Shown here: piece after piece, positions 1 to 49,516 of the stretch | Layout of the letters: every line of letters begins with the position of its first letter | Position numbering within the stretch: the stretch's first letter is position 1 | Virus record (IMG/VR): IMGVR_UViG_3300021185_001142 | Coordinates: 1-49,516 of that record | Reading direction: 5' to 3' (one strand) | Source of the DNA: a virus | Length of the DNA stretch: 49,516 nucleotides | Program-made: the position numbers and the translations under genes | The notes under the pieces: model-generated | What the model was told of the DNA's origin: nothing | What the model saw: the letters and a program-made list of their open reading frames with translations, nothing else | Database searches by the model: none

Positions 1-39
1 TGCTAACACACTTAGTTCTTTTACTGTCATTGTAGTCAT
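1..39 (-). CDS. 5' end of a gene running off the window
   Basis: An ATG at 39-37 on the minus strand opens a frame (MTTMTVKELSVLA) that continues past the window edge without a stop. It is preceded by a purine-rich ribosome-binding stretch (AAAGAGAGGG) and, 33 bases upstream, by a strong sigma70-type promoter. The leader AGAGAGGTTTAAAT resembles those of the genes starting at 43207 and 49450, which supports this start. Only 13 residues are visible, so no function can be proposed. Confidence 0.6.
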   Translation of the reverse strand, partial: MTTMTVKELSVLA

Positions 40-71
40 ATTTAAACCCTCTCTTTATTGAATATACTATT

Positions 72-99
72 ATTATACTACGATTCGCTAATCTGTCAA
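72..99 (-). promoter_or_regulatory. sigma70-type promoter with CGAATC spacer motif
   Basis: On the minus strand, a perfect -35 TTGACA (99-94) is followed by a 16-base spacer and a perfect -10 TATAAT (77-72). The spacer carries CGAATC at 87-82, six bases after the -35 and four before the -10. Just upstream lies CCTAAAAAC, also found before the promoters at 612 and 43239. It would drive the partial gene starting at base 39. Confidence 0.8.
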
Positions 100-108
100 G
101 TTTTTAGG

Positions 109-140
109 CAAAAAAAGAGAGAGAATTTCTTCTCTCTCTT
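109..140 (-). terminator. rho-independent terminator after the 127-residue gene
   Basis: Bases 115-125 and 130-140 form a perfect 11-bp stem (AAGAGAGAGAA with its complement) around a 4-base loop. On the minus strand it is followed by a run of T (the A run at 110-116). It lies seven bases beyond the stop of the gene at 147-530 and just before the next promoter. Confidence 0.85.
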
Positions 141-146
141 CCCAAG

Positions 147-530
147 TTAGCTATAATACGGAGCATACTCGTCCGTTGCAGATGGAATAGCAACTGATAC
201 TTTTCCTCCACGTTCAAAACGAACAAGTTGTTCACTTTCTACAAGACGTTTTAATGAAGCACTTAGATTAAGTCCGTCATGTTTGCCACCGGCAAAGATA
301 CCTTGATAATCAAGGATAGTAACAAGCTGTTGGCGAGTTACTTTAGGATTTGCAGATTTTGGGTTATTTGACGTTGAAGACCACGACACTTGAGTTTTCA
401 TTAAACTTAATTTGTTCATGATTTTCATAACTTCACAATCTAAGTAGTCTTTGCGAAATTTTGATGATACCATCCAATATGAACCGTTTGGTTGTTGAAT
501 AGTTGCTGTTGTATTACTTTGATTTTCCAT
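147..530 (-). CDS. small hypothetical protein, possible winged-helix regulator
   Basis: This is a 127-residue protein of unknown function. The start is supported by AAGGAG seven bases upstream of the ATG. Residues about 60-115 read as a helix-turn-helix with a following wing: a TRQQLVTIL helix, a second helix around LSASLKRLVES, then a LVRFERGGKVSVAI beta-hairpin. This would fit a DNA-binding regulator, but the assignment is by pattern only. The N-terminal 55 residues are polar and unrecognised. It is a single-gene transcript with its own promoter (612-639) and a strong terminator (109-140). It may act early in infection, inferred only from the promoter type. Confidence 0.75.
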   Translation of the reverse strand: MENQSNTTATIQQPNGSYWMVSSKFRKDYLDCEVMKIMNKLSLMKTQVSWSSTSNNPKSANPKVTRQQLVTILDYQGIFAGGKHDGLNLSASLKRLVESEQLVRFERGGKVSVAIPSATDEYAPYYS

Positions 531-587
531 AATGGAACTCCTTTAAATAAGAGACAATGAAAACTTGTTTCGTATGTCTCAGTTAAT

Positions 588-605
588 GTAATCATTATTG
601 ATTAC
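588..605. repeat. inverted repeat at the predicted transcript start
   Basis: GTAATCA (588-594) and TGATTAC (599-605) form a perfect 7-bp inverted repeat with a 4-base centre. The element starts about seven bases downstream of the -10 at 617-612, so it covers the expected transcription start. It could be a repressor site or a 5' hairpin that stabilises the leader. No function is shown. Confidence 0.5.
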
Positions 606-611
606 TTAATT

Positions 612-639
612 AATATAACATGATTCGTATATTTGTCAA
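612..639 (-). promoter_or_regulatory. sigma70-type promoter with CGAATC spacer motif
   Basis: On the minus strand, TTGACA (639-634), a 16-base spacer and TATATT (617-612). CGAATC lies at 627-622, again six bases after the -35 and four before the -10. GGCTAAAAAC precedes the -35. It drives the gene at 147-530, leaving a leader of roughly 75 bases that contains the inverted repeat at 588-605. Confidence 0.78.
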
Positions 640-651
640 GTTTTTAGCCAT

Positions 652-692
652 AAAAAAACGGGTTAAATTGCATAATTACATTTTAACCCGTT
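652..692 (-). terminator. rho-independent terminator after clpP
   Basis: AACGGGTTAAA (657-667) pairs with TTTAACCCGTT (682-692), an 11-bp stem with a 14-base loop. On the minus strand it is followed by the T run formed by 652-658. It lies 15 bases past the clpP stop and directly upstream of the promoter at 612-639. Confidence 0.85.
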
Positions 693-706
693 AAGTATTA
701 GACTAC

Positions 707-1309
707 TTACTGATTTTCAGGTCTTTCATTGATAATTTTATCAATTAACCCGTATTCTAGTGCCTCTTCTGGGCCCATGAACTTATCACGTTCCATATCA
801 CTATAGAAATCTTCATAAGTTTTGCCTTTAGAGTTATGTTTTACATAGATACTAGTCAAACTTTCTTTAACTTTTAAGATTTCTTTGACTTGAATTTCCA
901 TGTCAGTTGCCTGTCCACCGGCGCCGCCACTTGGTTGATGTATCATGTGTCTTGCATGAGGTAACATAAATCGTTTGCCGGGAGCTCCCGCAGTTGCCAA
1001 TAATGAACCCATGCTACATGCTTGACCTAAAACCATTGTTGAAACATCTGGTTGAATGAATTGCATAGTATCATAGATTGCCATTCCGGCTGTTACTGCT
1101 CCGCCTGGTGAGTTGATATAAAAATGTATATCTTTTGTTGGGTTTTCTGCTTCTAGGAACAGAAATTGGGCACAAAGTAAGTCAGACTGATAGTCATTGA
1201 CTTCACCTGTTAAGAATATAACTCTTTCTTTTAACAAACGTGAGAATATATCAAAGCTACGTTCTCCGTTTGCAGTTTGGTCTACGACCATTGGTACTAA
1301 GTTTGGCAT
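707..1309 (-). CDS. clpP: ATP-dependent Clp protease proteolytic subunit (ClpP)
   Basis: A 200-residue serine peptidase of the ClpP family, close to the length of bacterial ClpP. The catalytic triad can be placed: Ser99 in GQACSMGS, His124 in HMIHQPSGG and Asp175 in ERDKF. The oxyanion-loop motif SPGG is at 67-70. ClpP forms a tetradecameric chamber that degrades substrates fed by ClpX or ClpA ATPases. No ClpX-like partner is in this window, so host unfoldases would be needed. The frame stays open upstream, but the start at 1309 (MPNLVPMV) fits the family; the 59-residue extension would cross the promoter. Likely roles are host takeover or virion protein turnover (inference). It is a single-gene unit with its own promoter and terminator. 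Confidence 0.95.
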
Positions 1310-1346
1310 ACTTTTATTTATTCTCCATTTGTATTTGATTAAATTA

Positions 1347-1375
1347 ATAATAACAGAAATTACAACAAAAGTCAA
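1347..1375 (-). promoter_or_regulatory. sigma70-type promoter for clpP
   Basis: On the minus strand, TTGACT (1375-1370), a 17-base spacer and TATTAT (1352-1347), about 38 bases before the clpP start. It lacks the CGAATC spacer motif of several other minus-strand promoters here. It diverges from the late-type box at 1402. Confidence 0.6.
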
Positions 1376-1401
1376 TACAAAAAGTACGAAGTTTATATGT
1401 T

Positions 1402-1409
1402 GATAAATA
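1402..1409 (+). promoter_or_regulatory. T4-late-like promoter box GATAAATA
   Basis: GATAAATA lies 26 bases before the gp25 start. It resembles the T4 late promoter core TATAAATA. The same octamer precedes the structural gene at 15030 and, on the other strand, the cupin gene at 41359, at similar distances (20-30 bases). No -35 is expected for late promoters. Confidence 0.55.
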
Positions 1410-1435
1410 CTCTTAATAAGTATAGAGAGAACATT

Positions 1436-1792
1436 ATGGCAAGATTTATAGGTTTCAGTACTAAAAACAAAAGTGCAATCAATCATACTCTAACTGGAAA
1501 AGAGTTAGTAGTAGAAGATTTATTGAATAATATCATGACTCGCAAAGGCGAAAGAATTATGATGCCTACTTATGGGTCGATTATACATGACCTTATCTTT
1601 GAGCCGTTGACCTCTAACATAAGAACACTTATTGAAGAAGATTTAACGAACATCATCAGCGATGAACCTAGAGTGAATTTAGAGTCCATTAACTTAACTG
1701 AAGGTGAGCATACAGTCACAGCATCTATTAGTGTCGCTATATTACCAGATAATGAGCCTGTAACACTAACAATAGATTTAAAGAGAGAATAA
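1436..1792 (+). CDS. 25: baseplate wedge protein gp25-like
   Basis: A 118-residue protein of the GPW/gp25 family, slightly shorter than T4 gp25. Family signatures visible are TRKGER (about residues 34-39), the following [12 protein letters not shown] segment, and the EPR core motif in ISDEPRVNL. In contractile tails gp25 sits in the inner baseplate wedge next to gp6 and links the baseplate to the sheath. The start MARFIGF is chosen over the upstream in-frame codon because AGAGAGA precedes it and the late-type box at 1402 is well placed. The gp6-like gene follows after four bases, the usual T4-like order. Confidence 0.9.
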
Positions 1793-1796
1793 AAAA

Positions 1797-4700
1797 ATGA
1801 GTCAAGAAAGAATAGATAACTTATTTGCAAGTGAAAGCTGGACCAGTGTATACACTGCTTTCAGTAACGTGAGTTTGAAGTCTTATGATTTCGATACAAT
1901 ACGTGAAAGTTTACTTGCGTACATCAATAAGACATACCCAGAAAAATTTAATGATTTTATAGCAAGTTCTGAATTCATTGCGATTTTAGACCTTGTAGCA
2001 TACTTAGGACATTCACTAGCATTCAGAAGTGATATGAATACACGTGAAAACTTTATGGATACGGCTGAACGCCGTGAAAGTATTTTACGTATGGCTAGAA
2101 CACTTGGTTATACAAAGACACGACCAATCAATGCAAGTGGTATGATGAAAATCACAAGCGTCACAACTACAGAAGATGTAGCAGACAACGAAGGTAACTC
2201 TCTCGCCGGCAACGTTGTTAACTGGAATGACTCAAATGATGTTGACTGGTATGAAAAATTCATTACTGTTTTAAATTCTTCATTCAATAAAAATACAAAA
2301 ATTCAAGATCCTAGTGCAAGTTTGAATATCGGCAATGTTGAAAATTACTTATATGAAGTAAATGAGAACAAGAATTCTAAATCTATTGCATACGCATTCA
2401 CATCGAATGTAGCAGGTGCCAATAGACGGTTTGAGGCTGTAAGAGCAAGTATCGAAAATAATAAGATTATAGAAGGTGCTCCGCTCAATGATAAAAATTT
2501 CACAATCATTAATAGAAATGATAACTTGGGACCTGCATCAGACAGAACAGGTTTCTTCGTTCTTGCTAAAGCAGGACAACTGCAATTTGAGAACTTTAGA
2601 TATGGAATAAAGGCATCTAATAGAGTAGAAACATTAACAGATGCAAACGTTTCTAATACTGATGTTTGGTTGCACAAATTAGATAGTAACTTAAATTATA
2701 AATCAGATGTTACTAAAGTTGACAATGATACACGTGAAACTGCAATCTACAATTCACTTAGAACTGGAAATGGCGACCTTGTAAATATCTCAACTGGTAT
2801 TAACAATACAATCGAACTTAGATATCCAGACGGTATATTCGGCAATGCGGCATTCGGTGATTATAGAGCATGGTTTAGAACTTGTACAAACGAAAACTTT
2901 TCTGTAAATTCAGGCGATATTTCAAACGTTACAATATCTATCCCATATACTGGTGCAGATGATAAGTCATACAGACTTACAATTACAATGGCAAGCACTA
3001 AAGACTTTGGTGAAAACTTTGCGGGTGAAACATTCACAAGCGTAAGAAGAATTGCACAGAAATCATATTACGCCCAAGACAGAATGGTCAACGCACAGGA
3101 CTACAATGTATACCCATTAACATTAGGTAACAACATTGTAAGAAAGCTGAAATCAGTAAACACAAGTTTTGCAGGCAATTCTCGTTACTTTGAAATGGAT
3201 GACGTTACCGGACATCACTCAAACTTAAGCATTACAGGAACAGATGGTTCTGTGTTTGTTGAAGACGAAAGCCTAAACATGTCATTGTACTTTAATAGGA
3301 CTAGTGGCAACAGCGATGATTTTATTAGAAATGAACTTTCAAGAGCAATCGGACATCCGTCATTGTTTAATAAGTTTTATCATTTATACCGAGACGCGGC
3401 TAGTATTAATATTGACGTAAATGAATTATATACAAAAAGCCCATTAAATAATTTACAAATCGAAGGCACTGCGCCTTGGAATATAGAACAAGGTGACTAT
3501 GTAAAAATACTAGGAGAGTCAAGTACGGAGTATTATGCAAGAGTTAAAAAAGTTGTTTCTACAGACCCAGGACAGATTATTTTAGATAGAGTCATTACAG
3601 AAAAGGGAACATTGAAATCTGTAATCAGAGGCTACAGAAGTAAATTTACAGAAGCAGAAATCACAGCAATCAAAACTCAAAAAATTGATGACTTGAATGT
3701 TACATCATTTACTTTATATTATGATGTTGCTCAAGGACAAACAACTAAATGGGAATGGAAAATATGGGATGGAGTAGTAGACCTCAGTGATAAAATAAAA
3801 GTAGAGTATGAATATAATCCTGGCATTCGAACCCACGAAACTATGTATGTTGCCAAAATTAACGGCAAGAAAGTTGTGTTTGAAAGCTACGACCAAGTTA
3901 GATTTTATTATGGCAACAATGAAGTAGTTGTAGATAATGAAACAAATCTTGCTGAAAGAGACAAACTATTAATTAACTACTATGATGGCGCTAAGACAGT
4001 AACCTCTTCGGACTCAAATATTTCAGATGAGATTACTGTAGGTTATACACCAGTGTCAGAATTTGCATCAAACGGCAGTGGCGGTGGAACATTCAAGGCA
4101 AAATATCGCAACACCGGTGCAGATGTAACATACGACTATGTTGAGAATAACAGTACTATTTCGACAGTTGATTATAAACATCAATTAGTATCGCCTGCGG
4201 GAATTACATACGACTTGCCAACTAGTGCAATAACTTCACCTGCAACACCAAATAATATCATCGGTTCAACTCCTGATTTTGAATTAGAACTTGAAGTTGA
4301 TGATTTGTCTCAATATGTTTCATTGCTAACGAATGTAGAAGACGATTCGGTTGTAACGACAGGGTCTGAAACGCACATTTCACCAAACGGAATGCCAATT
4401 GATGGCGAACAGAACGCAGAAGCACAAGCAAACGCAGTAGCATCACATAGTACAATATCGTCCACTAACTTAAAAAATATACATGGGTTTAAGGGCGAAC
4501 CTTCTTTATCATATTTTGGTTCTGCACCGACAACAAATAACTTTTTATGGATTGATACTAGTTCATTACCAACTGGAGAAACAAGAGAGACTGCAACATT
4601 TGGTATGACAGGTGTACAAAAAGATTTCATTACAGAATACTTGTCAGGAACTTCATCGTATAAATTTACATATCCATATAAGAATTGGAATGTACAACCA

Positions 4701-6143
4701 GATGGCACAGGCGGAGATGGTATAACACAATCTGATACCGCAGAAAATGATGTTAGATTTAAACAGACAGCATACGGTGAAATAAATTTCTCAACATCTG
4801 AAACTATAACACAATCTAATATGGTTATCAAAGATAACAACGGACAAATTATATCATCGAATCATTGTGAATTAGTAGCGGGTGCTGGCAATTCATATAA
4901 AATTATATTCTGGACAATAGATCCAGGCACTTCAAGTTTATTAGATGTTTTTGTAGGCGATGGTAGTGCCACTACTACATTAGCAGACTTTGGAGTCAAA
5001 GTTGTGGCCGATGTACAAGTAGCTAAGAAAGTTGAAGTACAAACATCATCTTACGTTACTACAAGTGCATATGTTTATGATGAATATAGAATAAGTTCAG
5101 GATACATTGATCCTACAAGAGTTAAATTACTGACATTAAGTGCAGACGGAAATCCATATGGATTATTGAATGTATTTAATTTAAAAGATGACCAAGGAAA
5201 CGTGACTTCATCTAAATTTATTATAGAGTCATACAAATTCAGTCATGCAGGCTATGAAAATATAGATTTACATAGAGCATCAAAATCTGCAACAGCGGCA
5301 CCAAATGCCGGAACAGTTAGTAACCCAACACCAGAAGGCAATTTACCAAGTTATAAAATATGGTTTAACACAGATGATAGCGAATGGTACTTATATCAAG
5401 CAGGTACTTGGTCAAAATCGTTTGTGTACTATCAACAATCTCCTACAGTTATTTGGTATGGCGACACACAATACTCAGTAGTCGATGGCAAAAGTTTTGT
5501 TGAAGACAAATTTATGAGTTATAGATGGGATCATTATGCAGATGTAGATAAAAGAATTGATCCGAGTACAAGTAATATAGTTGATATGTATGTTCTTACA
5601 AGTGACTATGTAAGACAAGTAAATCAATGGATAGCAGGTGGTTTCAAAACAGCAGTACCTACATCTCCAAATAATTACGAATTGTCAACATTGATGAGTG
5701 GTATTGAACCCAAATCGTCTATTGCAGACCATATTTCATATATACCAGTCAAGTTCAAATACTTGTTCGGCAACTTCGCATCTCCTGAAAATCAGGCTAC
5801 ATTCAAAGTTGTTAAGAAATCAGGAACAGCATATACTGACAGTGAGGTCAAGACCGCAGTGTCAACTAAAGTAAATGAATACTTCGAATTAGATAACTGG
5901 GAGTTTGGTGACACATTCTACTTCTCAGAATTAGCATCATACTTACATAATCAACTTGGAGATTATATTGCAAGTGTTGTTACAACACCTAAATATTCTA
6001 CTAGCGGTTTTACAGACTTGCTAAGTATTACTAGTGAACCAAATGAAATTTTCTTAAGTGTAACAACATCAGAAAATGTTAAAATCATTTCAGCAATTTC
6101 ATCATCAGAACTTCAAGGCGAGGATGTAGTAAGCAATGGCTAA
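1797..6143 (+). CDS. 6: baseplate wedge protein gp6-like, enlarged
   Basis: A 1448-residue homologue of T4 gp6, about twice the T4 length (roughly 660). The N-terminal 100 residues match the gp6 pattern: a YDFDTIRESLLAYI helix, then a SSEFIAILDLVAYLGHSLAF segment and ERRESILRMARTLGY. Around residues 430-440, QDRMVNAQDYNVYPL fits the conserved gp6/baseplate-J region. The C-terminal 130 residues (YFELDNWEFGDTFYFSELA, then EPNEIFLSV) match the gp6 C-terminal domain. The extra length lies in the middle (roughly 600-1250), beta-rich and serine/threonine-rich, and may be an added domain exposed on the baseplate. gp6 forms the inner dimeric ring of the wedge. It overlaps the next gene by eight bases. 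Confidence 0.85.
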   Translation: MSQERIDNLFASESWTSVYTAFSNVSLKSYDFDTIRESLLAYINKTYPEKFNDFIASSEFIAILDLVAYLGHSLAFRSDMNTRENFMDTAERRESILRMARTLGYTKTRPINASGMMKITSVTTTEDVADNEGNSLAGNVVNWNDSNDVDWYEKFITVLNSSFNKNTKIQDPSASLNIGNVENYLYEVNENKNSKSIAYAFTSNVAGANRRFEAVRASIENNKIIEGAPLNDKNFTIINRNDNLGPASDRTGFFVLAKAGQLQFENFRYGIKASNRVETLTDANVSNTDVWLHKLDSNLNYKSDVTKVDNDTRETAIYNSLRTGNGDLVNISTGINNTIELRYPDGIFGNAAFGDYRAWFRTCTNENFSVNSGDISNVTISIPYTGADDKSYRLTITMASTKDFGENFAGETFTSVRRIAQKSYYAQDRMVNAQDYNVYPLTLGNNIVRKLKSVNTSFAGNSRYFEMDDVTGHHSNLSITGTDGSVFVEDESLNMSLYFNRTSGNSDDFIRNELSRAIGHPSLFNKFYHLYRDAASINIDVNELYTKSPLNNLQIEGTAPWNIEQGDYVKILGESSTEYYARVKKVVSTDPGQIILDRVITEKGTLKSVIRGYRSKFTEAEITAIKTQKIDDLNVTSFTLYYDVAQGQTTKWEWKIWDGVVDLSDKIKVEYEYNPGIRTHETMYVAKINGKKVVFESYDQVRFYYGNNEVVVDNETNLAERDKLLINYYDGAKTVTSSDSNISDEITVGYTPVSEFASNGSGGGTFKAKYRNTGADVTYDYVENNSTISTVDYKHQLVSPAGITYDLPTSAITSPATPNNIIGSTPDFELELEVDDLSQYVSLLTNVEDDSVVTTGSETHISPNGMPIDGEQNAEAQANAVASHSTISSTNLKNIHGFKGEPSLSYFGSAPTTNNFLWIDTSSLPTGETRETATFGMTGVQKDFITEYLSGTSSYKFTYPYKNWNVQPDGTGGDGITQSDTAENDVRFKQTAYGEINFSTSETITQSNMVIKDNNGQIISSNHCELVAGAGNSYKIIFWTIDPGTSSLLDVFVGDGSATTTLADFGVKVVADVQVAKKVEVQTSSYVTTSAYVYDEYRISSGYIDPTRVKLLTLSADGNPYGLLNVFNLKDDQGNVTSSKFIIESYKFSHAGYENIDLHRASKSATAAPNAGTVSNPTPEGNLPSYKIWFNTDDSEWYLYQAGTWSKSFVYYQQSPTVIWYGDTQYSVVDGKSFVEDKFMSYRWDHYADVDKRIDPSTSNIVDMYVLTSDYVRQVNQWIAGGFKTAVPTSPNNYELSTLMSGIEPKSSIADHISYIPVKFKYLFGNFASPENQATFKVVKKSGTAYTDSEVKTAVSTKVNEYFELDNWEFGDTFYFSELASYLHNQLGDYIASVVTTPKYSTSGFTDLLSITSEPNEIFLSVTTSENVKIISAISSSELQGEDVVSNG

Positions 6144-9100
6144 GAATAAAATTTATGACTTTCTTCCGGGACATTTAAAGAATAGTGAATTACAAACTAT
6201 CTTTGAAGGCACACTTGAACGAGCATTCTCAAAAGGCTCAGTCGAAAAGACAAGAGCATATGTTGGTAGAAAAGAAAAAGGAATAAACAGAGAAGAAGAT
6301 ATATATCTCTCGTTTCCTCCACATGCATATGGTCGTGAGAATTACGGTTTAGAACCAGTATACTCTAGTAAGAATGATAAGGTCTTTTATGAAGACATGT
6401 TGAATTCTTTATTTAATAAAGGTGCTTTGACAAATGACCATAGAAGATTATTCGATACTACAAAGAAAACAATTAATATACCAGTAGACTTAGACAAGTT
6501 TATAAACTACGAAATGTATTACTGGGTTAAGCCAGGATTCGACCTAACTATAACTGGTAGTAATAAAAAACATTATGTTACGATTGCCAGGGACGATGCA
6601 AATCTTTTTGCAGTTGATAACTGGTGGTCTAATGAAAACTCATGGTATCATTACGATGATATAAAATCATTTATAACAAGTACAAATAGTGATAAGATAG
6701 AACAAGCTAAACGTCCTATCATAGAATTTGATAGTAGAATAGAACTTGGAAATGATAGTTTAAATAAAGTCGCTTCAACAGATTGGGAGTTTCCTACATT
6801 TAAAATATATGACAAAGATGGCAATGCTGGAAATATAGTAGATTCAAAAATCTTTTCATATGTGATTGGTGATTCCGCATTATATAACGCAGACCAAGAA
6901 TTAGGATTTGTTCCATTATTAAAAGCAGGCGATTATGCTAGTGAATTTCAATTTATTGTTGATATACCTGATAATGCACAATATGATTTAGATGGAGTAA
7001 TGACTGGTATCTATATTGATACTACATTCGATTATAGAAACTTTAGACAAGAGTATGGAAGAGAATCTGGGAAAGTATTAACCTTATCACAAACACCAAA
7101 GACAACTAATGCCGTTGATGTTTATGTTGAGGGTATGAAACAGATTGCTAATTATACAGTTGATTTGACAAACAATACAGTGACATTGGATAATGAACCA
7201 GATGGGTTTGTGTATATTGATTACTGTACAAAAAGCGGTGTAGTAAATGATGGCGACAACGGCTTTCAACGATTGCATCACTCAATAGAATTTAACGTAG
7301 ATAATAAAAGCTACAATAATATAAATTTATCATACTCAATATTGTATGAACATTTTTTAAGAATTTTAGAAACTGCTCCTGGTCTTACCGGTGAAGCAAA
7401 TGGATTTAATAACTTTAGAAACCTAAATACTGTTGGACATCTTAACACTTTTCATAATAAAGGAAGTGTGTTAGTTACAAACTCTGTTGATGTTAAAGAT
7501 GCATTCTTTTCTATAACAAGGGATGATTATGACCCAATAAAAGCAGTTGAGTTTTTATCAACAACGTATCAAGGATACAAAAACAAATTAGTAACGACAG
7601 TAAGAGATATTCTCAATGATGCAGGAAGCCAATCTAAATCAGACTTAATGATTTTAGAAGAAGCAATAAATCTAATTGCATTATCAAAGAGAGATAGCAT
7701 TAGTATATTTGATAAACTTGACATGATTAATCATGGTGAATTATACTCTAATTACCAAGAAGCAGAAATAACAGAAATTATAGCAGATGCTACTGAACAG
7801 TTTGTACCTGATGAATTAGGAGCTATAGCGTTTCCTGAAACTCTGTCAGTATTTAAAGATGGTGTATTGCAAAGACTTAACATAGATTATACTATCATTA
7901 TCAGTCAAGGCGGTAAGGATATTTTAAATTTTAGGTCTCCGGTATCAGGCAACAGTACTATCTATCTTAGAAGATATGATAGCATCAAAGAAACATTCGT
8001 CCCACCAAGTGCTACATACTTGAAATTATACCCAGCATTTAGACCTATGATTATGGATGATATGGGATATAGTTCCGGAGTAACACAATTCCTTATAGGA
8101 CATGACGGTTCAAGAATGAAACTTTGGGGCGACAAGACAGATGACATTATGTTAATGTTTGAAACTCTTATATGGAACAACCTAGATGATAATCTTGCAA
8201 GAACAAATTTAGATGCTGTAAATTATGGGGTGTACAAATCTGCACCAAGCGAATGGTCTAATTCTGAAAAGAACTACACGATGTATCCTTTCTTTAAGAA
8301 ATGGCTAATTAGAAATAATATAGATGATTTGCAGAATACAGGATTTGATGCTAGTGATTGGACTACATGGAATTATAGAAACATAAATGCAGACTCTCCG
8401 GGACACTGGCGTGGTATATTTAAATATGCATACAATACAGATAATCCTATAGAAGAACCGTGGAAAACAATAGGACTTTCACAAGAGCCTACAACGTTTA
8501 GAACTACATACGGTTCCAACTTTGCTGACCCAAGTTTTTGGTCTAACTTATTTTCTATTAATAATATCACAAATGTTCCAATTCCAGTCGATGCTGGCGG
8601 CAACTATATTGATATTAATAATTTATTTTTTAGCGGATCAATCTTAAACAATGATATAGGCAGATTATCAGAAGATTGGGAATTCGGTGATGGATCTCCA
8701 GTAGAAATGGCATGGAAGAATTCAAGTGAATATCCTTTCATAGAATTCATACTAATGATGCTGACCAAACCTTTCAAAATATTCCACACATACAAAGATG
8801 AAATTGATACGAGTATTTCAATTTACAATAGTAGAGAAGGATATAATACTGCAAATATCATAATACAAAAACAAGATTATGAATTTAAACTTGGCTCAAA
8901 GCTAGGTGGATTTGTTAATAACTTCAAGCTGTTAGCAGAAAATACATCTATGACTAACAGTAAATATACAGAAATTCCTAAAGACAATTATGATTTAGTA
9001 ATACATTCTGGTGAGCCGAATAGAAGTGAATTTTTCAGTGCTATTGTTATTGAAAAAGTTTCATTAGATAGCCCTCATCCGGTATATTCAAAAGCAAATA

Positions 9101-12100
9101 CTATGACATATCTAAAAGGTGATATTGTCTTAAATGAGTTTGACGGCAAATATTACAGAAGAATAGCAGAGTCACAGACAGCAAAAGAACAACAATCAAG
9201 TCCTATAATTCAATTTGATTATCAAGCATGGTCTCTTATCTCTCAACCAAAGACACAATCATTTGGATATAGAATACAAGGATATGACGATATCAATCCT
9301 ACATTCTTTGCAATGGATTGGGATAGAACATCTGGCGAAAAGGCATTCAGTACTAAAGGCGACAGAATGCATCTTTCTGATTGGCAACAAGGAAACTATT
9401 ATAGACAAGATTCTTATATGAAATATCAAGGACAGCCTTATGTTTGTCTAAATGCACATACATCTACTACATTGATAGATGATAACATTGAGGATTGGAA
9501 ACAGCTAGTAGAATGGCCAGTTACTAATGTAGTTACAGCATACGGTTGGAAAAAGTTTAAAAATGATGCTGTAAAAACATTCAACTATGGTGATATTTTA
9601 ACTTCGATAGATGATGTCGCACACTTGATGGTAGGCTATCAGGAATATTTAGGACTGATAGGTTGGGGATTTACGGATATAGATGAAGATGGAAACACCA
9701 TTGACTTTAAACAGCTTTTATTAAAATTCTTAGAATGGAGTTCAGAGACACATGAACCAGGAGACTTTATTACACTATCTCCTGTATTATTAACAGGTAG
9801 TTTCACTGCACCATATGGTGTCGCATCAGTTAGAAAAGAAACACATAAAAACTTCTATCGTGTTGTAGATGCATCTGGAAGATTAATTCCAAACTCAGAA
9901 ATATCATTCACAACAGATGGCAAGGCCATAAACTTTAGAAGTAATGTTCCGGTATACGGGATGAAGATTGATATACAAGACGTAGAACATGCGTTTGTAG
10001 TAGACAGAGTAGATAGTTATGGTGACATAATATATGATCCTCATATGCACAATAGAAACTTACGTATGCAAATTGATTGTAATAGGCAGTCAGATTGGGA
10101 CGGAACTTTAACAGTTGACGGTTATTTAACATACGGCGATGAACTAATACCTAACTTTGAAACAATGGCAGAAGAGTCAAAGTATTACAGAGATACACTT
10201 ATTGACCAAAGTTTGGAAGCAATAAATGGGCTAAAAGGTTCACAAATAGGATATAACAAACGAGCATACTTAAGCAATCACGGCATTGAAAGAGAAAGTG
10301 CGTTAGAATTCTATAAAGGCTTCTTGGCACATAAAGGAACTGAGTCTTCTATTAACAGAATTATTAACAACAATAGTAACTTCAAAGATATTACTCACCA
10401 AGATGTTTGGGCAATAAAAGTAGATGACTATGGTAAAGTAAACAACGGATATAATATAACTAAGTCTGTCAACACTATTGACATTTTAAGTGACCCACAT
10501 GCTGTAGAATTTGATACGCTTCCTAGGCCTTTTGTGTACAGAGATATTACAAAAGAATTTCCAATTAGAACTACAGGATATGTGGATGGAAATGACGTTA
10601 ATTACACAGTAAAAACAGAATATGATTTAACATCATTGAATGCCAATACATTATATGAAGGCGATACAGCTTGGTTGCAGTTCGACCCAATACGTGAATG
10701 GGACGTAAGACGCTTAAGTGAAGTAGCAGAAATTTCTTATGTTGGTGAAACAGAAGACAATCAGTTATATTTGGGTTTAGTAAATGAAATTGATATCGTT
10801 GATAGCGTATATATAAAAATTAAAAATGAAACTATTGATCCAGAAATTGCAGATTATTATTATCTAGTAAGCAACGGCACAAAAGAAGTAGGCGGAATTA
10901 CAATATATGAGTACCTAGTATTTGAATTAAATTATGAACCTCTTATTGTAGAAATCGATAGTTCAACATCTAGCAGTTTGTTTGTACCAACTTCATCCTC
11001 ACAAGGAGTTGAAGCAATAGGCTCAGTAAGTAACCCAGTATTTGCATCAGGTGATGCATTAGTAATTGATGGCATAAGCTATACTTACACACCAGGGTCT
11101 GGTTCAGTATCAAGTGGAATTGCAATAGGTGGTGACGGTGCAACAGTTGATCCGGTAATATCAGCAAATGAAAAAATGCAAATGGTTGTATATGGAAACA
11201 ATGGAACTATTGTAAACTCGAATACAGTTGTTACATTTAGAGGAACAACAGCAACAGCAACATCGGCGTTAGCGTCAGTCAAAGATGACATAATTGAAAT
11301 TGATGGTACACCATTGACTATTGGATATAGTGCAATTTCTAGCATCAGCGAGACTTCATCTGTGACAGAAACAACTGCGGTTGCATCAGGTGATACTATT
11401 GTCGTTGATGGAACAACAAAGTCTTTTGCAGACTTAACTGTTACTGGAACTGTTTCAGCGCCAACTATACCTCAAAACAAACCACTACAGGTTAATGGAA
11501 CATTGCTATCACTAACCGCGGCAGATGATATAGATGCAGTTATACTAAACATTAATACGAATAGTCTTGATGTTATTGCAAGTAAAACAGCGAATGATGA
11601 GTTAATATTAACTACAACAAGTGGTGTACTTGAACTATCAGGTTCCGCACTAACTGACTTGGGTTTATCAACTACTTCATCATATAAACAAAGTAAGTTT
11701 AAAAATATTGCTACAGAACTATCTACAATATCAGGTATAACATCTACTGTATCAGCGGGCGGATTGTTAACTATTGCAAGTACAAACAACACAATGACAT
11801 TGGCTGGGACAGCATTGTCGGTGTTAGGCATGACTGCTGGTAATTATAGTGCAACAAGTAATCCAACTGCACAATCGGTTGTTAATCAAATCAATGCGTT
11901 GGGTATTGTAGACGCATCAGCATCAGGTAACGCAATAACAATTTCTAGTTCAAATTCAGATTTAGTTATTACAGAAACAACACCGGGCGCTATGGGTAGA
12001 CTAGGATTTGCTACAACTACTGTAACAGTAGACGCACTAACAAATATTATTGAAGATATTCAAAATCAAGCATTACAGGGTGTAACAGGTGTAACATTAT

Positions 12101-14976
12101 CTAAGAGTGCATCGGGCAGACAATTACAGATTGTTAGTTCACAGTCAAGTATAGTTCTTTCTAATATAACTGGTAATCCATTAAACGATTTGGGTATACT
12201 TGTAGGAACTTATAATAATTCTACAACAGTAAGTAGCAGTGCATCAGAATTCAAAGATTATATAAACTCACAATCAAGTGATATCATTGTAAATATTACA
12301 AGTGATGGTAGAATGGTATTCACTACAAGTGCAGTTAGTTTAACATTTAGCGGAACCACAGACGCAATGTTATCTAAGTTAGGATTATATAGAGACTATA
12401 CAAGTGTTACAAGTAACGCAAACTTTAAAGCAATGCGTTGGAAGTCAATGAGATTTACTCCTAATTATTTGTTTGAAACATTTGACGAGTTCTATACAGA
12501 CTTAGGATTAAATGCAGAGGCTTTGATTTGGGCAGATGATTATATAAGTGAAGGTTGGGCTGTCTTAAACAGAAATAGCACTGGTTCTCTTTTAATAAGA
12601 AACAGACAAGCAAACACACTTGAAGTAGATTACATGAAGCGTGTGATAATAAAAGATGGTAATAACTTCTTTAACTATCAACTATATGACCCACTTAACT
12701 TAAAATTCCCAGGTTCAGCAACAAGAGATATTGATTACGTTACATGGGAAGATCCGGCTGGGTATGATACTACAACAGACAATGAACTATGGCTTGATGA
12801 GAACTTAGGAAAGATTTGGTGGGACACTACACTCGCACGTTACTATAGGTATAATGATTATGGAGACGCAAACAAATTAATAGTCGAATCATTTGCATCA
12901 AAGTATTGGGGCAAGTTGGTTGCAGGTTCAGAGATTAATATTAAACAATGGTCTAAGAGCGAACAATTACCAGAAGGAATAACAAAGTTCACAACCAAAG
13001 TGTACTTTGATACAACAAAGAATAAATCTATTACTGAATACTACTATTGGAGTGAAGTGGGAAACAGTCCAGTCGCTGGTAAGACATTAAGCATTGCAGA
13101 AATAAAAATGCTACTTGAAAGCGGTGATATTAATAATAAGTTTATTCCAATTTCAAATAATAAAATACTTATAAGCAACAATGCATACATATTTGAAAAC
13201 GAATCGATTGATGTTTCTATCGAATATAGAGTAACATCAGATATATCAGCCAAACACACAGATTGGAAATTCGTCAAAGAAGGCGGAAAATATGATACGA
13301 GTGTAGTTGATGGCGAACTACAAAGGCAAATGATTGATAGTATCGCTAATGTTCATTTTGAACAGTATGACCAGAAGAAAGTTGAGCAATCTATGTTGGG
13401 TGATCCTAATCACACAATTATAACATTCCCAATTCTTTCAGGTTTATATGGCGGCGGCAGAGACGATGCAACCATCAATGATACCGTTGTTACACTCAAC
13501 TCTAAAATAATCGATGCATCAGATATTGGGTTTGATATTTCTACAACAAATCCAAATTTGGCTAAGTTGCTAATTGCTAAGTCAGTAACAGTATTACCAG
13601 ACGATGTAGTAAGAGTTTACAGAATGATACCTACAGAAAATAATTGGTTTACGAATCTACAAATTGCTAGAGAAAACTTTGCATCAATTCTTAACAAAGA
13701 GTTGTCTAACAAACACTTAACAGGTAGCTTCCCATTCTATAAAGATTTTATAGAACCAGACCAACTTGCATTATCATTGGGTGACTGGTACTTAGCAGAC
13801 GAATACAAAGAAATTAAGAGATACGGATATCTATCAAAGACACGCAACTTTGACATGCTAAAATTATACAAAGAAGGCGTAACATCATTCAAGTTAGAAT
13901 TGCCTACACACGATGAGTATTATGCTGAACATGACGGTGCTTTGCGTTTAGTTCATAGTTCAAAGAACGCACTTAGATTATCTTATAATGATTTAGTATT
14001 TCCAGAGAATGACCAAGCATCTGCAAAATATTACGAAAATGCATTAGGTGTTCAAATACACGAACTAATGGGATTGTTAATAACATATCCTAAGAGAAAT
14101 CTTCTTAACAATCTATTATTTGGTATGATTAATTATATGTATACTGAGAAAACACATCCAGATTGGATATTCAAATCAAGCTATATTGATATCACAATGT
14201 ATCATAGAGACTTAAGACAGTATGCTATATATCAACGTGACAGCGAAGAAGATATTTTAGAATATCTAACTGAGGCAAAACCGTATCATACAAAGATACG
14301 AACAAAGACACGCATATACGGAAAAGACGAACTTATAAAGTCAGATGTAGATATTGAAGAAAAAATGGAAATCTCACTTGACTTTGGTAACCATTCACGT
14401 TATATTGAATCAGACACTATTGACGGCGGCGATGAGCAGATTATCGATGCAGATAATTATGTCGATATCGCAGACGGAACATGGGAACAAGGAAGACTAT
14501 TAAGAACCAGACAAGAATATACTGCCGAAGCAGGCGGGTTCGATACTGGTCTTGTACTTCCTACAATACTAGATTCATCTACTGTGATGGTTAAGCAATA
14601 TACAGATGCAACGAAGACAACGCACGACAAAACATACATGTTCGTATATGACATGTTCGGACGTGGTTGGAGAATTGGAGTTGATGCAGAATCTACAGCA
14701 ACATCATTTGATGGTACAACAGTTGTAGTAGATACACCAGCATCATTTAAGACTGCATCTAAGAAGAATAAGAAACTAATTGCTTTTGAAAACGAAACAA
14801 CAGGTGTTATAGAATTTATGACATACAATAAGAAAGCAAGTCAAAACCTTACTATTGACGAAAGAGGACTCTATACAGGATTGCATACAGCACCGGGATC
14901 AACTAGCAAAGTATATGCGTTAGATACGCCACTTGAAATGGTTCTTCACGGAAAACTTAAGACAGAATGGATATAA
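6136..14976 (+). CDS. giant baseplate/tail structural protein (gp7 position)
   Basis: At 2946 residues this is the largest gene here. The N-terminus (KIYDFLPGHLKNSELQTIF) and the C-terminal EAKPYHTKIRTKTRIYG motif (about 2714-2730) resemble large virion proteins that follow gp6 in marine T4-like phages. T4 has gp7 (1032 residues) in that place, so it may serve as the wedge initiator. Many short YYxxNDY or WKKF-type segments suggest repeated beta domains. Residues about 1609-2095 differ sharply in composition (Ser/Thr/Ala/Gly-rich, few aromatics) and contain at least five copies of a short beta repeat, described separately. The assignment to baseplate rather than tail fibre rests on gene order. 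Confidence 0.75.
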   Translation: MAKNKIYDFLPGHLKNSELQTIFEGTLERAFSKGSVEKTRAYVGRKEKGINREEDIYLSFPPHAYGRENYGLEPVYSSKNDKVFYEDMLNSLFNKGALTNDHRRLFDTTKKTINIPVDLDKFINYEMYYWVKPGFDLTITGSNKKHYVTIARDDANLFAVDNWWSNENSWYHYDDIKSFITSTNSDKIEQAKRPIIEFDSRIELGNDSLNKVASTDWEFPTFKIYDKDGNAGNIVDSKIFSYVIGDSALYNADQELGFVPLLKAGDYASEFQFIVDIPDNAQYDLDGVMTGIYIDTTFDYRNFRQEYGRESGKVLTLSQTPKTTNAVDVYVEGMKQIANYTVDLTNNTVTLDNEPDGFVYIDYCTKSGVVNDGDNGFQRLHHSIEFNVDNKSYNNINLSYSILYEHFLRILETAPGLTGEANGFNNFRNLNTVGHLNTFHNKGSVLVTNSVDVKDAFFSITRDDYDPIKAVEFLSTTYQGYKNKLVTTVRDILNDAGSQSKSDLMILEEAINLIALSKRDSISIFDKLDMINHGELYSNYQEAEITEIIADATEQFVPDELGAIAFPETLSVFKDGVLQRLNIDYTIIISQGGKDILNFRSPVSGNSTIYLRRYDSIKETFVPPSATYLKLYPAFRPMIMDDMGYSSGVTQFLIGHDGSRMKLWGDKTDDIMLMFETLIWNNLDDNLARTNLDAVNYGVYKSAPSEWSNSEKNYTMYPFFKKWLIRNNIDDLQNTGFDASDWTTWNYRNINADSPGHWRGIFKYAYNTDNPIEEPWKTIGLSQEPTTFRTTYGSNFADPSFWSNLFSINNITNVPIPVDAGGNYIDINNLFFSGSILNNDIGRLSEDWEFGDGSPVEMAWKNSSEYPFIEFILMMLTKPFKIFHTYKDEIDTSISIYNSREGYNTANIIIQKQDYEFKLGSKLGGFVNNFKLLAENTSMTNSKYTEIPKDNYDLVIHSGEPNRSEFFSAIVIEKVSLDSPHPVYSKANTMTYLKGDIVLNEFDGKYYRRIAESQTAKEQQSSPIIQFDYQAWSLISQPKTQSFGYRIQGYDDINPTFFAMDWDRTSGEKAFSTKGDRMHLSDWQQGNYYRQDSYMKYQGQPYVCLNAHTSTTLIDDNIEDWKQLVEWPVTNVVTAYGWKKFKNDAVKTFNYGDILTSIDDVAHLMVGYQEYLGLIGWGFTDIDEDGNTIDFKQLLLKFLEWSSETHEPGDFITLSPVLLTGSFTAPYGVASVRKETHKNFYRVVDASGRLIPNSEISFTTDGKAINFRSNVPVYGMKIDIQDVEHAFVVDRVDSYGDIIYDPHMHNRNLRMQIDCNRQSDWDGTLTVDGYLTYGDELIPNFETMAEESKYYRDTLIDQSLEAINGLKGSQIGYNKRAYLSNHGIERESALEFYKGFLAHKGTESSINRIINNNSNFKDITHQDVWAIKVDDYGKVNNGYNITKSVNTIDILSDPHAVEFDTLPRPFVYRDITKEFPIRTTGYVDGNDVNYTVKTEYDLTSLNANTLYEGDTAWLQFDPIREWDVRRLSEVAEISYVGETEDNQLYLGLVNEIDIVDSVYIKIKNETIDPEIADYYYLVSNGTKEVGGITIYEYLVFELNYEPLIVEIDSSTSSSLFVPTSSSQGVEAIGSVSNPVFASGDALVIDGISYTYTPGSGSVSSGIAIGGDGATVDPVISANEKMQMVVYGNNGTIVNSNTVVTFRGTTATATSALASVKDDIIEIDGTPLTIGYSAISSISETSSVTETTAVASGDTIVVDGTTKSFADLTVTGTVSAPTIPQNKPLQVNGTLLSLTAADDIDAVILNINTNSLDVIASKTANDELILTTTSGVLELSGSALTDLGLSTTSSYKQSKFKNIATELSTISGITSTVSAGGLLTIASTNNTMTLAGTALSVLGMTAGNYSATSNPTAQSVVNQINALGIVDASASGNAITISSSNSDLVITETTPGAMGRLGFATTTVTVDALTNIIEDIQNQALQGVTGVTLSKSASGRQLQIVSSQSSIVLSNITGNPLNDLGILVGTYNNSTTVSSSASEFKDYINSQSSDIIVNITSDGRMVFTTSAVSLTFSGTTDAMLSKLGLYRDYTSVTSNANFKAMRWKSMRFTPNYLFETFDEFYTDLGLNAEALIWADDYISEGWAVLNRNSTGSLLIRNRQANTLEVDYMKRVIIKDGNNFFNYQLYDPLNLKFPGSATRDIDYVTWEDPAGYDTTTDNELWLDENLGKIWWDTTLARYYRYNDYGDANKLIVESFASKYWGKLVAGSEINIKQWSKSEQLPEGITKFTTKVYFDTTKNKSITEYYYWSEVGNSPVAGKTLSIAEIKMLLESGDINNKFIPISNNKILISNNAYIFENESIDVSIEYRVTSDISAKHTDWKFVKEGGKYDTSVVDGELQRQMIDSIANVHFEQYDQKKVEQSMLGDPNHTIITFPILSGLYGGGRDDATINDTVVTLNSKIIDASDIGFDISTTNPNLAKLLIAKSVTVLPDDVVRVYRMIPTENNWFTNLQIARENFASILNKELSNKHLTGSFPFYKDFIEPDQLALSLGDWYLADEYKEIKRYGYLSKTRNFDMLKLYKEGVTSFKLELPTHDEYYAEHDGALRLVHSSKNALRLSYNDLVFPENDQASAKYYENALGVQIHELMGLLITYPKRNLLNNLLFGMINYMYTEKTHPDWIFKSSYIDITMYHRDLRQYAIYQRDSEEDILEYLTEAKPYHTKIRTKTRIYGKDELIKSDVDIEEKMEISLDFGNHSRYIESDTIDGGDEQIIDADNYVDIADGTWEQGRLLRTRQEYTAEAGGFDTGLVLPTILDSSTVMVKQYTDATKTTHDKTYMFVYDMFGRGWRIGVDAESTATSFDGTTVVVDTPASFKTASKKNKKLIAFENETTGVIEFMTYNKKASQNLTIDERGLYTGLHTAPGSTSKVYALDTPLEMVLHGKLKTEWI
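10960..12420 (+). repeat. inserted Ser/Thr-rich repeat array inside the giant tail protein
   Basis: The encoded residues (about 1609-2095) contain a degenerate module ending in LGL, LGM, LGF or LGI. Copies start near 11569 (DVIASKTANDELIL), 11734 (GITSTVSAGGLLTIAS), 11902 (GIVDASASGNAITISS), 12079 (GVTGVTLSKSASGRQLQI) and 12280 (DIIVNITSDGRMVFTT). Each follows the plan: short strand, SxxGxLxI strand, LxLSG strand, then xxLGL. Before them, two looser copies of a GDTIVVDG-type motif occur (near 11050 and 11390). The pattern resembles flagellin-hook IN-type repeats. Flanking sequence is ordinary for the protein, so this looks like a modular insertion. Confidence 0.65.
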
Positions 14977-14996
14977 AACCATATAGAGAGTATTTT

Positions 14997-15004
14997 GATA
15001 AATA
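14997..15004 (+). promoter_or_regulatory. T4-late-like promoter box GATAAATA
   Basis: This is the same octamer as at 1402, in the gap between two structural genes and 25 bases before the ATG at 15030. Its repeated placement before virion genes supports a late-promoter role. Confidence 0.55.
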
Positions 15005-15029
15005 GTTAAGATTACTAAGAGAGATAAAA

Positions 15030-15701
15030 ATGTTTAAAGATAATATAGAAGCACAAGTAGTTGGTGTACTAAAAATCTCTGACAAAGAGACAGGCCAAGT
15101 ACTTGTAAACAAGAAAAATGCTATTCATCCAGGAAATATGGCATATGTTCTAGCGTCTGGACTTGCTGGTAAGCCAACAAGTATCAATTCGACTGGTTCA
15201 GCACCATATATCAATTGGATGGCATTTGGTAATGGTGGGAGTAATTCAACTACTACTCTATCTTACCGTTCTCCAAGAGTATTCACAACTTATGATACAT
15301 TGGATATGACAGCGAGTAATTCAAAGTTATATGCAAAAACATATCAACAGGAAACAACTAATACAGTTTTTTATCCTGGCGAGAGTGTTAATGGAACACT
15401 TATTCCAGAAAACACTTCTAAGATTAATTTCAAAGTAACATTGTCGCACAATGACTATGAGAGTATGTTGCAATTAACTGATCCTACTGTGAGTACACCG
15501 GAAACAGATAGTTCGACAGATGCTAATAGTGTCGCGGCATTTACTTTTGATGAAATTGGTTTATTGTCTGGCGTCACTAACGCCGGAGAGTTACAAGAAG
15601 AAAAGACCCTGATGCTAACACATGTAACATTTCATCCTGTGTTATTATCAGCGAATAGAACTATCGTTATAGATTATACGGTAACTATTCAACTTAGCTA
15701 A
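15030..15701 (+). CDS. putative virion structural protein (tail/baseplate)
   Basis: A 223-residue protein with no signal peptide or membrane segment. The N-terminal segment (KISDKETGQVLVNKKNAIH, followed by NMAYVLASGLAG) is a pattern seen in small tail-associated proteins of marine myophages. The rest is beta-rich with many Ser/Thr/Asn. AGAGAG precedes the start and a late-type box lies 25 bases upstream. Its place between the giant tail protein and two tail-fibre-like paralogues supports a tail role, perhaps as a fibre connector (inference from context). The exact T4 equivalent is not recognisable. Confidence 0.65.
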   Translation: MFKDNIEAQVVGVLKISDKETGQVLVNKKNAIHPGNMAYVLASGLAGKPTSINSTGSAPYINWMAFGNGGSNSTTTLSYRSPRVFTTYDTLDMTASNSKLYAKTYQQETTNTVFYPGESVNGTLIPENTSKINFKVTLSHNDYESMLQLTDPTVSTPETDSSTDANSVAAFTFDEIGLLSGVTNAGELQEEKTLMLTHVTFHPVLLSANRTIVIDYTVTIQLS

Positions 15702-15767
15702 GAGGAATCCGGAAATACCTCGAGGTTAAGTATAATTTAATGACTAGTCAAATTTAGGAGTATAAAC

Positions 15768-16673
15768 ATGGCGGTGATATCAAATAGTGACTTAAGTACA
15801 CTAAGAGACACCTTAAATTCAATTTTGAATGGAACAGGAGTCGGCGGTGGCTATAACCAAAGTCACACAGTTGCGGCTAACCCTTCTGCGGGAGATACAA
15901 TCGATGATGCATATCAAGATTCAATCTATTCCGCGGCGGCAAAGGTAGCAAATTTTTATAATATTAGTAACCCATTTACGGCAGTTGATGCTGGTGATGT
16001 AATTGACGATGCACAATTTTATAATGACGCATCATCATTTACTAGTTCAATCAGTACACGTTTTGATAATCCATGGGATTATTCAACTGGTTGGGACATG
16101 AGTGTTACATCAGAGACTTCACAATCAGTAAGCAACTGGAACGGCACAAGAACACAAATCGTTAAAGTAGCTTTCGGTAGTGAAGCAAACATGAATGCGT
16201 GGATGTCAGCAGGTGGGGAAATTAGAATTTCAGCATCACATAGCGATACAAGTTCAAACCAACAAGGTACTTCGTGGGAACAACTAACAGCAGAATTAGG
16301 AACATATAGAATTTCATTACGTGCAACAGATTCAACTAACGTTGATACGTCTACACGTAAAAAGTATTCTGACCTAAGTGGTTCTTACGCAGAAATTAAG
16401 AAAGAATACGCAGACGATGGCGACTATAGTTCAAACTATATCTCTATTGAGGCTTACAAATCAGGTGGCGACATTTATGTTAAAACTACTTTAGCAGATG
16501 CACACGTGGCACGTTCTGGTTCTGGGTCAGGTTATGCAGGCCCATGGTCTTGGTCAGGCGCTGACCAGGCAGTAGGGACTTCAACAGTCGCATTAACATC
16601 ATTAAAATTAAGTAATACATCAGGTTCTGTTAATTTAACAAATCCAACATTTACAATTACGGACAACCTATAA
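15768..16673 (+). CDS. putative tail fibre-like structural protein, paralogue A
   Basis: A 301-residue protein with a helical N-terminal part (about 1-75, containing GTGVGGGYNQ) and a beta-rich C-terminal domain. It shares an ordered set of motifs with the next gene: a G-x-G-x(3-4)-GYxQ segment, then a segment like FGSEANMNAWMSAGGEIRI (FANADDRRHFFNAGGDLRL in the neighbour), a short AYAEIxKxY-type segment, and a terminal LSNPTF-like strand. The two genes therefore look like an old tandem duplication. The position suggests a minor tail or fibre protein. AGGAG lies seven bases before the ATG. The gap upstream (15702-15767) holds no clear promoter. Confidence 0.65.
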   Translation: MAVISNSDLSTLRDTLNSILNGTGVGGGYNQSHTVAANPSAGDTIDDAYQDSIYSAAAKVANFYNISNPFTAVDAGDVIDDAQFYNDASSFTSSISTRFDNPWDYSTGWDMSVTSETSQSVSNWNGTRTQIVKVAFGSEANMNAWMSAGGEIRISASHSDTSSNQQGTSWEQLTAELGTYRISLRATDSTNVDTSTRKKYSDLSGSYAEIKKEYADDGDYSSNYISIEAYKSGGDIYVKTTLADAHVARSGSGSGYAGPWSWSGADQAVGTSTVALTSLKLSNTSGSVNLTNPTFTITDNL

Positions 16674-16708
16674 TAGGTTTCCAAGATGAAAAGAGATAGG
16701 TTAACAGC

Positions 16709-17659
16709 ATGCCACAAAGTTACTACTTAGGAGGAAAGATACGAGCATCCGATTATAACGGTTTCGCAGATGATATAAACGAAATTGTTGGAATTGGTGC
16801 GGTCGACTCGGGTTATGGTCAAAATCAACTCGTTATCCCTCACGTAGCTAGTGGTACAAAAATTAACGCTTCTCACATGCAGTTACTCCTAACTGCTCTT
16901 AAGTTTGCAGGAAGGCATCAGGGAACTAGTATAGCTTCACCAGAAGATACTAGTGACCCTGCTTTCCCAACTGCAGGCAAAATTATTGAAATAATCCCAG
17001 ATTTATTATCAGACATTACAAATGTTCGTGCTAATAAACTAAATTTTGATATCGCACAAATGACCGCAGAGTCTAATAAAATTTCATCATCTAAGACATA
17101 TGATGTTCCAGGTGCTGGTGCAATCCACACTTGGAATTCAAATATATTTTATGAAGTATCTGCAATTTTTGCCAACGCAGATGACCGAAGACATTTCTTC
17201 AACGCAGGCGGAGATTTAAGACTAGATACTTCATTAGCAAATTATGACGTTTCCCATAAGCAAAGTACTGACTGGGCCACAATGTTTACAAACATTGGAA
17301 ATGTCAAACTATCACACAACGTTACAGAATCTTCTGGTGGTGTAGGAACACCAGCTGGTGGATTTACATCATTAACATCAGCATATTCTAAAATATATGA
17401 AAAATCAGGTGGCGATGGTAGCAGTGGTTATTATACAAATAACAAATTCGAAGTACATGCTAGATTAAATGGCACAAATGCAATAGATATTAAAGTAGAA
17501 TTCTATGATGCATATGCAACAAGTCAATATAATTTGACTGATTATGTCGCCGGTACATTATCAGTACAAGTAGATTTGCTACGTGCAGATGACCAAGATG
17601 CATCTGGACTTGGCGTACAACTATCCTCTCCGACTTTTTCACACATTTCTGAACTTTAA
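16709..17659 (+). CDS. putative tail fibre-like structural protein, paralogue B
   Basis: A 316-residue paralogue of the preceding protein. GIGAVDSGYGQ occurs near residues 28-38, FFNAGGDLRLDT near 164-175, SAYSKIYEKSGGDGSSGYY near 222-240, and LSSPTFSHI at the C-terminus. The pattern of a helical N-terminal part followed by a beta sandwich is shared with paralogue A, but identity is low outside the motifs. Paired paralogues of this kind could build a heteromeric fibre or alternative receptor-binding tips (inference). This is the last virion gene before the promoter of the sugar-modification cluster. Confidence 0.65.
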   Translation: MPQSYYLGGKIRASDYNGFADDINEIVGIGAVDSGYGQNQLVIPHVASGTKINASHMQLLLTALKFAGRHQGTSIASPEDTSDPAFPTAGKIIEIIPDLLSDITNVRANKLNFDIAQMTAESNKISSSKTYDVPGAGAIHTWNSNIFYEVSAIFANADDRRHFFNAGGDLRLDTSLANYDVSHKQSTDWATMFTNIGNVKLSHNVTESSGGVGTPAGGFTSLTSAYSKIYEKSGGDGSSGYYTNNKFEVHARLNGTNAIDIKVEFYDAYATSQYNLTDYVAGTLSVQVDLLRADDQDASGLGVQLSSPTFSHISEL

Positions 17660-17662
17660 GGC

Positions 17663-17691
17663 TTGACAAACAGTCTGTTTTCTTGTATTAT
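17663..17691 (+). promoter_or_regulatory. sigma70-type promoter of the 19-gene cluster
   Basis: A perfect -35 TTGACA (17663-17668), a 17-base spacer and TATTAT (17686-17691) lie just before the first gene of the long cluster. It is the only sigma70-consensus promoter I noticed on the plus strand. Two palindromes overlap it (separate entry), suggesting regulated expression. Confidence 0.78.
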
Positions 17692-17705
17692 ATAAAGAAT
17701 ACAAG
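17668..17705. promoter_or_regulatory. nested palindromes over the cluster promoter (candidate operator)
   Basis: AAACAG (17668-17673) and CTGTTT (17675-17680) form a perfect inverted repeat with a one-base centre inside the promoter spacer. CTTGTATT (17682-17689) and AATACAAG (17698-17705) form a second perfect 8-bp inverted repeat that covers the -10 and ends inside the AAGGAG ribosome-binding site. They could bind one or two repressors. The right arm of the second could also pair with other leader sequence to mask the ribosome site. Confidence 0.5.
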
Positions 17706-17715
17706 GAGTATAACC

Positions 17716-18099
17716 ATGTCAAATAAAGAAACTATTACGCCTTCAAGTGAACAACTTGAACGGCTAGAAAGAGCATTAGAGTTTTCGAACACTATGCAGA
17801 CTTTCAACCTTAATAAAAACAACTTAAAAGTTAAAACACAGAATTTATTGAACTATAGTAGTTCTGGTGGTACATTTAAAGTATCACAAGAATTGATTAA
17901 TTTTATTAATATGATTGTTGTGTCTGGAAAAGATGAAGTAATTCTCTTAGACAAAAACGACATTCCAATTAAAATTGAAGATACTAAGAAATTTTTAGAA
18001 GATATTTCTAGTTTGTATTTCGAAGTCATTAATGAATATTATAATGATTATCAGAAACTACGTAGTTCACGTAAGATTGAGAAGGTCTTGGAAATCTAA
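17716..18099 (+). CDS. conserved-looking phage protein of unknown function
   Basis: A 127-residue mostly helical protein, not recognised. The start (MSNKETI) is chosen over an in-frame ATG at 17683, which lies inside the promoter; AAGGAG sits seven bases upstream of the chosen ATG. The N-terminal part has a heptad-like LERLERALEF stretch, the middle has VSQELINFINMIVV, and the C-terminus is strongly helical and charged. There is no signal peptide or membrane segment. It is the first gene of the cluster and overlaps the next by one base (TAATG). It could be a small tail-assembly factor or a cluster regulator; nothing in the sequence decides. Confidence 0.7.
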   Translation: MSNKETITPSSEQLERLERALEFSNTMQTFNLNKNNLKVKTQNLLNYSSSGGTFKVSQELINFINMIVVSGKDEVILLDKNDIPIKIEDTKKFLEDISSLYFEVINEYYNDYQKLRSSRKIEKVLEI

Positions 18100-18968
18100 T
18101 GAGCAAAGGCATTATAATCTTTGCGACAAATAATGGTTTACTAGATTACATAAAAATTGCATGTACATGTGCAGGATATGTAAGAAAAAATCTATCGGGG
18201 TTTGACGAAATCGCCCTAGTTACAAACAATGAATCATTGTTAGATAACGAAGAACTAGTAAACAAATATTTTGATAGAACTATTATTTCCGCATCAACAC
18301 AAGATAGTAATATAAGGTTATTTAAAGATACTGCACAGCAATCGCAGTATGCACCTTTCGTTAATATGTCACGTAGTGACATATATGACCTATCACCTTA
18401 TGAAGAAAGTTTGGTAATCGATTGTGATTACTTTGTAATGAGTAGCACTCTTGACCAAGTATGGGGTAGTGAAAACGACTTCATGATTAATTGTCAATAT
18501 AGGGACGTAGCTGGTAGACATGGCGGCAACGTTTCCTATATTGATGATTTCTCTATACCTATGTATTGGGCAACAGTCTTCTACTTTAGAAAATCTGAAT
18601 ACACTGAAAACTTATTCACTTTAGTTAGTCATATAAAAGAAAACTATAAGTACTATTACTATTTGTATAATTGTTCAGGTACACTGTTTAGAAATGATTT
18701 TGCGTTCTCAATGGCTGTTCATATTTTAAATGGACAAGTAGCATGCCAAACGCCTTCATTGCCTATTGATTATCTAAACAACAGTTTTGATTTAGATGAT
18801 ATTTTTAGAGTAAACAGTGCAAATGATATTATAATGTATTGTGCCAAACCTGAAAAAACAACTGAGCATATATTGGCTAGATTTACTAACACAGATATAC
18901 ATATTATGAACAAGTCTGCGATACAACGCAATATAGATGTGTTATTGGCGCAAGGAGATACGCTATGA
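18099..18968 (+). CDS. GT-A-like glycosyltransferase
   Basis: A 289-residue cytoplasmic protein with the layout of a GT-A nucleotide-sugar transferase. The first strand is IIIFATNN, followed by a helix and a second strand FDEIALVTNN; then SLVIDCDYFVM carries the DxD metal-binding motif (Asp108-Cys-Asp110). Downstream aromatic-rich segments (YWATVFYF) are typical of acceptor-side regions in GT8/GT2-like enzymes. Its paralogue is the next gene, which it overlaps by four bases. Donor and acceptor cannot be read. It presumably transfers a sugar made or modified by products of this cluster. Confidence 0.7.
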   Translation: MSKGIIIFATNNGLLDYIKIACTCAGYVRKNLSGFDEIALVTNNESLLDNEELVNKYFDRTIISASTQDSNIRLFKDTAQQSQYAPFVNMSRSDIYDLSPYEESLVIDCDYFVMSSTLDQVWGSENDFMINCQYRDVAGRHGGNVSYIDDFSIPMYWATVFYFRKSEYTENLFTLVSHIKENYKYYYYLYNCSGTLFRNDFAFSMAVHILNGQVACQTPSLPIDYLNNSFDLDDIFRVNSANDIIMYCAKPEKTTEHILARFTNTDIHIMNKSAIQRNIDVLLAQGDTL

Positions 18969-19822
18969 GTAGAGGATATATTTGTATAGCACAGAATAGT
19001 AAGTATGATTATCTTAATCAGGCTTATGCTTTAGCGTTGTCGCTTAAAGCTACACAACAAGAGAATGCAATCTGTGTATGCGTAGATGCTTCAACAAAAA
19101 CACAAATAACTGGTAAACACAAAGAAGTGTTTGACCATATAGTAGATATCCCTTGGAACGATGATGCTGGCGCAGATGAATGGAAGATCCATAATAAATG
19201 GAAGTATCCACACATGACACCGTTCAAAGAAACTATTATTTTAGATACTGATGTGTTGTTTACACACCCAGTAGACCATTGGTGGGATCATCTATCTAAA
19301 AAAGATGTATGGGCATGTACACATGTCAAAACATTTAGAAACGAACAAGTAGTTGATGACTACTATCGTAAAAAATTTACACAATTAGGTTTACCTAATG
19401 TGTATAGCAACATGACTTATTTTAAAGAATCAGATACAACTTTTGAATTGTTTAAAATGATTGAATTGATTATGGTTCATTGGAACGTATACTATGATAA
19501 ATTTCTTAAAGGTACTGGACAAGATTGGATGAGTGCAGACTTAGCCTATGCTCTTGCTATTCGTTTATTAGATTTAGAAGAAGAAGTAATAGACAATGAT
19601 ATCAAAGATGTGCCTACGTTTACGCACATGAAAAGCTATATTCAAAACATTCCTAATAACAAGATATCAGGTGTTTGGACAGAAAGTATCCCAAGCAGTT
19701 TATCAAGTGATTTAAAAATTCGTGTAGCAAATTATGAACAGTCACTTCCTTTTCACTATGTTGAAAAGAAATGGCTTACAGAAGAAAAAATTAATATGTA
19801 TGAAAAGGCACTAGATATATGA
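18965..19822 (+). CDS. GT-A-like glycosyltransferase
   Basis: A 285-residue protein. YICIAQNSKYDYLNQAYAL at the N-terminus and ETIILDTDVLFTHP give the nucleotide-binding strand and the DxD motif (Asp94-Thr-Asp96). The AYALALSL helix after the first strand and the W-rich PVDHWWDHL segment are seen in GT8-like enzymes. It is distantly related to the preceding gene in layout, with similar length and DxD position, suggesting duplication. Starts and stops overlap by four bases on both sides, so it is translationally coupled. Substrates are unknown. Confidence 0.72.
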   Translation: MSRGYICIAQNSKYDYLNQAYALALSLKATQQENAICVCVDASTKTQITGKHKEVFDHIVDIPWNDDAGADEWKIHNKWKYPHMTPFKETIILDTDVLFTHPVDHWWDHLSKKDVWACTHVKTFRNEQVVDDYYRKKFTQLGLPNVYSNMTYFKESDTTFELFKMIELIMVHWNVYYDKFLKGTGQDWMSADLAYALAIRLLDLEEEVIDNDIKDVPTFTHMKSYIQNIPNNKISGVWTESIPSSLSSDLKIRVANYEQSLPFHYVEKKWLTEEKINMYEKALDI

Positions 19823-20406
19823 AAATATTAAGCACCGGGTTCACACATGAGACTAAAGATGCAAGAGCGGTTAACTTCAATGAGCATGGTGACATTGTTA
19901 GTATAACATCTATGAGTATAGAAGATGATGTACTAAAATGTGCTTGGTTCTCTATGGAATCTATAAAACCATTTCTTATGGGAAATTATAAGTTCTCTGA
20001 TTACAAAGTAGTCAAAACAGATGATATATTTGTTTATGAGATTATAAAATCCAAAGTAGATATCAAACAACGCAATAAAGATTCTCAACTGTACAAATTG
20101 AATAATGAGAAGTATTGTGAAATATCTGTAACATGGGACGGAACCGAATTATGTTTTACTCCTAGCAAAGAATTAGTGAAGAATGCAAACGTTGACGAAC
20201 ATCAAAATGTCACGTTGGCAGGAAAAACTCATCACCCATTTTTCATAACATATGAAAATAGACCAGATTTTATTATACAAACTATCTCTATTCCGTTCGC
20301 AAAACTATTGAGTTCTGAGACTAGAGTTAAATTCGAATATAATAAATACAATATAAGTTTATATACCCAGAAATATCTGGAAACATATTCATTCAGGAGA
20401 ACATGA
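19819..20406 (+). CDS. hypothetical protein between glycosyltransferases
   Basis: A 195-residue protein that I do not recognise. It has no signal peptide and no membrane helix. The sequence is beta-rich with many charged residues (for example KYCEISVTWDGTELCFTPS and HHPFFITYENRPDFIIQT), which suggests a beta-sandwich. ATGA overlaps tie it to the glycosyltransferase genes on both sides, so a role as accessory subunit or carbohydrate-binding partner is possible, but this is only context. Confidence 0.65.
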   Translation: MKILSTGFTHETKDARAVNFNEHGDIVSITSMSIEDDVLKCAWFSMESIKPFLMGNYKFSDYKVVKTDDIFVYEIIKSKVDIKQRNKDSQLYKLNNEKYCEISVTWDGTELCFTPSKELVKNANVDEHQNVTLAGKTHHPFFITYENRPDFIIQTISIPFAKLLSSETRVKFEYNKYNISLYTQKYLETYSFRRT

Positions 20407-21383
20407 TGAGCAAACTAGAAATCGGCGAGTTAGATGTATTCTATCTAAGTTACGATGAGCCTAATAAAGAAGAACATTGGGCAGATATTATAAGTAAATT
20501 TCCATTTGCAAAGCGAGTAGACGGCGTAAAAGGATTCGACAATGCACATAAAGAATGTGCAAGACAAAGTGATACAGAAAGATTTATTACTATTGATGGT
20601 GATAATATCGTAGATGAAAAATTCTTTGATATGGAATTAACATTTCCAGAAGATACTGATTTGGCAAACTCTGTTATCTCATGGTCAGCGAAGAACGTTG
20701 TTAACGGTCTAGTATACGGCAATGGTGGTATCAAATGCTGGCCAGTACAGCTTGTATTAGATATGAAAACCCATGAAAATGCAGTAGATGAAACAAAGAA
20801 AGTAGATTTTTGTTGGGACTTAAATTATATTCAGATGAATAACATTTATTCTACAGTACATAATGCAGGGTCTCCATTTCAAGCCTTTCGTGCAGGTTAC
20901 CGTGAAGGTTCTAAAATGTCACTTGATGAGGGAAAGAAAGTACCAGTAGAAGACTTTAAGAAGCGTATCTGGCCTAAGAACTATGAACGTCTAATTACAT
21001 GGATGAATATTGGTGCAAATGTAGAGAACGGACTATGGGCATGTTATGGTGCAAGACTAGGATGTTACGATACAAATCTTAACCCTGATTTTGTTTTAGA
21101 AAATATTTCTAGTTATGATTGGTTTAAAGAGTACTTTGATAATACTGTATTCCCTAAGTTTGAAGGCGGAGATATGAAATGCGAAAAGACAAAATTAGAA
21201 TGGGACTATGAAAAATTATTTGATGAATGCTTAGTAATAGGTGATATTCTAGTAGATAAAATTGGTATGGAACTTTGTGATCCAACACCAGAAGTAGCCT
21301 CATTTTTCAAACGAGTATATACTAATCCACCAAGAGTAATGAATCCATTAGCAACAGAAAAACAAACTGGCTGGGACAAATAA
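20403..21383 (+). CDS. GT-A-like glycosyltransferase (GT2-like)
   Basis: A 326-residue protein. VFYLSYDEPNKEEHWADII gives the first Rossmann strand and the Asp that binds the nucleotide base. RFITIDGDNIVDEKFFD carries the DxD motif (Asp65-Gly-Asp67) followed by the acidic run common in GT2-like enzymes. A later WSAKN...VYGNGGIKCWP segment resembles the acceptor/base region, with the GNGG loop. AGGAG precedes the double ATG; either Met may start. The gap to the first radical SAM gene is six bases. Donor and acceptor are unknown. Confidence 0.7.
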   Translation: MMSKLEIGELDVFYLSYDEPNKEEHWADIISKFPFAKRVDGVKGFDNAHKECARQSDTERFITIDGDNIVDEKFFDMELTFPEDTDLANSVISWSAKNVVNGLVYGNGGIKCWPVQLVLDMKTHENAVDETKKVDFCWDLNYIQMNNIYSTVHNAGSPFQAFRAGYREGSKMSLDEGKKVPVEDFKKRIWPKNYERLITWMNIGANVENGLWACYGARLGCYDTNLNPDFVLENISSYDWFKEYFDNTVFPKFEGGDMKCEKTKLEWDYEKLFDECLVIGDILVDKIGMELCDPTPEVASFFKRVYTNPPRVMNPLATEKQTGWDK

Positions 21384-21389
21384 TATATA

Positions 21390-22958
21390 ATGTCAAATTA
21401 TGATGATGATGCACAGATAACGAAAGAAAAATTAAATTCTCTTTCACCGTCTATGTGTATGGCTAAGTGGTTGCAAGTTAGTTTGCATCTGCCCCAAGGT
21501 CGCACACACAGTTGCTATCATCCACCTACACACCCTATTCCGTTAGAAGAACTTAAGAAAGATGTTAATGCATTACACAACACTACATTCAAATTAGAAG
21601 AAAGAAAGCAAATGAAATGCGGCACCCGTCCTGAAGGTTGTCAGTATTGCTGGAATGTAGAAGATGCACCTGACGCCCCACAAGGCGGAAGACTTAGTGA
21701 CAGACATTATCGTTCAAGTGAGTGGTGGGTTAAAGATGCATGGGACGAAGTCGTAAACAATGACTTTGACCACAACATTACTCCTAGATATGTTGAGGTG
21801 AACTTTAATCAGGCTTGTAATTTCAAGTGTAGTTATTGTTCGCCTCATCTAAGTACAGCATGGGAAGATGATATCAAAGAACATGGCGGCTTTCGTTTTT
21901 CAAATGGAACTGGTCATAATGATATCGATTACCTGCGTAAAACAGGTCTCATGCCATTAGAAGTAGCACGTAAGGACAATCCTTATATTGAAGCATTTTG
22001 GGAATGGTTTCCACAGATATACAGAGATTTGAAAGTATTTCGTATGACAGGCGGAGAGCCTCTTATGGATAATAATACATTCAAAGTATTTGACTATGTT
22101 AATGAAAACCCTAATCCTTTTCTTGACCTAAGTATTACATCGAATATGTGTCCACCAAGTCCTAAGTTGATGGATAAGTTTATTGAAAAAATACAAGCAT
22201 TAGAAAAAATTCGTGTATGGGAAGACCCAGAACGTTTTAATCCTGATAGTGGCAATCACTGGTATGTTGCACCAGCATGTAAACACTTTAGTTTATATGT
22301 GAGCGTAGATGGTGTAGGACCTCAAGCAGAATATATGCGTGACGGATTAGACTTTGATACACTATATCAAAATTGTCGTAGAGTCTTAAGTGAAACAGAT
22401 GGAACAGAAATTTCATTCATCAATACATTTCAATTATTGAGCATCCCAAATTTACGTGGGTTTTTGCAAATGATATTAGATTTACGTGAAGAATTTGGAT
22501 ATGAGAACCAAGAAGATAAAATTATTCAACCACCAGACCATGATGGGTTTAAGCACCCAGAGTTTGTACGTAAAAAACGCCAGCGTGTATGGTTTGACAT
22601 TCCCTATCTGCGTTATCCTGATTGGATGACTATTCAATTAGCAGACCAAGAAATGCTGGATGTAATTCAATCTAACATTGACTTTATGAAAGAAAATGTA
22701 CTACCGAATGATTTATATGGTCGCAAGTATACAGGCTTTAAGAACTATGAAGTATTAAAACTTGAACGAGATTTAGCATGGGCCAAAGAAGGACTAAATA
22801 TGAGTGATGATGAATTAAGTAATAACTTAATTCGTTTTTATGAATACTTTACAGAGTATGACAGACGTAGAGGATTAAACTTTTTAGAAACCTTTCCAGA
22901 AATGACAGCGTTTTGGAATGAAGCAAAAGAAGAAGCCGAGGAAAAATATGGGTCGTAA
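21390..22958 (+). CDS. radical SAM protein with N-terminal twitch-type Cys region (1 of 7)
   Basis: A 522-residue protein. The radical SAM cluster motif CxxxCxxC is Cys143, Cys147, Cys150 (CNFKCSYC), and MTGGEPLM supplies the GGE-type SAM-binding motif. Four further cysteines lie before it (Cys23, Cys42, Cys84, Cys87), spaced as in proteins with an N-terminal twitch domain that binds an auxiliary iron-sulfur cluster. The enzyme should cleave SAM to a 5'-deoxyadenosyl radical; the substrate is unknown. HNTTFKLEERKQMKCG is shared in pattern with the three sister proteins at 22948, 26400 and 28796. It overlaps the next gene by 11 bases. Confidence 0.85.
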   Translation: MSNYDDDAQITKEKLNSLSPSMCMAKWLQVSLHLPQGRTHSCYHPPTHPIPLEELKKDVNALHNTTFKLEERKQMKCGTRPEGCQYCWNVEDAPDAPQGGRLSDRHYRSSEWWVKDAWDEVVNNDFDHNITPRYVEVNFNQACNFKCSYCSPHLSTAWEDDIKEHGGFRFSNGTGHNDIDYLRKTGLMPLEVARKDNPYIEAFWEWFPQIYRDLKVFRMTGGEPLMDNNTFKVFDYVNENPNPFLDLSITSNMCPPSPKLMDKFIEKIQALEKIRVWEDPERFNPDSGNHWYVAPACKHFSLYVSVDGVGPQAEYMRDGLDFDTLYQNCRRVLSETDGTEISFINTFQLLSIPNLRGFLQMILDLREEFGYENQEDKIIQPPDHDGFKHPEFVRKKRQRVWFDIPYLRYPDWMTIQLADQEMLDVIQSNIDFMKENVLPNDLYGRKYTGFKNYEVLKLERDLAWAKEGLNMSDDELSNNLIRFYEYFTEYDRRRGLNFLETFPEMTAFWNEAKEEAEEKYGS

Positions 22959-24495
22959 ACATTGGGAGGGAGAAACCCTTCATCAATACAAAGAGCGTAT
23001 GATTGATAGCAAGAGCGAAAGCTACTGTGCTTCTAAATGGTATAACGCTACTATCTGGTTAGGACATGGGCAGACTGCAAGTTGTCATCACCCACCAGGG
23101 CATTGGATCCCACTTGAAGAAATTAAAGATAATCCTTCAGCAATTCATAATACAAAGCATAAGAAACTTATGCGTAAACATATGCAAGAAGGCAAAAGAC
23201 CTGCTGAATGTGAATACTGTTGGAAAGTTGAAGACATGGGCAAGGATCATATATCTGACCGTGTATTCAAAACTGAAATCTTTAAAGACGAAGATATTGA
23301 CAAGAGTATGGAAATGCCATGGGATGATAACGTAAACTTGCGTACACTTGAAATCTCATTTGATAGAGCGTGTAATCTAAAATGTTCATATTGTAATCCT
23401 GCTTTCAGTACCGCATGGGTTAAAGATATCAATACATATGGTGGATATCAAAATATACAATCTGATGGCAGAGGACACTTTGTTGATACTGCACCTTGGG
23501 CGGCTCCCAAGACAAAGAAAGAAGAAGACAACCCATACATACAAGCATTTCATAAATGGTGGGAGAGTGACTTAGCAGATTGTTTAGAAGAAATTCGTAT
23601 CACTGGTGGTGAACCCATCATGCATAGAGGTACATGGAAATTGTTTGATTGGTTTGAACAGAATCCAGATAGAGGACGTAATATGCGTTTTGCTATCAAC
23701 TCTAACTTGTCTCCGGAGAAACCAAAAGTATTAGACAGATTAATTGAAAAGTCTTGGCATGTCCCCAACTTTGAGATATACACTTCAATGGAAGCAACCA
23801 AAGACCAAGCAGAATATATACGTGATGGATTAGATTATGACTTATGGAAGAATAATATACATCGTGTATTAAAAGAATCAAACGTAGCAAAACTACATAT
23901 GATGATGACTATTAATTCACTGTGTCTTGTTACTATCACAAATTTTATGGATGAAATGTTAGACCTACGTGAAGAATATGGACAACGTGCTCCTACTATG
24001 ACGCTAAACATTTTGCGTTTCCCTTCTTTTCAAAGTGCGGCAATACTTCCTGAGGATGTAAAGACATTTTATAAAGACAAACTAGAAGCATGGTTCAACA
24101 CAGAAAGACCACAAGAAAAATTATCAGAAGGTGAAAAAGCAAGTATACAAAGATTGATTGACTATCTTGATATTGTTAAAACACCACATAAGAATACAGC
24201 AGAAACTCCGAAGCTATATAATGATTTTAAAGCATTCTTTTCTCAGTTTGATGTGCGAAGAGGACATAATTTCAGGGAAACATTCAAAGGACCTATTGCA
24301 GATTGGTACGAAACTTTAGAAGCAGAAGCACCAAGTAGAGAACAGATTTTGAATAAAGAATTAGTATTTAAAAATAGCGACAGAGCAGGTGACCCAGCCA
24401 CTACAAAAGACTATGAAGGAGGTGACGATGCTCACGAAAAAGTTGGTGGTTGGGACACTGAAAATGATGCACTAGGAGGAGTCAAAGTTGAATGA
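22948..24495 (+). CDS. radical SAM protein with N-terminal twitch-type Cys region (2 of 7)
   Basis: A 515-residue close paralogue of the preceding gene. The start at 22948 (MGRKHWEGE) is chosen because GAGG precedes it; an upstream in-frame ATG would lengthen the overlap. Auxiliary-cluster cysteines are Cys27, Cys46, Cys88 and Cys91; the radical SAM motif is Cys142, Cys146, Cys149 (CNLKCSYC); TGGEPIM follows. HHPPGHWIPLEEI mirrors HPPTHPIPLEEL of its neighbour, and both share a C-terminal region ending in a GHNFRETF/GLNFLETF-like motif. Side-by-side copies this similar indicate tandem duplication followed by specialisation. The 40-residue C-terminal tail is acidic and low-complexity. Confidence 0.85.
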   Translation: MGRKHWEGETLHQYKERMIDSKSESYCASKWYNATIWLGHGQTASCHHPPGHWIPLEEIKDNPSAIHNTKHKKLMRKHMQEGKRPAECEYCWKVEDMGKDHISDRVFKTEIFKDEDIDKSMEMPWDDNVNLRTLEISFDRACNLKCSYCNPAFSTAWVKDINTYGGYQNIQSDGRGHFVDTAPWAAPKTKKEEDNPYIQAFHKWWESDLADCLEEIRITGGEPIMHRGTWKLFDWFEQNPDRGRNMRFAINSNLSPEKPKVLDRLIEKSWHVPNFEIYTSMEATKDQAEYIRDGLDYDLWKNNIHRVLKESNVAKLHMMMTINSLCLVTITNFMDEMLDLREEYGQRAPTMTLNILRFPSFQSAAILPEDVKTFYKDKLEAWFNTERPQEKLSEGEKASIQRLIDYLDIVKTPHKNTAETPKLYNDFKAFFSQFDVRRGHNFRETFKGPIADWYETLEAEAPSREQILNKELVFKNSDRAGDPATTKDYEGGDDAHEKVGGWDTENDALGGVKVE

Positions 24496-25235
24496 AACGG
24501 CATATGATAATGTTCAATGCAAGAAGTGGAAGTACGGTAGTTGGCAATCATGTAGCGGCTAACTTATGCACTCCTGCATTTGACTTTAATGCACACGGAT
24601 TGCCGTCAACTGAAATTCATGATTGTGAATATGACTGGTATTTTGATATGATTTCAGAAATCAATAACAAATATCCAGGAATAGAATGGTGTATGAAATG
24701 GAACATTATGTGCGGACATATCGATTCTATGACCAAGTTAAACGAAAAAGTAAATCCAGAAGTTATATGGTATTTTAATTTTGATAAAGTACATCATTTC
24801 TTTAAAAGCCTAGGGGTTACTGATTTACATTTCACATTCAGACATGATATAATAGATACAATATGTAGCTTCCTTATTGCAGAAGAAACAGGCAACTGGG
24901 TTATAGGTAAACGTAAAAAAGCAAAATACGATAAAATAACTTTTACACCCGAACAAATATCGGCATGTATTGATTCATATGATTTAGCATACCAAGTGTA
25001 TTCTCGGTCTGTAATAGAAATGATGGACAAGTACGATTGTCATTTTTATCCATATGAAGATTTAGAAAATATCATCGACCTTGATAATGACCCACATGGG
25101 TTGATTAAGCAACTCAGTAAAGAAGATAAAAAACATATCATCACTAATTACGAAGAAGTAGAGAGAAGTATCAAGGAATCGAGAATATGGAAGTGTCAGT
25201 ATGATAAACAGACTGGAGTGTATTCCTTTGATTAG
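24492..25235 (+). CDS. sulfotransferase-like protein
   Basis: A 247-residue protein. NARSGSTVV (residues 9-17) matches the 5'-phosphosulfate-binding loop of PAPS-dependent sulfotransferases, and FRHDIIDTICS (Arg117 to Ser126) matches the R-x(n)-S 3'-phosphate-binding motif. The overall length fits the Stf0-like group. It would transfer sulfate from PAPS to a hydroxyl, most likely on a sugar, given its neighbours. AGGAGG lies upstream of the ATG; an alternative start four codons on is possible. It overlaps the following radical SAM gene. A second, more divergent sulfotransferase-like gene is at 39210. Confidence 0.7.
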   Translation: MKRHMIMFNARSGSTVVGNHVAANLCTPAFDFNAHGLPSTEIHDCEYDWYFDMISEINNKYPGIEWCMKWNIMCGHIDSMTKLNEKVNPEVIWYFNFDKVHHFFKSLGVTDLHFTFRHDIIDTICSFLIAEETGNWVIGKRKKAKYDKITFTPEQISACIDSYDLAYQVYSRSVIEMMDKYDCHFYPYEDLENIIDLDNDPHGLIKQLSKEDKKHIITNYEEVERSIKESRIWKCQYDKQTGVYSFD

Positions 25236-26403
25236 TTACAATACAATATATGACCTTCAACTAGAAGTAAGCAGTTTGTGTAACGCTAGATGTATTATGT
25301 GTAGTCGTAGAGAACAAGGTGGCGAAAAGAACCCAACATTTGTAGAAACATATTTAACACTGCAAAATATAAAAGATTGGTTTCCAATTGATTTACTTAA
25401 GCAAGTAAAGATAATCGGAATGTGCGGAAACTTTGGCGATGCTATGACTAATCCAGAACTTATAGATATAGTCAAGTATATCATATCAGTTAATCCAGAT
25501 ATCAAATTTACTATGAACACAAATGGCAGTGGCAGAGACGATAACTTCTGGCGTGAACTAGGTGAACTATTTAAAGGTAGGGGACAAGTTACTTTTAGTG
25601 TCGATGGATTAGAAGATACAAATTGGATATATAGACGAGGAACTCACTGGGATAAAATTATATCTTCAATGAAGGCATATGTTTCAACTGGTGCAGATTC
25701 GTCTTGGGATTTTTTAGTGTTCAAACATAATCAACATCAAATAGAAGAAGCAAGAGAACTATCAAAAAAGATAGGAATAACTAGCTTTTATCAAAAGAAA
25801 GCATTTGGATTTTATGATGGCGATGATAATGCAATGAATGTATATCGTAGTGATGGCAAATTCGAATATACTATTATGGCACCAGATGAAGATTTACAAG
25901 GAACAAACAGAGACCCAAAAAGAGATACACAGAATTTAGGTAAGAATTGGTTATCAGGTAAGAAAAAAACTTCTACAGGATTTGTAGAAGATATAAAAAA
26001 ACAATTAGAAAATGTAGAGAGTACTACAAAGACATTACATTGGAGTTTTAAAAATTATACCAAGCCGAATGAATTAAGTCTCACTGATAGAAAACTTAGC
26101 GAATTAAAAATAAATTGCCAAGCATCTGAATCAAACAGTGTGTTCGTAGACCACAACGGTATAGTTGTTCCATGCTGTTGGATAGGTGCATTCTATCCCG
26201 GAGACGGCGGCGATATCTCACAACCAATAAAAGAATTTTTAGAAAAAGACGGCATAGATAAAATATCATTAAAACATAATTCACTTGAGAATATTATAAA
26301 TGGTGAAATGTTTTCAACCAGTTGGATTGAAAGTTTCAATGACTATGATATAAGAAATAAAAGATTGAAAGCCTGTTCAATATTTTGCGGAGTAAATGAA
26401 TGA
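25228..26403 (+). CDS. radical SAM protein with C-terminal SPASM/twitch-like region (3 of 7)
   Basis: The radical SAM motif CNARCIMC is Cys18, Cys22, Cys25. The usual GGE segment is replaced by CGNFGDAMTNPEL. The C-terminal part has a Cys pattern (INCQA, then VPCCW, then CSIFCG) like a SPASM or twitch domain that binds auxiliary iron-sulfur clusters. I place the start at a TTG (25228), not the ATG at 25201: GGAG lies nine bases upstream, and the resulting N-terminus is exactly as long as in the paralogues at 29983 and 31172 (first Cys at residue 18 in all three). The product is 391 residues. Substrate unknown; FLVFKHNQHQIEEA is shared by all three. Confidence 0.83.
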   Translation: MISYNTIYDLQLEVSSLCNARCIMCSRREQGGEKNPTFVETYLTLQNIKDWFPIDLLKQVKIIGMCGNFGDAMTNPELIDIVKYIISVNPDIKFTMNTNGSGRDDNFWRELGELFKGRGQVTFSVDGLEDTNWIYRRGTHWDKIISSMKAYVSTGADSSWDFLVFKHNQHQIEEARELSKKIGITSFYQKKAFGFYDGDDNAMNVYRSDGKFEYTIMAPDEDLQGTNRDPKRDTQNLGKNWLSGKKKTSTGFVEDIKKQLENVESTTKTLHWSFKNYTKPNELSLTDRKLSELKINCQASESNSVFVDHNGIVVPCCWIGAFYPGDGGDISQPIKEFLEKDGIDKISLKHNSLENIINGEMFSTSWIESFNDYDIRNKRLKACSIFCGVNE

Positions 26404-27794
26404 AAACTATACCAATTTGGAAAAGTGACGGAAGTTGTGCAGAAGAAAGTAAGAACAAAACTTTCTGCATGGCTCCATGGTCGCATACATACATATCTCC
26501 ACAAGGTGAACGTAGACTATGCTGTGCGTCACGTGAAGAACATTCATTTCAAAAGCAATACATCGATGCATCAAATGATGAACGCTATGGTAAAGTAACT
26601 GATTCTAAAACTGATGCTGATGATTTTAATCCAGTATCACTAGAAGAACACTGGAACTCTCCTTATATGAAAGACATTAGAAAGAAACTAATGGCAGGAG
26701 AACGTATTCCACAATGTGATGTTTGCAATGATGACATTCTAAGTTTATCATCTTATCGTAAATGGTTTACTGGTGTACTATTCAGAGACAAGATACAAGA
26801 AGCATTTGATAAGACAGACGATGACGGGCATACAACAATGCCTGCTATATCATTTGACTATCGTTACTCTAACTTGTGTAACTTTAAATGTCGCATGTGT
26901 GGTGAACAGTTATCAAGTTCGTGGGAAGCAGAAAAGAAAAAACATGACATGTGGTCGATTGAGCATCAACCATTTATGCAACCTACAGTAAAACAAAAGA
27001 TGGTTAAGTTTCAGCGTACAGTCGTTGAACCAGAATTTAAGAAAGCAATTAGTGATGGCATCGTAGAAGAAATATATTGGGTAGGCGGCGAGCCACTTAT
27101 GTATGATATACATTGGTGGGCATTAAAAGAAATGGTCGCTAATGGTTCTGCAAAGAATTGCCACTTAAGATATAACTCTAATTTATCTCGTACAACATTT
27201 AAAGGTATGGAGTTGTTTGATTATCTACCTCAGTTTAAAGACTGGTTAATGTGTGCAAGTATCGATGGTACAGGTGATATCGTAGAGTTCATTCGTAAAG
27301 GTATTGTATGGGACGAGTGGTTAGCTAACTTTAAGAAAGGACTAGCGGCACCAGGTGGTAAGGACAAGATGTTATTTGACTTGACTATTACTGGTCCGGG
27401 TATGTTTAGTATCAAAGATTTATTTGATTTGAGTTTGGAATTAGATGTAAGAATAGAAACAAAGATTATGTTTGCCTTTCATGCTGATATCGTGTTTAGT
27501 CCTTTTGCATGGCCTAAGCATATACTACATAGACATTTAGATGAGTTACTTGCGTACATAGAACCAAAAGCAACACACAAGCAATTAACATTAGTAAATA
27601 CATTAAAGGGCATGAAGGATAGAGAAACATTTGAAGAACAATGGCCTGATACCCATGAAGAACAATTTTTTAATGGCAGAAATTATCAAGAACAACTTGA
27701 TAGAATTAGACAAGAACAACACAGACTAGAAGATATATACAAAGCAGATCCCGAACTATATGATTGGTGGACCAGACAAAAGAAAGAAAAATGA
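26400..27794 (+). CDS. radical SAM protein with N-terminal twitch-type Cys region (4 of 7)
   Basis: A 464-residue protein. N-terminal auxiliary cysteines: Cys23 (FCMAPW), Cys41/42, Cys106 and Cys109 (CDVC). Radical SAM motif: Cys160, Cys164, Cys167 (CNFKCRMC), then WVGGEPLM. The CMAPW...GERRLCC opening is the best match in this window to the N-twitch radical SAM pattern. The C-terminus is a charged, probably coiled helix. It is shorter and more diverged than the pair at 21390/22948. ATGA overlap with the gene before; one base separates it from the next gene. Confidence 0.85.
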   Translation: MKTIPIWKSDGSCAEESKNKTFCMAPWSHTYISPQGERRLCCASREEHSFQKQYIDASNDERYGKVTDSKTDADDFNPVSLEEHWNSPYMKDIRKKLMAGERIPQCDVCNDDILSLSSYRKWFTGVLFRDKIQEAFDKTDDDGHTTMPAISFDYRYSNLCNFKCRMCGEQLSSSWEAEKKKHDMWSIEHQPFMQPTVKQKMVKFQRTVVEPEFKKAISDGIVEEIYWVGGEPLMYDIHWWALKEMVANGSAKNCHLRYNSNLSRTTFKGMELFDYLPQFKDWLMCASIDGTGDIVEFIRKGIVWDEWLANFKKGLAAPGGKDKMLFDLTITGPGMFSIKDLFDLSLELDVRIETKIMFAFHADIVFSPFAWPKHILHRHLDELLAYIEPKATHKQLTLVNTLKGMKDRETFEEQWPDTHEEQFFNGRNYQEQLDRIRQEQHRLEDIYKADPELYDWWTRQKKEK

Positions 27795-27795
27795 C

Positions 27796-28767
27796 ATGAC
27801 AAAACTTAGAATTACATTTTCTAAAAACTATGCAGAGTTGCCGTTAAGAGGTGAACACAATGCACGTATTCCGGATCCGGATATTGATGATACGTTTGTG
27901 CTTGAATGGGATTTGATGTCTAACTGTTCGACCACATCTAAGTTTATATCGTTGATGCAAGAGACATACAGAATTGAAGAAAATGGTGTAAAGATTAATT
28001 ATAATTTTTACCCATCAGTGTCTCCTGAACAGTTTATGCTTATGAAGAAGCGTATGAATTTTGTAGTTAAAAAGATTGCAGAGATAGAAGGGATACCAGC
28101 GGCGGACCCTTCATTAAAATTAAAAACAGATTCTACAGACATAGAAATAGACAAACTAAATGCATTACATTTATATTTTGAAGATGTGTCTAATGATCCT
28201 GTAATAACTAAAAGGGAAGATTACACCGCCGGCGATATATACAAATACCTAGAAGAAATTAACCAATTAGTTCACTCAATGGAAGATTGGAAATACCAAG
28301 ATTGGGATGAATTTTTTGGAACATGCAGACTAGCTCCTAGACGCGGCGCTATGGCTTCTGAATTGACAGTACCACTAGATGCAGAAGACTATAAGAAGTT
28401 TACATGCGAAGCGTGGTATGGGGATTTAATGCTAGACTATTTTAGAGTTGGAAAAGATTTAGATGCATGTAGGTCAACAAATGATACTGCATTAGTAAAA
28501 AATAAAGGACTGGCTCAGCAAAATACAGTACACACCTGTTTCTCATTTCAGTTTCATAATTTTTTAGATGGAACACAAACAGGGTGGTTAGGTATTGATG
28601 ACTGGATTAAAAATAATAACCTAGAGAAGTACTATGATTTTACTGCACCCGAATTTACTAATGGAAGAGTATGTTTAGGTAAATTAAATATGCAAGGTAA
28701 AACAAGAGAAGAAATTACATCTGAAATGATGAAAGCTACAAGTATATTAAATGTGGAATTAGCATGA
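27796..28767 (+). CDS. orphan protein within the radical SAM series
   Basis: A 323-residue protein without a recognisable family. The start (MTKLRITF) is chosen one base after the previous stop. No signal peptide or membrane segment is visible. Notable segments are LEWDLMSNCSTTSKFISLM, a helical middle (about 85-190), and an aromatic-rich C-terminal half with scattered Cys. It has no CxxxCxxC motif. Being embedded between radical SAM genes and in the same transcript, it could be a partner protein or substrate carrier, but that is context only. Confidence 0.65.
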   Translation: MTKLRITFSKNYAELPLRGEHNARIPDPDIDDTFVLEWDLMSNCSTTSKFISLMQETYRIEENGVKINYNFYPSVSPEQFMLMKKRMNFVVKKIAEIEGIPAADPSLKLKTDSTDIEIDKLNALHLYFEDVSNDPVITKREDYTAGDIYKYLEEINQLVHSMEDWKYQDWDEFFGTCRLAPRRGAMASELTVPLDAEDYKKFTCEAWYGDLMLDYFRVGKDLDACRSTNDTALVKNKGLAQQNTVHTCFSFQFHNFLDGTQTGWLGIDDWIKNNNLEKYYDFTAPEFTNGRVCLGKLNMQGKTREEITSEMMKATSILNVELA

Positions 28768-28795
28768 CAAATATTAAACAATTAGGATAGATATT

Positions 28796-29983
28796 ATGAG
28801 TGAAACTTTTTGCCCATTATTATTTCAACATCTTGCTACGCATCCGCATGGAGGCGTGACACATTGTTGTGTTGCAGACCATCGTAATTCATTGAGTAGT
28901 TCACGTGATGGTGATAGATTTTATAATCTTAATCGTGACACTGTATTCGATACTATGAATAGCGAAAGCTATAGGAAAGCAAGATTAGAAGTACTAGATG
29001 GCAAAAAACCTAAAGCATGTATGCGTTGTTATTCAGAAGAAGCTAAAGGTATGGCTTCTAAAAGATTAGAAGAAATAAAGAACTATCCTGAGTATACTGT
29101 GGGAGTTGCTAGGGACGCCACTGAGAGCGACGGCTCAATGAAAGACGTTCAGCTTGAGTTCGTTGAGTTAAGATTAGGTAATGTTTGCAATGTTGCGTGT
29201 CGTACTTGTAATCCTGCTTCTAGTAGCAAATGGCGAAATGATTATGATAAATTACAAAAGAAAACGACATTTACTCTTACTACATATGATACAATGGAAG
29301 GATTCAGATGGCCTGAACGTGAAGGATTTTGGGATGACTTGTTACAACATTGTGATAACGTAAAGACATTCTACATCAATGGTGGTGAACCAACACTTAT
29401 TAAAGAACATTTTAGATTTTTAGAAAGACTAGTAGAGTTAGGCAAGACTGACATTAAACTGTGGTATAACATAAACATGACAAACATGAATGATAAAGTC
29501 ATAGACTTGTGGAAAAAGTTTGACCATGTAAAAGTAAGTTGCAGTATAGATGATTTGGGTGATAGAAATCATTATATAAGATACCCTACAAAATGGAATG
29601 ATGTTGAAAAGAACTTCTTAAGATTAAAGAAAGAAGGCTTTGAGATTGATGTAACACAGACTGTATCATGGATGAACTATAGCACTCTAGGTGATTTTTA
29701 TAACTTCTTCCATAGAGAACATGGGGTATGGGTTCATCATAATTATGTATATGATCCTGATATATTATCTCCAGCAGTATTGCCCAAAGCAATGCGTGAT
29801 GCGATACATAATAAGTTTTCTAATGTATTTGATGATTGGAAAATGCAAGAATTTAAGAAAATGTTTGGAGGACCAGACAACCCAGCCAAATGGGAAAAAG
29901 CAAAAGAGTATACTAGAAATCTTGATGAGATTAGAGAACAGAATATACTAGACTTCTTACCGGAGTTTGAAGGACATTTTTAA
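28796..29983 (+). CDS. radical SAM protein with N-terminal twitch-type Cys region (5 of 7)
   Basis: A 395-residue protein, the shortest of the N-twitch group. Auxiliary cysteines: Cys6, Cys24/25, Cys75, Cys78 (CMRC). Radical SAM motif: Cys131, Cys135, Cys138 (CNVACRTC); INGGEPTL is the SAM-binding motif. The arrangement matches the proteins at 21390, 22948 and 26400, but the sequence is clearly the most divergent of the four. The start is supported by TTAGGATAG a few bases upstream. It ends in a one-base overlap with the next gene. Confidence 0.84.
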   Translation: MSETFCPLLFQHLATHPHGGVTHCCVADHRNSLSSSRDGDRFYNLNRDTVFDTMNSESYRKARLEVLDGKKPKACMRCYSEEAKGMASKRLEEIKNYPEYTVGVARDATESDGSMKDVQLEFVELRLGNVCNVACRTCNPASSSKWRNDYDKLQKKTTFTLTTYDTMEGFRWPEREGFWDDLLQHCDNVKTFYINGGEPTLIKEHFRFLERLVELGKTDIKLWYNINMTNMNDKVIDLWKKFDHVKVSCSIDDLGDRNHYIRYPTKWNDVEKNFLRLKKEGFEIDVTQTVSWMNYSTLGDFYNFFHREHGVWVHHNYVYDPDILSPAVLPKAMRDAIHNKFSNVFDDWKMQEFKKMFGGPDNPAKWEKAKEYTRNLDEIREQNILDFLPEFEGHF

Positions 29984-31179
29984 TGTATAGATATGATTTA
30001 ATAAAAAATATACATTTAGAAGTAAGCAGTCTGTGTAATGCAGAATGTTCTATATGCAATCGGCGTGTGAACGGTGGACCAAAGAACCCAACAATGATTG
30101 AAAGATTTATTAGTTTAAAAGAATACAAAGAGTGGTTTGATGCTGACCTAATAAAACAGTTAGAGTCGATAACTTTGTGTGGCAACTACGGCGATCCAAT
30201 GACCAATCCAGAGTTAATTCCAATAATGAGATATACAAAAGAATTAAATCCGGATATTACTTTTCATATGAATACAAACGCCAGCGGCAGAGATAAACAG
30301 TTTTGGACAGACTTAGCAGATGTTATAGGAAAATCAGGAAATGTTGTTTTCAGTGTTGACGGATTAGAAGATACAAACCATATATACAGAAAAGGTACAA
30401 ACTGGAAAAAAATAATGAATGCTATGGAATGGTTTACTGCGGAGAACAAATCACATGCAGTATGGGAATTCTTAGTATTCAAACACAATCAACACCAGAT
30501 ACAAGAAGCAAGATTACTTTCTGAGAGTTTGGGCTTTACAAGTTTTCATGCCAAAAAAGCTATGGGATTTTCTGACAAACATGGTTTAGAAATGAAATCT
30601 CTTAAACATGATGGCACACTTGACTATTATATGCAGGCACCAGACGATGAATGGAGAAATGAAAAAGTAAAGAAAAAACAAATTGTTAGAAAACACGGTG
30701 CATCTCCGGCAGTAATTACTAAAAAAACATTATCATTTATGTTTGACCATACTCGTACTCCTGTTATCGATGAAGACCCAAAAGAACTAGAAGGATATGA
30801 TAATTGTAAAATCAACTGTACAGCAATACGTTGGTCTGGCAAAGACCTAAGAAGTATATTCGTTGCGTCAACTGGATTAGTATTCCCTTGTTGTTTTACA
30901 GCAAGTAAATATTATGGAGTAGGGGTATTTGAAACGTTGCAACTGAGAAATTTTATAAAAGAATATGGTGAAGAAACAATAGACCTATCAAAAGGCAATA
31001 CAGTAAAAAGCATTACAGATAGTGAACTATTTCAAATTGGATACAATAAAAGTTGGCTTAAGTCTACAACCGAATTAGGAAAGCTATTGACATGTAGTAA
31101 ATTTTGTGGATCAAATGTAAACACTGAAATTCTTAGCACGAAAAAAAGTGTACAGAGAAGCGGAGAATACAATGTATAA
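29983..31179 (+). CDS. radical SAM protein with C-terminal SPASM/twitch-like region (6 of 7)
   Basis: A 398-residue paralogue of the proteins at 25228 and 31172. CNAECSIC is Cys18, Cys22, Cys25; LCGNYGDPMTNPEL replaces the GGE motif; DGLEDTNHIYRKGTNW and FLVFKHNQHQIQEA are near-identical among the three. C-terminal cysteines follow INC, FPCC and CSKFCG. These features suggest auxiliary cluster binding and chemistry on a peptide or small-molecule substrate, as in SPASM enzymes. TAATG links it to the gene before, and eight bases overlap the gene after. Confidence 0.84.
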   Translation: MYRYDLIKNIHLEVSSLCNAECSICNRRVNGGPKNPTMIERFISLKEYKEWFDADLIKQLESITLCGNYGDPMTNPELIPIMRYTKELNPDITFHMNTNASGRDKQFWTDLADVIGKSGNVVFSVDGLEDTNHIYRKGTNWKKIMNAMEWFTAENKSHAVWEFLVFKHNQHQIQEARLLSESLGFTSFHAKKAMGFSDKHGLEMKSLKHDGTLDYYMQAPDDEWRNEKVKKKQIVRKHGASPAVITKKTLSFMFDHTRTPVIDEDPKELEGYDNCKINCTAIRWSGKDLRSIFVASTGLVFPCCFTASKYYGVGVFETLQLRNFIKEYGEETIDLSKGNTVKSITDSELFQIGYNKSWLKSTTELGKLLTCSKFCGSNVNTEILSTKKSVQRSGEYNV

Positions 31180-32401
31180 GCATGATGAAATACTTCATTT
31201 AGATTTTGAAAGTAGTAGCCTGTGCAATGCTCTCTGTCCTGTATGCAACCGCAGAGAACAGGGTGGGAAAAAGAACCCAAGATACAAAGAGACTTATATT
31301 TCATTAGAACAATTTAAGAAGTATTTTAGTGTAAAATTCTTAACACAGTTATATGGCATGTCTTTGTGTGGTAACTACGGTGACGCTATGACTAATCCAG
31401 AACTAATTGATATTCTAAAGTATACAAAATCTATAAATCCTAATATTAGAATTACAATGAATTCAAATGCTAGTGGTCGTAACGCAACCTTCTGGTACGA
31501 ATTAGGACAGATAATCGGAACTAATGGACACATGACATTTAGTGTTGATGGACTTGAGGATACAAATTGGATATATCGTAGAGGAACTCATTGGAATAAA
31601 ATTATGACTGCTATGGAAAACTATATCGCTGGTGGTGGCCATGCTAGATGGGAATTCTTAGTATTCAAACATAATCAGCATCAAATAGAAGAGGCAAAGA
31701 TATTAGCAAAAAAAATAGGCATACAAGATTTCTTTTCAAAGAAAGCATTGGGATTTGTTGACAGTGTGGTCGAAGGAAATGCACAATCATCTTTGGCAGT
31801 ATTTAATGAAAGCGGAACAAAGGACTATGAATTGCATCCTCCATCTGATGGTAACTCTAATGAAATCATTAATAAATATATTAAACAATCATCATTTAAA
31901 CGAATCGACGGCGAAGACACAGACAGTCCAGAAAAGATTTTACAAACAATTCGATTTGCTAAAACAAACCCATCGGGTGAGTATACACACAAATATGAAT
32001 TAGATGAAAACAGACCACTAACTGAACACGAAAAGAAGTTAGGAAATACAAGAATAGATTGTATGGTTATCAAGCCTAAAAGTATTTTCGTGTCTAGTGA
32101 AGGATTAGTTTTCCCATGTTGTATGACTGCTAGTAAACTATATGCATTCCCAGATGAGGAAACTGTGCAGTTACAAAAATTTATAGATGACTTTGGTAAG
32201 GAAAGAATAAGTTTAGAACATACTAAACTAGAAGACATAATTAATGGTCCAATGTTTCAAACGCACTGGCCTGATAATTGGAAAGATAATAATATCAATA
32301 ATAAAAGATTGAGAACGTGTTCAATCTTTTGTGGTAAAGATACTAATCAAGAATTCAATGCAACCATGAAAAGTATTAAGAAGAAAGAAAGCTATGCATA
32401 G
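31172..32401 (+). CDS. radical SAM protein with C-terminal SPASM/twitch-like region (7 of 7)
   Basis: A 409-residue third member of the SPASM-like trio. CNALCPVC is Cys18, Cys22, Cys25. The start (MYKHDE) is supported by GGAG upstream and by the shared N-terminal length. CGNYGDAMTNPEL, DGLEDTNWIYRRGTHW and FLVFKHNQHQIEEA are conserved; C-terminal cysteines are in IDC, FPCC and CSIFCG. It is closer to the 25228 copy than to its direct neighbour in several motifs (RREQGGKKNP against RREQGGEKNP), so the copies may not have arisen by simple adjacent duplication. Confidence 0.84.
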   Translation: MYKHDEILHLDFESSSLCNALCPVCNRREQGGKKNPRYKETYISLEQFKKYFSVKFLTQLYGMSLCGNYGDAMTNPELIDILKYTKSINPNIRITMNSNASGRNATFWYELGQIIGTNGHMTFSVDGLEDTNWIYRRGTHWNKIMTAMENYIAGGGHARWEFLVFKHNQHQIEEAKILAKKIGIQDFFSKKALGFVDSVVEGNAQSSLAVFNESGTKDYELHPPSDGNSNEIINKYIKQSSFKRIDGEDTDSPEKILQTIRFAKTNPSGEYTHKYELDENRPLTEHEKKLGNTRIDCMVIKPKSIFVSSEGLVFPCCMTASKLYAFPDEETVQLQKFIDDFGKERISLEHTKLEDIINGPMFQTHWPDNWKDNNINNKRLRTCSIFCGKDTNQEFNATMKSIKKKESYA

Positions 32402-35036
32402 AATGTTTTACAATAAGTGGACAACTGTCCGTTCTGATAGAATTCAACAGATACACACAGAGCCACAACACTATGACCTATATCAAAACTTTGTTGATGA
32501 GTTACACCCTGACGTAAGATTTGAAAAGTATTATTTTATTTCTCCATGGATTGCATGTATGTGGGCAGAGGAGCATGGCAACTATCTTACGCACACAGAT
32601 AATCTAATTGAAGATGTTATCAAAGACAAATCTATAACGAAAGATTTAGAAGATGGGATTGCTTGTATTGTATTTGATATGGGTGCAGAATTTATACCAC
32701 TGGACTATTATTATAAAATAGATAAATTTTATTCTAATAAAAAGAATCACAAAAATGTTAAGTATTGGACTATGTTTGAAAACTCTGCAAAGCTAATAAA
32801 AGATGGCACAGTTCAATGTATTACAGTTTCCACAAGTACTTTGAGGTTTGCTGATTATGAAAAGGGAAAAATAAAAACAGATACATCACATTATAAAGAT
32901 ATATCAAAGAAACATTTACTGTTTCTTAATAAAAGAATTAGACCTCATCGTCTTGATGTCCTTGCCAAGTTTATTGAGAAAGATTGCAACTTGCATAAAA
33001 ATTCCTACTTTAGTTTACTAGGTGAAGAATTTGATGGAGATAAAAATAATCCGTTATATCTAGGAGACGTTGCGGCTATCAAAAATTGTAATAGTACAAA
33101 AGACATACATGAAGAAATAGTTAATAGATATTTAGGTAATAAATTACCATATAGTATAGAAACCGGAAGAGACGATTGGTTATCAGGATCGAACCTTAAT
33201 AGAATAGAAGAACTAGAAATATACAGAAGAAGGACATATGTAGAAGTAATTACAGAGTTTACTGCTAGTGATGAGTTTGTTTCATTAAGTGAAAAAATTT
33301 CACAGGCGATAATATCGCACCAGCCATTTATTATAGTAGGAGATAAAGGATATCTTGCACAACTAAAAAATCTTGGGTTCAAAACATTTGATACTTTTTG
33401 GGACGAGAAATATGATGAGTTGCCTTACAATGAACGAATAGAAGAAATCTCAAATGTAGTTAAAGGCATTGTTGACAATGTACAGATAATTCGCGGTAAG
33501 ACAGAGTTTACATATTCTAAGAAAATGCAAGAGGTGTTAGATTTTAATTATCATCATTATAAAAATCAATATGCTCCTAGAGTATACAACGATGCATTTC
33601 AAAGTATTAGTGTAGGAGATTATGTTCCGCAAATACAAATTGATCCAACAGATGCACACGGACGAAATGTGTTTGATGATGACTCACGTATGAGAGGATA
33701 TGTTTGGTATAATGAAAATACTAATACACTAATTCAACCAATATCAGGATGCTTAGAAAATGAGATAGAAGAAATCATTGCACCTAATTTGGGATATAGA
33801 TTGCGTAGAAGGGATGAGTTGCCAGATATCTCTAATATTCCAGCAATTATATTTACCAGAAGACCTGACAAGAGACTATCTGCATATTTGAAAAAAACAG
33901 GTAAGAAACTAGAAGAAGTCAAATTACTATCACAATCTGCATATCATTATGAATTAAATTGCAAATGTGTAATTGATATAGATAATATGAGTGGTACTGG
34001 TAATTATAAAAGAACATTAGATTGGATTGAAGATTTTGGACAGCGTGATATTGCCAGACGCATTTGCGAGTTGTTAGAGACAGTTGAAGTAAAGACTCCT
34101 GCTAAGTTGACTAAAAAGCAAATGAAATATTGCGATGAGAATTACGAATGGGATTGGCATATGTATAATGAGTGGGGTTCTTGGCGTTTTAGAAAACCAC
34201 ACAATATATCCAGAATTGGGGTTGAATTCGGAAAGTACATTGATACTTTTACTGATGTATATAAAAAAGAATTCAAAAAGATAACAAAAAATTCTGTATC
34301 TCATAGAGAGTATTTCAAAGGCTCGTTAGTTCCGGGTTATTGGGCTAACCATTCTATGATACTTGATAACATCGGACTTAACTATGCACCAAAAGATATT
34401 AAGATACTTGATGTGGGCACTCACTTTGGTTTTATGCCACACTTTCTAAAAAGCCAAGGTTATACCAATGTACATTCGACCAATTCATATAAAGAAGCAG
34501 GTGATTCGATAGATGAACTTAAAGAGATTTGGAAGACGTTGGATATTAAACCTCCAGCAGATGTACACATTTATCCATGTAGAGACTTTGATTTGTTGAA
34601 TAATATTAATAATTGTTACGGAAAAGACTTTAATCCTAACGAGAAATATGATATAATATTAATTAACATGTCAAATATATTTTGGAAAACTGATAAAATA
34701 ATTAGACTACATGATGGAAATCTGTCACAGTCTTGGGAAATACGTGATAAGAACGATAGCCCAAATACTTTCTTTGCACCGTATGAAAGCCACGATATCA
34801 TGTCATTTATAGAATGCATTAAGAAATTCCTTAACATGGGAGGCATAGCAGTAGTTCAACCTTACCCATGGGCTTACACAGATTTCGAAGGCTTTGTGGA
34901 AGAAAAGAATTTACTGATGCATTGGCAAAATCCTCATAGAGGACATGAGGCACCAAAGTCAACTGCACATTCTCCCAACGCATCTGTTAATGATTATTTT
35001 ATTGTACAAAAGGAGATAACAGATGGACGAGATTAA
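32394..35036 (+). CDS. glycosyltransferase-like / SAM-methyltransferase fusion
   Basis: An 880-residue multidomain protein. Residues about 170-350 (HLLFLNKRIRPHRLDVLAKF, later RRRTYVEVITEFTASDEF and IVGDKGYLAQLKNLGFKTF) follow the pattern of GT-B, fucosyltransferase-like enzymes found in marine phages and bacteria. Residues about 640-870 are a class I methyltransferase: motif I ILDVGTHFGFMPHFL near 670, an acidic YDIILINMSNIF strand, and GGIAVVQPYPW. The middle (about 420-630) is unassigned; FTRRPDKRLSAYL there loosely recalls a sulfotransferase phosphate-binding motif, but this is weak. A single chain could both attach and methylate a sugar. It overlaps both neighbours. Confidence 0.6.
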   Translation: MHRMFYNKWTTVRSDRIQQIHTEPQHYDLYQNFVDELHPDVRFEKYYFISPWIACMWAEEHGNYLTHTDNLIEDVIKDKSITKDLEDGIACIVFDMGAEFIPLDYYYKIDKFYSNKKNHKNVKYWTMFENSAKLIKDGTVQCITVSTSTLRFADYEKGKIKTDTSHYKDISKKHLLFLNKRIRPHRLDVLAKFIEKDCNLHKNSYFSLLGEEFDGDKNNPLYLGDVAAIKNCNSTKDIHEEIVNRYLGNKLPYSIETGRDDWLSGSNLNRIEELEIYRRRTYVEVITEFTASDEFVSLSEKISQAIISHQPFIIVGDKGYLAQLKNLGFKTFDTFWDEKYDELPYNERIEEISNVVKGIVDNVQIIRGKTEFTYSKKMQEVLDFNYHHYKNQYAPRVYNDAFQSISVGDYVPQIQIDPTDAHGRNVFDDDSRMRGYVWYNENTNTLIQPISGCLENEIEEIIAPNLGYRLRRRDELPDISNIPAIIFTRRPDKRLSAYLKKTGKKLEEVKLLSQSAYHYELNCKCVIDIDNMSGTGNYKRTLDWIEDFGQRDIARRICELLETVEVKTPAKLTKKQMKYCDENYEWDWHMYNEWGSWRFRKPHNISRIGVEFGKYIDTFTDVYKKEFKKITKNSVSHREYFKGSLVPGYWANHSMILDNIGLNYAPKDIKILDVGTHFGFMPHFLKSQGYTNVHSTNSYKEAGDSIDELKEIWKTLDIKPPADVHIYPCRDFDLLNNINNCYGKDFNPNEKYDIILINMSNIFWKTDKIIRLHDGNLSQSWEIRDKNDSPNTFFAPYESHDIMSFIECIKKFLNMGGIAVVQPYPWAYTDFEGFVEEKNLLMHWQNPHRGHEAPKSTAHSPNASVNDYFIVQKEITDGRD

Positions 35037-35409
35037 AGAAGAAATAACAAATCAATTTGAGCATAGCCAGATGACCAAGGCAGGAAAACTTGCTATGGAA
35101 CTAGGTGCAGAAAAGAAAAGATTAAAAAAAGAATTAGCAGAACTACAGACAGAAGTAGAAGACTTAACTCCTACTACGCCAGTCGGAACAGTTGACTGGT
35201 ATATCAAATGGGCGGCCATGGCATTGGCAGTGTCTGGTGTATTTCTAATGAGTGCGGGACTAATATTTTGGGGACAAGTTGCATATATTATTAGTAGCAT
35301 AGGATGGGTAGCAGTAGGTATGGCATGGGGAGATAGAGCGATTATGATAGGTAGTGCTATCACTGGTACCGCAGTTATGATGAATTTCGTGCAGGGATAT
35401 ATAGTATGA
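35023..35409 (+). CDS. small membrane protein (DUF6552-like)
   Basis: A 128-residue protein with a charged, coiled-coil-prone N-terminus (about 1-45) and three hydrophobic helices (roughly 60-80, 84-104, 107-125). WYIKWAAMAL followed by GWVAVGMAWGDRAIMIGSA is a pattern shared by small membrane proteins of marine T4-like phages that I associate with DUF6552. Function is unknown. AAGGAG lies eight bases before the ATG. It is the only clearly membrane-embedded product of the cluster, so it might anchor or export the modified product at the inner membrane (inference). Confidence 0.7.
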   Translation: MDEIKEEITNQFEHSQMTKAGKLAMELGAEKKRLKKELAELQTEVEDLTPTTPVGTVDWYIKWAAMALAVSGVFLMSAGLIFWGQVAYIISSIGWVAVGMAWGDRAIMIGSAITGTAVMMNFVQGYIV

Positions 35410-36296
35410 AATATTATATAGCAGGAGACAGAGGACTTGTCGGTACTTGGTATAAGAAACTTATAACTGATGCAGATGGAGGTAACACCCAGACTGCAAA
35501 TTATAGTTCACGCATATCTACTAAACAAGATATACAAATGCGAAAGCCCACACACGTAATTATAAATGCGGCTACTGTTGGTGGCCTGCAAGAAGACTTA
35601 GACAAGAGTTTTGAATTAATGATTAAGAACTTAACAATTCAAAATAACTTATTTGAAGCATGTCGTTTCGCAAGAACAGACAGAGTACTACTACAAGGAA
35701 GCACATGTAGTTATCCAGAGATTGGCGAACAACCCTATAATGAAACTCAGTTACTACAAGGCGAACCTTTCGCTACATACTTTCCTACTGCATTACCTAA
35801 ACTCATGGGTATGTATCAATGTAGAGCAAGTAATGAAAAGTACAATACTAATTGGCGTACAGCAATAAACACAAATATGTTCGGACCGCATGATAGGACA
35901 GGAGAACATGCACACGTAATAGGTGCGTTGATGCAAAAGTTTGTAGACGCATGTAAAAGCAATGCAGACAGTATTGAGATATGGGGTTCTGGAAATCAAA
36001 GTAGAGATATACTTTACATTGAAGACGCAGTTGCGGCCATGGATATAATATTAAATAATGACAAGTATGATACAGTCAACGTAGCAAGTGGCTATGAAAT
36101 TTCTATCAGAGAAATAGCTGAACTATTAATTAAAGTCAGTGGTTACAAAGGTAATCTTTGGTTCAATACGGATAGACCTGAAGGAATTAAGAATAGAGCG
36201 ATAGATAATTCTCGCTTAAAGGAATTAGGTTGGAAGCCAGAGTATAGTATGGAAGAAGCATTTGCTAAAACATACAAGTGGTATTATGACTTATAA
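35406..36296 (+). CDS. GDP-L-fucose synthase-like NAD(P)-dependent epimerase/reductase
   Basis: A 296-residue short-chain dehydrogenase of the Fcl/WcaG type. GDRGLVG (7-13) is the nucleotide-binding loop, GSTCSYP (98-104) keeps the catalytic Ser and Cys, and NMFGPHD plus HVIGAL keep the substrate-side segments. Fcl converts GDP-4-keto-6-deoxymannose to GDP-L-fucose by epimerisation and reduction. The catalytic Tyr of the YxxxK pair is replaced: the segment reads TALPK, so Thr128 stands where Tyr136 of E. coli Fcl would be, with Lys132 retained. A Tyr lies three residues earlier (YFPT). The activity may be altered. No Gmd-type dehydratase is encoded in the window. Confidence 0.8.
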   Translation: MKYYIAGDRGLVGTWYKKLITDADGGNTQTANYSSRISTKQDIQMRKPTHVIINAATVGGLQEDLDKSFELMIKNLTIQNNLFEACRFARTDRVLLQGSTCSYPEIGEQPYNETQLLQGEPFATYFPTALPKLMGMYQCRASNEKYNTNWRTAINTNMFGPHDRTGEHAHVIGALMQKFVDACKSNADSIEIWGSGNQSRDILYIEDAVAAMDIILNNDKYDTVNVASGYEISIREIAELLIKVSGYKGNLWFNTDRPEGIKNRAIDNSRLKELGWKPEYSMEEAFAKTYKWYYDL

Positions 36297-37275
36297 TTAT
36301 CAGTCTCAAACAAAAACAGATATACCAATACAAAGTTTTGATAATGATTTTGTTTATACTGGTCCTAGTTGGGCTGTACAAAGTTATTCATCTCCATTAG
36401 GAGATAAAAGTGATGAGCCAAACATAAACATAGGTGATATGTTTGCAAAAGAATTTAAACATAGTCTAGGAACACACAACCATGCATGGTTGCCTAGACA
36501 TGGCAACAGTAATACAAAATGTGTACTAGAAATAAAAAAATGGCAAAAGAGAAAAGAGTATGGAGTTGAACCATTCAGTGGACCAGTAATATGGGTCTTG
36601 TGCGATCCGTTAGCTAGATTATATTTTGATCCTGAGACAGGCCAACAGACATGGCCATTATATAAGAAAGAAACAATACTTTATAAATCAATCACGTATA
36701 ATAAATTTATTGAAAACTTACTTTGCAGTAATGATTGGCTATCGTACAGACATCAACTATTACATATGGATTTAAAAGAAATGAATGAATTAAACATGCC
36801 TATAGGAATTATAGGATCTCATTCAGATATTACATATGTAGATGTTGAACCATATGAAAATCTTACAGTCATAGAACCTAGTTGGCAAAATGTATTATGT
36901 GAACATGCAGGCATTAAAGGCATGTCTCCTAATCTAGGCGCAGACTTTGTACATCAAACAATAAAAGCATACGCAAGTGAAGACGAAATTCATGCCTATA
37001 TAGAAAAACATAATATAGATAAATACAGATGGGCACTGAATGAAAAGGTTGGAAAACTCATGGCAATGTTAATGTCACAAGTTTTTGACCCTAAGATAAC
37101 GAAATTTGTTCATCCCAATGTTGTAGACTATGTACACGGTCAATATGATTGTTGGAAACAATTAGAAGAAAAACAATTATTTAACTGGGTACACCCAAGT
37201 ATTGAGGGCAATTTAGTTTTCTATGAGCATGTAAAATATAAGATGGAGAAATTTGTAAATGCTAACAAAAAATAG
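36286..37275 (+). CDS. SGNH-hydrolase-like protein
   Basis: A 329-residue protein. VYTGPSWAVQSYS near the N-terminus resembles block I of SGNH/GDSL hydrolases (Ser in a G-x-S context). PVIWVLCDPLARL resembles the strand before the block III Asn, and WVHPSIEGNLVF near the C-terminus resembles block V (His with a following GN). Such enzymes hydrolyse esters, often removing or moving O-acetyl groups on glycans. Support is weaker than for the two SGNH-like genes at 45927 and 47155. The start at 36286 (MTYNYQ) overlaps the previous stop. Confidence 0.5.
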   Translation: MTYNYQSQTKTDIPIQSFDNDFVYTGPSWAVQSYSSPLGDKSDEPNINIGDMFAKEFKHSLGTHNHAWLPRHGNSNTKCVLEIKKWQKRKEYGVEPFSGPVIWVLCDPLARLYFDPETGQQTWPLYKKETILYKSITYNKFIENLLCSNDWLSYRHQLLHMDLKEMNELNMPIGIIGSHSDITYVDVEPYENLTVIEPSWQNVLCEHAGIKGMSPNLGADFVHQTIKAYASEDEIHAYIEKHNIDKYRWALNEKVGKLMAMLMSQVFDPKITKFVHPNVVDYVHGQYDCWKQLEEKQLFNWVHPSIEGNLVFYEHVKYKMEKFVNANKK

Positions 37276-38332
37276 TCATATGAACCCAGTGTATGGGAAA
37301 GAAGAAATAGAAAGCGTATACGACTATGTTAACTCTGGTGGTTGGATTATGGAACATACCAAAACTAGAGAGTTAGAATCTCTTATATGTGACTATACTG
37401 GCGCCAAGTATGCACACATGGTAACAAGTGCTACTACAGGTCTCCTGTGTGCTTCTATGATAGCTAAAATACAGCCAGGAGAAAAGTTTGCCGTAAGTGC
37501 GTATACACAAGCGGCTACATGTAACGGCGCAATACTAATGGGAGGCATACCAGTGATAGTTGATGTTGACCCATTTAGCTACTGTATAAACTTCGATAAG
37601 ATACCATCTGATTGTAGAGTTATATTTGTATCAGCAATCAATGGAAGATACCCAAAAGATGTTCAAGAACAAATCAAATCTTTAAGAGAAAGTGGTAGAG
37701 TCGTAATTGAAGACTCTGCACAAGCACTAGGTAGTAGAACAGTAAACGATATACACTGTGGTACTATGGGTGACATGGGCGTATTCAGTTTTGGAGCACC
37801 AAAGATTATTACTACAGGACAAGGTGGTTGCATCATTACTAATGATAAAGGTATTAGTGATGAGATTGTAGCAATCAAAAACTTTGGCAGAACGGTCAAG
37901 GTTGGAGAAGTATATAATGTCATGGGTTCTAATTTTAAGTTTACAGATTTACAAGCATCTTTCGGTGTACCACAGATGAAGAAACTGCCATTTATTGTCG
38001 AGCATAAGAAACATTTATTTAAGTGGTATTGTAAACATCTAAAAGGTGTGGTAGATTTTATTAATACTGATTTAGAATTTGTAACGCCAACGTATCCTGA
38101 AATATTAGTAAGCAAACGTGATGAACTTGTATTAGAATTACGAGAAGAAGGCATAGGATGCCGTGCAGTATATGATAGTCTATGTAATCAACCCTTCCAT
38201 AAACAATGGAAAACCCCTACACCAATTGCAGACGAATTAGCAAGTAGAGGCCTACATTTACCAGGTCAGTTTGATTTACGTGAAGAAGACGTAAAGAAGA
38301 TTGCAAGTGTTATTAAAAATCACGCGGCGTGA
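37259..38332 (+). CDS. DegT/DnrJ/EryC1/StrS-type sugar aminotransferase
   Basis: A 357-residue PLP-dependent enzyme that aminates nucleotide-linked keto-sugars. The PLP Lys is Lys182 in FSFGAPKIITTGQGG; EDSAQALGS (151-159) supplies the Asp that binds the pyridine nitrogen; SATTGL (57-62) contacts the phosphate. Length fits the family. It is the last gene of the plus-strand cluster and overlaps the previous one by 17 bases; MNPVYG (start 37280) is an alternative start. Its 3' end overlaps that of the converging epimerase gene inside a hairpin. It implies that a 3- or 4-amino sugar is made. Confidence 0.93.
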   Translation: MLTKNSHMNPVYGKEEIESVYDYVNSGGWIMEHTKTRELESLICDYTGAKYAHMVTSATTGLLCASMIAKIQPGEKFAVSAYTQAATCNGAILMGGIPVIVDVDPFSYCINFDKIPSDCRVIFVSAINGRYPKDVQEQIKSLRESGRVVIEDSAQALGSRTVNDIHCGTMGDMGVFSFGAPKIITTGQGGCIITNDKGISDEIVAIKNFGRTVKVGEVYNVMGSNFKFTDLQASFGVPQMKKLPFIVEHKKHLFKWYCKHLKGVVDFINTDLEFVTPTYPEILVSKRDELVLELREEGIGCRAVYDSLCNQPFHKQWKTPTPIADELASRGLHLPGQFDLREEDVKKIASVIKNHAA

Positions 38333-38333
38333 T
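38319..38333 (-). terminator. hairpin shared by two converging gene ends
   Basis: ATCACG (38319-38324) and CGTGAT (38328-38333) form a 6-bp stem with a 3-base loop. On the minus strand a short T run follows (A run at 38315-38319), giving a weak rho-independent terminator. Both converging genes end within it (His-Ala-Ala-stop in each case). It could act in both directions as a barrier to antisense transcription. Confidence 0.5.
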
Positions 38334-39213
38334 ATAACTTAACTAAACTATCAATACCATCTTCAAGAGTTTCGGTAGCAGTGAATCCGATGTTTCTAAT
38401 TTTTGAATAGTCAACAAAATAGTCTCTGCCATCTTTATCGTGAGATAATTCATCGTTAATAATTAATTCATAATCGACTTTGCTTTTAATAATTTGTGCA
38501 ATGTCTAACTTAGTATGATTTAATGTTTCATCACCGACATTCCATATCTCGCCTTTCATAATATCGTATTTCTCTAACGCCCATCTGAATGAACGTGCCA
38601 AGTCGTTAATGCTTAAGAAAGTACGTTTGAAGTGCTTTTCAAATAAGACCAATTTCTTTTCAGCTATTGCTTTGTAAGTAAAGTCATTAACAAGTAAGTC
38701 TTGTCTTAATCTATTACTCACACCAAATGCAGTTGCTGGTCTTAGTATAACCGCATCAGTTCCTTCTAATTTCTTTTCACCATCAAGTTTGTAAACACTG
38801 TATGTACTGATTGGATTAGTCTCACATGTTTCGTCACATGTCTTGCCTAACTCACCGTATACACTTCCTGTACTTGCATATACAAAAGGCTTATCAATAG
38901 AAGCATCAATAACTCTATTAGTTCCTTCTACATTAATTCTGTATGCTAAGTCTGGTTCACGTTCACATGCAGGATATCCTACAATGCCTGCTAGATGTAT
39001 TACTGCATCTGCACTTTTTAGAATAGGCTCAACTGCTGGATCACAGATATCCATCTTATGTAGATGAAATCCTTTTCTATCTAAGATATTTAATATAGGT
39101 TGTACCCCATACTTTAACCAATCTATACAAATAACTTCATGTCCGTTATTCAGTAATTGTTCACTTAATCTACAACCAACATATCCTGCCCCGCCTGTTA
39201 TTGCAATTTTCAT
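38320..39213 (-). CDS. NAD-dependent nucleotide-sugar epimerase/dehydratase
   Basis: A 297-residue extended short-chain dehydrogenase. GGAGYVG (7-13) binds NAD; ASTGSVYG (113-120) and Tyr138-Ser-Val-Tyr-Lys142 form the catalytic set; LRPATAFG follows. It belongs to the GalE/RfbB-like group, which acts on UDP-, GDP- or dTDP-sugars; the exact reaction cannot be read. The intact Tyr/Lys pair contrasts with the altered pair in the Fcl-like protein at 35406. It is the last gene of the minus-strand sugar operon and overlaps the preceding gene by four bases. Confidence 0.9.
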   Translation of the reverse strand: MKIAITGGAGYVGCRLSEQLLNNGHEVICIDWLKYGVQPILNILDRKGFHLHKMDICDPAVEPILKSADAVIHLAGIVGYPACEREPDLAYRINVEGTNRVIDASIDKPFVYASTGSVYGELGKTCDETCETNPISTYSVYKLDGEKKLEGTDAVILRPATAFGVSNRLRQDLLVNDFTYKAIAEKKLVLFEKHFKRTFLSINDLARSFRWALEKYDIMKGEIWNVGDETLNHTKLDIAQIIKSKVDYELIINDELSHDKDGRDYFVDYSKIRNIGFTATETLEDGIDSLVKLYHAA

Positions 39214-39800
39214 TTTATGTTCTCCTTGAATAATTTATAATCTTCTAAGTAATATTCCTTAATTTGTGCTTTATATTTTTTTAATTGTAATTTTAATTCT
39301 TCTTTCTGTTTAGAAATATCATTATAACGTGTTGTATTTTGAATGGTCTCTAATACATTATCTATATGTTTATGTCCTATAGGTCTTATGTTGTCTGCAT
39401 CTATATAATGCAAAGGTACATCTTCAAGCCCTTCTAAAAAACTACACTGAGTTTTCATGTGAACATCGTCTTCCCTGTTGCTTAACCACCATTCTATGCT
39501 TTCTTCTATTGTACAATTATATATTTTTGATACTACTGATAGCTGTCCTAAAAATCGTTCACTAGGGTATCGTATAAATGTATAACCTGTATAAGAAAGT
39601 GTCCATGAATCATTTTTTGGCAGTGATACAAGTTTATAATCATATTGTTCTGCTATATTGAACAAGAAACTTGAACTAGCATTTCTCCAAATAGGAACAA
39701 AGTACGTATGGTGTTTATGATTTATCCATATGGCGTCTTCCCATAACTTGACTGACCCGTTCTGTGCAATCACTTCTTTGGCAGTATATTCTCTAATCAT
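39210..39800 (-). CDS. divergent sulfotransferase-like protein
   Basis: A 196-residue protein. PIWRNASSSFLF near residues 36-47 resembles the PAPS 5'-phosphosulfate loop (usually K-x-A-G-T/S-S), and FIRYPSERFLGQL near 75-87 resembles the RxPxxRFxS-type 3'-phosphate segment of carbohydrate sulfotransferases. The downstream HYIDADNI segment could be a remnant of the family's C-terminal region. The ATG at 39800 (overlapping the previous stop) is preferred over a TTG 18 bases upstream. The C-terminal 45 residues are a lysine-rich coiled coil. It may sulfate the branched sugar made by its operon neighbours (inference). Confidence 0.5.
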   Translation of the reverse strand: MIREYTAKEVIAQNGSVKLWEDAIWINHKHHTYFVPIWRNASSSFLFNIAEQYDYKLVSLPKNDSWTLSYTGYTFIRYPSERFLGQLSVVSKIYNCTIEESIEWWLSNREDDVHMKTQCSFLEGLEDVPLHYIDADNIRPIGHKHIDNVLETIQNTTRYNDISKQKEELKLQLKKYKAQIKEYYLEDYKLFKENIK

Positions 39801-40983
39801 CTGATTTATTTTCTGCAATATGTACTATGGGCATTGCAAATAACATTCTACCGCCTTGCTCAATCCATTCACTTTCTTTTTCTGTAAACATATCTTTAAA
39901 CCCAAAGTTAGGAACAAAGAACAAGTCTGCATCTTTCTTTGCATCATCTTCGTGTACAATGGGTATACCTGTGCCGACTGTGAATCTGCCTACTTTGTCT
40001 GGATGTATTTCTGCCGCACCATCAAACAACCCATGTAGTTTCCAAAATTGCAACATTGTATTTCCTTTTGTACTAGCGCCGTAAACATAATTCTTACCGC
40101 CGTTTTTCTTGTTGTCTGTCAATACGGTTCTTAATAACGCACCGTTGCGTTCTACATCATTAAAGAATGTTTTCAATGAAGATAAGTCTTCGTAGTGTTC
40201 AATACTGCCTTCATTCTTTTTTCTAGCCCACAGTTGATAACTACCGCCTTGTATATCGTTCTCTACTACTTTGTAAATCTCAAGACCATTAGTTTCATAT
40301 AATTCTACAAGACTTTTATAGCTGTAGTATTCTAAATGTTCATGACATACATTGCCTAAGTCTTTCATTTTAAGCATAGGAGCAAGTGTCATTAACTGAG
40401 CAATAAAAATGCCATCATCGGTCATCGCCTCATTTACGCTATAAATGAAATCATTTGGATTATCCATATCATAAAACATACCAATAGCAGTAATAACTTT
40501 TGCTTTCTTACCTTGCATCAGTTTGTAATGCCACATGTCATTAATTGTTGCTTCGCAATTCTTTACTAACTTCTTAATTAGATTAGGTGCTGGTTCGCAT
40601 CCTATCCTATATCTATCTGAGTTAACTGCACTAAGTAGTGTACCGTCATTTGCACCGATATCTAATACAACATCACCTTTAGTAGTGTTGTCATTTATAT
40701 ATCCTGCAATGTCGAATAGGTTATCTTTTAGTTTCTTGTTAAGTCCACTTTCATACCAATAGTGTTCACCATATAATACTTTTGGATTAACTGTATGTCT
40801 AAGTTGAACCAAATCACAATTCACACATTGGTCCAGAACCATGGGCGCTTCTCCCGGAGTATGATTTGGGTCTAAAGGAAAATCATTTATGTGTATAGAA
40901 CCAAAGTCTACAACCTTTTTAACCTCAGAACCACAAACTCTACAGTCCGTTCGTTCATTTATAATCATAGGATAATTACTCAT
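39793..40983 (-). CDS. NDP-sugar C-methyltransferase (TylC3/NovU-like)
   Basis: A 396-residue three-domain protein. The N-terminal zinc-binding domain has Cys14, Cys17, Cys53 and Cys56. The SAM-binding motif VLDIGANDGTLL is at about 107-118, and CHEHLEYYS is the signature of this family. The C-terminal domain (from about 290, NYVYGASTKGN) matches the C-methyltransferase C-terminal domain. These enzymes add a C-methyl branch to dTDP-4-keto-deoxy-sugars, as in mycarose and noviose synthesis. It overlaps the upstream cupin gene by eight bases. Confidence 0.92.
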   Translation of the reverse strand: MSNYPMIINERTDCRVCGSEVKKVVDFGSIHINDFPLDPNHTPGEAPMVLDQCVNCDLVQLRHTVNPKVLYGEHYWYESGLNKKLKDNLFDIAGYINDNTTKGDVVLDIGANDGTLLSAVNSDRYRIGCEPAPNLIKKLVKNCEATINDMWHYKLMQGKKAKVITAIGMFYDMDNPNDFIYSVNEAMTDDGIFIAQLMTLAPMLKMKDLGNVCHEHLEYYSYKSLVELYETNGLEIYKVVENDIQGGSYQLWARKKNEGSIEHYEDLSSLKTFFNDVERNGALLRTVLTDNKKNGGKNYVYGASTKGNTMLQFWKLHGLFDGAAEIHPDKVGRFTVGTGIPIVHEDDAKKDADLFFVPNFGFKDMFTEKESEWIEQGGRMLFAMPIVHIAENKSDD

Positions 40984-41359
40984 TAGTATCTACCCTAGTC
41001 AAAGGCTCATCACAGTCGTCCCATTTCTTCGTTATGAGTGCGATTGCTTTTGAGTCTGATGTTGGATAGAATGTATGAGGTGTCAGTCTAGGAATAAAGA
41101 TACAGTCTCCTGTTGCAACGGGAGTTACTAATTCTTTTCCTTCTGATAACTCAGTATACACACCGCTTCCTTCTACAAACATAATGTATTCATCAAACTC
41201 TTTGTGTAGATGATGTCCTCTCACAGAACCTTTTAGAGTTACTATATAACTCCATTCTTTAATATCAGTTGTTTGAGGATAGTATGTGCTTATTATACCT
41301 CTGCCATCTTTAACTGTTATTGGATTGATATCTGGGTCTAGTTTAATAATTCTTTTCAT
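40976..41359 (-). CDS. cupin, probable keto-sugar isomerase/epimerase-like
   Basis: A 127-residue single-domain cupin. RGHHLHKEFDEYIMFVEG (47-64) gives the first motif (His50, His52 and an acidic residue) and GDCIFIPRLTPHTF (84-97) the second (His95). The size and the RGHHLHK start resemble WxcM/FdtA-type dTDP-sugar isomerases, so it may shift the keto group of, or epimerise, the sugar before C-methylation. It is the first gene of the minus-strand sugar operon, behind a late-type box (41387-41394). Weak homology makes the exact activity uncertain. Confidence 0.75.
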   Translation of the reverse strand: MKRIIKLDPDINPITVKDGRGIISTYYPQTTDIKEWSYIVTLKGSVRGHHLHKEFDEYIMFVEGSGVYTELSEGKELVTPVATGDCIFIPRLTPHTFYPTSDSKAIALITKKWDDCDEPLTRVDTNE

Positions 41360-41386
41360 ATTTTAATTCTCTATTAACTACATACT

Positions 41387-41394
41387 TATTTATC
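41387..41394 (-). promoter_or_regulatory. T4-late-like promoter box GATAAATA
   Basis: The minus strand reads GATAAATA here, 27 bases before the cupin start, identical to the boxes before gp25 and the 223-residue virion protein. It lies just after the terminator of the FG-GAP gene, so the sugar operon probably has its own late transcript. Confidence 0.55.
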
Positions 41395-41396
41395 TA

Positions 41397-41424
41397 TAAA
41401 AAAAGCCCGACATTGAGCCGGGCT
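41397..41424 (-). terminator. rho-independent terminator after the FG-GAP gene
   Basis: AGCCCG (41404-41409) and CGGGCT (41419-41424) form a GC-rich 6-bp stem with a 9-base loop. On the minus strand it is followed by seven T (A run at 41398-41404). It lies 26 bases past the stop of the gene at 41450. Confidence 0.85.
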
Positions 41425-41449
41425 AATTTAGTTTAAAAATAGTTAATTA

Positions 41450-43207
41450 TTAGAAATCTGACTTATATTTCCAATAGCCTCCGGGCGCCATCATATCAGC
41501 ATCTGGGAATCCTGTGAACTTTCTGTTCTGTCCACCGTACTCGCTTTTGTAAAAGTCAACCCATTCATTCTCCCATGCTTGGTAAGGAGATACTTTCTTA
41601 AACTCTAAGTTACCTTGATTTACAAAGAACCAACCACTATGTACATCTTGAGGAGATCCTTGGCACATAATATCCATCAGCCCATCATTGTTTACATCAA
41701 TCAAAACATTTCTCGTACAAAATGAGTTGTATGCATTTGTTTCCATGTTGATGCCTTTCTTAAATCCTTTTCTTGTTTTAACAAAGTCAGGAGAAGGAAT
41801 AAGTGGAGTTTGGTCTGCGACAGTAAAGTTACCTTTGCCATCATTAGCCCAAATAGTTGTTGTACCACCAACATATAGTGGACCAATATTTGAACCTGCG
41901 ATATCTACATCGCCATCATTATCAAAGTCCCATGATACTGGACCAATAACATCAGTTAACAAGAACCCAGAACCAAAGATATCATTTGCTGATTCCATAG
42001 AAGTTCTTTTCTTCTTGCCGAAATAACCTGAACTATCACCAAATAGAATTACAGTTTGTTGTTGAGGCAAAGAACTATCGTGCTTGTAAGCTGGACTCTG
42101 ATGCCATCCGCCTGATGCCATTAAGTCTACATGTCCATCACCGTTGTAATCACCTGTTGTAAGAGCATGAGCCCACTGGTCACCGCATTTCTTTACAGTA
42201 AAAATACCTTTACCATCATTCACATGACACCAGATATTACCACCACCTTTAGACCTAGACCATTGCACATCTGATACGATAACATCAATGTCACCATCGT
42301 TGTCAATATCTGCCGCAGTGGCACCGTGACTAAAGTTATGGAATGTTCCGTTCTTATCTATCTTCACACCCTTTTCAGCAGTTTCTATCCATTGTCCTTT
42401 TCCATTAGAAAGAAATACTAAGTCAGCGCCTCCGTACTGATGTTTGCCATTGACTTTGGCTTTATATGCACTAGGAGAATAGATATCATCAATACCGTCA
42501 CCATTGAAGTCTGCCGTAATAGTTCTAATACTATTCCTTGGTGAGACATGATTATTTACAACGATTTGTTCTACTAAATCTTTTCTACTCATGCTACCAA
42601 TTTCAAACAATGCGAAAGGGAGTCTTTGTTGTATGTCTGACATTTTTTCGTCACCACACTTCCAAGTACCAATGTTACCATCTGATTCAAATTTACCTCT
42701 ACATTGATTATGTAGTTCGAACCCCATTACTAAGTCAGGAGTATTGTCGCCATTAAGATTTGCGAATGCACCAGTAATAGTCCAGAAGATTTCTTGATTA
42801 TCTCCTTGATATTCTCTCATGTAAAAATCACCTGGTAGAAAGTATCTTTTTGTTCTCCATGTTCCCGGAGATACCATGTTGTCAGGAGAAATATAATTAC
42901 CAAATGTTGTAATCATACCATTCTTTTTTTGTGTTTCAAAATCTAATGCAGGCATTTCTGACACTGCTAGTTTCAAATCTGTAATCTCATTAGCATCTAT
43001 TGTGCCGTCAAATACTTTGCCACTATCAGCATAGAAATTTTCTATAGCCGTTGTTGTAAGATTTCCAGTTAACCCATCTGTTGGGCCTGCTTGATAGCCT
43101 AACTGATTAAGCATCTGTTGACTAGCCATTACATTGGGTGATGCAAATGACATTGTACCTATAGCTACAACCATTGATGTAGTAGCAAGTAACTTTTTCA
43201 TATTCAT
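41450..43207 (-). CDS. secreted protein with peptidoglycan-binding-like and FG-GAP repeats
   Basis: A 585-residue protein. Residues 1-29 are a classic signal peptide (MKK, hydrophobic core, then NVMA-SQ). Residues 30-63 (LNQLGYQAGPTDGLTGNL, then AIENFYADSG) match the PG_binding_1 repeat. The rest is a beta-propeller-like domain with at least six FG-GAP/VCBS calcium loops of the DxNxDGxxD type near 150, 233, 300, 353, 427 and 504. Such proteins bind ligands or matrix at the cell surface. In a phage it would be exported to the host periplasm by Sec, perhaps to alter the envelope. AGAGAGG precedes the first ATG. It is monocistronic, with its own promoter and terminator. Confidence 0.88.
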   Translation of the reverse strand: MNMKKLLATTSMVVAIGTMSFASPNVMASQQMLNQLGYQAGPTDGLTGNLTTTAIENFYADSGKVFDGTIDANEITDLKLAVSEMPALDFETQKKNGMITTFGNYISPDNMVSPGTWRTKRYFLPGDFYMREYQGDNQEIFWTITGAFANLNGDNTPDLVMGFELHNQCRGKFESDGNIGTWKCGDEKMSDIQQRLPFALFEIGSMSRKDLVEQIVVNNHVSPRNSIRTITADFNGDGIDDIYSPSAYKAKVNGKHQYGGADLVFLSNGKGQWIETAEKGVKIDKNGTFHNFSHGATAADIDNDGDIDVIVSDVQWSRSKGGGNIWCHVNDGKGIFTVKKCGDQWAHALTTGDYNGDGHVDLMASGGWHQSPAYKHDSSLPQQQTVILFGDSSGYFGKKKRTSMESANDIFGSGFLLTDVIGPVSWDFDNDGDVDIAGSNIGPLYVGGTTTIWANDGKGNFTVADQTPLIPSPDFVKTRKGFKKGINMETNAYNSFCTRNVLIDVNNDGLMDIMCQGSPQDVHSGWFFVNQGNLEFKKVSPYQAWENEWVDFYKSEYGGQNRKFTGFPDADMMAPGGYWKYKSDF

Positions 43208-43238
43208 AATTAACCTCTCTATTGTTGATTATGTATAT

Positions 43239-43266
43239 ACTATAACACGATTCGATAGTTTGTCAA
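43239..43266 (-). promoter_or_regulatory. sigma70-type promoter with CGAATC spacer motif
   Basis: On the minus strand, TTGACA (43266-43261), a 16-base spacer and TATAGT (43244-43239). CGAATC is at 43254-43249, six bases after the -35 and four before the -10. AGCTAAAAAC precedes it. It drives the FG-GAP gene. Confidence 0.78.
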
Positions 43267-43270
43267 GTTT

Positions 43271-44053
43271 TTAGCTATTATTTTTTCTTTGTATGTCTGT
43301 TTCTTCACATAATTCACCATATTGTACTTCAATTATGTGTGCTGGTTCATCACCGATATTTGTTGTTTTATGCCAGCATTCCTTAGGTATTAAGAATGTG
43401 TCATGTGGACGCAGATAGATTGCTTCTTTTTTCTTACCAAATTCTAGTTCAATCATGATATCTCCTTCTAAGACATACCAATATTCGTTTCTATATCTAT
43501 GTTTCTGATTTGATAAACTCTTGCGTGGGTTGATAACTAGTTCTTTGACTTTTTGCCCAACCTTAGGTTGCTTATCATCAAGTACTCGCCAGTAGCCCCA
43601 TGTTCTATGTGTTCTCTGTGTTTTCCAATCATCAAGTATCCAACTACTAGAGTTACGTTTGTTTGTACCACCTACACCAAATTCAAATCTGACCCATGGC
43701 ATTTCTGCGTATTGTTTGTATTCGGGTGTTGTAGCATTACCTCTATCTCCGCCATTTGCGAATATAAACTTAGTACCAATTGGATACATAGATTGTATCT
43801 TGTATAATGCGTAACTGGCTGTATCGTCACTATCATCAAAGTCAATAACCTTGTCAACTACTTCTAGTGCTTCGATGATTGCTTTGCGTTCAGCAAAGTT
43901 CATAAATGCTCTGCCTTTTTTACGGGTAAGCCATTCGTCTGAATTTATCCCTACGACTAATTCATCACCGAGTTCTTTTGCTGATTTAAAATACTCTATA
44001 TGTCCAGAGTGTAGTGGGTCGAACCCACCCGTTACTAAAACTACTTCTTTCAT
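43271..44053 (-). CDS. cytidylyltransferase fused to a mannose-6-phosphate-isomerase-type cupin
   Basis: A 260-residue fusion. Residues 1-140 are a nucleotidyltransferase of the cytidylyltransferase superfamily: GGFDPLHSGHIEYF (9-22) holds the HxGH motif and NKRNSSSWIL matches the C-terminal nucleotide-binding loop. Residues 150-256 are a cupin like the C-terminal half of type II mannose-6-phosphate isomerases: WGYWRVLDD, SLSNQKHRYRNEYWYVLEG and IIEVQYGELCEETDIQR, with His185 and His228. Together they could activate and isomerise a sugar phosphate. An upstream TTG would extend the frame into speD; the ATG at 44053 matches the start of the family's first strand. It follows speD by 46 bases. 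Confidence 0.85.
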   Translation of the reverse strand: MKEVVLVTGGFDPLHSGHIEYFKSAKELGDELVVGINSDEWLTRKKGRAFMNFAERKAIIEALEVVDKVIDFDDSDDTASYALYKIQSMYPIGTKFIFANGGDRGNATTPEYKQYAEMPWVRFEFGVGGTNKRNSSSWILDDWKTQRTHRTWGYWRVLDDKQPKVGQKVKELVINPRKSLSNQKHRYRNEYWYVLEGDIMIELEFGKKKEAIYLRPHDTFLIPKECWHKTTNIGDEPAHIIEVQYGELCEETDIQRKNNS

Positions 44054-44099
44054 GTTAATACTTATCTTCTTGGGATTTAGTAATTTGTATACGTTTGAA

Positions 44100-44483
44100 T
44101 TATTTACTTGAGTATATTTCTTCAAACTTGCTTTCTCTGTCTAAGAATTTATATTCTACTTTCGTAGGTTCCATTGCTTCTAAGAAAGGTAGAACCTGAT
44201 TAGGATCCATTTCAGAACAAGTATATACATCTAACTGACACAATGCAGGACTCACTTCGTCCCAGATATGCATAGCGATATGTGATGTTTCTATAATTGC
44301 AAAGGCTGTTAACCCTCTGTTACCTTCCATCTTACAATACGTGGCAGTAGGACCATACATCGGTTTCATGCCGATTGCTTTAATCATCTTTCGCAAATAC
44401 TTAATTGCCTTATTTTTATTTTGTAAAGGCTTATTAACCTCTGCACGAATTAATAGGTGCTTGTGTACTAGTAACTTATTCAT
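44100..44483 (-). CDS. speD: S-adenosylmethionine decarboxylase proenzyme (SpeD)
   Basis: A 127-residue pyruvoyl enzyme of the bacterial/archaeal short type. The self-cleavage Ser is Ser67 in IIETSHIAMH; His72 and Cys89 (LDVYTCS) complete the catalytic residues. The residue before the Ser is Thr where Glu is usual. SAM decarboxylation supplies the aminopropyl group for spermidine; related speD genes occur in cyanophages. Polyamines may help to condense DNA or support translation. It could also lower the SAM pool used by the radical SAM and methyltransferase enzymes encoded here (inference). It lies between a tiny membrane protein and the cytidylyltransferase fusion. Confidence 0.92.
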   Translation of the reverse strand: MNKLLVHKHLLIRAEVNKPLQNKNKAIKYLRKMIKAIGMKPMYGPTATYCKMEGNRGLTAFAIIETSHIAMHIWDEVSPALCQLDVYTCSEMDPNQVLPFLEAMEPTKVEYKFLDRESKFEEIYSSK

Positions 44484-44491
44484 AATCGTAT

Positions 44492-44596
44492 TTAGTCTTT
44501 CATTGGTGGTTCTTCATTATTCCATAAGACAAGCATTAAAATAATGCCGGCAAATATACCGGCAGTAAGTAATAAGGATATAAGTATAGGACTCAT
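44492..44596 (-). CDS. 34-residue single-span membrane protein
   Basis: The frame reads MSPILISLLLTAGIFAGIIL followed by MLVLWNNEEPPMKD and a stop. It starts in an ATGA overlap with the preceding gene and ends eight bases before speD. One hydrophobic helix (about 3-25) is followed by a short acidic tail. Tight coupling on both sides supports a real gene despite its length. Function is unknown. Confidence 0.6.
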   Translation of the reverse strand: MSPILISLLLTAGIFAGIILMLVLWNNEEPPMKD

Positions 44597-45393
44597 ATAG
44601 CTTTAACGTAATTTAATCTTGTCTCTGCAATGTGGTCTTGATTCCAAACAGTACCGTGGCTTTTTACTTTAGCACTAATTGTAAAATCTTTATCAACTTC
44701 CCATATTTCTTTTGTACTAAAGAAACTAATACGGTTGCCGTCACTAGTGATAGCTGATACATTTAGTCCTGGATAACTCTGACTACTGTTTGCTTTGAGA
44801 ACAGTAATGTCTGCGAACACAAGTCCATCTTTGCGGGTTGATGTTAAGTGTACTGAATTTTCACTACGGTCAGTAACTTCCCGTTCCCATACTTTTTTAA
44901 CTGCATAAGTCGGTAGATAAGCGGCAACACCCCAATATTGCTTTGGTAATTTATCTGTAGTTGCAAGAATAGTTGCAATGCCACTTTCAAATTCATTCAT
45001 GTTCTCTGACATAATCTTAAACATGAAATCCATTTCAAGTTCTTTAATAATTTCTTTTGCCGCATTCATATGCTTTGGTTGTATTAAGTGTGGATAAAGA
45101 TGCAACACGCCGACTAGAATTTCTTTGTTAGGTAATTTCATTTGTAGATAACGACTACCCTCTGGAGTCTCGGCAAAACTATAAACTCCTTGGTCAACTT
45201 TTATATACTCACCTTCATTCATTTCGTTTGCAACTAGGGATGCCGCAATAACAGTTTCACGGTTCCAACCATTTTCTTCACGTTCCTTAATATCTTTATA
45301 GTCAACGCCCGAGTTGTCTAGTTGAAAGTTGTACTTGTGATGATAGAGTACGTTACGTTCAAAATGAGTGTGCTTATCACCTACATGTTCCAT
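44593..45393 (-). CDS. hypothetical protein with possible C-terminal OB-like domain
   Basis: A 266-residue protein. The start at 45393 (MEHVGDKH) is preferred over an ATG at 45420: AGAGG lies about nine bases upstream of the former, while the latter sits only seven bases from the -10 and would be leaderless. Residues near the C-terminus (ISAKVKSHGTVWNQDHIAETRLNYVK) follow a G/K-V-K-x-H...T-x-L-x-x-V-K pattern seen in small nucleic-acid-binding domains of phage proteins. The N-terminal 100 residues are unrecognised. Its position ahead of speD gives no clear hint. Confidence 0.65.
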   Translation of the reverse strand: MEHVGDKHTHFERNVLYHHKYNFQLDNSGVDYKDIKEREENGWNRETVIAASLVANEMNEGEYIKVDQGVYSFAETPEGSRYLQMKLPNKEILVGVLHLYPHLIQPKHMNAAKEIIKELEMDFMFKIMSENMNEFESGIATILATTDKLPKQYWGVAAYLPTYAVKKVWEREVTDRSENSVHLTSTRKDGLVFADITVLKANSSQSYPGLNVSAITSDGNRISFFSTKEIWEVDKDFTISAKVKSHGTVWNQDHIAETRLNYVKAI

Positions 45394-45426
45394 ACTATAT
45401 ACCTCTGCTGAATTAATCATAATATT

Positions 45427-45454
45427 ATATTAACACCTTTTTCATAGTTGTCAA
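45427..45454 (-). promoter_or_regulatory. sigma70-type promoter without the spacer motif
   Basis: On the minus strand, TTGACA (45454-45449), a 16-base spacer and TAATAT (45432-45427). It should start the transcript for the genes at 45393 down to 43271. The CGAATC element present in other promoters here is absent. Confidence 0.65.
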
Positions 45455-45456
45455 GT

Positions 45457-45855
45457 TTATGGGTGTAGCGGAAACAAACCCAAGATTGCATTAATAACAG
45501 GATCATCCTTATCACCAAATACATAACCACATGTATCAAGTGGTATGTGATGCACTACGTCTCCGTCTTGAATAGGATATGTTGGGTCGTGTACTATTCC
45601 ACAATGTGATAGATGTTTCTCTGCCATCATAATAGAAGATTGTAATTGGGCTTCATTGACACTTAGAACAAGAACTGTTCCGAAACCCTGCGTAGTCTCA
45701 TTAGACCACATATTAAACAATTCGTAATCAATCATTCCTCCCTCTTTTATATTGTGAACAAACTGATTACTGGCATGTGATGCCTGCGCCATTGCTTTAC
45801 CAGGGTTAAGACTATCTAAGTCATTACGCATTAGTATATAAAGTACCGGTGTCAT
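45457..45855 (-). CDS. peptidyl-tRNA hydrolase, PTH2 type
   Basis: A 132-residue protein of the Pth2 family, similar in size to archaeal/eukaryotic Pth2 cores. The N-terminal YILMRNDLDSLNPGKAMAQASHA carries the family signature (R/K-x-D-L...GK-x-x-A-Q-x-x-H/G-A). It would hydrolyse peptidyl-tRNA and recycle tRNA during heavy translation. Most bacteria use the unrelated Pth1, so the gene is of non-standard type for a bacterial host; phage copies are known. AAGGGA precedes the ATG. Its promoter (45888-45916) belongs to the CGAATC group. Confidence 0.85.
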   Translation of the reverse strand: MTPVLYILMRNDLDSLNPGKAMAQASHASNQFVHNIKEGGMIDYELFNMWSNETTQGFGTVLVLSVNEAQLQSSIMMAEKHLSHCGIVHDPTYPIQDGDVVHHIPLDTCGYVFGDKDDPVINAILGLFPLHP

Positions 45856-45878
45856 TTAGATTCCCTTTTAACTACGAA

Positions 45879-45886
45879 CATAAATA
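45879..45886 (+). promoter_or_regulatory. possible T4-late-like box CATAAATA
   Basis: CATAAATA on the plus strand lies 41 bases before the SGNH-like gene at 45927. It differs by one base from the GATAAATA boxes elsewhere. It overlaps the start region of the divergent PTH2 transcript. Confidence 0.35.
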
Positions 45887-45887
45887 T

Positions 45888-45916
45888 AGTATATAGTGAT
45901 TCGAACTATTTGTCAA
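45888..45916 (-). promoter_or_regulatory. sigma70-type promoter with CGAATC spacer motif (PTH2)
   Basis: On the minus strand, TTGACA (45916-45911), a 17-base spacer and TATACT (45893-45888). CGAATC is at 45903-45898, seven bases after the -35 and four before the -10. The -35 overlaps the ribosome-binding site (AAGGAA) of the divergent gene at 45927. Confidence 0.78.
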
Positions 45917-45926
45917 GGAATTTAAT

Positions 45927-47165
45927 ATGAGCAAAGACTGGTTACCAAAGCATAAGAAACTACAGCGATGGCAATATATGCGGGTAGATGATTGGGATGC
46001 TGAATGGAAAGCTCCAATGAGTGATTTTGAATTAGGGTTTTGGACAGTGAATGGATTTCATACGTTAGAAGATTCTCATGAACCCATTACAGACTTAAGA
46101 CCGTCAATACCTAGGCTAACGGGTATAATAGACTACGACACTCAAATAGGATGGCAAGTTGCTGAACCACCTGGAAAAAACCCGTACTGGTATTCTAATT
46201 GGAACGGTAGCGACCATCCAAAAAGATTTGATGATATGGCTTCTGTTATACCTGAAGGTTGGCGTTGGCATAACCAAAAAATAAAATACCGCAACAACAA
46301 GCAAGGCTTTCGATGTAATAAAGATTTTGATGAAATTGATTGGAAGAATAGTTATGTCATAACTGGCTGTTCGCATATTTATGGTATAGGACAACAACTG
46401 AATGAAACTATCGGAGAAATGATTAGTGAAAAAATTAAAGCACCAGTTATCAATCTCGCAATCGGTGGAACAGGCAACGGAGTTATATTACATAACTTAG
46501 TTCATTTAATTCGCAAGTATGGTAAACCAAAAGGCATATTCGTCTATTGGACATACCCAACTAGGTTCACACGGGTTCTTGGTTATGTAAAAGAAACTAA
46601 GGATGCATGGGGAATTGATATATCTCGTACTTGGTTACGTAGAGATATATTACCCGGAACAGACACACCAACAAATATAATAGAACCAGGTGAAAAAGTT
46701 GGACCGCTGATGAGAGAATTAGTTATTCCAGATGTAGATATGGTAAGCAATTCTAGGAGTTTCTATCAAAGAACCATAGCACAAGAAACGTTGTTTGCTA
46801 TAATGGGTGAAGAAAATGTATATCAACTACGTTGTGATAATCCCGGAAAAGTAACAGAAGAAGATGATCCTATCGATACAGATTTAACTACTATGTGTCC
46901 TAGCTGGACACATGATGTAATAAGAAATTGTATACAGATACCAAAACACCAAGCAGACACAACACTGCCGTGGGAAGAATTTAATAACAGTGATGGCTCA
47001 TTAAGTGATGCACAACTCTATGTATTAAATAAAATAAAAGCCAGAGATATAGGAGCGTATGAGCCTGAAGGTAACGGACCTATAGGCGGACATTGGGGTC
47101 CCATAATGAATAAAAAAGTTGCATTAAGGTTTGTTAAAAAATGGAGACACATAAATGAAGGGTAA
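45927..47165 (+). CDS. SGNH/GDSL-hydrolase-like protein
   Basis: A 412-residue protein. VITGCSHIYGIGQQLNET (about 148-165) is block I with the nucleophile Ser in GCS. INLAIGGTGNG gives the block II Gly and nearby Asn. IFVYWTYPTRF resembles the strand before block III, and GGHWGPIMNKKVA at the C-terminus supplies a candidate block V His. The first 140 residues (W-rich, DWLPKHKKLQRWQYM) form an unrecognised N-terminal region. SGNH enzymes often add or remove O-acetyl esters on glycans. It overlaps its paralogue by 11 bases, and AAGGAA lies before the ATG. Confidence 0.72.
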   Translation: MSKDWLPKHKKLQRWQYMRVDDWDAEWKAPMSDFELGFWTVNGFHTLEDSHEPITDLRPSIPRLTGIIDYDTQIGWQVAEPPGKNPYWYSNWNGSDHPKRFDDMASVIPEGWRWHNQKIKYRNNKQGFRCNKDFDEIDWKNSYVITGCSHIYGIGQQLNETIGEMISEKIKAPVINLAIGGTGNGVILHNLVHLIRKYGKPKGIFVYWTYPTRFTRVLGYVKETKDAWGIDISRTWLRRDILPGTDTPTNIIEPGEKVGPLMRELVIPDVDMVSNSRSFYQRTIAQETLFAIMGEENVYQLRCDNPGKVTEEDDPIDTDLTTMCPSWTHDVIRNCIQIPKHQADTTLPWEEFNNSDGSLSDAQLYVLNKIKARDIGAYEPEGNGPIGGHWGPIMNKKVALRFVKKWRHINEG

Positions 47166-48147
47166 TATAAATCCTGGTATAGATTTTTCAGATGCAAATC
47201 GTTATGTTAACTTAGGTATTGATTGGTTTTGTTGTAGATATAGTGAGAATGATTACCTAGATTCCACTGAGGAGTTAAACCATAAACGATTTTCTGAAAA
47301 GTTAGGAACAAGTTGGAAATATCATATATCAAAAAGGCCATTACAATACATACATAATGAAATAGGGTTCAGAGAAAAACCATTAAATACATTTGATATT
47401 GCTAATTCATTTGCAATATTTGGGTGTTCGCATATATATGGTACAGGTAATTACTACAATGATACAGTAAGTCAATTTCTTAAACAATATCTAGGTCATG
47501 ACTGTTTAAACTTTGGTGTAGGTGGGGCATCAACTACTACTGTATATAATAATTTATTAAAGTTCTTAAGTGTGAATGACACATGTAAAGGTATCGCAGT
47601 TGTATGGCCAAATGTTAATAGACTTACTAGTATATGGAGATATGCCGGAGATGAAGTTCATCAACGTTGGAGAAGACATGATGTGGTACCCGGAACTAAT
47701 AAACTAAACTACTGGTACCTTGACAAAGAGTTTAAGAGAAAACCAGAAGACGTTCATCCATCCATGCCCAGGTCTCATCATATAGATAATCCGCATAACA
47801 TTTATTTGATTAATTCATATCGTCTTGCAATACAGATGATTTGCAAAGAACGTAATATACCATTAGCTGAAATGTTTATAGATGATATCTTTGATAGTTA
47901 TCCGTGGCCTAATTGCGATATCAACGTGCCTCGAAGAACAGAACAAAATTTAACACAATGGTCTATGGGAGGCTATTGGCATGAAGTACCTGAAAGGGAT
48001 AGATGGTGGTTTGTAAACAATATGTATGCTAGAGATATATCAAGGATGGATACGAATGAAATACATAGGTTGTTAGCACATAGAGGGTGTGCAGTGAACC
48101 GAGGTATAGCAAAGTCGCTGAGTAATATATTTAATGAAGTGTCTTAG
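47155..48147 (+). CDS. SGNH/GDSL-hydrolase-like protein, paralogue
   Basis: A 330-residue protein. FAIFGCSHIYGTGNYYNDT (about 87-105) is block I; LNFGVGGASTTTVYNNL gives block II; AVVWPNVNRL resembles block III; LAHRGCAVNRGIAKSL near the C-terminus may be block V with its His. The GCSHIYGxG core is identical to that of the preceding gene, showing duplication, though the rest is diverged. Both also share RHDVVPGTNK / RRDILPGTDT segments after the core. A role in glycan ester chemistry alongside the sugar operons is likely but unproven. Its stop overlaps the end of the converging gene by 17 bases. Confidence 0.7.
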   Translation: MKGNINPGIDFSDANRYVNLGIDWFCCRYSENDYLDSTEELNHKRFSEKLGTSWKYHISKRPLQYIHNEIGFREKPLNTFDIANSFAIFGCSHIYGTGNYYNDTVSQFLKQYLGHDCLNFGVGGASTTTVYNNLLKFLSVNDTCKGIAVVWPNVNRLTSIWRYAGDEVHQRWRRHDVVPGTNKLNYWYLDKEFKRKPEDVHPSMPRSHHIDNPHNIYLINSYRLAIQMICKERNIPLAEMFIDDIFDSYPWPNCDINVPRRTEQNLTQWSMGGYWHEVPERDRWWFVNNMYARDISRMDTNEIHRLLAHRGCAVNRGIAKSLSNIFNEVS

Positions 48148-48349
48148 GGTCTCGTTCTATATACTTGTCAATGTAATCGTATTCGTCAAGTCCTTCTTCA
48201 ATAAAACCTAACTCAACACAACGATAGAACCCAGGTGAAGCCCACCCAGGAAACCCAAATACTTCTATTAACTGTATCAATTCATCAGAGGTCATTGCAC
48301 CACTTAGTTCATCAACATCTAATAACTTATTATTGTAAAGAATTTTCAT
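48131..48349 (-). CDS. small acidic hypothetical protein
   Basis: A 72-residue protein starting in an ATGA overlap with the gene upstream; an in-frame start five codons earlier is less likely. The sequence is acidic with an aromatic middle (VFGFPGWASPGFYRCVELG). No family is recognised. It is the last gene of the five-gene minus-strand operon; its end overlaps the converging SGNH-like gene. Confidence 0.6.
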   Translation of the reverse strand: MKILYNNKLLDVDELSGAMTSDELIQLIEVFGFPGWASPGFYRCVELGFIEEGLDEYDYIDKYIERDPKTLH

Positions 48350-48771
48350 TGTACTATTGTACATCTACCACCTTGGATCATTTTCTTTCCAGTCATATCG
48401 ATTGACTGTACTACTGAATATTCCAAAGTTTGTCTATTAACTGTGAATACCATGTATCCGTTTTGTATATCTACCCAGAAACTATATTCTGTTGGACTTG
48501 GTTGCACGTGTACTGGTATCCAATCTGTCCATTCGCCATTTGGTTTGCGTATCAATGGTCGTATAGATGCACGTTGTTGCACTGGTAACATGTAAACAGC
48601 TATTGCATAATCCATTGTTTCATCAAAGCCACACAACAGTTTAATTTCGGTTATGCTCTTTTTGTCTGGTAATTCTTCTGCACGTGCCATTGAGACAGTG
48701 CCACTTATAATCATAGCCCATACAGCCAGGACTAGGAGACCAGCAAATAAATTTCTAATTATGTGTTTCAT
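48346..48771 (-). CDS. exported hypothetical protein
   Basis: A 141-residue protein with a clear Sec signal peptide: KHIIRN, a hydrophobic stretch (about 8-26), then a likely cleavage after MARA (residues 28-31). The mature part is about 110 residues, beta-rich, with two Cys (CGFDET and the near-terminal GGRCTIVQ) that might form a disulfide in the periplasm. Function is unknown. It starts 12 bases after the stop of a small membrane protein and overlaps the next gene, suggesting a joint envelope role. Confidence 0.7.
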   Translation of the reverse strand: MKHIIRNLFAGLLVLAVWAMIISGTVSMARAEELPDKKSITEIKLLCGFDETMDYAIAVYMLPVQQRASIRPLIRKPNGEWTDWIPVHVQPSPTEYSFWVDIQNGYMVFTVNRQTLEYSVVQSIDMTGKKMIQGGRCTIVQ

Positions 48772-48783
48772 TCTAGTGCTTAT

Positions 48784-48945
48784 TTATTTTAGGAATAAAA
48801 TTAATAGTCCTAATGCGACAATCCAGGGCGCATATCGCCAACCGAATTTAACGGAGCCGACTATAACTGCTAGTACAACACCAACAGTTATCCCGGTAAT
48901 GATTAAGGGTTGAAGTGTATCCCAAAAAACTTGAAGTGAATCCAT
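48784..48945 (-). CDS. 53-residue membrane protein
   Basis: The frame begins MDSLQVFWDTLQPLIITG and continues with two hydrophobic segments (about 14-30 and 38-52) separated by KFGWRYAPW. It starts one base after the stop of the 65-residue gene (TAA then ATG) and has a stop at 48784-48786. Such coupling and the absence of any other frame in the 174-base gap support a real gene. A two-helix protein of this size could be a holin-like or envelope-stress protein, but nothing specific shows this. Confidence 0.65.
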   Translation of the reverse strand: MDSLQVFWDTLQPLIITGITVGVVLAVIVGSVKFGWRYAPWIVALGLLILFLK

Positions 48946-49143
48946 TTAGTGAATCCAATCATACACGGCTTCGTGCAAGAACGAACCGTTCTCATTGATT
49001 ACTTCTAACTGTTCTTCGGTAGCTTCAACGCCATCGATTTCAGCCTCTGAGATATATGCATCACAGAATTTAGGAGCATCAGCATAATCGATGCCCTCTA
49101 CACTCATTACATCTACCTTACTAAAGTCTATTTTTATTTTCAT
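48946..49143 (-). CDS. small acidic phage protein
   Basis: A 65-residue, strongly acidic protein preceded by a perfect AAGGAGG. The plan (KIKIDFSKVD, then DYADAPKFCDAYISEAEIDG, then EEQLEVINENGSFLHE) is one seen in small phage proteins of unknown function. A DNA-mimic or inhibitor role is conceivable from charge alone, but there is no direct support. Confidence 0.7.
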   Translation of the reverse strand: MKIKIDFSKVDVMSVEGIDYADAPKFCDAYISEAEIDGVEATEEQLEVINENGSFLHEAVYDWIH

Positions 49144-49153
49144 ATGTGCCTCC

Positions 49154-49450
49154 TTAAGCTACTTTACGTGTTATCATTGATTTGTGCAATCGAGTACTAC
49201 CTCGAAAGATTGGGTTATTACCAGCATTAGATACGTCTACTGTTGAACGATTGTTCTTGGTAATGACACCTTGCTTTAGTACCCCACCGTATTCCCATTC
49301 GATAGTATCACCAATCTTAAGTCCTGCGGCTTTTTGTTTACCTAGAAACGTTTGGTGTCTACGAAAATGGTCTGCTAGTACTGACAACTCACCACTAGAT
49401 TGTATACGGCTCAGAGCCACGATTGCATTTTCTAATTCTTTACTCATCAT
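49154..49450 (-). CDS. conserved-looking phage protein of unknown function
   Basis: A 98-residue protein with an N-terminal helix (about 1-38) and a small beta domain: GLKIGDTIEWEYGGVLKQGVI then KNNRSTVDVSN and a final RLHKSMITRKV strand. This SH3-like or Tudor-like barrel pattern occurs in small marine-phage proteins and might bind nucleic acid or protein. AGAGAGG precedes a double ATG, so either Met may start. It heads the five-gene operon. Confidence 0.7.
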   Translation of the reverse strand: MMSKELENAIVALSRIQSSGELSVLADHFRRHQTFLGKQKAAGLKIGDTIEWEYGGVLKQGVITKNNRSTVDVSNAGNNPIFRGSTRLHKSMITRKVA

Positions 49451-49483
49451 AGTATTAACCTCTCTTTTATTAACTATACTTAC

Positions 49484-49511
49484 AGTATAACACTGATTCG
49501 ATATTTGTCAA
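49484..49511 (-). promoter_or_regulatory. sigma70-type promoter with CGAATC spacer motif
   Basis: On the minus strand, TTGACA (49511-49506), a 16-base spacer and TATACT (49489-49484). CGAATC lies at 49500-49495, here five bases after the -35 and five before the -10. It drives the operon 49450 to 48131. The leader AGAGAGGTTAATACT matches those at 43207 and 39. Confidence 0.8.
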
Positions 49512-49516
49512 GTTTT

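What the first reader, a model, noticed from the sequence alone, without database searches (positions are those of the whole stretch)
17663..38332. Phage cluster with seven radical SAM genes among glycan enzymes
Nineteen genes with overlaps or gaps under 30 bases encode seven radical SAM proteins (21390, 22948, 25228, 26400, 28796, 29983, 31172), all with intact CxxxCxxC motifs, plus GT-A-like transferases, a sulfotransferase, a Fcl-like reductase, a sugar aminotransferase, an SGNH-like protein and a GT/methyltransferase fusion. Phages commonly carry a few sugar genes; this density of radical SAM enzymes is unusual. I infer a dedicated pathway that makes a highly modified glycan or glycopeptide, perhaps on tail proteins (encoded just upstream) or on the host surface. 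No classic RiPP precursor is visible.
Basis: partly seen in the sequence, partly recalled or inferred. Interest (0 to 1): 0.85.

Follow-up and report, generated by a model that had tools for sequence, protein, structure and literature searches.

The report
Tail-linked radical-enzyme cassette in uncultured phages
A block of seven radical-chemistry enzymes in a large uncultured phage contains a strongly conserved gene cassette that follows a tail gene in many environmental phages, was not found in the public phage records searched, and probably reshapes a surface sugar or the phage's own tail.

Summary
In detail: 19 tightly packed genes, seven with radical SAM (rSAM) profiles and intact CNxxCxxC. 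It is more than one odd cluster. Four rSAMs are N-terminal-twitch enzymes (NF033640). Three of these (21390, 22948, 26400), a tail protein (16709), a small protein and three glycosyltransferase-like proteins form a fixed-order cassette: 72 of 72 testable loci, 26 after dereplication at 80% identity. Tblastn found no match for 21390, 20403 or 18965 in 50,697 public phage records. Sugar-nucleotide genes are a variable fringe. Relatives of the core rSAMs occur without these transferases in Bdellovibrionota. Tail genes often carry ATAAATA (T4-late-like) motifs, whereas the cassette often starts with its own sigma70-type promoter. Core genes show low dN/dS. Best reading: a recognition module pairing a receptor-contacting tail protein with early-expressed enzymes that remodel a cell-surface glycan or its precursor; modification of the tail itself is the main rival. 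Substrate and chemistry are unproven. Multi-rSAM phage modules are already known (CP220, pelagimyophages, a TARA genome).

The parts
6136..14976 (+). giant virion structural protein (context)
   Evidence: phrog_10938 E 7.6e-179; homolog EST35_0128 in Pseudomonas phage PA5oct, 1551 bits, marked ESI-MS/MS in that record
14998..15004 (+). ATAAATA, T4-late-promoter-like motif before tail gene 15030
   Evidence: motif upstream of 67 of 97 15030 homologs, shuffled 6.9
15030..15701 (+). tail structural protein (phrog_11259)
   Evidence: PA5oct homolog EST35_0126, ESI-MS/MS
16709..17659 (+). distal tail or baseplate protein that starts the module; conserved N-terminus, FFNxGG motif
   Evidence: (PA5oct EST35_0123, ESI-MS/MS)
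17663..17691 (+). sigma70-type promoter TTGACA-N17-TATTAT before the cassette
   Evidence: 11 of 12 consensus matches, the best of 31 promoter-like sites in 14900-21500, a number no higher than in shuffles (31.8); at least 10 of 12 upstream of 96 of 188 17716 homologs versus 9 of 194 for 16709
17716..18099 (+). small conserved protein 17716, no family
   Evidence: present in order in 72 of 72 loci; no Pfam match of meaning
18099..18968 (+). putative glycosyltransferase 1, invariant D108xD110
   Evidence: no PDB profile match; Pfam only DUF1996 under cut-off; no fold test run
18965..19822 (+). putative glycosyltransferase 2, weakly glycogenin-like
   Evidence: profile against PDB: glycogenin E 0.024 to 0.15 over residues 5-104, behind RtcB at 0.021; invariant D96
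19819..20406 (+). fast-evolving protein of unknown role, found in part of the loci
20403..21383 (+). GT-A-fold glycosyltransferase-like protein 3, invariant D65-G-D67
   Evidence: AlphaFold2 pLDDT 87.2, pTM 0.87; Z 10.3, 137 residues, 3.0 A to B4GALNT1; no Foldseek match at E 0.001 or better
21390..22958 (+). rSAM core 1 (N-twitch)
   Evidence: NF033640 294.9 bits; orthologous group in tree
22948..24495 (+). rSAM core 2 (N-twitch)
   Evidence: NF033640 310.8 bits, measured on the ORF from 22918
24492..25235 (+). putative sulfotransferase, variable (motif only)
   Evidence: invariant R11-x-G-S-T and R117 in 7 sequences; no library support
25228..26403 (+). rSAM with C-terminal SPASM (ATG start also possible at 25201), variable
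   Evidence: PF04055 44.6 bits, SPASM 21.7 bits, measured on the ORF from 25201
26400..27794 (+). rSAM core 3 (N-twitch)
   Evidence: NF033640 331.4 bits; 24-row alignment; model pLDDT 81.4
27796..28767 (+). unknown protein, found in part of the loci
28796..29983 (+). rSAM (N-twitch) 4
   Evidence: NF033640 360.7 bits; 20 viral loci at 71-100% identity
29983..31179 (+). rSAM paralog of 25228, variable; SPASM-like C-terminal cysteines seen in alignment only
   Evidence: PF04055 36.7 bits, no SPASM match listed
31172..32401 (+). rSAM with C-terminal SPASM-like region, variable; fused to 32394 homolog elsewhere
   Evidence: both profiles under cut-off; 1295-aa fusion in L014
32394..35036 (+). putative GT/methyltransferase fusion, variable
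   Evidence: motif only; natural fusion with 31172 homolog; no library support
35023..35409 (+). small membrane protein, DUF6552
   Evidence: PF20189 39 bits; only cassette protein with a membrane segment in a hydropathy scan
35406..36296 (+). GDP-fucose-synthase-like reductase, variable
   Evidence: PF01370 110.6 bits; 222 bits to NF047922, under its cut-off of 500
36286..37275 (+). SGNH-like protein (motif only), variable
   Evidence: no Pfam match
37259..38332 (+). DegT/DnrJ/EryC1 sugar aminotransferase, variable
   Evidence: PF01041 207 bits
38320..41359 (-). facing set of sugar genes: epimerase 38320, C-methyltransferase 39793, cupin 40976 (FdtA-like under cut-off); variable
   Evidence: found together with 35406 and 37259 in several loci

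Best explanation
Shown: a conserved module of large T4-type phages joins a distal tail protein (16709) to an operon of one small protein, three glycosyltransferase-like proteins and several N-twitch radical SAM enzymes, in many loci with its own sigma70-type promoter; sugar-nucleotide, C-methyl and putative sulfate genes are exchangeable additions. Inferred: the module pairs receptor recognition with receptor remodelling. The tail protein contacts a host surface glycan; the enzymes, made early by host RNA polymerase, work in the cytosol on that glycan's precursors. The transferases add or swap sugars and the rSAMs do C-H chemistry (epimerisation, dehydrogenation, deoxygenation or cross-linking) in steps, so that the infected cell stops binding rival or sister virions. 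Copy number and extra enzymes diversify the product. The existence of the module is near certain; host-surface glycan as the target is a moderate bet.
For: Order 16709-17716-18099-18965-20403-21390 before 22948 in 72 of 72 loci with at least 8 kb upstream, of 80 retrieved; 60, 46 and 26 remain after dereplication of the 22948-type protein at 95, 90 and 80%. Anchored on the tail gene instead: 37 of 47 eligible loci have an rSAM within 7 kb, 4 have one further on and 6 none in the sequence held. 16709 distances track the transferases (r 0.75-0.84) better than those of its structural neighbour 15030 do (r 0.47-0.65), in 51 dereplicated loci. Promoter classes: ATAAATA upstream of 15030 in 67 of 97 (shuffled 6.9) and of 16709 in 66 of 194 (11.1); sigma70 pattern upstream of 17716 in 78 of 183 (0.9), at similar distances from the start. 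dN/dS against two related phages: rSAM core and the three transferases 0.02-0.08, tail proteins 0.14-0.19. Invariant acidic motifs and a GT-A-type fold for 20403. No membrane segment except in 35023. Fusion of rSAM 31172 with 32394. Published inference of O-chain modification for the comparable pelagimyophage island.
Against: The rSAM core also occurs without these transferases in bacteria, so its substrate need not be their product. No lipid-carrier transferase, flippase or polymerase was recognised among the cassette's Pfam hits. Fixed linkage to a tail gene fits tail modification as well; 15030 lies further from the cassette than 16709, which may explain part of its weaker correlation. Sugar genes 35406 and 37259 have dN/dS as low as the core (0.05-0.07), so low dN/dS does not single out the core. 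Fold matches of 26400 are tied between peptide-acting rSAMs and small-molecule ones. Two of the three transferases rest on motifs and weak matches. Promoter classes are sequence patterns, not transcripts: more than half of the 17716 homologs lack the sigma70 pattern, two thirds of the 16709 homologs lack ATAAATA, and 39 of 209 20403 homologs have ATAAATA upstream.
Confidence: 0.4

Rival explanations
1. Virion modification: the enzymes glycosylate and radically modify the adjacent tail protein 16709 (or another fibre) before assembly, tuning receptor binding or stability.
For: Invariant adjacency and correlated divergence with 16709; all enzymes soluble in a hydropathy scan; the PA5oct homolog of 16709 is marked as MS-detected; top Foldseek hits of 26400 include peptide-modifying maturases.
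Against: Cassette and tail genes tend to carry different promoter classes; tail genes have dN/dS three to four times that of the core enzymes; PA5oct keeps the tail protein with no cassette in the 12 kb after it; no tail family of the window was found in nine bacterial loci with rSAM relatives.
Confidence: 0.3
2. The rSAM core is an independent peptide- or small-molecule-making line that happens to share the operon with the transferases.
For: Bacteriovoracaceae locus L148 holds eight N-twitch genes, related to the phage core, with no transferase of this cassette; N-twitch matches vary from 1 to 21 per phage record.
Against: Gaps of at most 28 bases leave no room for a discrete precursor gene inside the cassette; each of the 72 testable 22948 loci had the transferase-like genes.
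Confidence: 0.15
3. DNA hypermodification: transferases and rSAMs decorate a modified base in phage DNA.
For: Early-type promoter and soluble enzymes fit; rSAM enzymes in thymidine hypermodification are recalled, not looked up.
Against: No Tet/JBP match in 19 records, but the control rang nowhere, so inconclusive; thymidylate-synthase family in only 6 of 19 records; one paper search on rSAM and hypermodification returned nothing.
Confidence: 0.07
4. Chance cluster or assembly artefact.
For: At least two of 21 records (G001, G002) carry a stop inside the 26400 reading frame; the match list was cut.
Against: Same order in 72 of 72 loci from different contigs; low dN/dS; orthologous groups shared by two phage lineages and bacteria.
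Confidence: 0.01

Closest known systems
Host recognition cluster of pelagimyophages (PMC7029224, passages read)
   Same: Variable island among tail genes with glycosyltransferases; MAGV3 and MAGV16 differ by rSAM cassettes; authors infer O-chain modification and coinfection avoidance
   Different: Mosig, the Pelagibacter phage looked at, carries MoaA-like rSAMs, an aminotransferase and a carbamoyltransferase; no N-twitch rSAM or transferase of this cassette was found in the 28 kb read; no fixed cassette is described in the passages
Campylobacter phages CP220 and CPt10 (PMC2853527, passages read)
   Same: 11 and 12 rSAM proteins, five per exchangeable module; in CP220 the module follows baseplate-type genes and includes two nucleotide-diphospho-sugar-transferase-fold genes
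   Different: Only weak (38-70 bit) resemblance to the C-SPASM rSAMs; no N-twitch core, no 16709 or matching transferases in the 28.6 kb read
TARA_ERS488813_N000010, a 183 kb T4-like environmental genome (PMC5332604, section 14 read)
   Same: 12 rSAM genes plus an A-type Fe-S carrier; PF01521 found here in 5 of 21 records
   Different: Cassette order and transferases not described there; not compared by sequence
Vibrio phages K566 and K567
   Same: Nearest named phage records for the N-twitch enzymes: four intact ORFs in K566
   Different: Best profile scores 64-114 bits, to the less specific N-twitch groups and none to 21390, 22948 or 26400; no matching transferases or tail gene in the 29 kb read
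Bdellovibrionota N-twitch arrays (L145, L147, L148; L146 unclassified)
   Same: Relatives of 26400 and 28796 in all four, of 22948 in L146 and L148, of 21390 in L148
   Different: Bacterial contigs, no tail genes or matching transferases in the loci; 26400 ortholog at E 1e-80 or better in only 7 of 191 genomes of the phylum, two with a stop inside

Membership tests
Radical SAM superfamily (PF04055) | CxxxCxxC cluster motif | tested here: met
   7 of 7, invariant columns C143, N144, C147, C150
Radical SAM superfamily (PF04055) | profile score above Pfam's gathering cut-off | tested here: inconclusive
   3 of 7 above 29.5 bits; the other four at 24.9-28.1 bits, E at most 2.6e-5
N-twitch rSAM (NF033640) | score above 170 bits over the model | tested here: met
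   21390, 22948, 26400 and 28796; the other three (30-52 bits) are not members by this test
N-twitch rSAM (NF033640) | auxiliary Fe-S cluster actually bound | not testable with these tools
   conserved N-terminal cysteines seen; binding not shown
GT-A glycosyltransferases | GT-A fold with DxD-type motif (20403) | tested here: met
   model Z 10.3 and invariant DGD; nucleotidyltransferases score closely (Z 9.2-9.6) and no Foldseek match reaches E 0.001, so the activity is inferred
GT-A glycosyltransferases | same for 18099 and 18965 | tested here: inconclusive
   invariant acidic residues; glycogenin at E 0.024 for 18965, with RtcB as good (0.021)
Pelagimyophage host recognition cluster | island between VrlC and gp14 of a pelagimyophage | tested here: inconclusive
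   the baseplate protein 1797 is nearest to jumbo phages such as CBB, GAP32, Munch and SCTP-2; VrlC and gp14 not searched
RiPP biosynthetic cluster | discrete precursor peptide gene beside the rSAM | tested here: not met
   no gap over 28 bases within the cassette; a precursor elsewhere is not excluded
Tet/JBP-type DNA hypermodification | Tet/JBP dioxygenase in the genome | tested here: inconclusive
   0 of 19 records, but the control did not ring
T4-type phages | gp23-family capsid | tested here: met
   14 of 17 related records of 103-354 kb; not tested on the 49.5 kb window itself

The most novel reading that the evidence does not exclude
A dedicated assembly line of four to five N-twitch radical SAM enzymes and three transferases chemically rebuilds the phage's own receptor-binding tail protein (16709), giving virions with radical-made residues or sugars; Bacteriovoracaceae, which also attack Gram-negative cells (recalled), use a related enzyme set on their own surface or adhesin. 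Nothing here excludes it.
Probability: 0.25. Interest if true: 0.92.

Novelty: new variant of a known kind. Interest (0 to 1): 0.72.

Why it matters
rSAM-rich phages were known as curiosities. Here an rSAM cassette has a fixed order and a fixed tail partner in every one of 72 testable environmental contigs, drawn from a capped scan with 599 related stretches, while key genes have no match in 50,697 public phage records. It suggests a widespread, uncharacterised radical chemistry linked to phage-host recognition, and makes a vague question (why do environmental phages carry rSAM genes?) testable by timing, glycan analysis and virion mass spectrometry. Among named phages K566 offers only a distant model.

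Tried and rejected
Sugar-nucleotide genes as the core of the pathway: rejected, because they are absent from loci that keep the rSAM core.

Late co-expression with tail genes: not supported by promoter motifs. The exact T4 late octamer TATAAATA has no match in the window against 8.9 expected; the shorter ATAAATA gave the signal. Shuffles in these scripts were mononucleotide shuffles, start codons are those of the longest ORFs, and related sequences were only dereplicated by exact identity of a 40-base stretch or of the whole stretch, so the counts are not independent events.

Bacterial gene neighbourhood as a clue to function: ten neighbour proteins from L148, L149 and the phage-like L150 gave no useful Pfam match; seven short loci from one phylum showed no common partner beyond 28796-type genes in four of them and one similar secreted-looking protein in two.

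Assigning chemistry by fold: 26400 matches SuiB, MoaA, a sactipeptide enzyme (CteB, name recalled), SkfB and BlsE within 0.3 Z units, so nothing was chosen. A PDB sequence profile of the N-twitch enzymes found nothing. No PDB support for the sulfotransferase or the fusion protein.

Fe-S assembly genes as a constant companion: PF01521 in only 5 of 21 records. Tet/JBP: the control did not ring.

Matches in named phages that do exist: 28796 matched 40 of 50,697 records, all under 60% identity, the best (K566) 24% over 86% of the protein; 25228 matched 4; 16709 matched 11 Pseudomonas phages; 32394 none.

The tail and 20403 anchors used alignments taken from cassette loci, so they lean towards such loci. 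Of the 80 tail-anchored loci 33 were too short to judge, and of the 80 20403-anchored loci 12; duplicates were kept in these counts. The 20 viral records were chosen because they carry 28796 homologs; the 15 were chosen for size.

Full report
WHAT WAS CHECKED. The window is a 49,516-base virus record with no tRNA. The 19 + strand ORFs from 17716 to 38332 are real; 15 of 18 junctions overlap and the largest gap is 28 bases. All seven rSAM candidates match PF04055 by hmmscan with E from 2.3e-11 to 2.6e-5 and share CNxxCxxC; a six-frame search found five of the seven. They fall in two kinds. 21390, 22948, 26400 and 28796 pass NF033640 (N-terminal twitch) at 295 to 361 bits, cut-off 170. 25228, 29983 and 31172 are paralogs with SPASM-like cysteines at the C-terminus; SPASM itself is above cut-off in 25228, below it in 31172 and not listed for 29983. 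The Fcl-like and DegT genes are confirmed. The sulfotransferase, SGNH and GT/methyltransferase labels have no library support.

WHAT KIND OF PHAGE. The baseplate protein 1797 is nearest to jumbo myoviruses such as CBB, GAP32, Munch and SCTP-2, at 32-38% identity over 54-65% of its length in the rows shown. Records with a related cassette reach 342 and 354 kb, and 14 of 17 records tested carry a T4-type gp23 capsid gene. The giant protein 6136, 15030 and 16709 have homologs in Pseudomonas phage PA5oct in the same order, marked ESI-MS/MS in that record. 16709 is therefore very likely a virion tail or baseplate component. The host is unknown.

A CONSERVED CASSETTE. Twenty viral loci carry a 28796 homolog at 71-100% identity. 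All 21 records searched (the window and these 20) have N-twitch genes over the cut-off, 5 to 21 matches each. L010, L011, L013, L015 and L016 keep 21390, 22948, 26400 and 28796 but show no 35406 or 37259 homolog in the stretch held. A genome-contig scan found two further settings: phage-like contigs inside metagenome bins (L153-L156) with 16709, 18099, 18965, 20403, 21390 and 22948 in order (17716 detected only in L155 by that search; L150 is similar but lacks 22948), and bacterial N-twitch arrays. Of the best 80 loci, 72 had at least 8 kb upstream and all 72 hold 16709, 17716, 18099, 18965, 20403 and 21390 in that order; all 65 with at least 5.5 kb downstream hold a 26400 and a 28796-type gene, while 38320-like and 37259-like sugar genes appear in 31 and 26. 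Near copies are included: the 72 shrink to 60, 46 and 26 when the 22948-type protein is dereplicated at 95, 90 and 80%. Against 50,697 phage records tblastn found no match for 21390 and 20403 (E 1e-5) or 18965 (E 1e-3), and two weak Vibrio phage matches for the L153 enzyme. 28796, of the broader N-twitch family, matched 40 records at low identity.

ANCHORED ON OTHER GENES. Anchoring on the tail gene (best 80 of at least 558 relatives), 47 loci were testable: 37 have an rSAM within 7 kb, 31 of the 21390/22948 type; 8 have transferase-like genes but no rSAM within 7 kb; 2 have neither. Of these last ten, 4 have an rSAM further on and 6 none in the sequence held. Anchoring on 20403 (best 80 of at least 580), 56 of 68 have an rSAM within 3.5 kb and 48 are of the core type; 1 of the other 12 has one further on. 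So tail gene plus transferase-like genes looks like the backbone and the rSAM set a frequent addition. Records searched whole carry from 1 to 21 N-twitch matches.

SELECTION AND CO-INHERITANCE. Between the window and two related phages (loci of G009 and G003), dN/dS is 0.02-0.08 for rSAM core genes and the three transferases, 0.14-0.19 for 15030, 15768 and 16709, and 0.15-0.24 for the putative sulfotransferase; the sugar genes 35406 and 37259 are also low (0.05-0.07), and 31172 is 0.20. A third, more distant comparison (L012) gives higher values with saturated dS. In a 142-row tree the groups 21390, 22948 and 26400 each hold a clade of the window's lineage, a clade of the other phages, and rows from Bdellovibrionota or an unclassified bacterium (quick method, several long branches and long-branch warnings, so single long rows and the finer 28796-type groups are unsure). 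16709 distances follow the transferases (r 0.75-0.84) and 21390 (0.67) as much as or more than its neighbour 15030 (0.65); 15030 follows the cassette less (0.47-0.65) (51 loci), in part perhaps because it lies further away. In G009 the homologs of 31172 and 32394 form one 1,295-residue protein, which suggests a shared substrate.

TWO PROMOTER CLASSES. In 90 bases upstream, ATAAATA occurs before 67 of 97 15030 homologs (shuffled 6.9) and 66 of 194 16709 homologs (11.1), but before 10 of 183 17716 (7.8), and before 1 of 195, 0 of 195, 1 of 163, 1 of 126 and 2 of 114 for 18099, 18965, 21390, 22948 and 26400; 20403 is an exception with 39 of 209 (12.8). The pattern TTGAC-N17..19-TAWNNT occurs before 78 of 183 17716 homologs (shuffled 0.9), 12 of 209 for 20403, and at most 4 for each other family. 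Median distances from motif to start codon are 19, 47 and 24 bases for 15030, 16709 and 17716. In the window these are ATAAATA at 14998 (another lies at 20342, before 20403) and TTGACA-17-TATTAT at 17663-17691. By analogy with T4 (recalled), tail genes would be late and the cassette early. This is sequence evidence only.

STRUCTURE. The 20403 model (23 sequences, pLDDT 87.2, pTM 0.87) has a GT-A-type domain over residues 3-176, best Z 10.3 with 137 residues at 3.0 A to B4GALNT1; Foldseek alone gave nothing at E 0.001 or better and nucleotidyltransferases score almost as well, but the invariant DGD and the context favour a transferase. The 26400 model (24 sequences, pLDDT 81.4, pTM 0.84) is a radical SAM fold tied between SuiB (Z 12.4), MoaA (12.3), a sactipeptide enzyme and SkfB (12.2) and BlsE (12.1), so fold does not tell peptide from small-molecule substrate. 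All cassette proteins except 35023 lack a membrane segment in a hydropathy scan.

BACTERIAL RELATIVES. Nine bacterial loci (L145-L149, L151, L152, L169, L171) hold 2 to 10 N-twitch genes and no profile match to the tail, 17716 or transferase families of the window. L148 (Bacteriovoracaceae) has eight, including relatives of 21390, 22948, 26400 and 28796, near what look by eye like housekeeping genes; one ORF some 6 kb away looks by eye like an unrelated glycosyltransferase. A 26400 ortholog is in 7 of 191 genomes of that phylum (E 1e-80 or better), two with a stop inside. This shows that the rSAM core can exist apart from tail and transferases; its role there is unknown.

INTERPRETATION. The facts support a recognition-linked modification module. 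I favour early remodelling of a host surface glycan or its precursor: separate sigma70-type promoter, soluble transferase-like proteins, exchangeable sugar genes, and the published inference for pelagimyophages. Tail modification is the main rival because linkage and co-divergence with 16709 fit it equally. The reaction of any rSAM here is unknown.

PRECEDENT. CP220 and CPt10 carry 11 and 12 rSAM proteins with an exchangeable module of five (PMC2853527, passages); a related phage also has rSAM genes (PMC3322345, passages). Pelagimyophage islands differ by rSAM cassettes (PMC7029224, passages). A 183 kb T4-like TARA genome has 12 rSAM genes (PMC5332604, section 14). A Baltic survey reports 261 instances of 'ahbD' and calls inferences on it speculative; only three of its contigs held both rSAM domains (PMC9301287, passages), so that these are relatives of the present enzymes is a guess. 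Eight paper searches did not list a description of this fixed tail-transferase-rSAM cassette; only their listings and the passages named were seen, and the library is limited to open-licence PMC papers.

Noticed in passing
41450-43207 (-): FG-GAP repeat protein with a peptidoglycan-binding domain and, by eye, a signal-like N-terminus; TTGACAAA lies upstream in 3 of 4 homologs read. Possibly a phage-made surface lectin.
   Followed up: partly
43271-44125 (-): Fusion of a cytidylyltransferase-like domain and a mannose-6-phosphate-isomerase-type cupin.
   Followed up: no
44100-44483 (-): S-adenosylmethionine decarboxylase (PF02675, 55.8 bits) in a phage that also carries many SAM-using enzymes.
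   Followed up: no
45457-45855 (-): Peptidyl-tRNA hydrolase 2 family protein (PF01981, 31.9 bits).
   Followed up: no
L302: A 26400 ortholog with a stop inside lies between ORFs that look by eye like glmU and glmS, a weak hint at amino-sugar metabolism.
   Followed up: no
L149 and L171: Bdellovibrionia loci with ten N-twitch rSAM genes each; in L149 they are interleaved with 410-460 aa proteins of no known family.
   Followed up: partly
window, whole: The exact T4 late octamer TATAAATA is absent (0 against 8.9 expected), while ATAAATA, mostly with another first base, sits before tail genes of the group, suggesting a shifted late-promoter consensus.
   Followed up: partly
G001, G002, G120, G192: Some 26400 copies carry one stop inside; assembly error or decay not resolved.
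   Followed up: no
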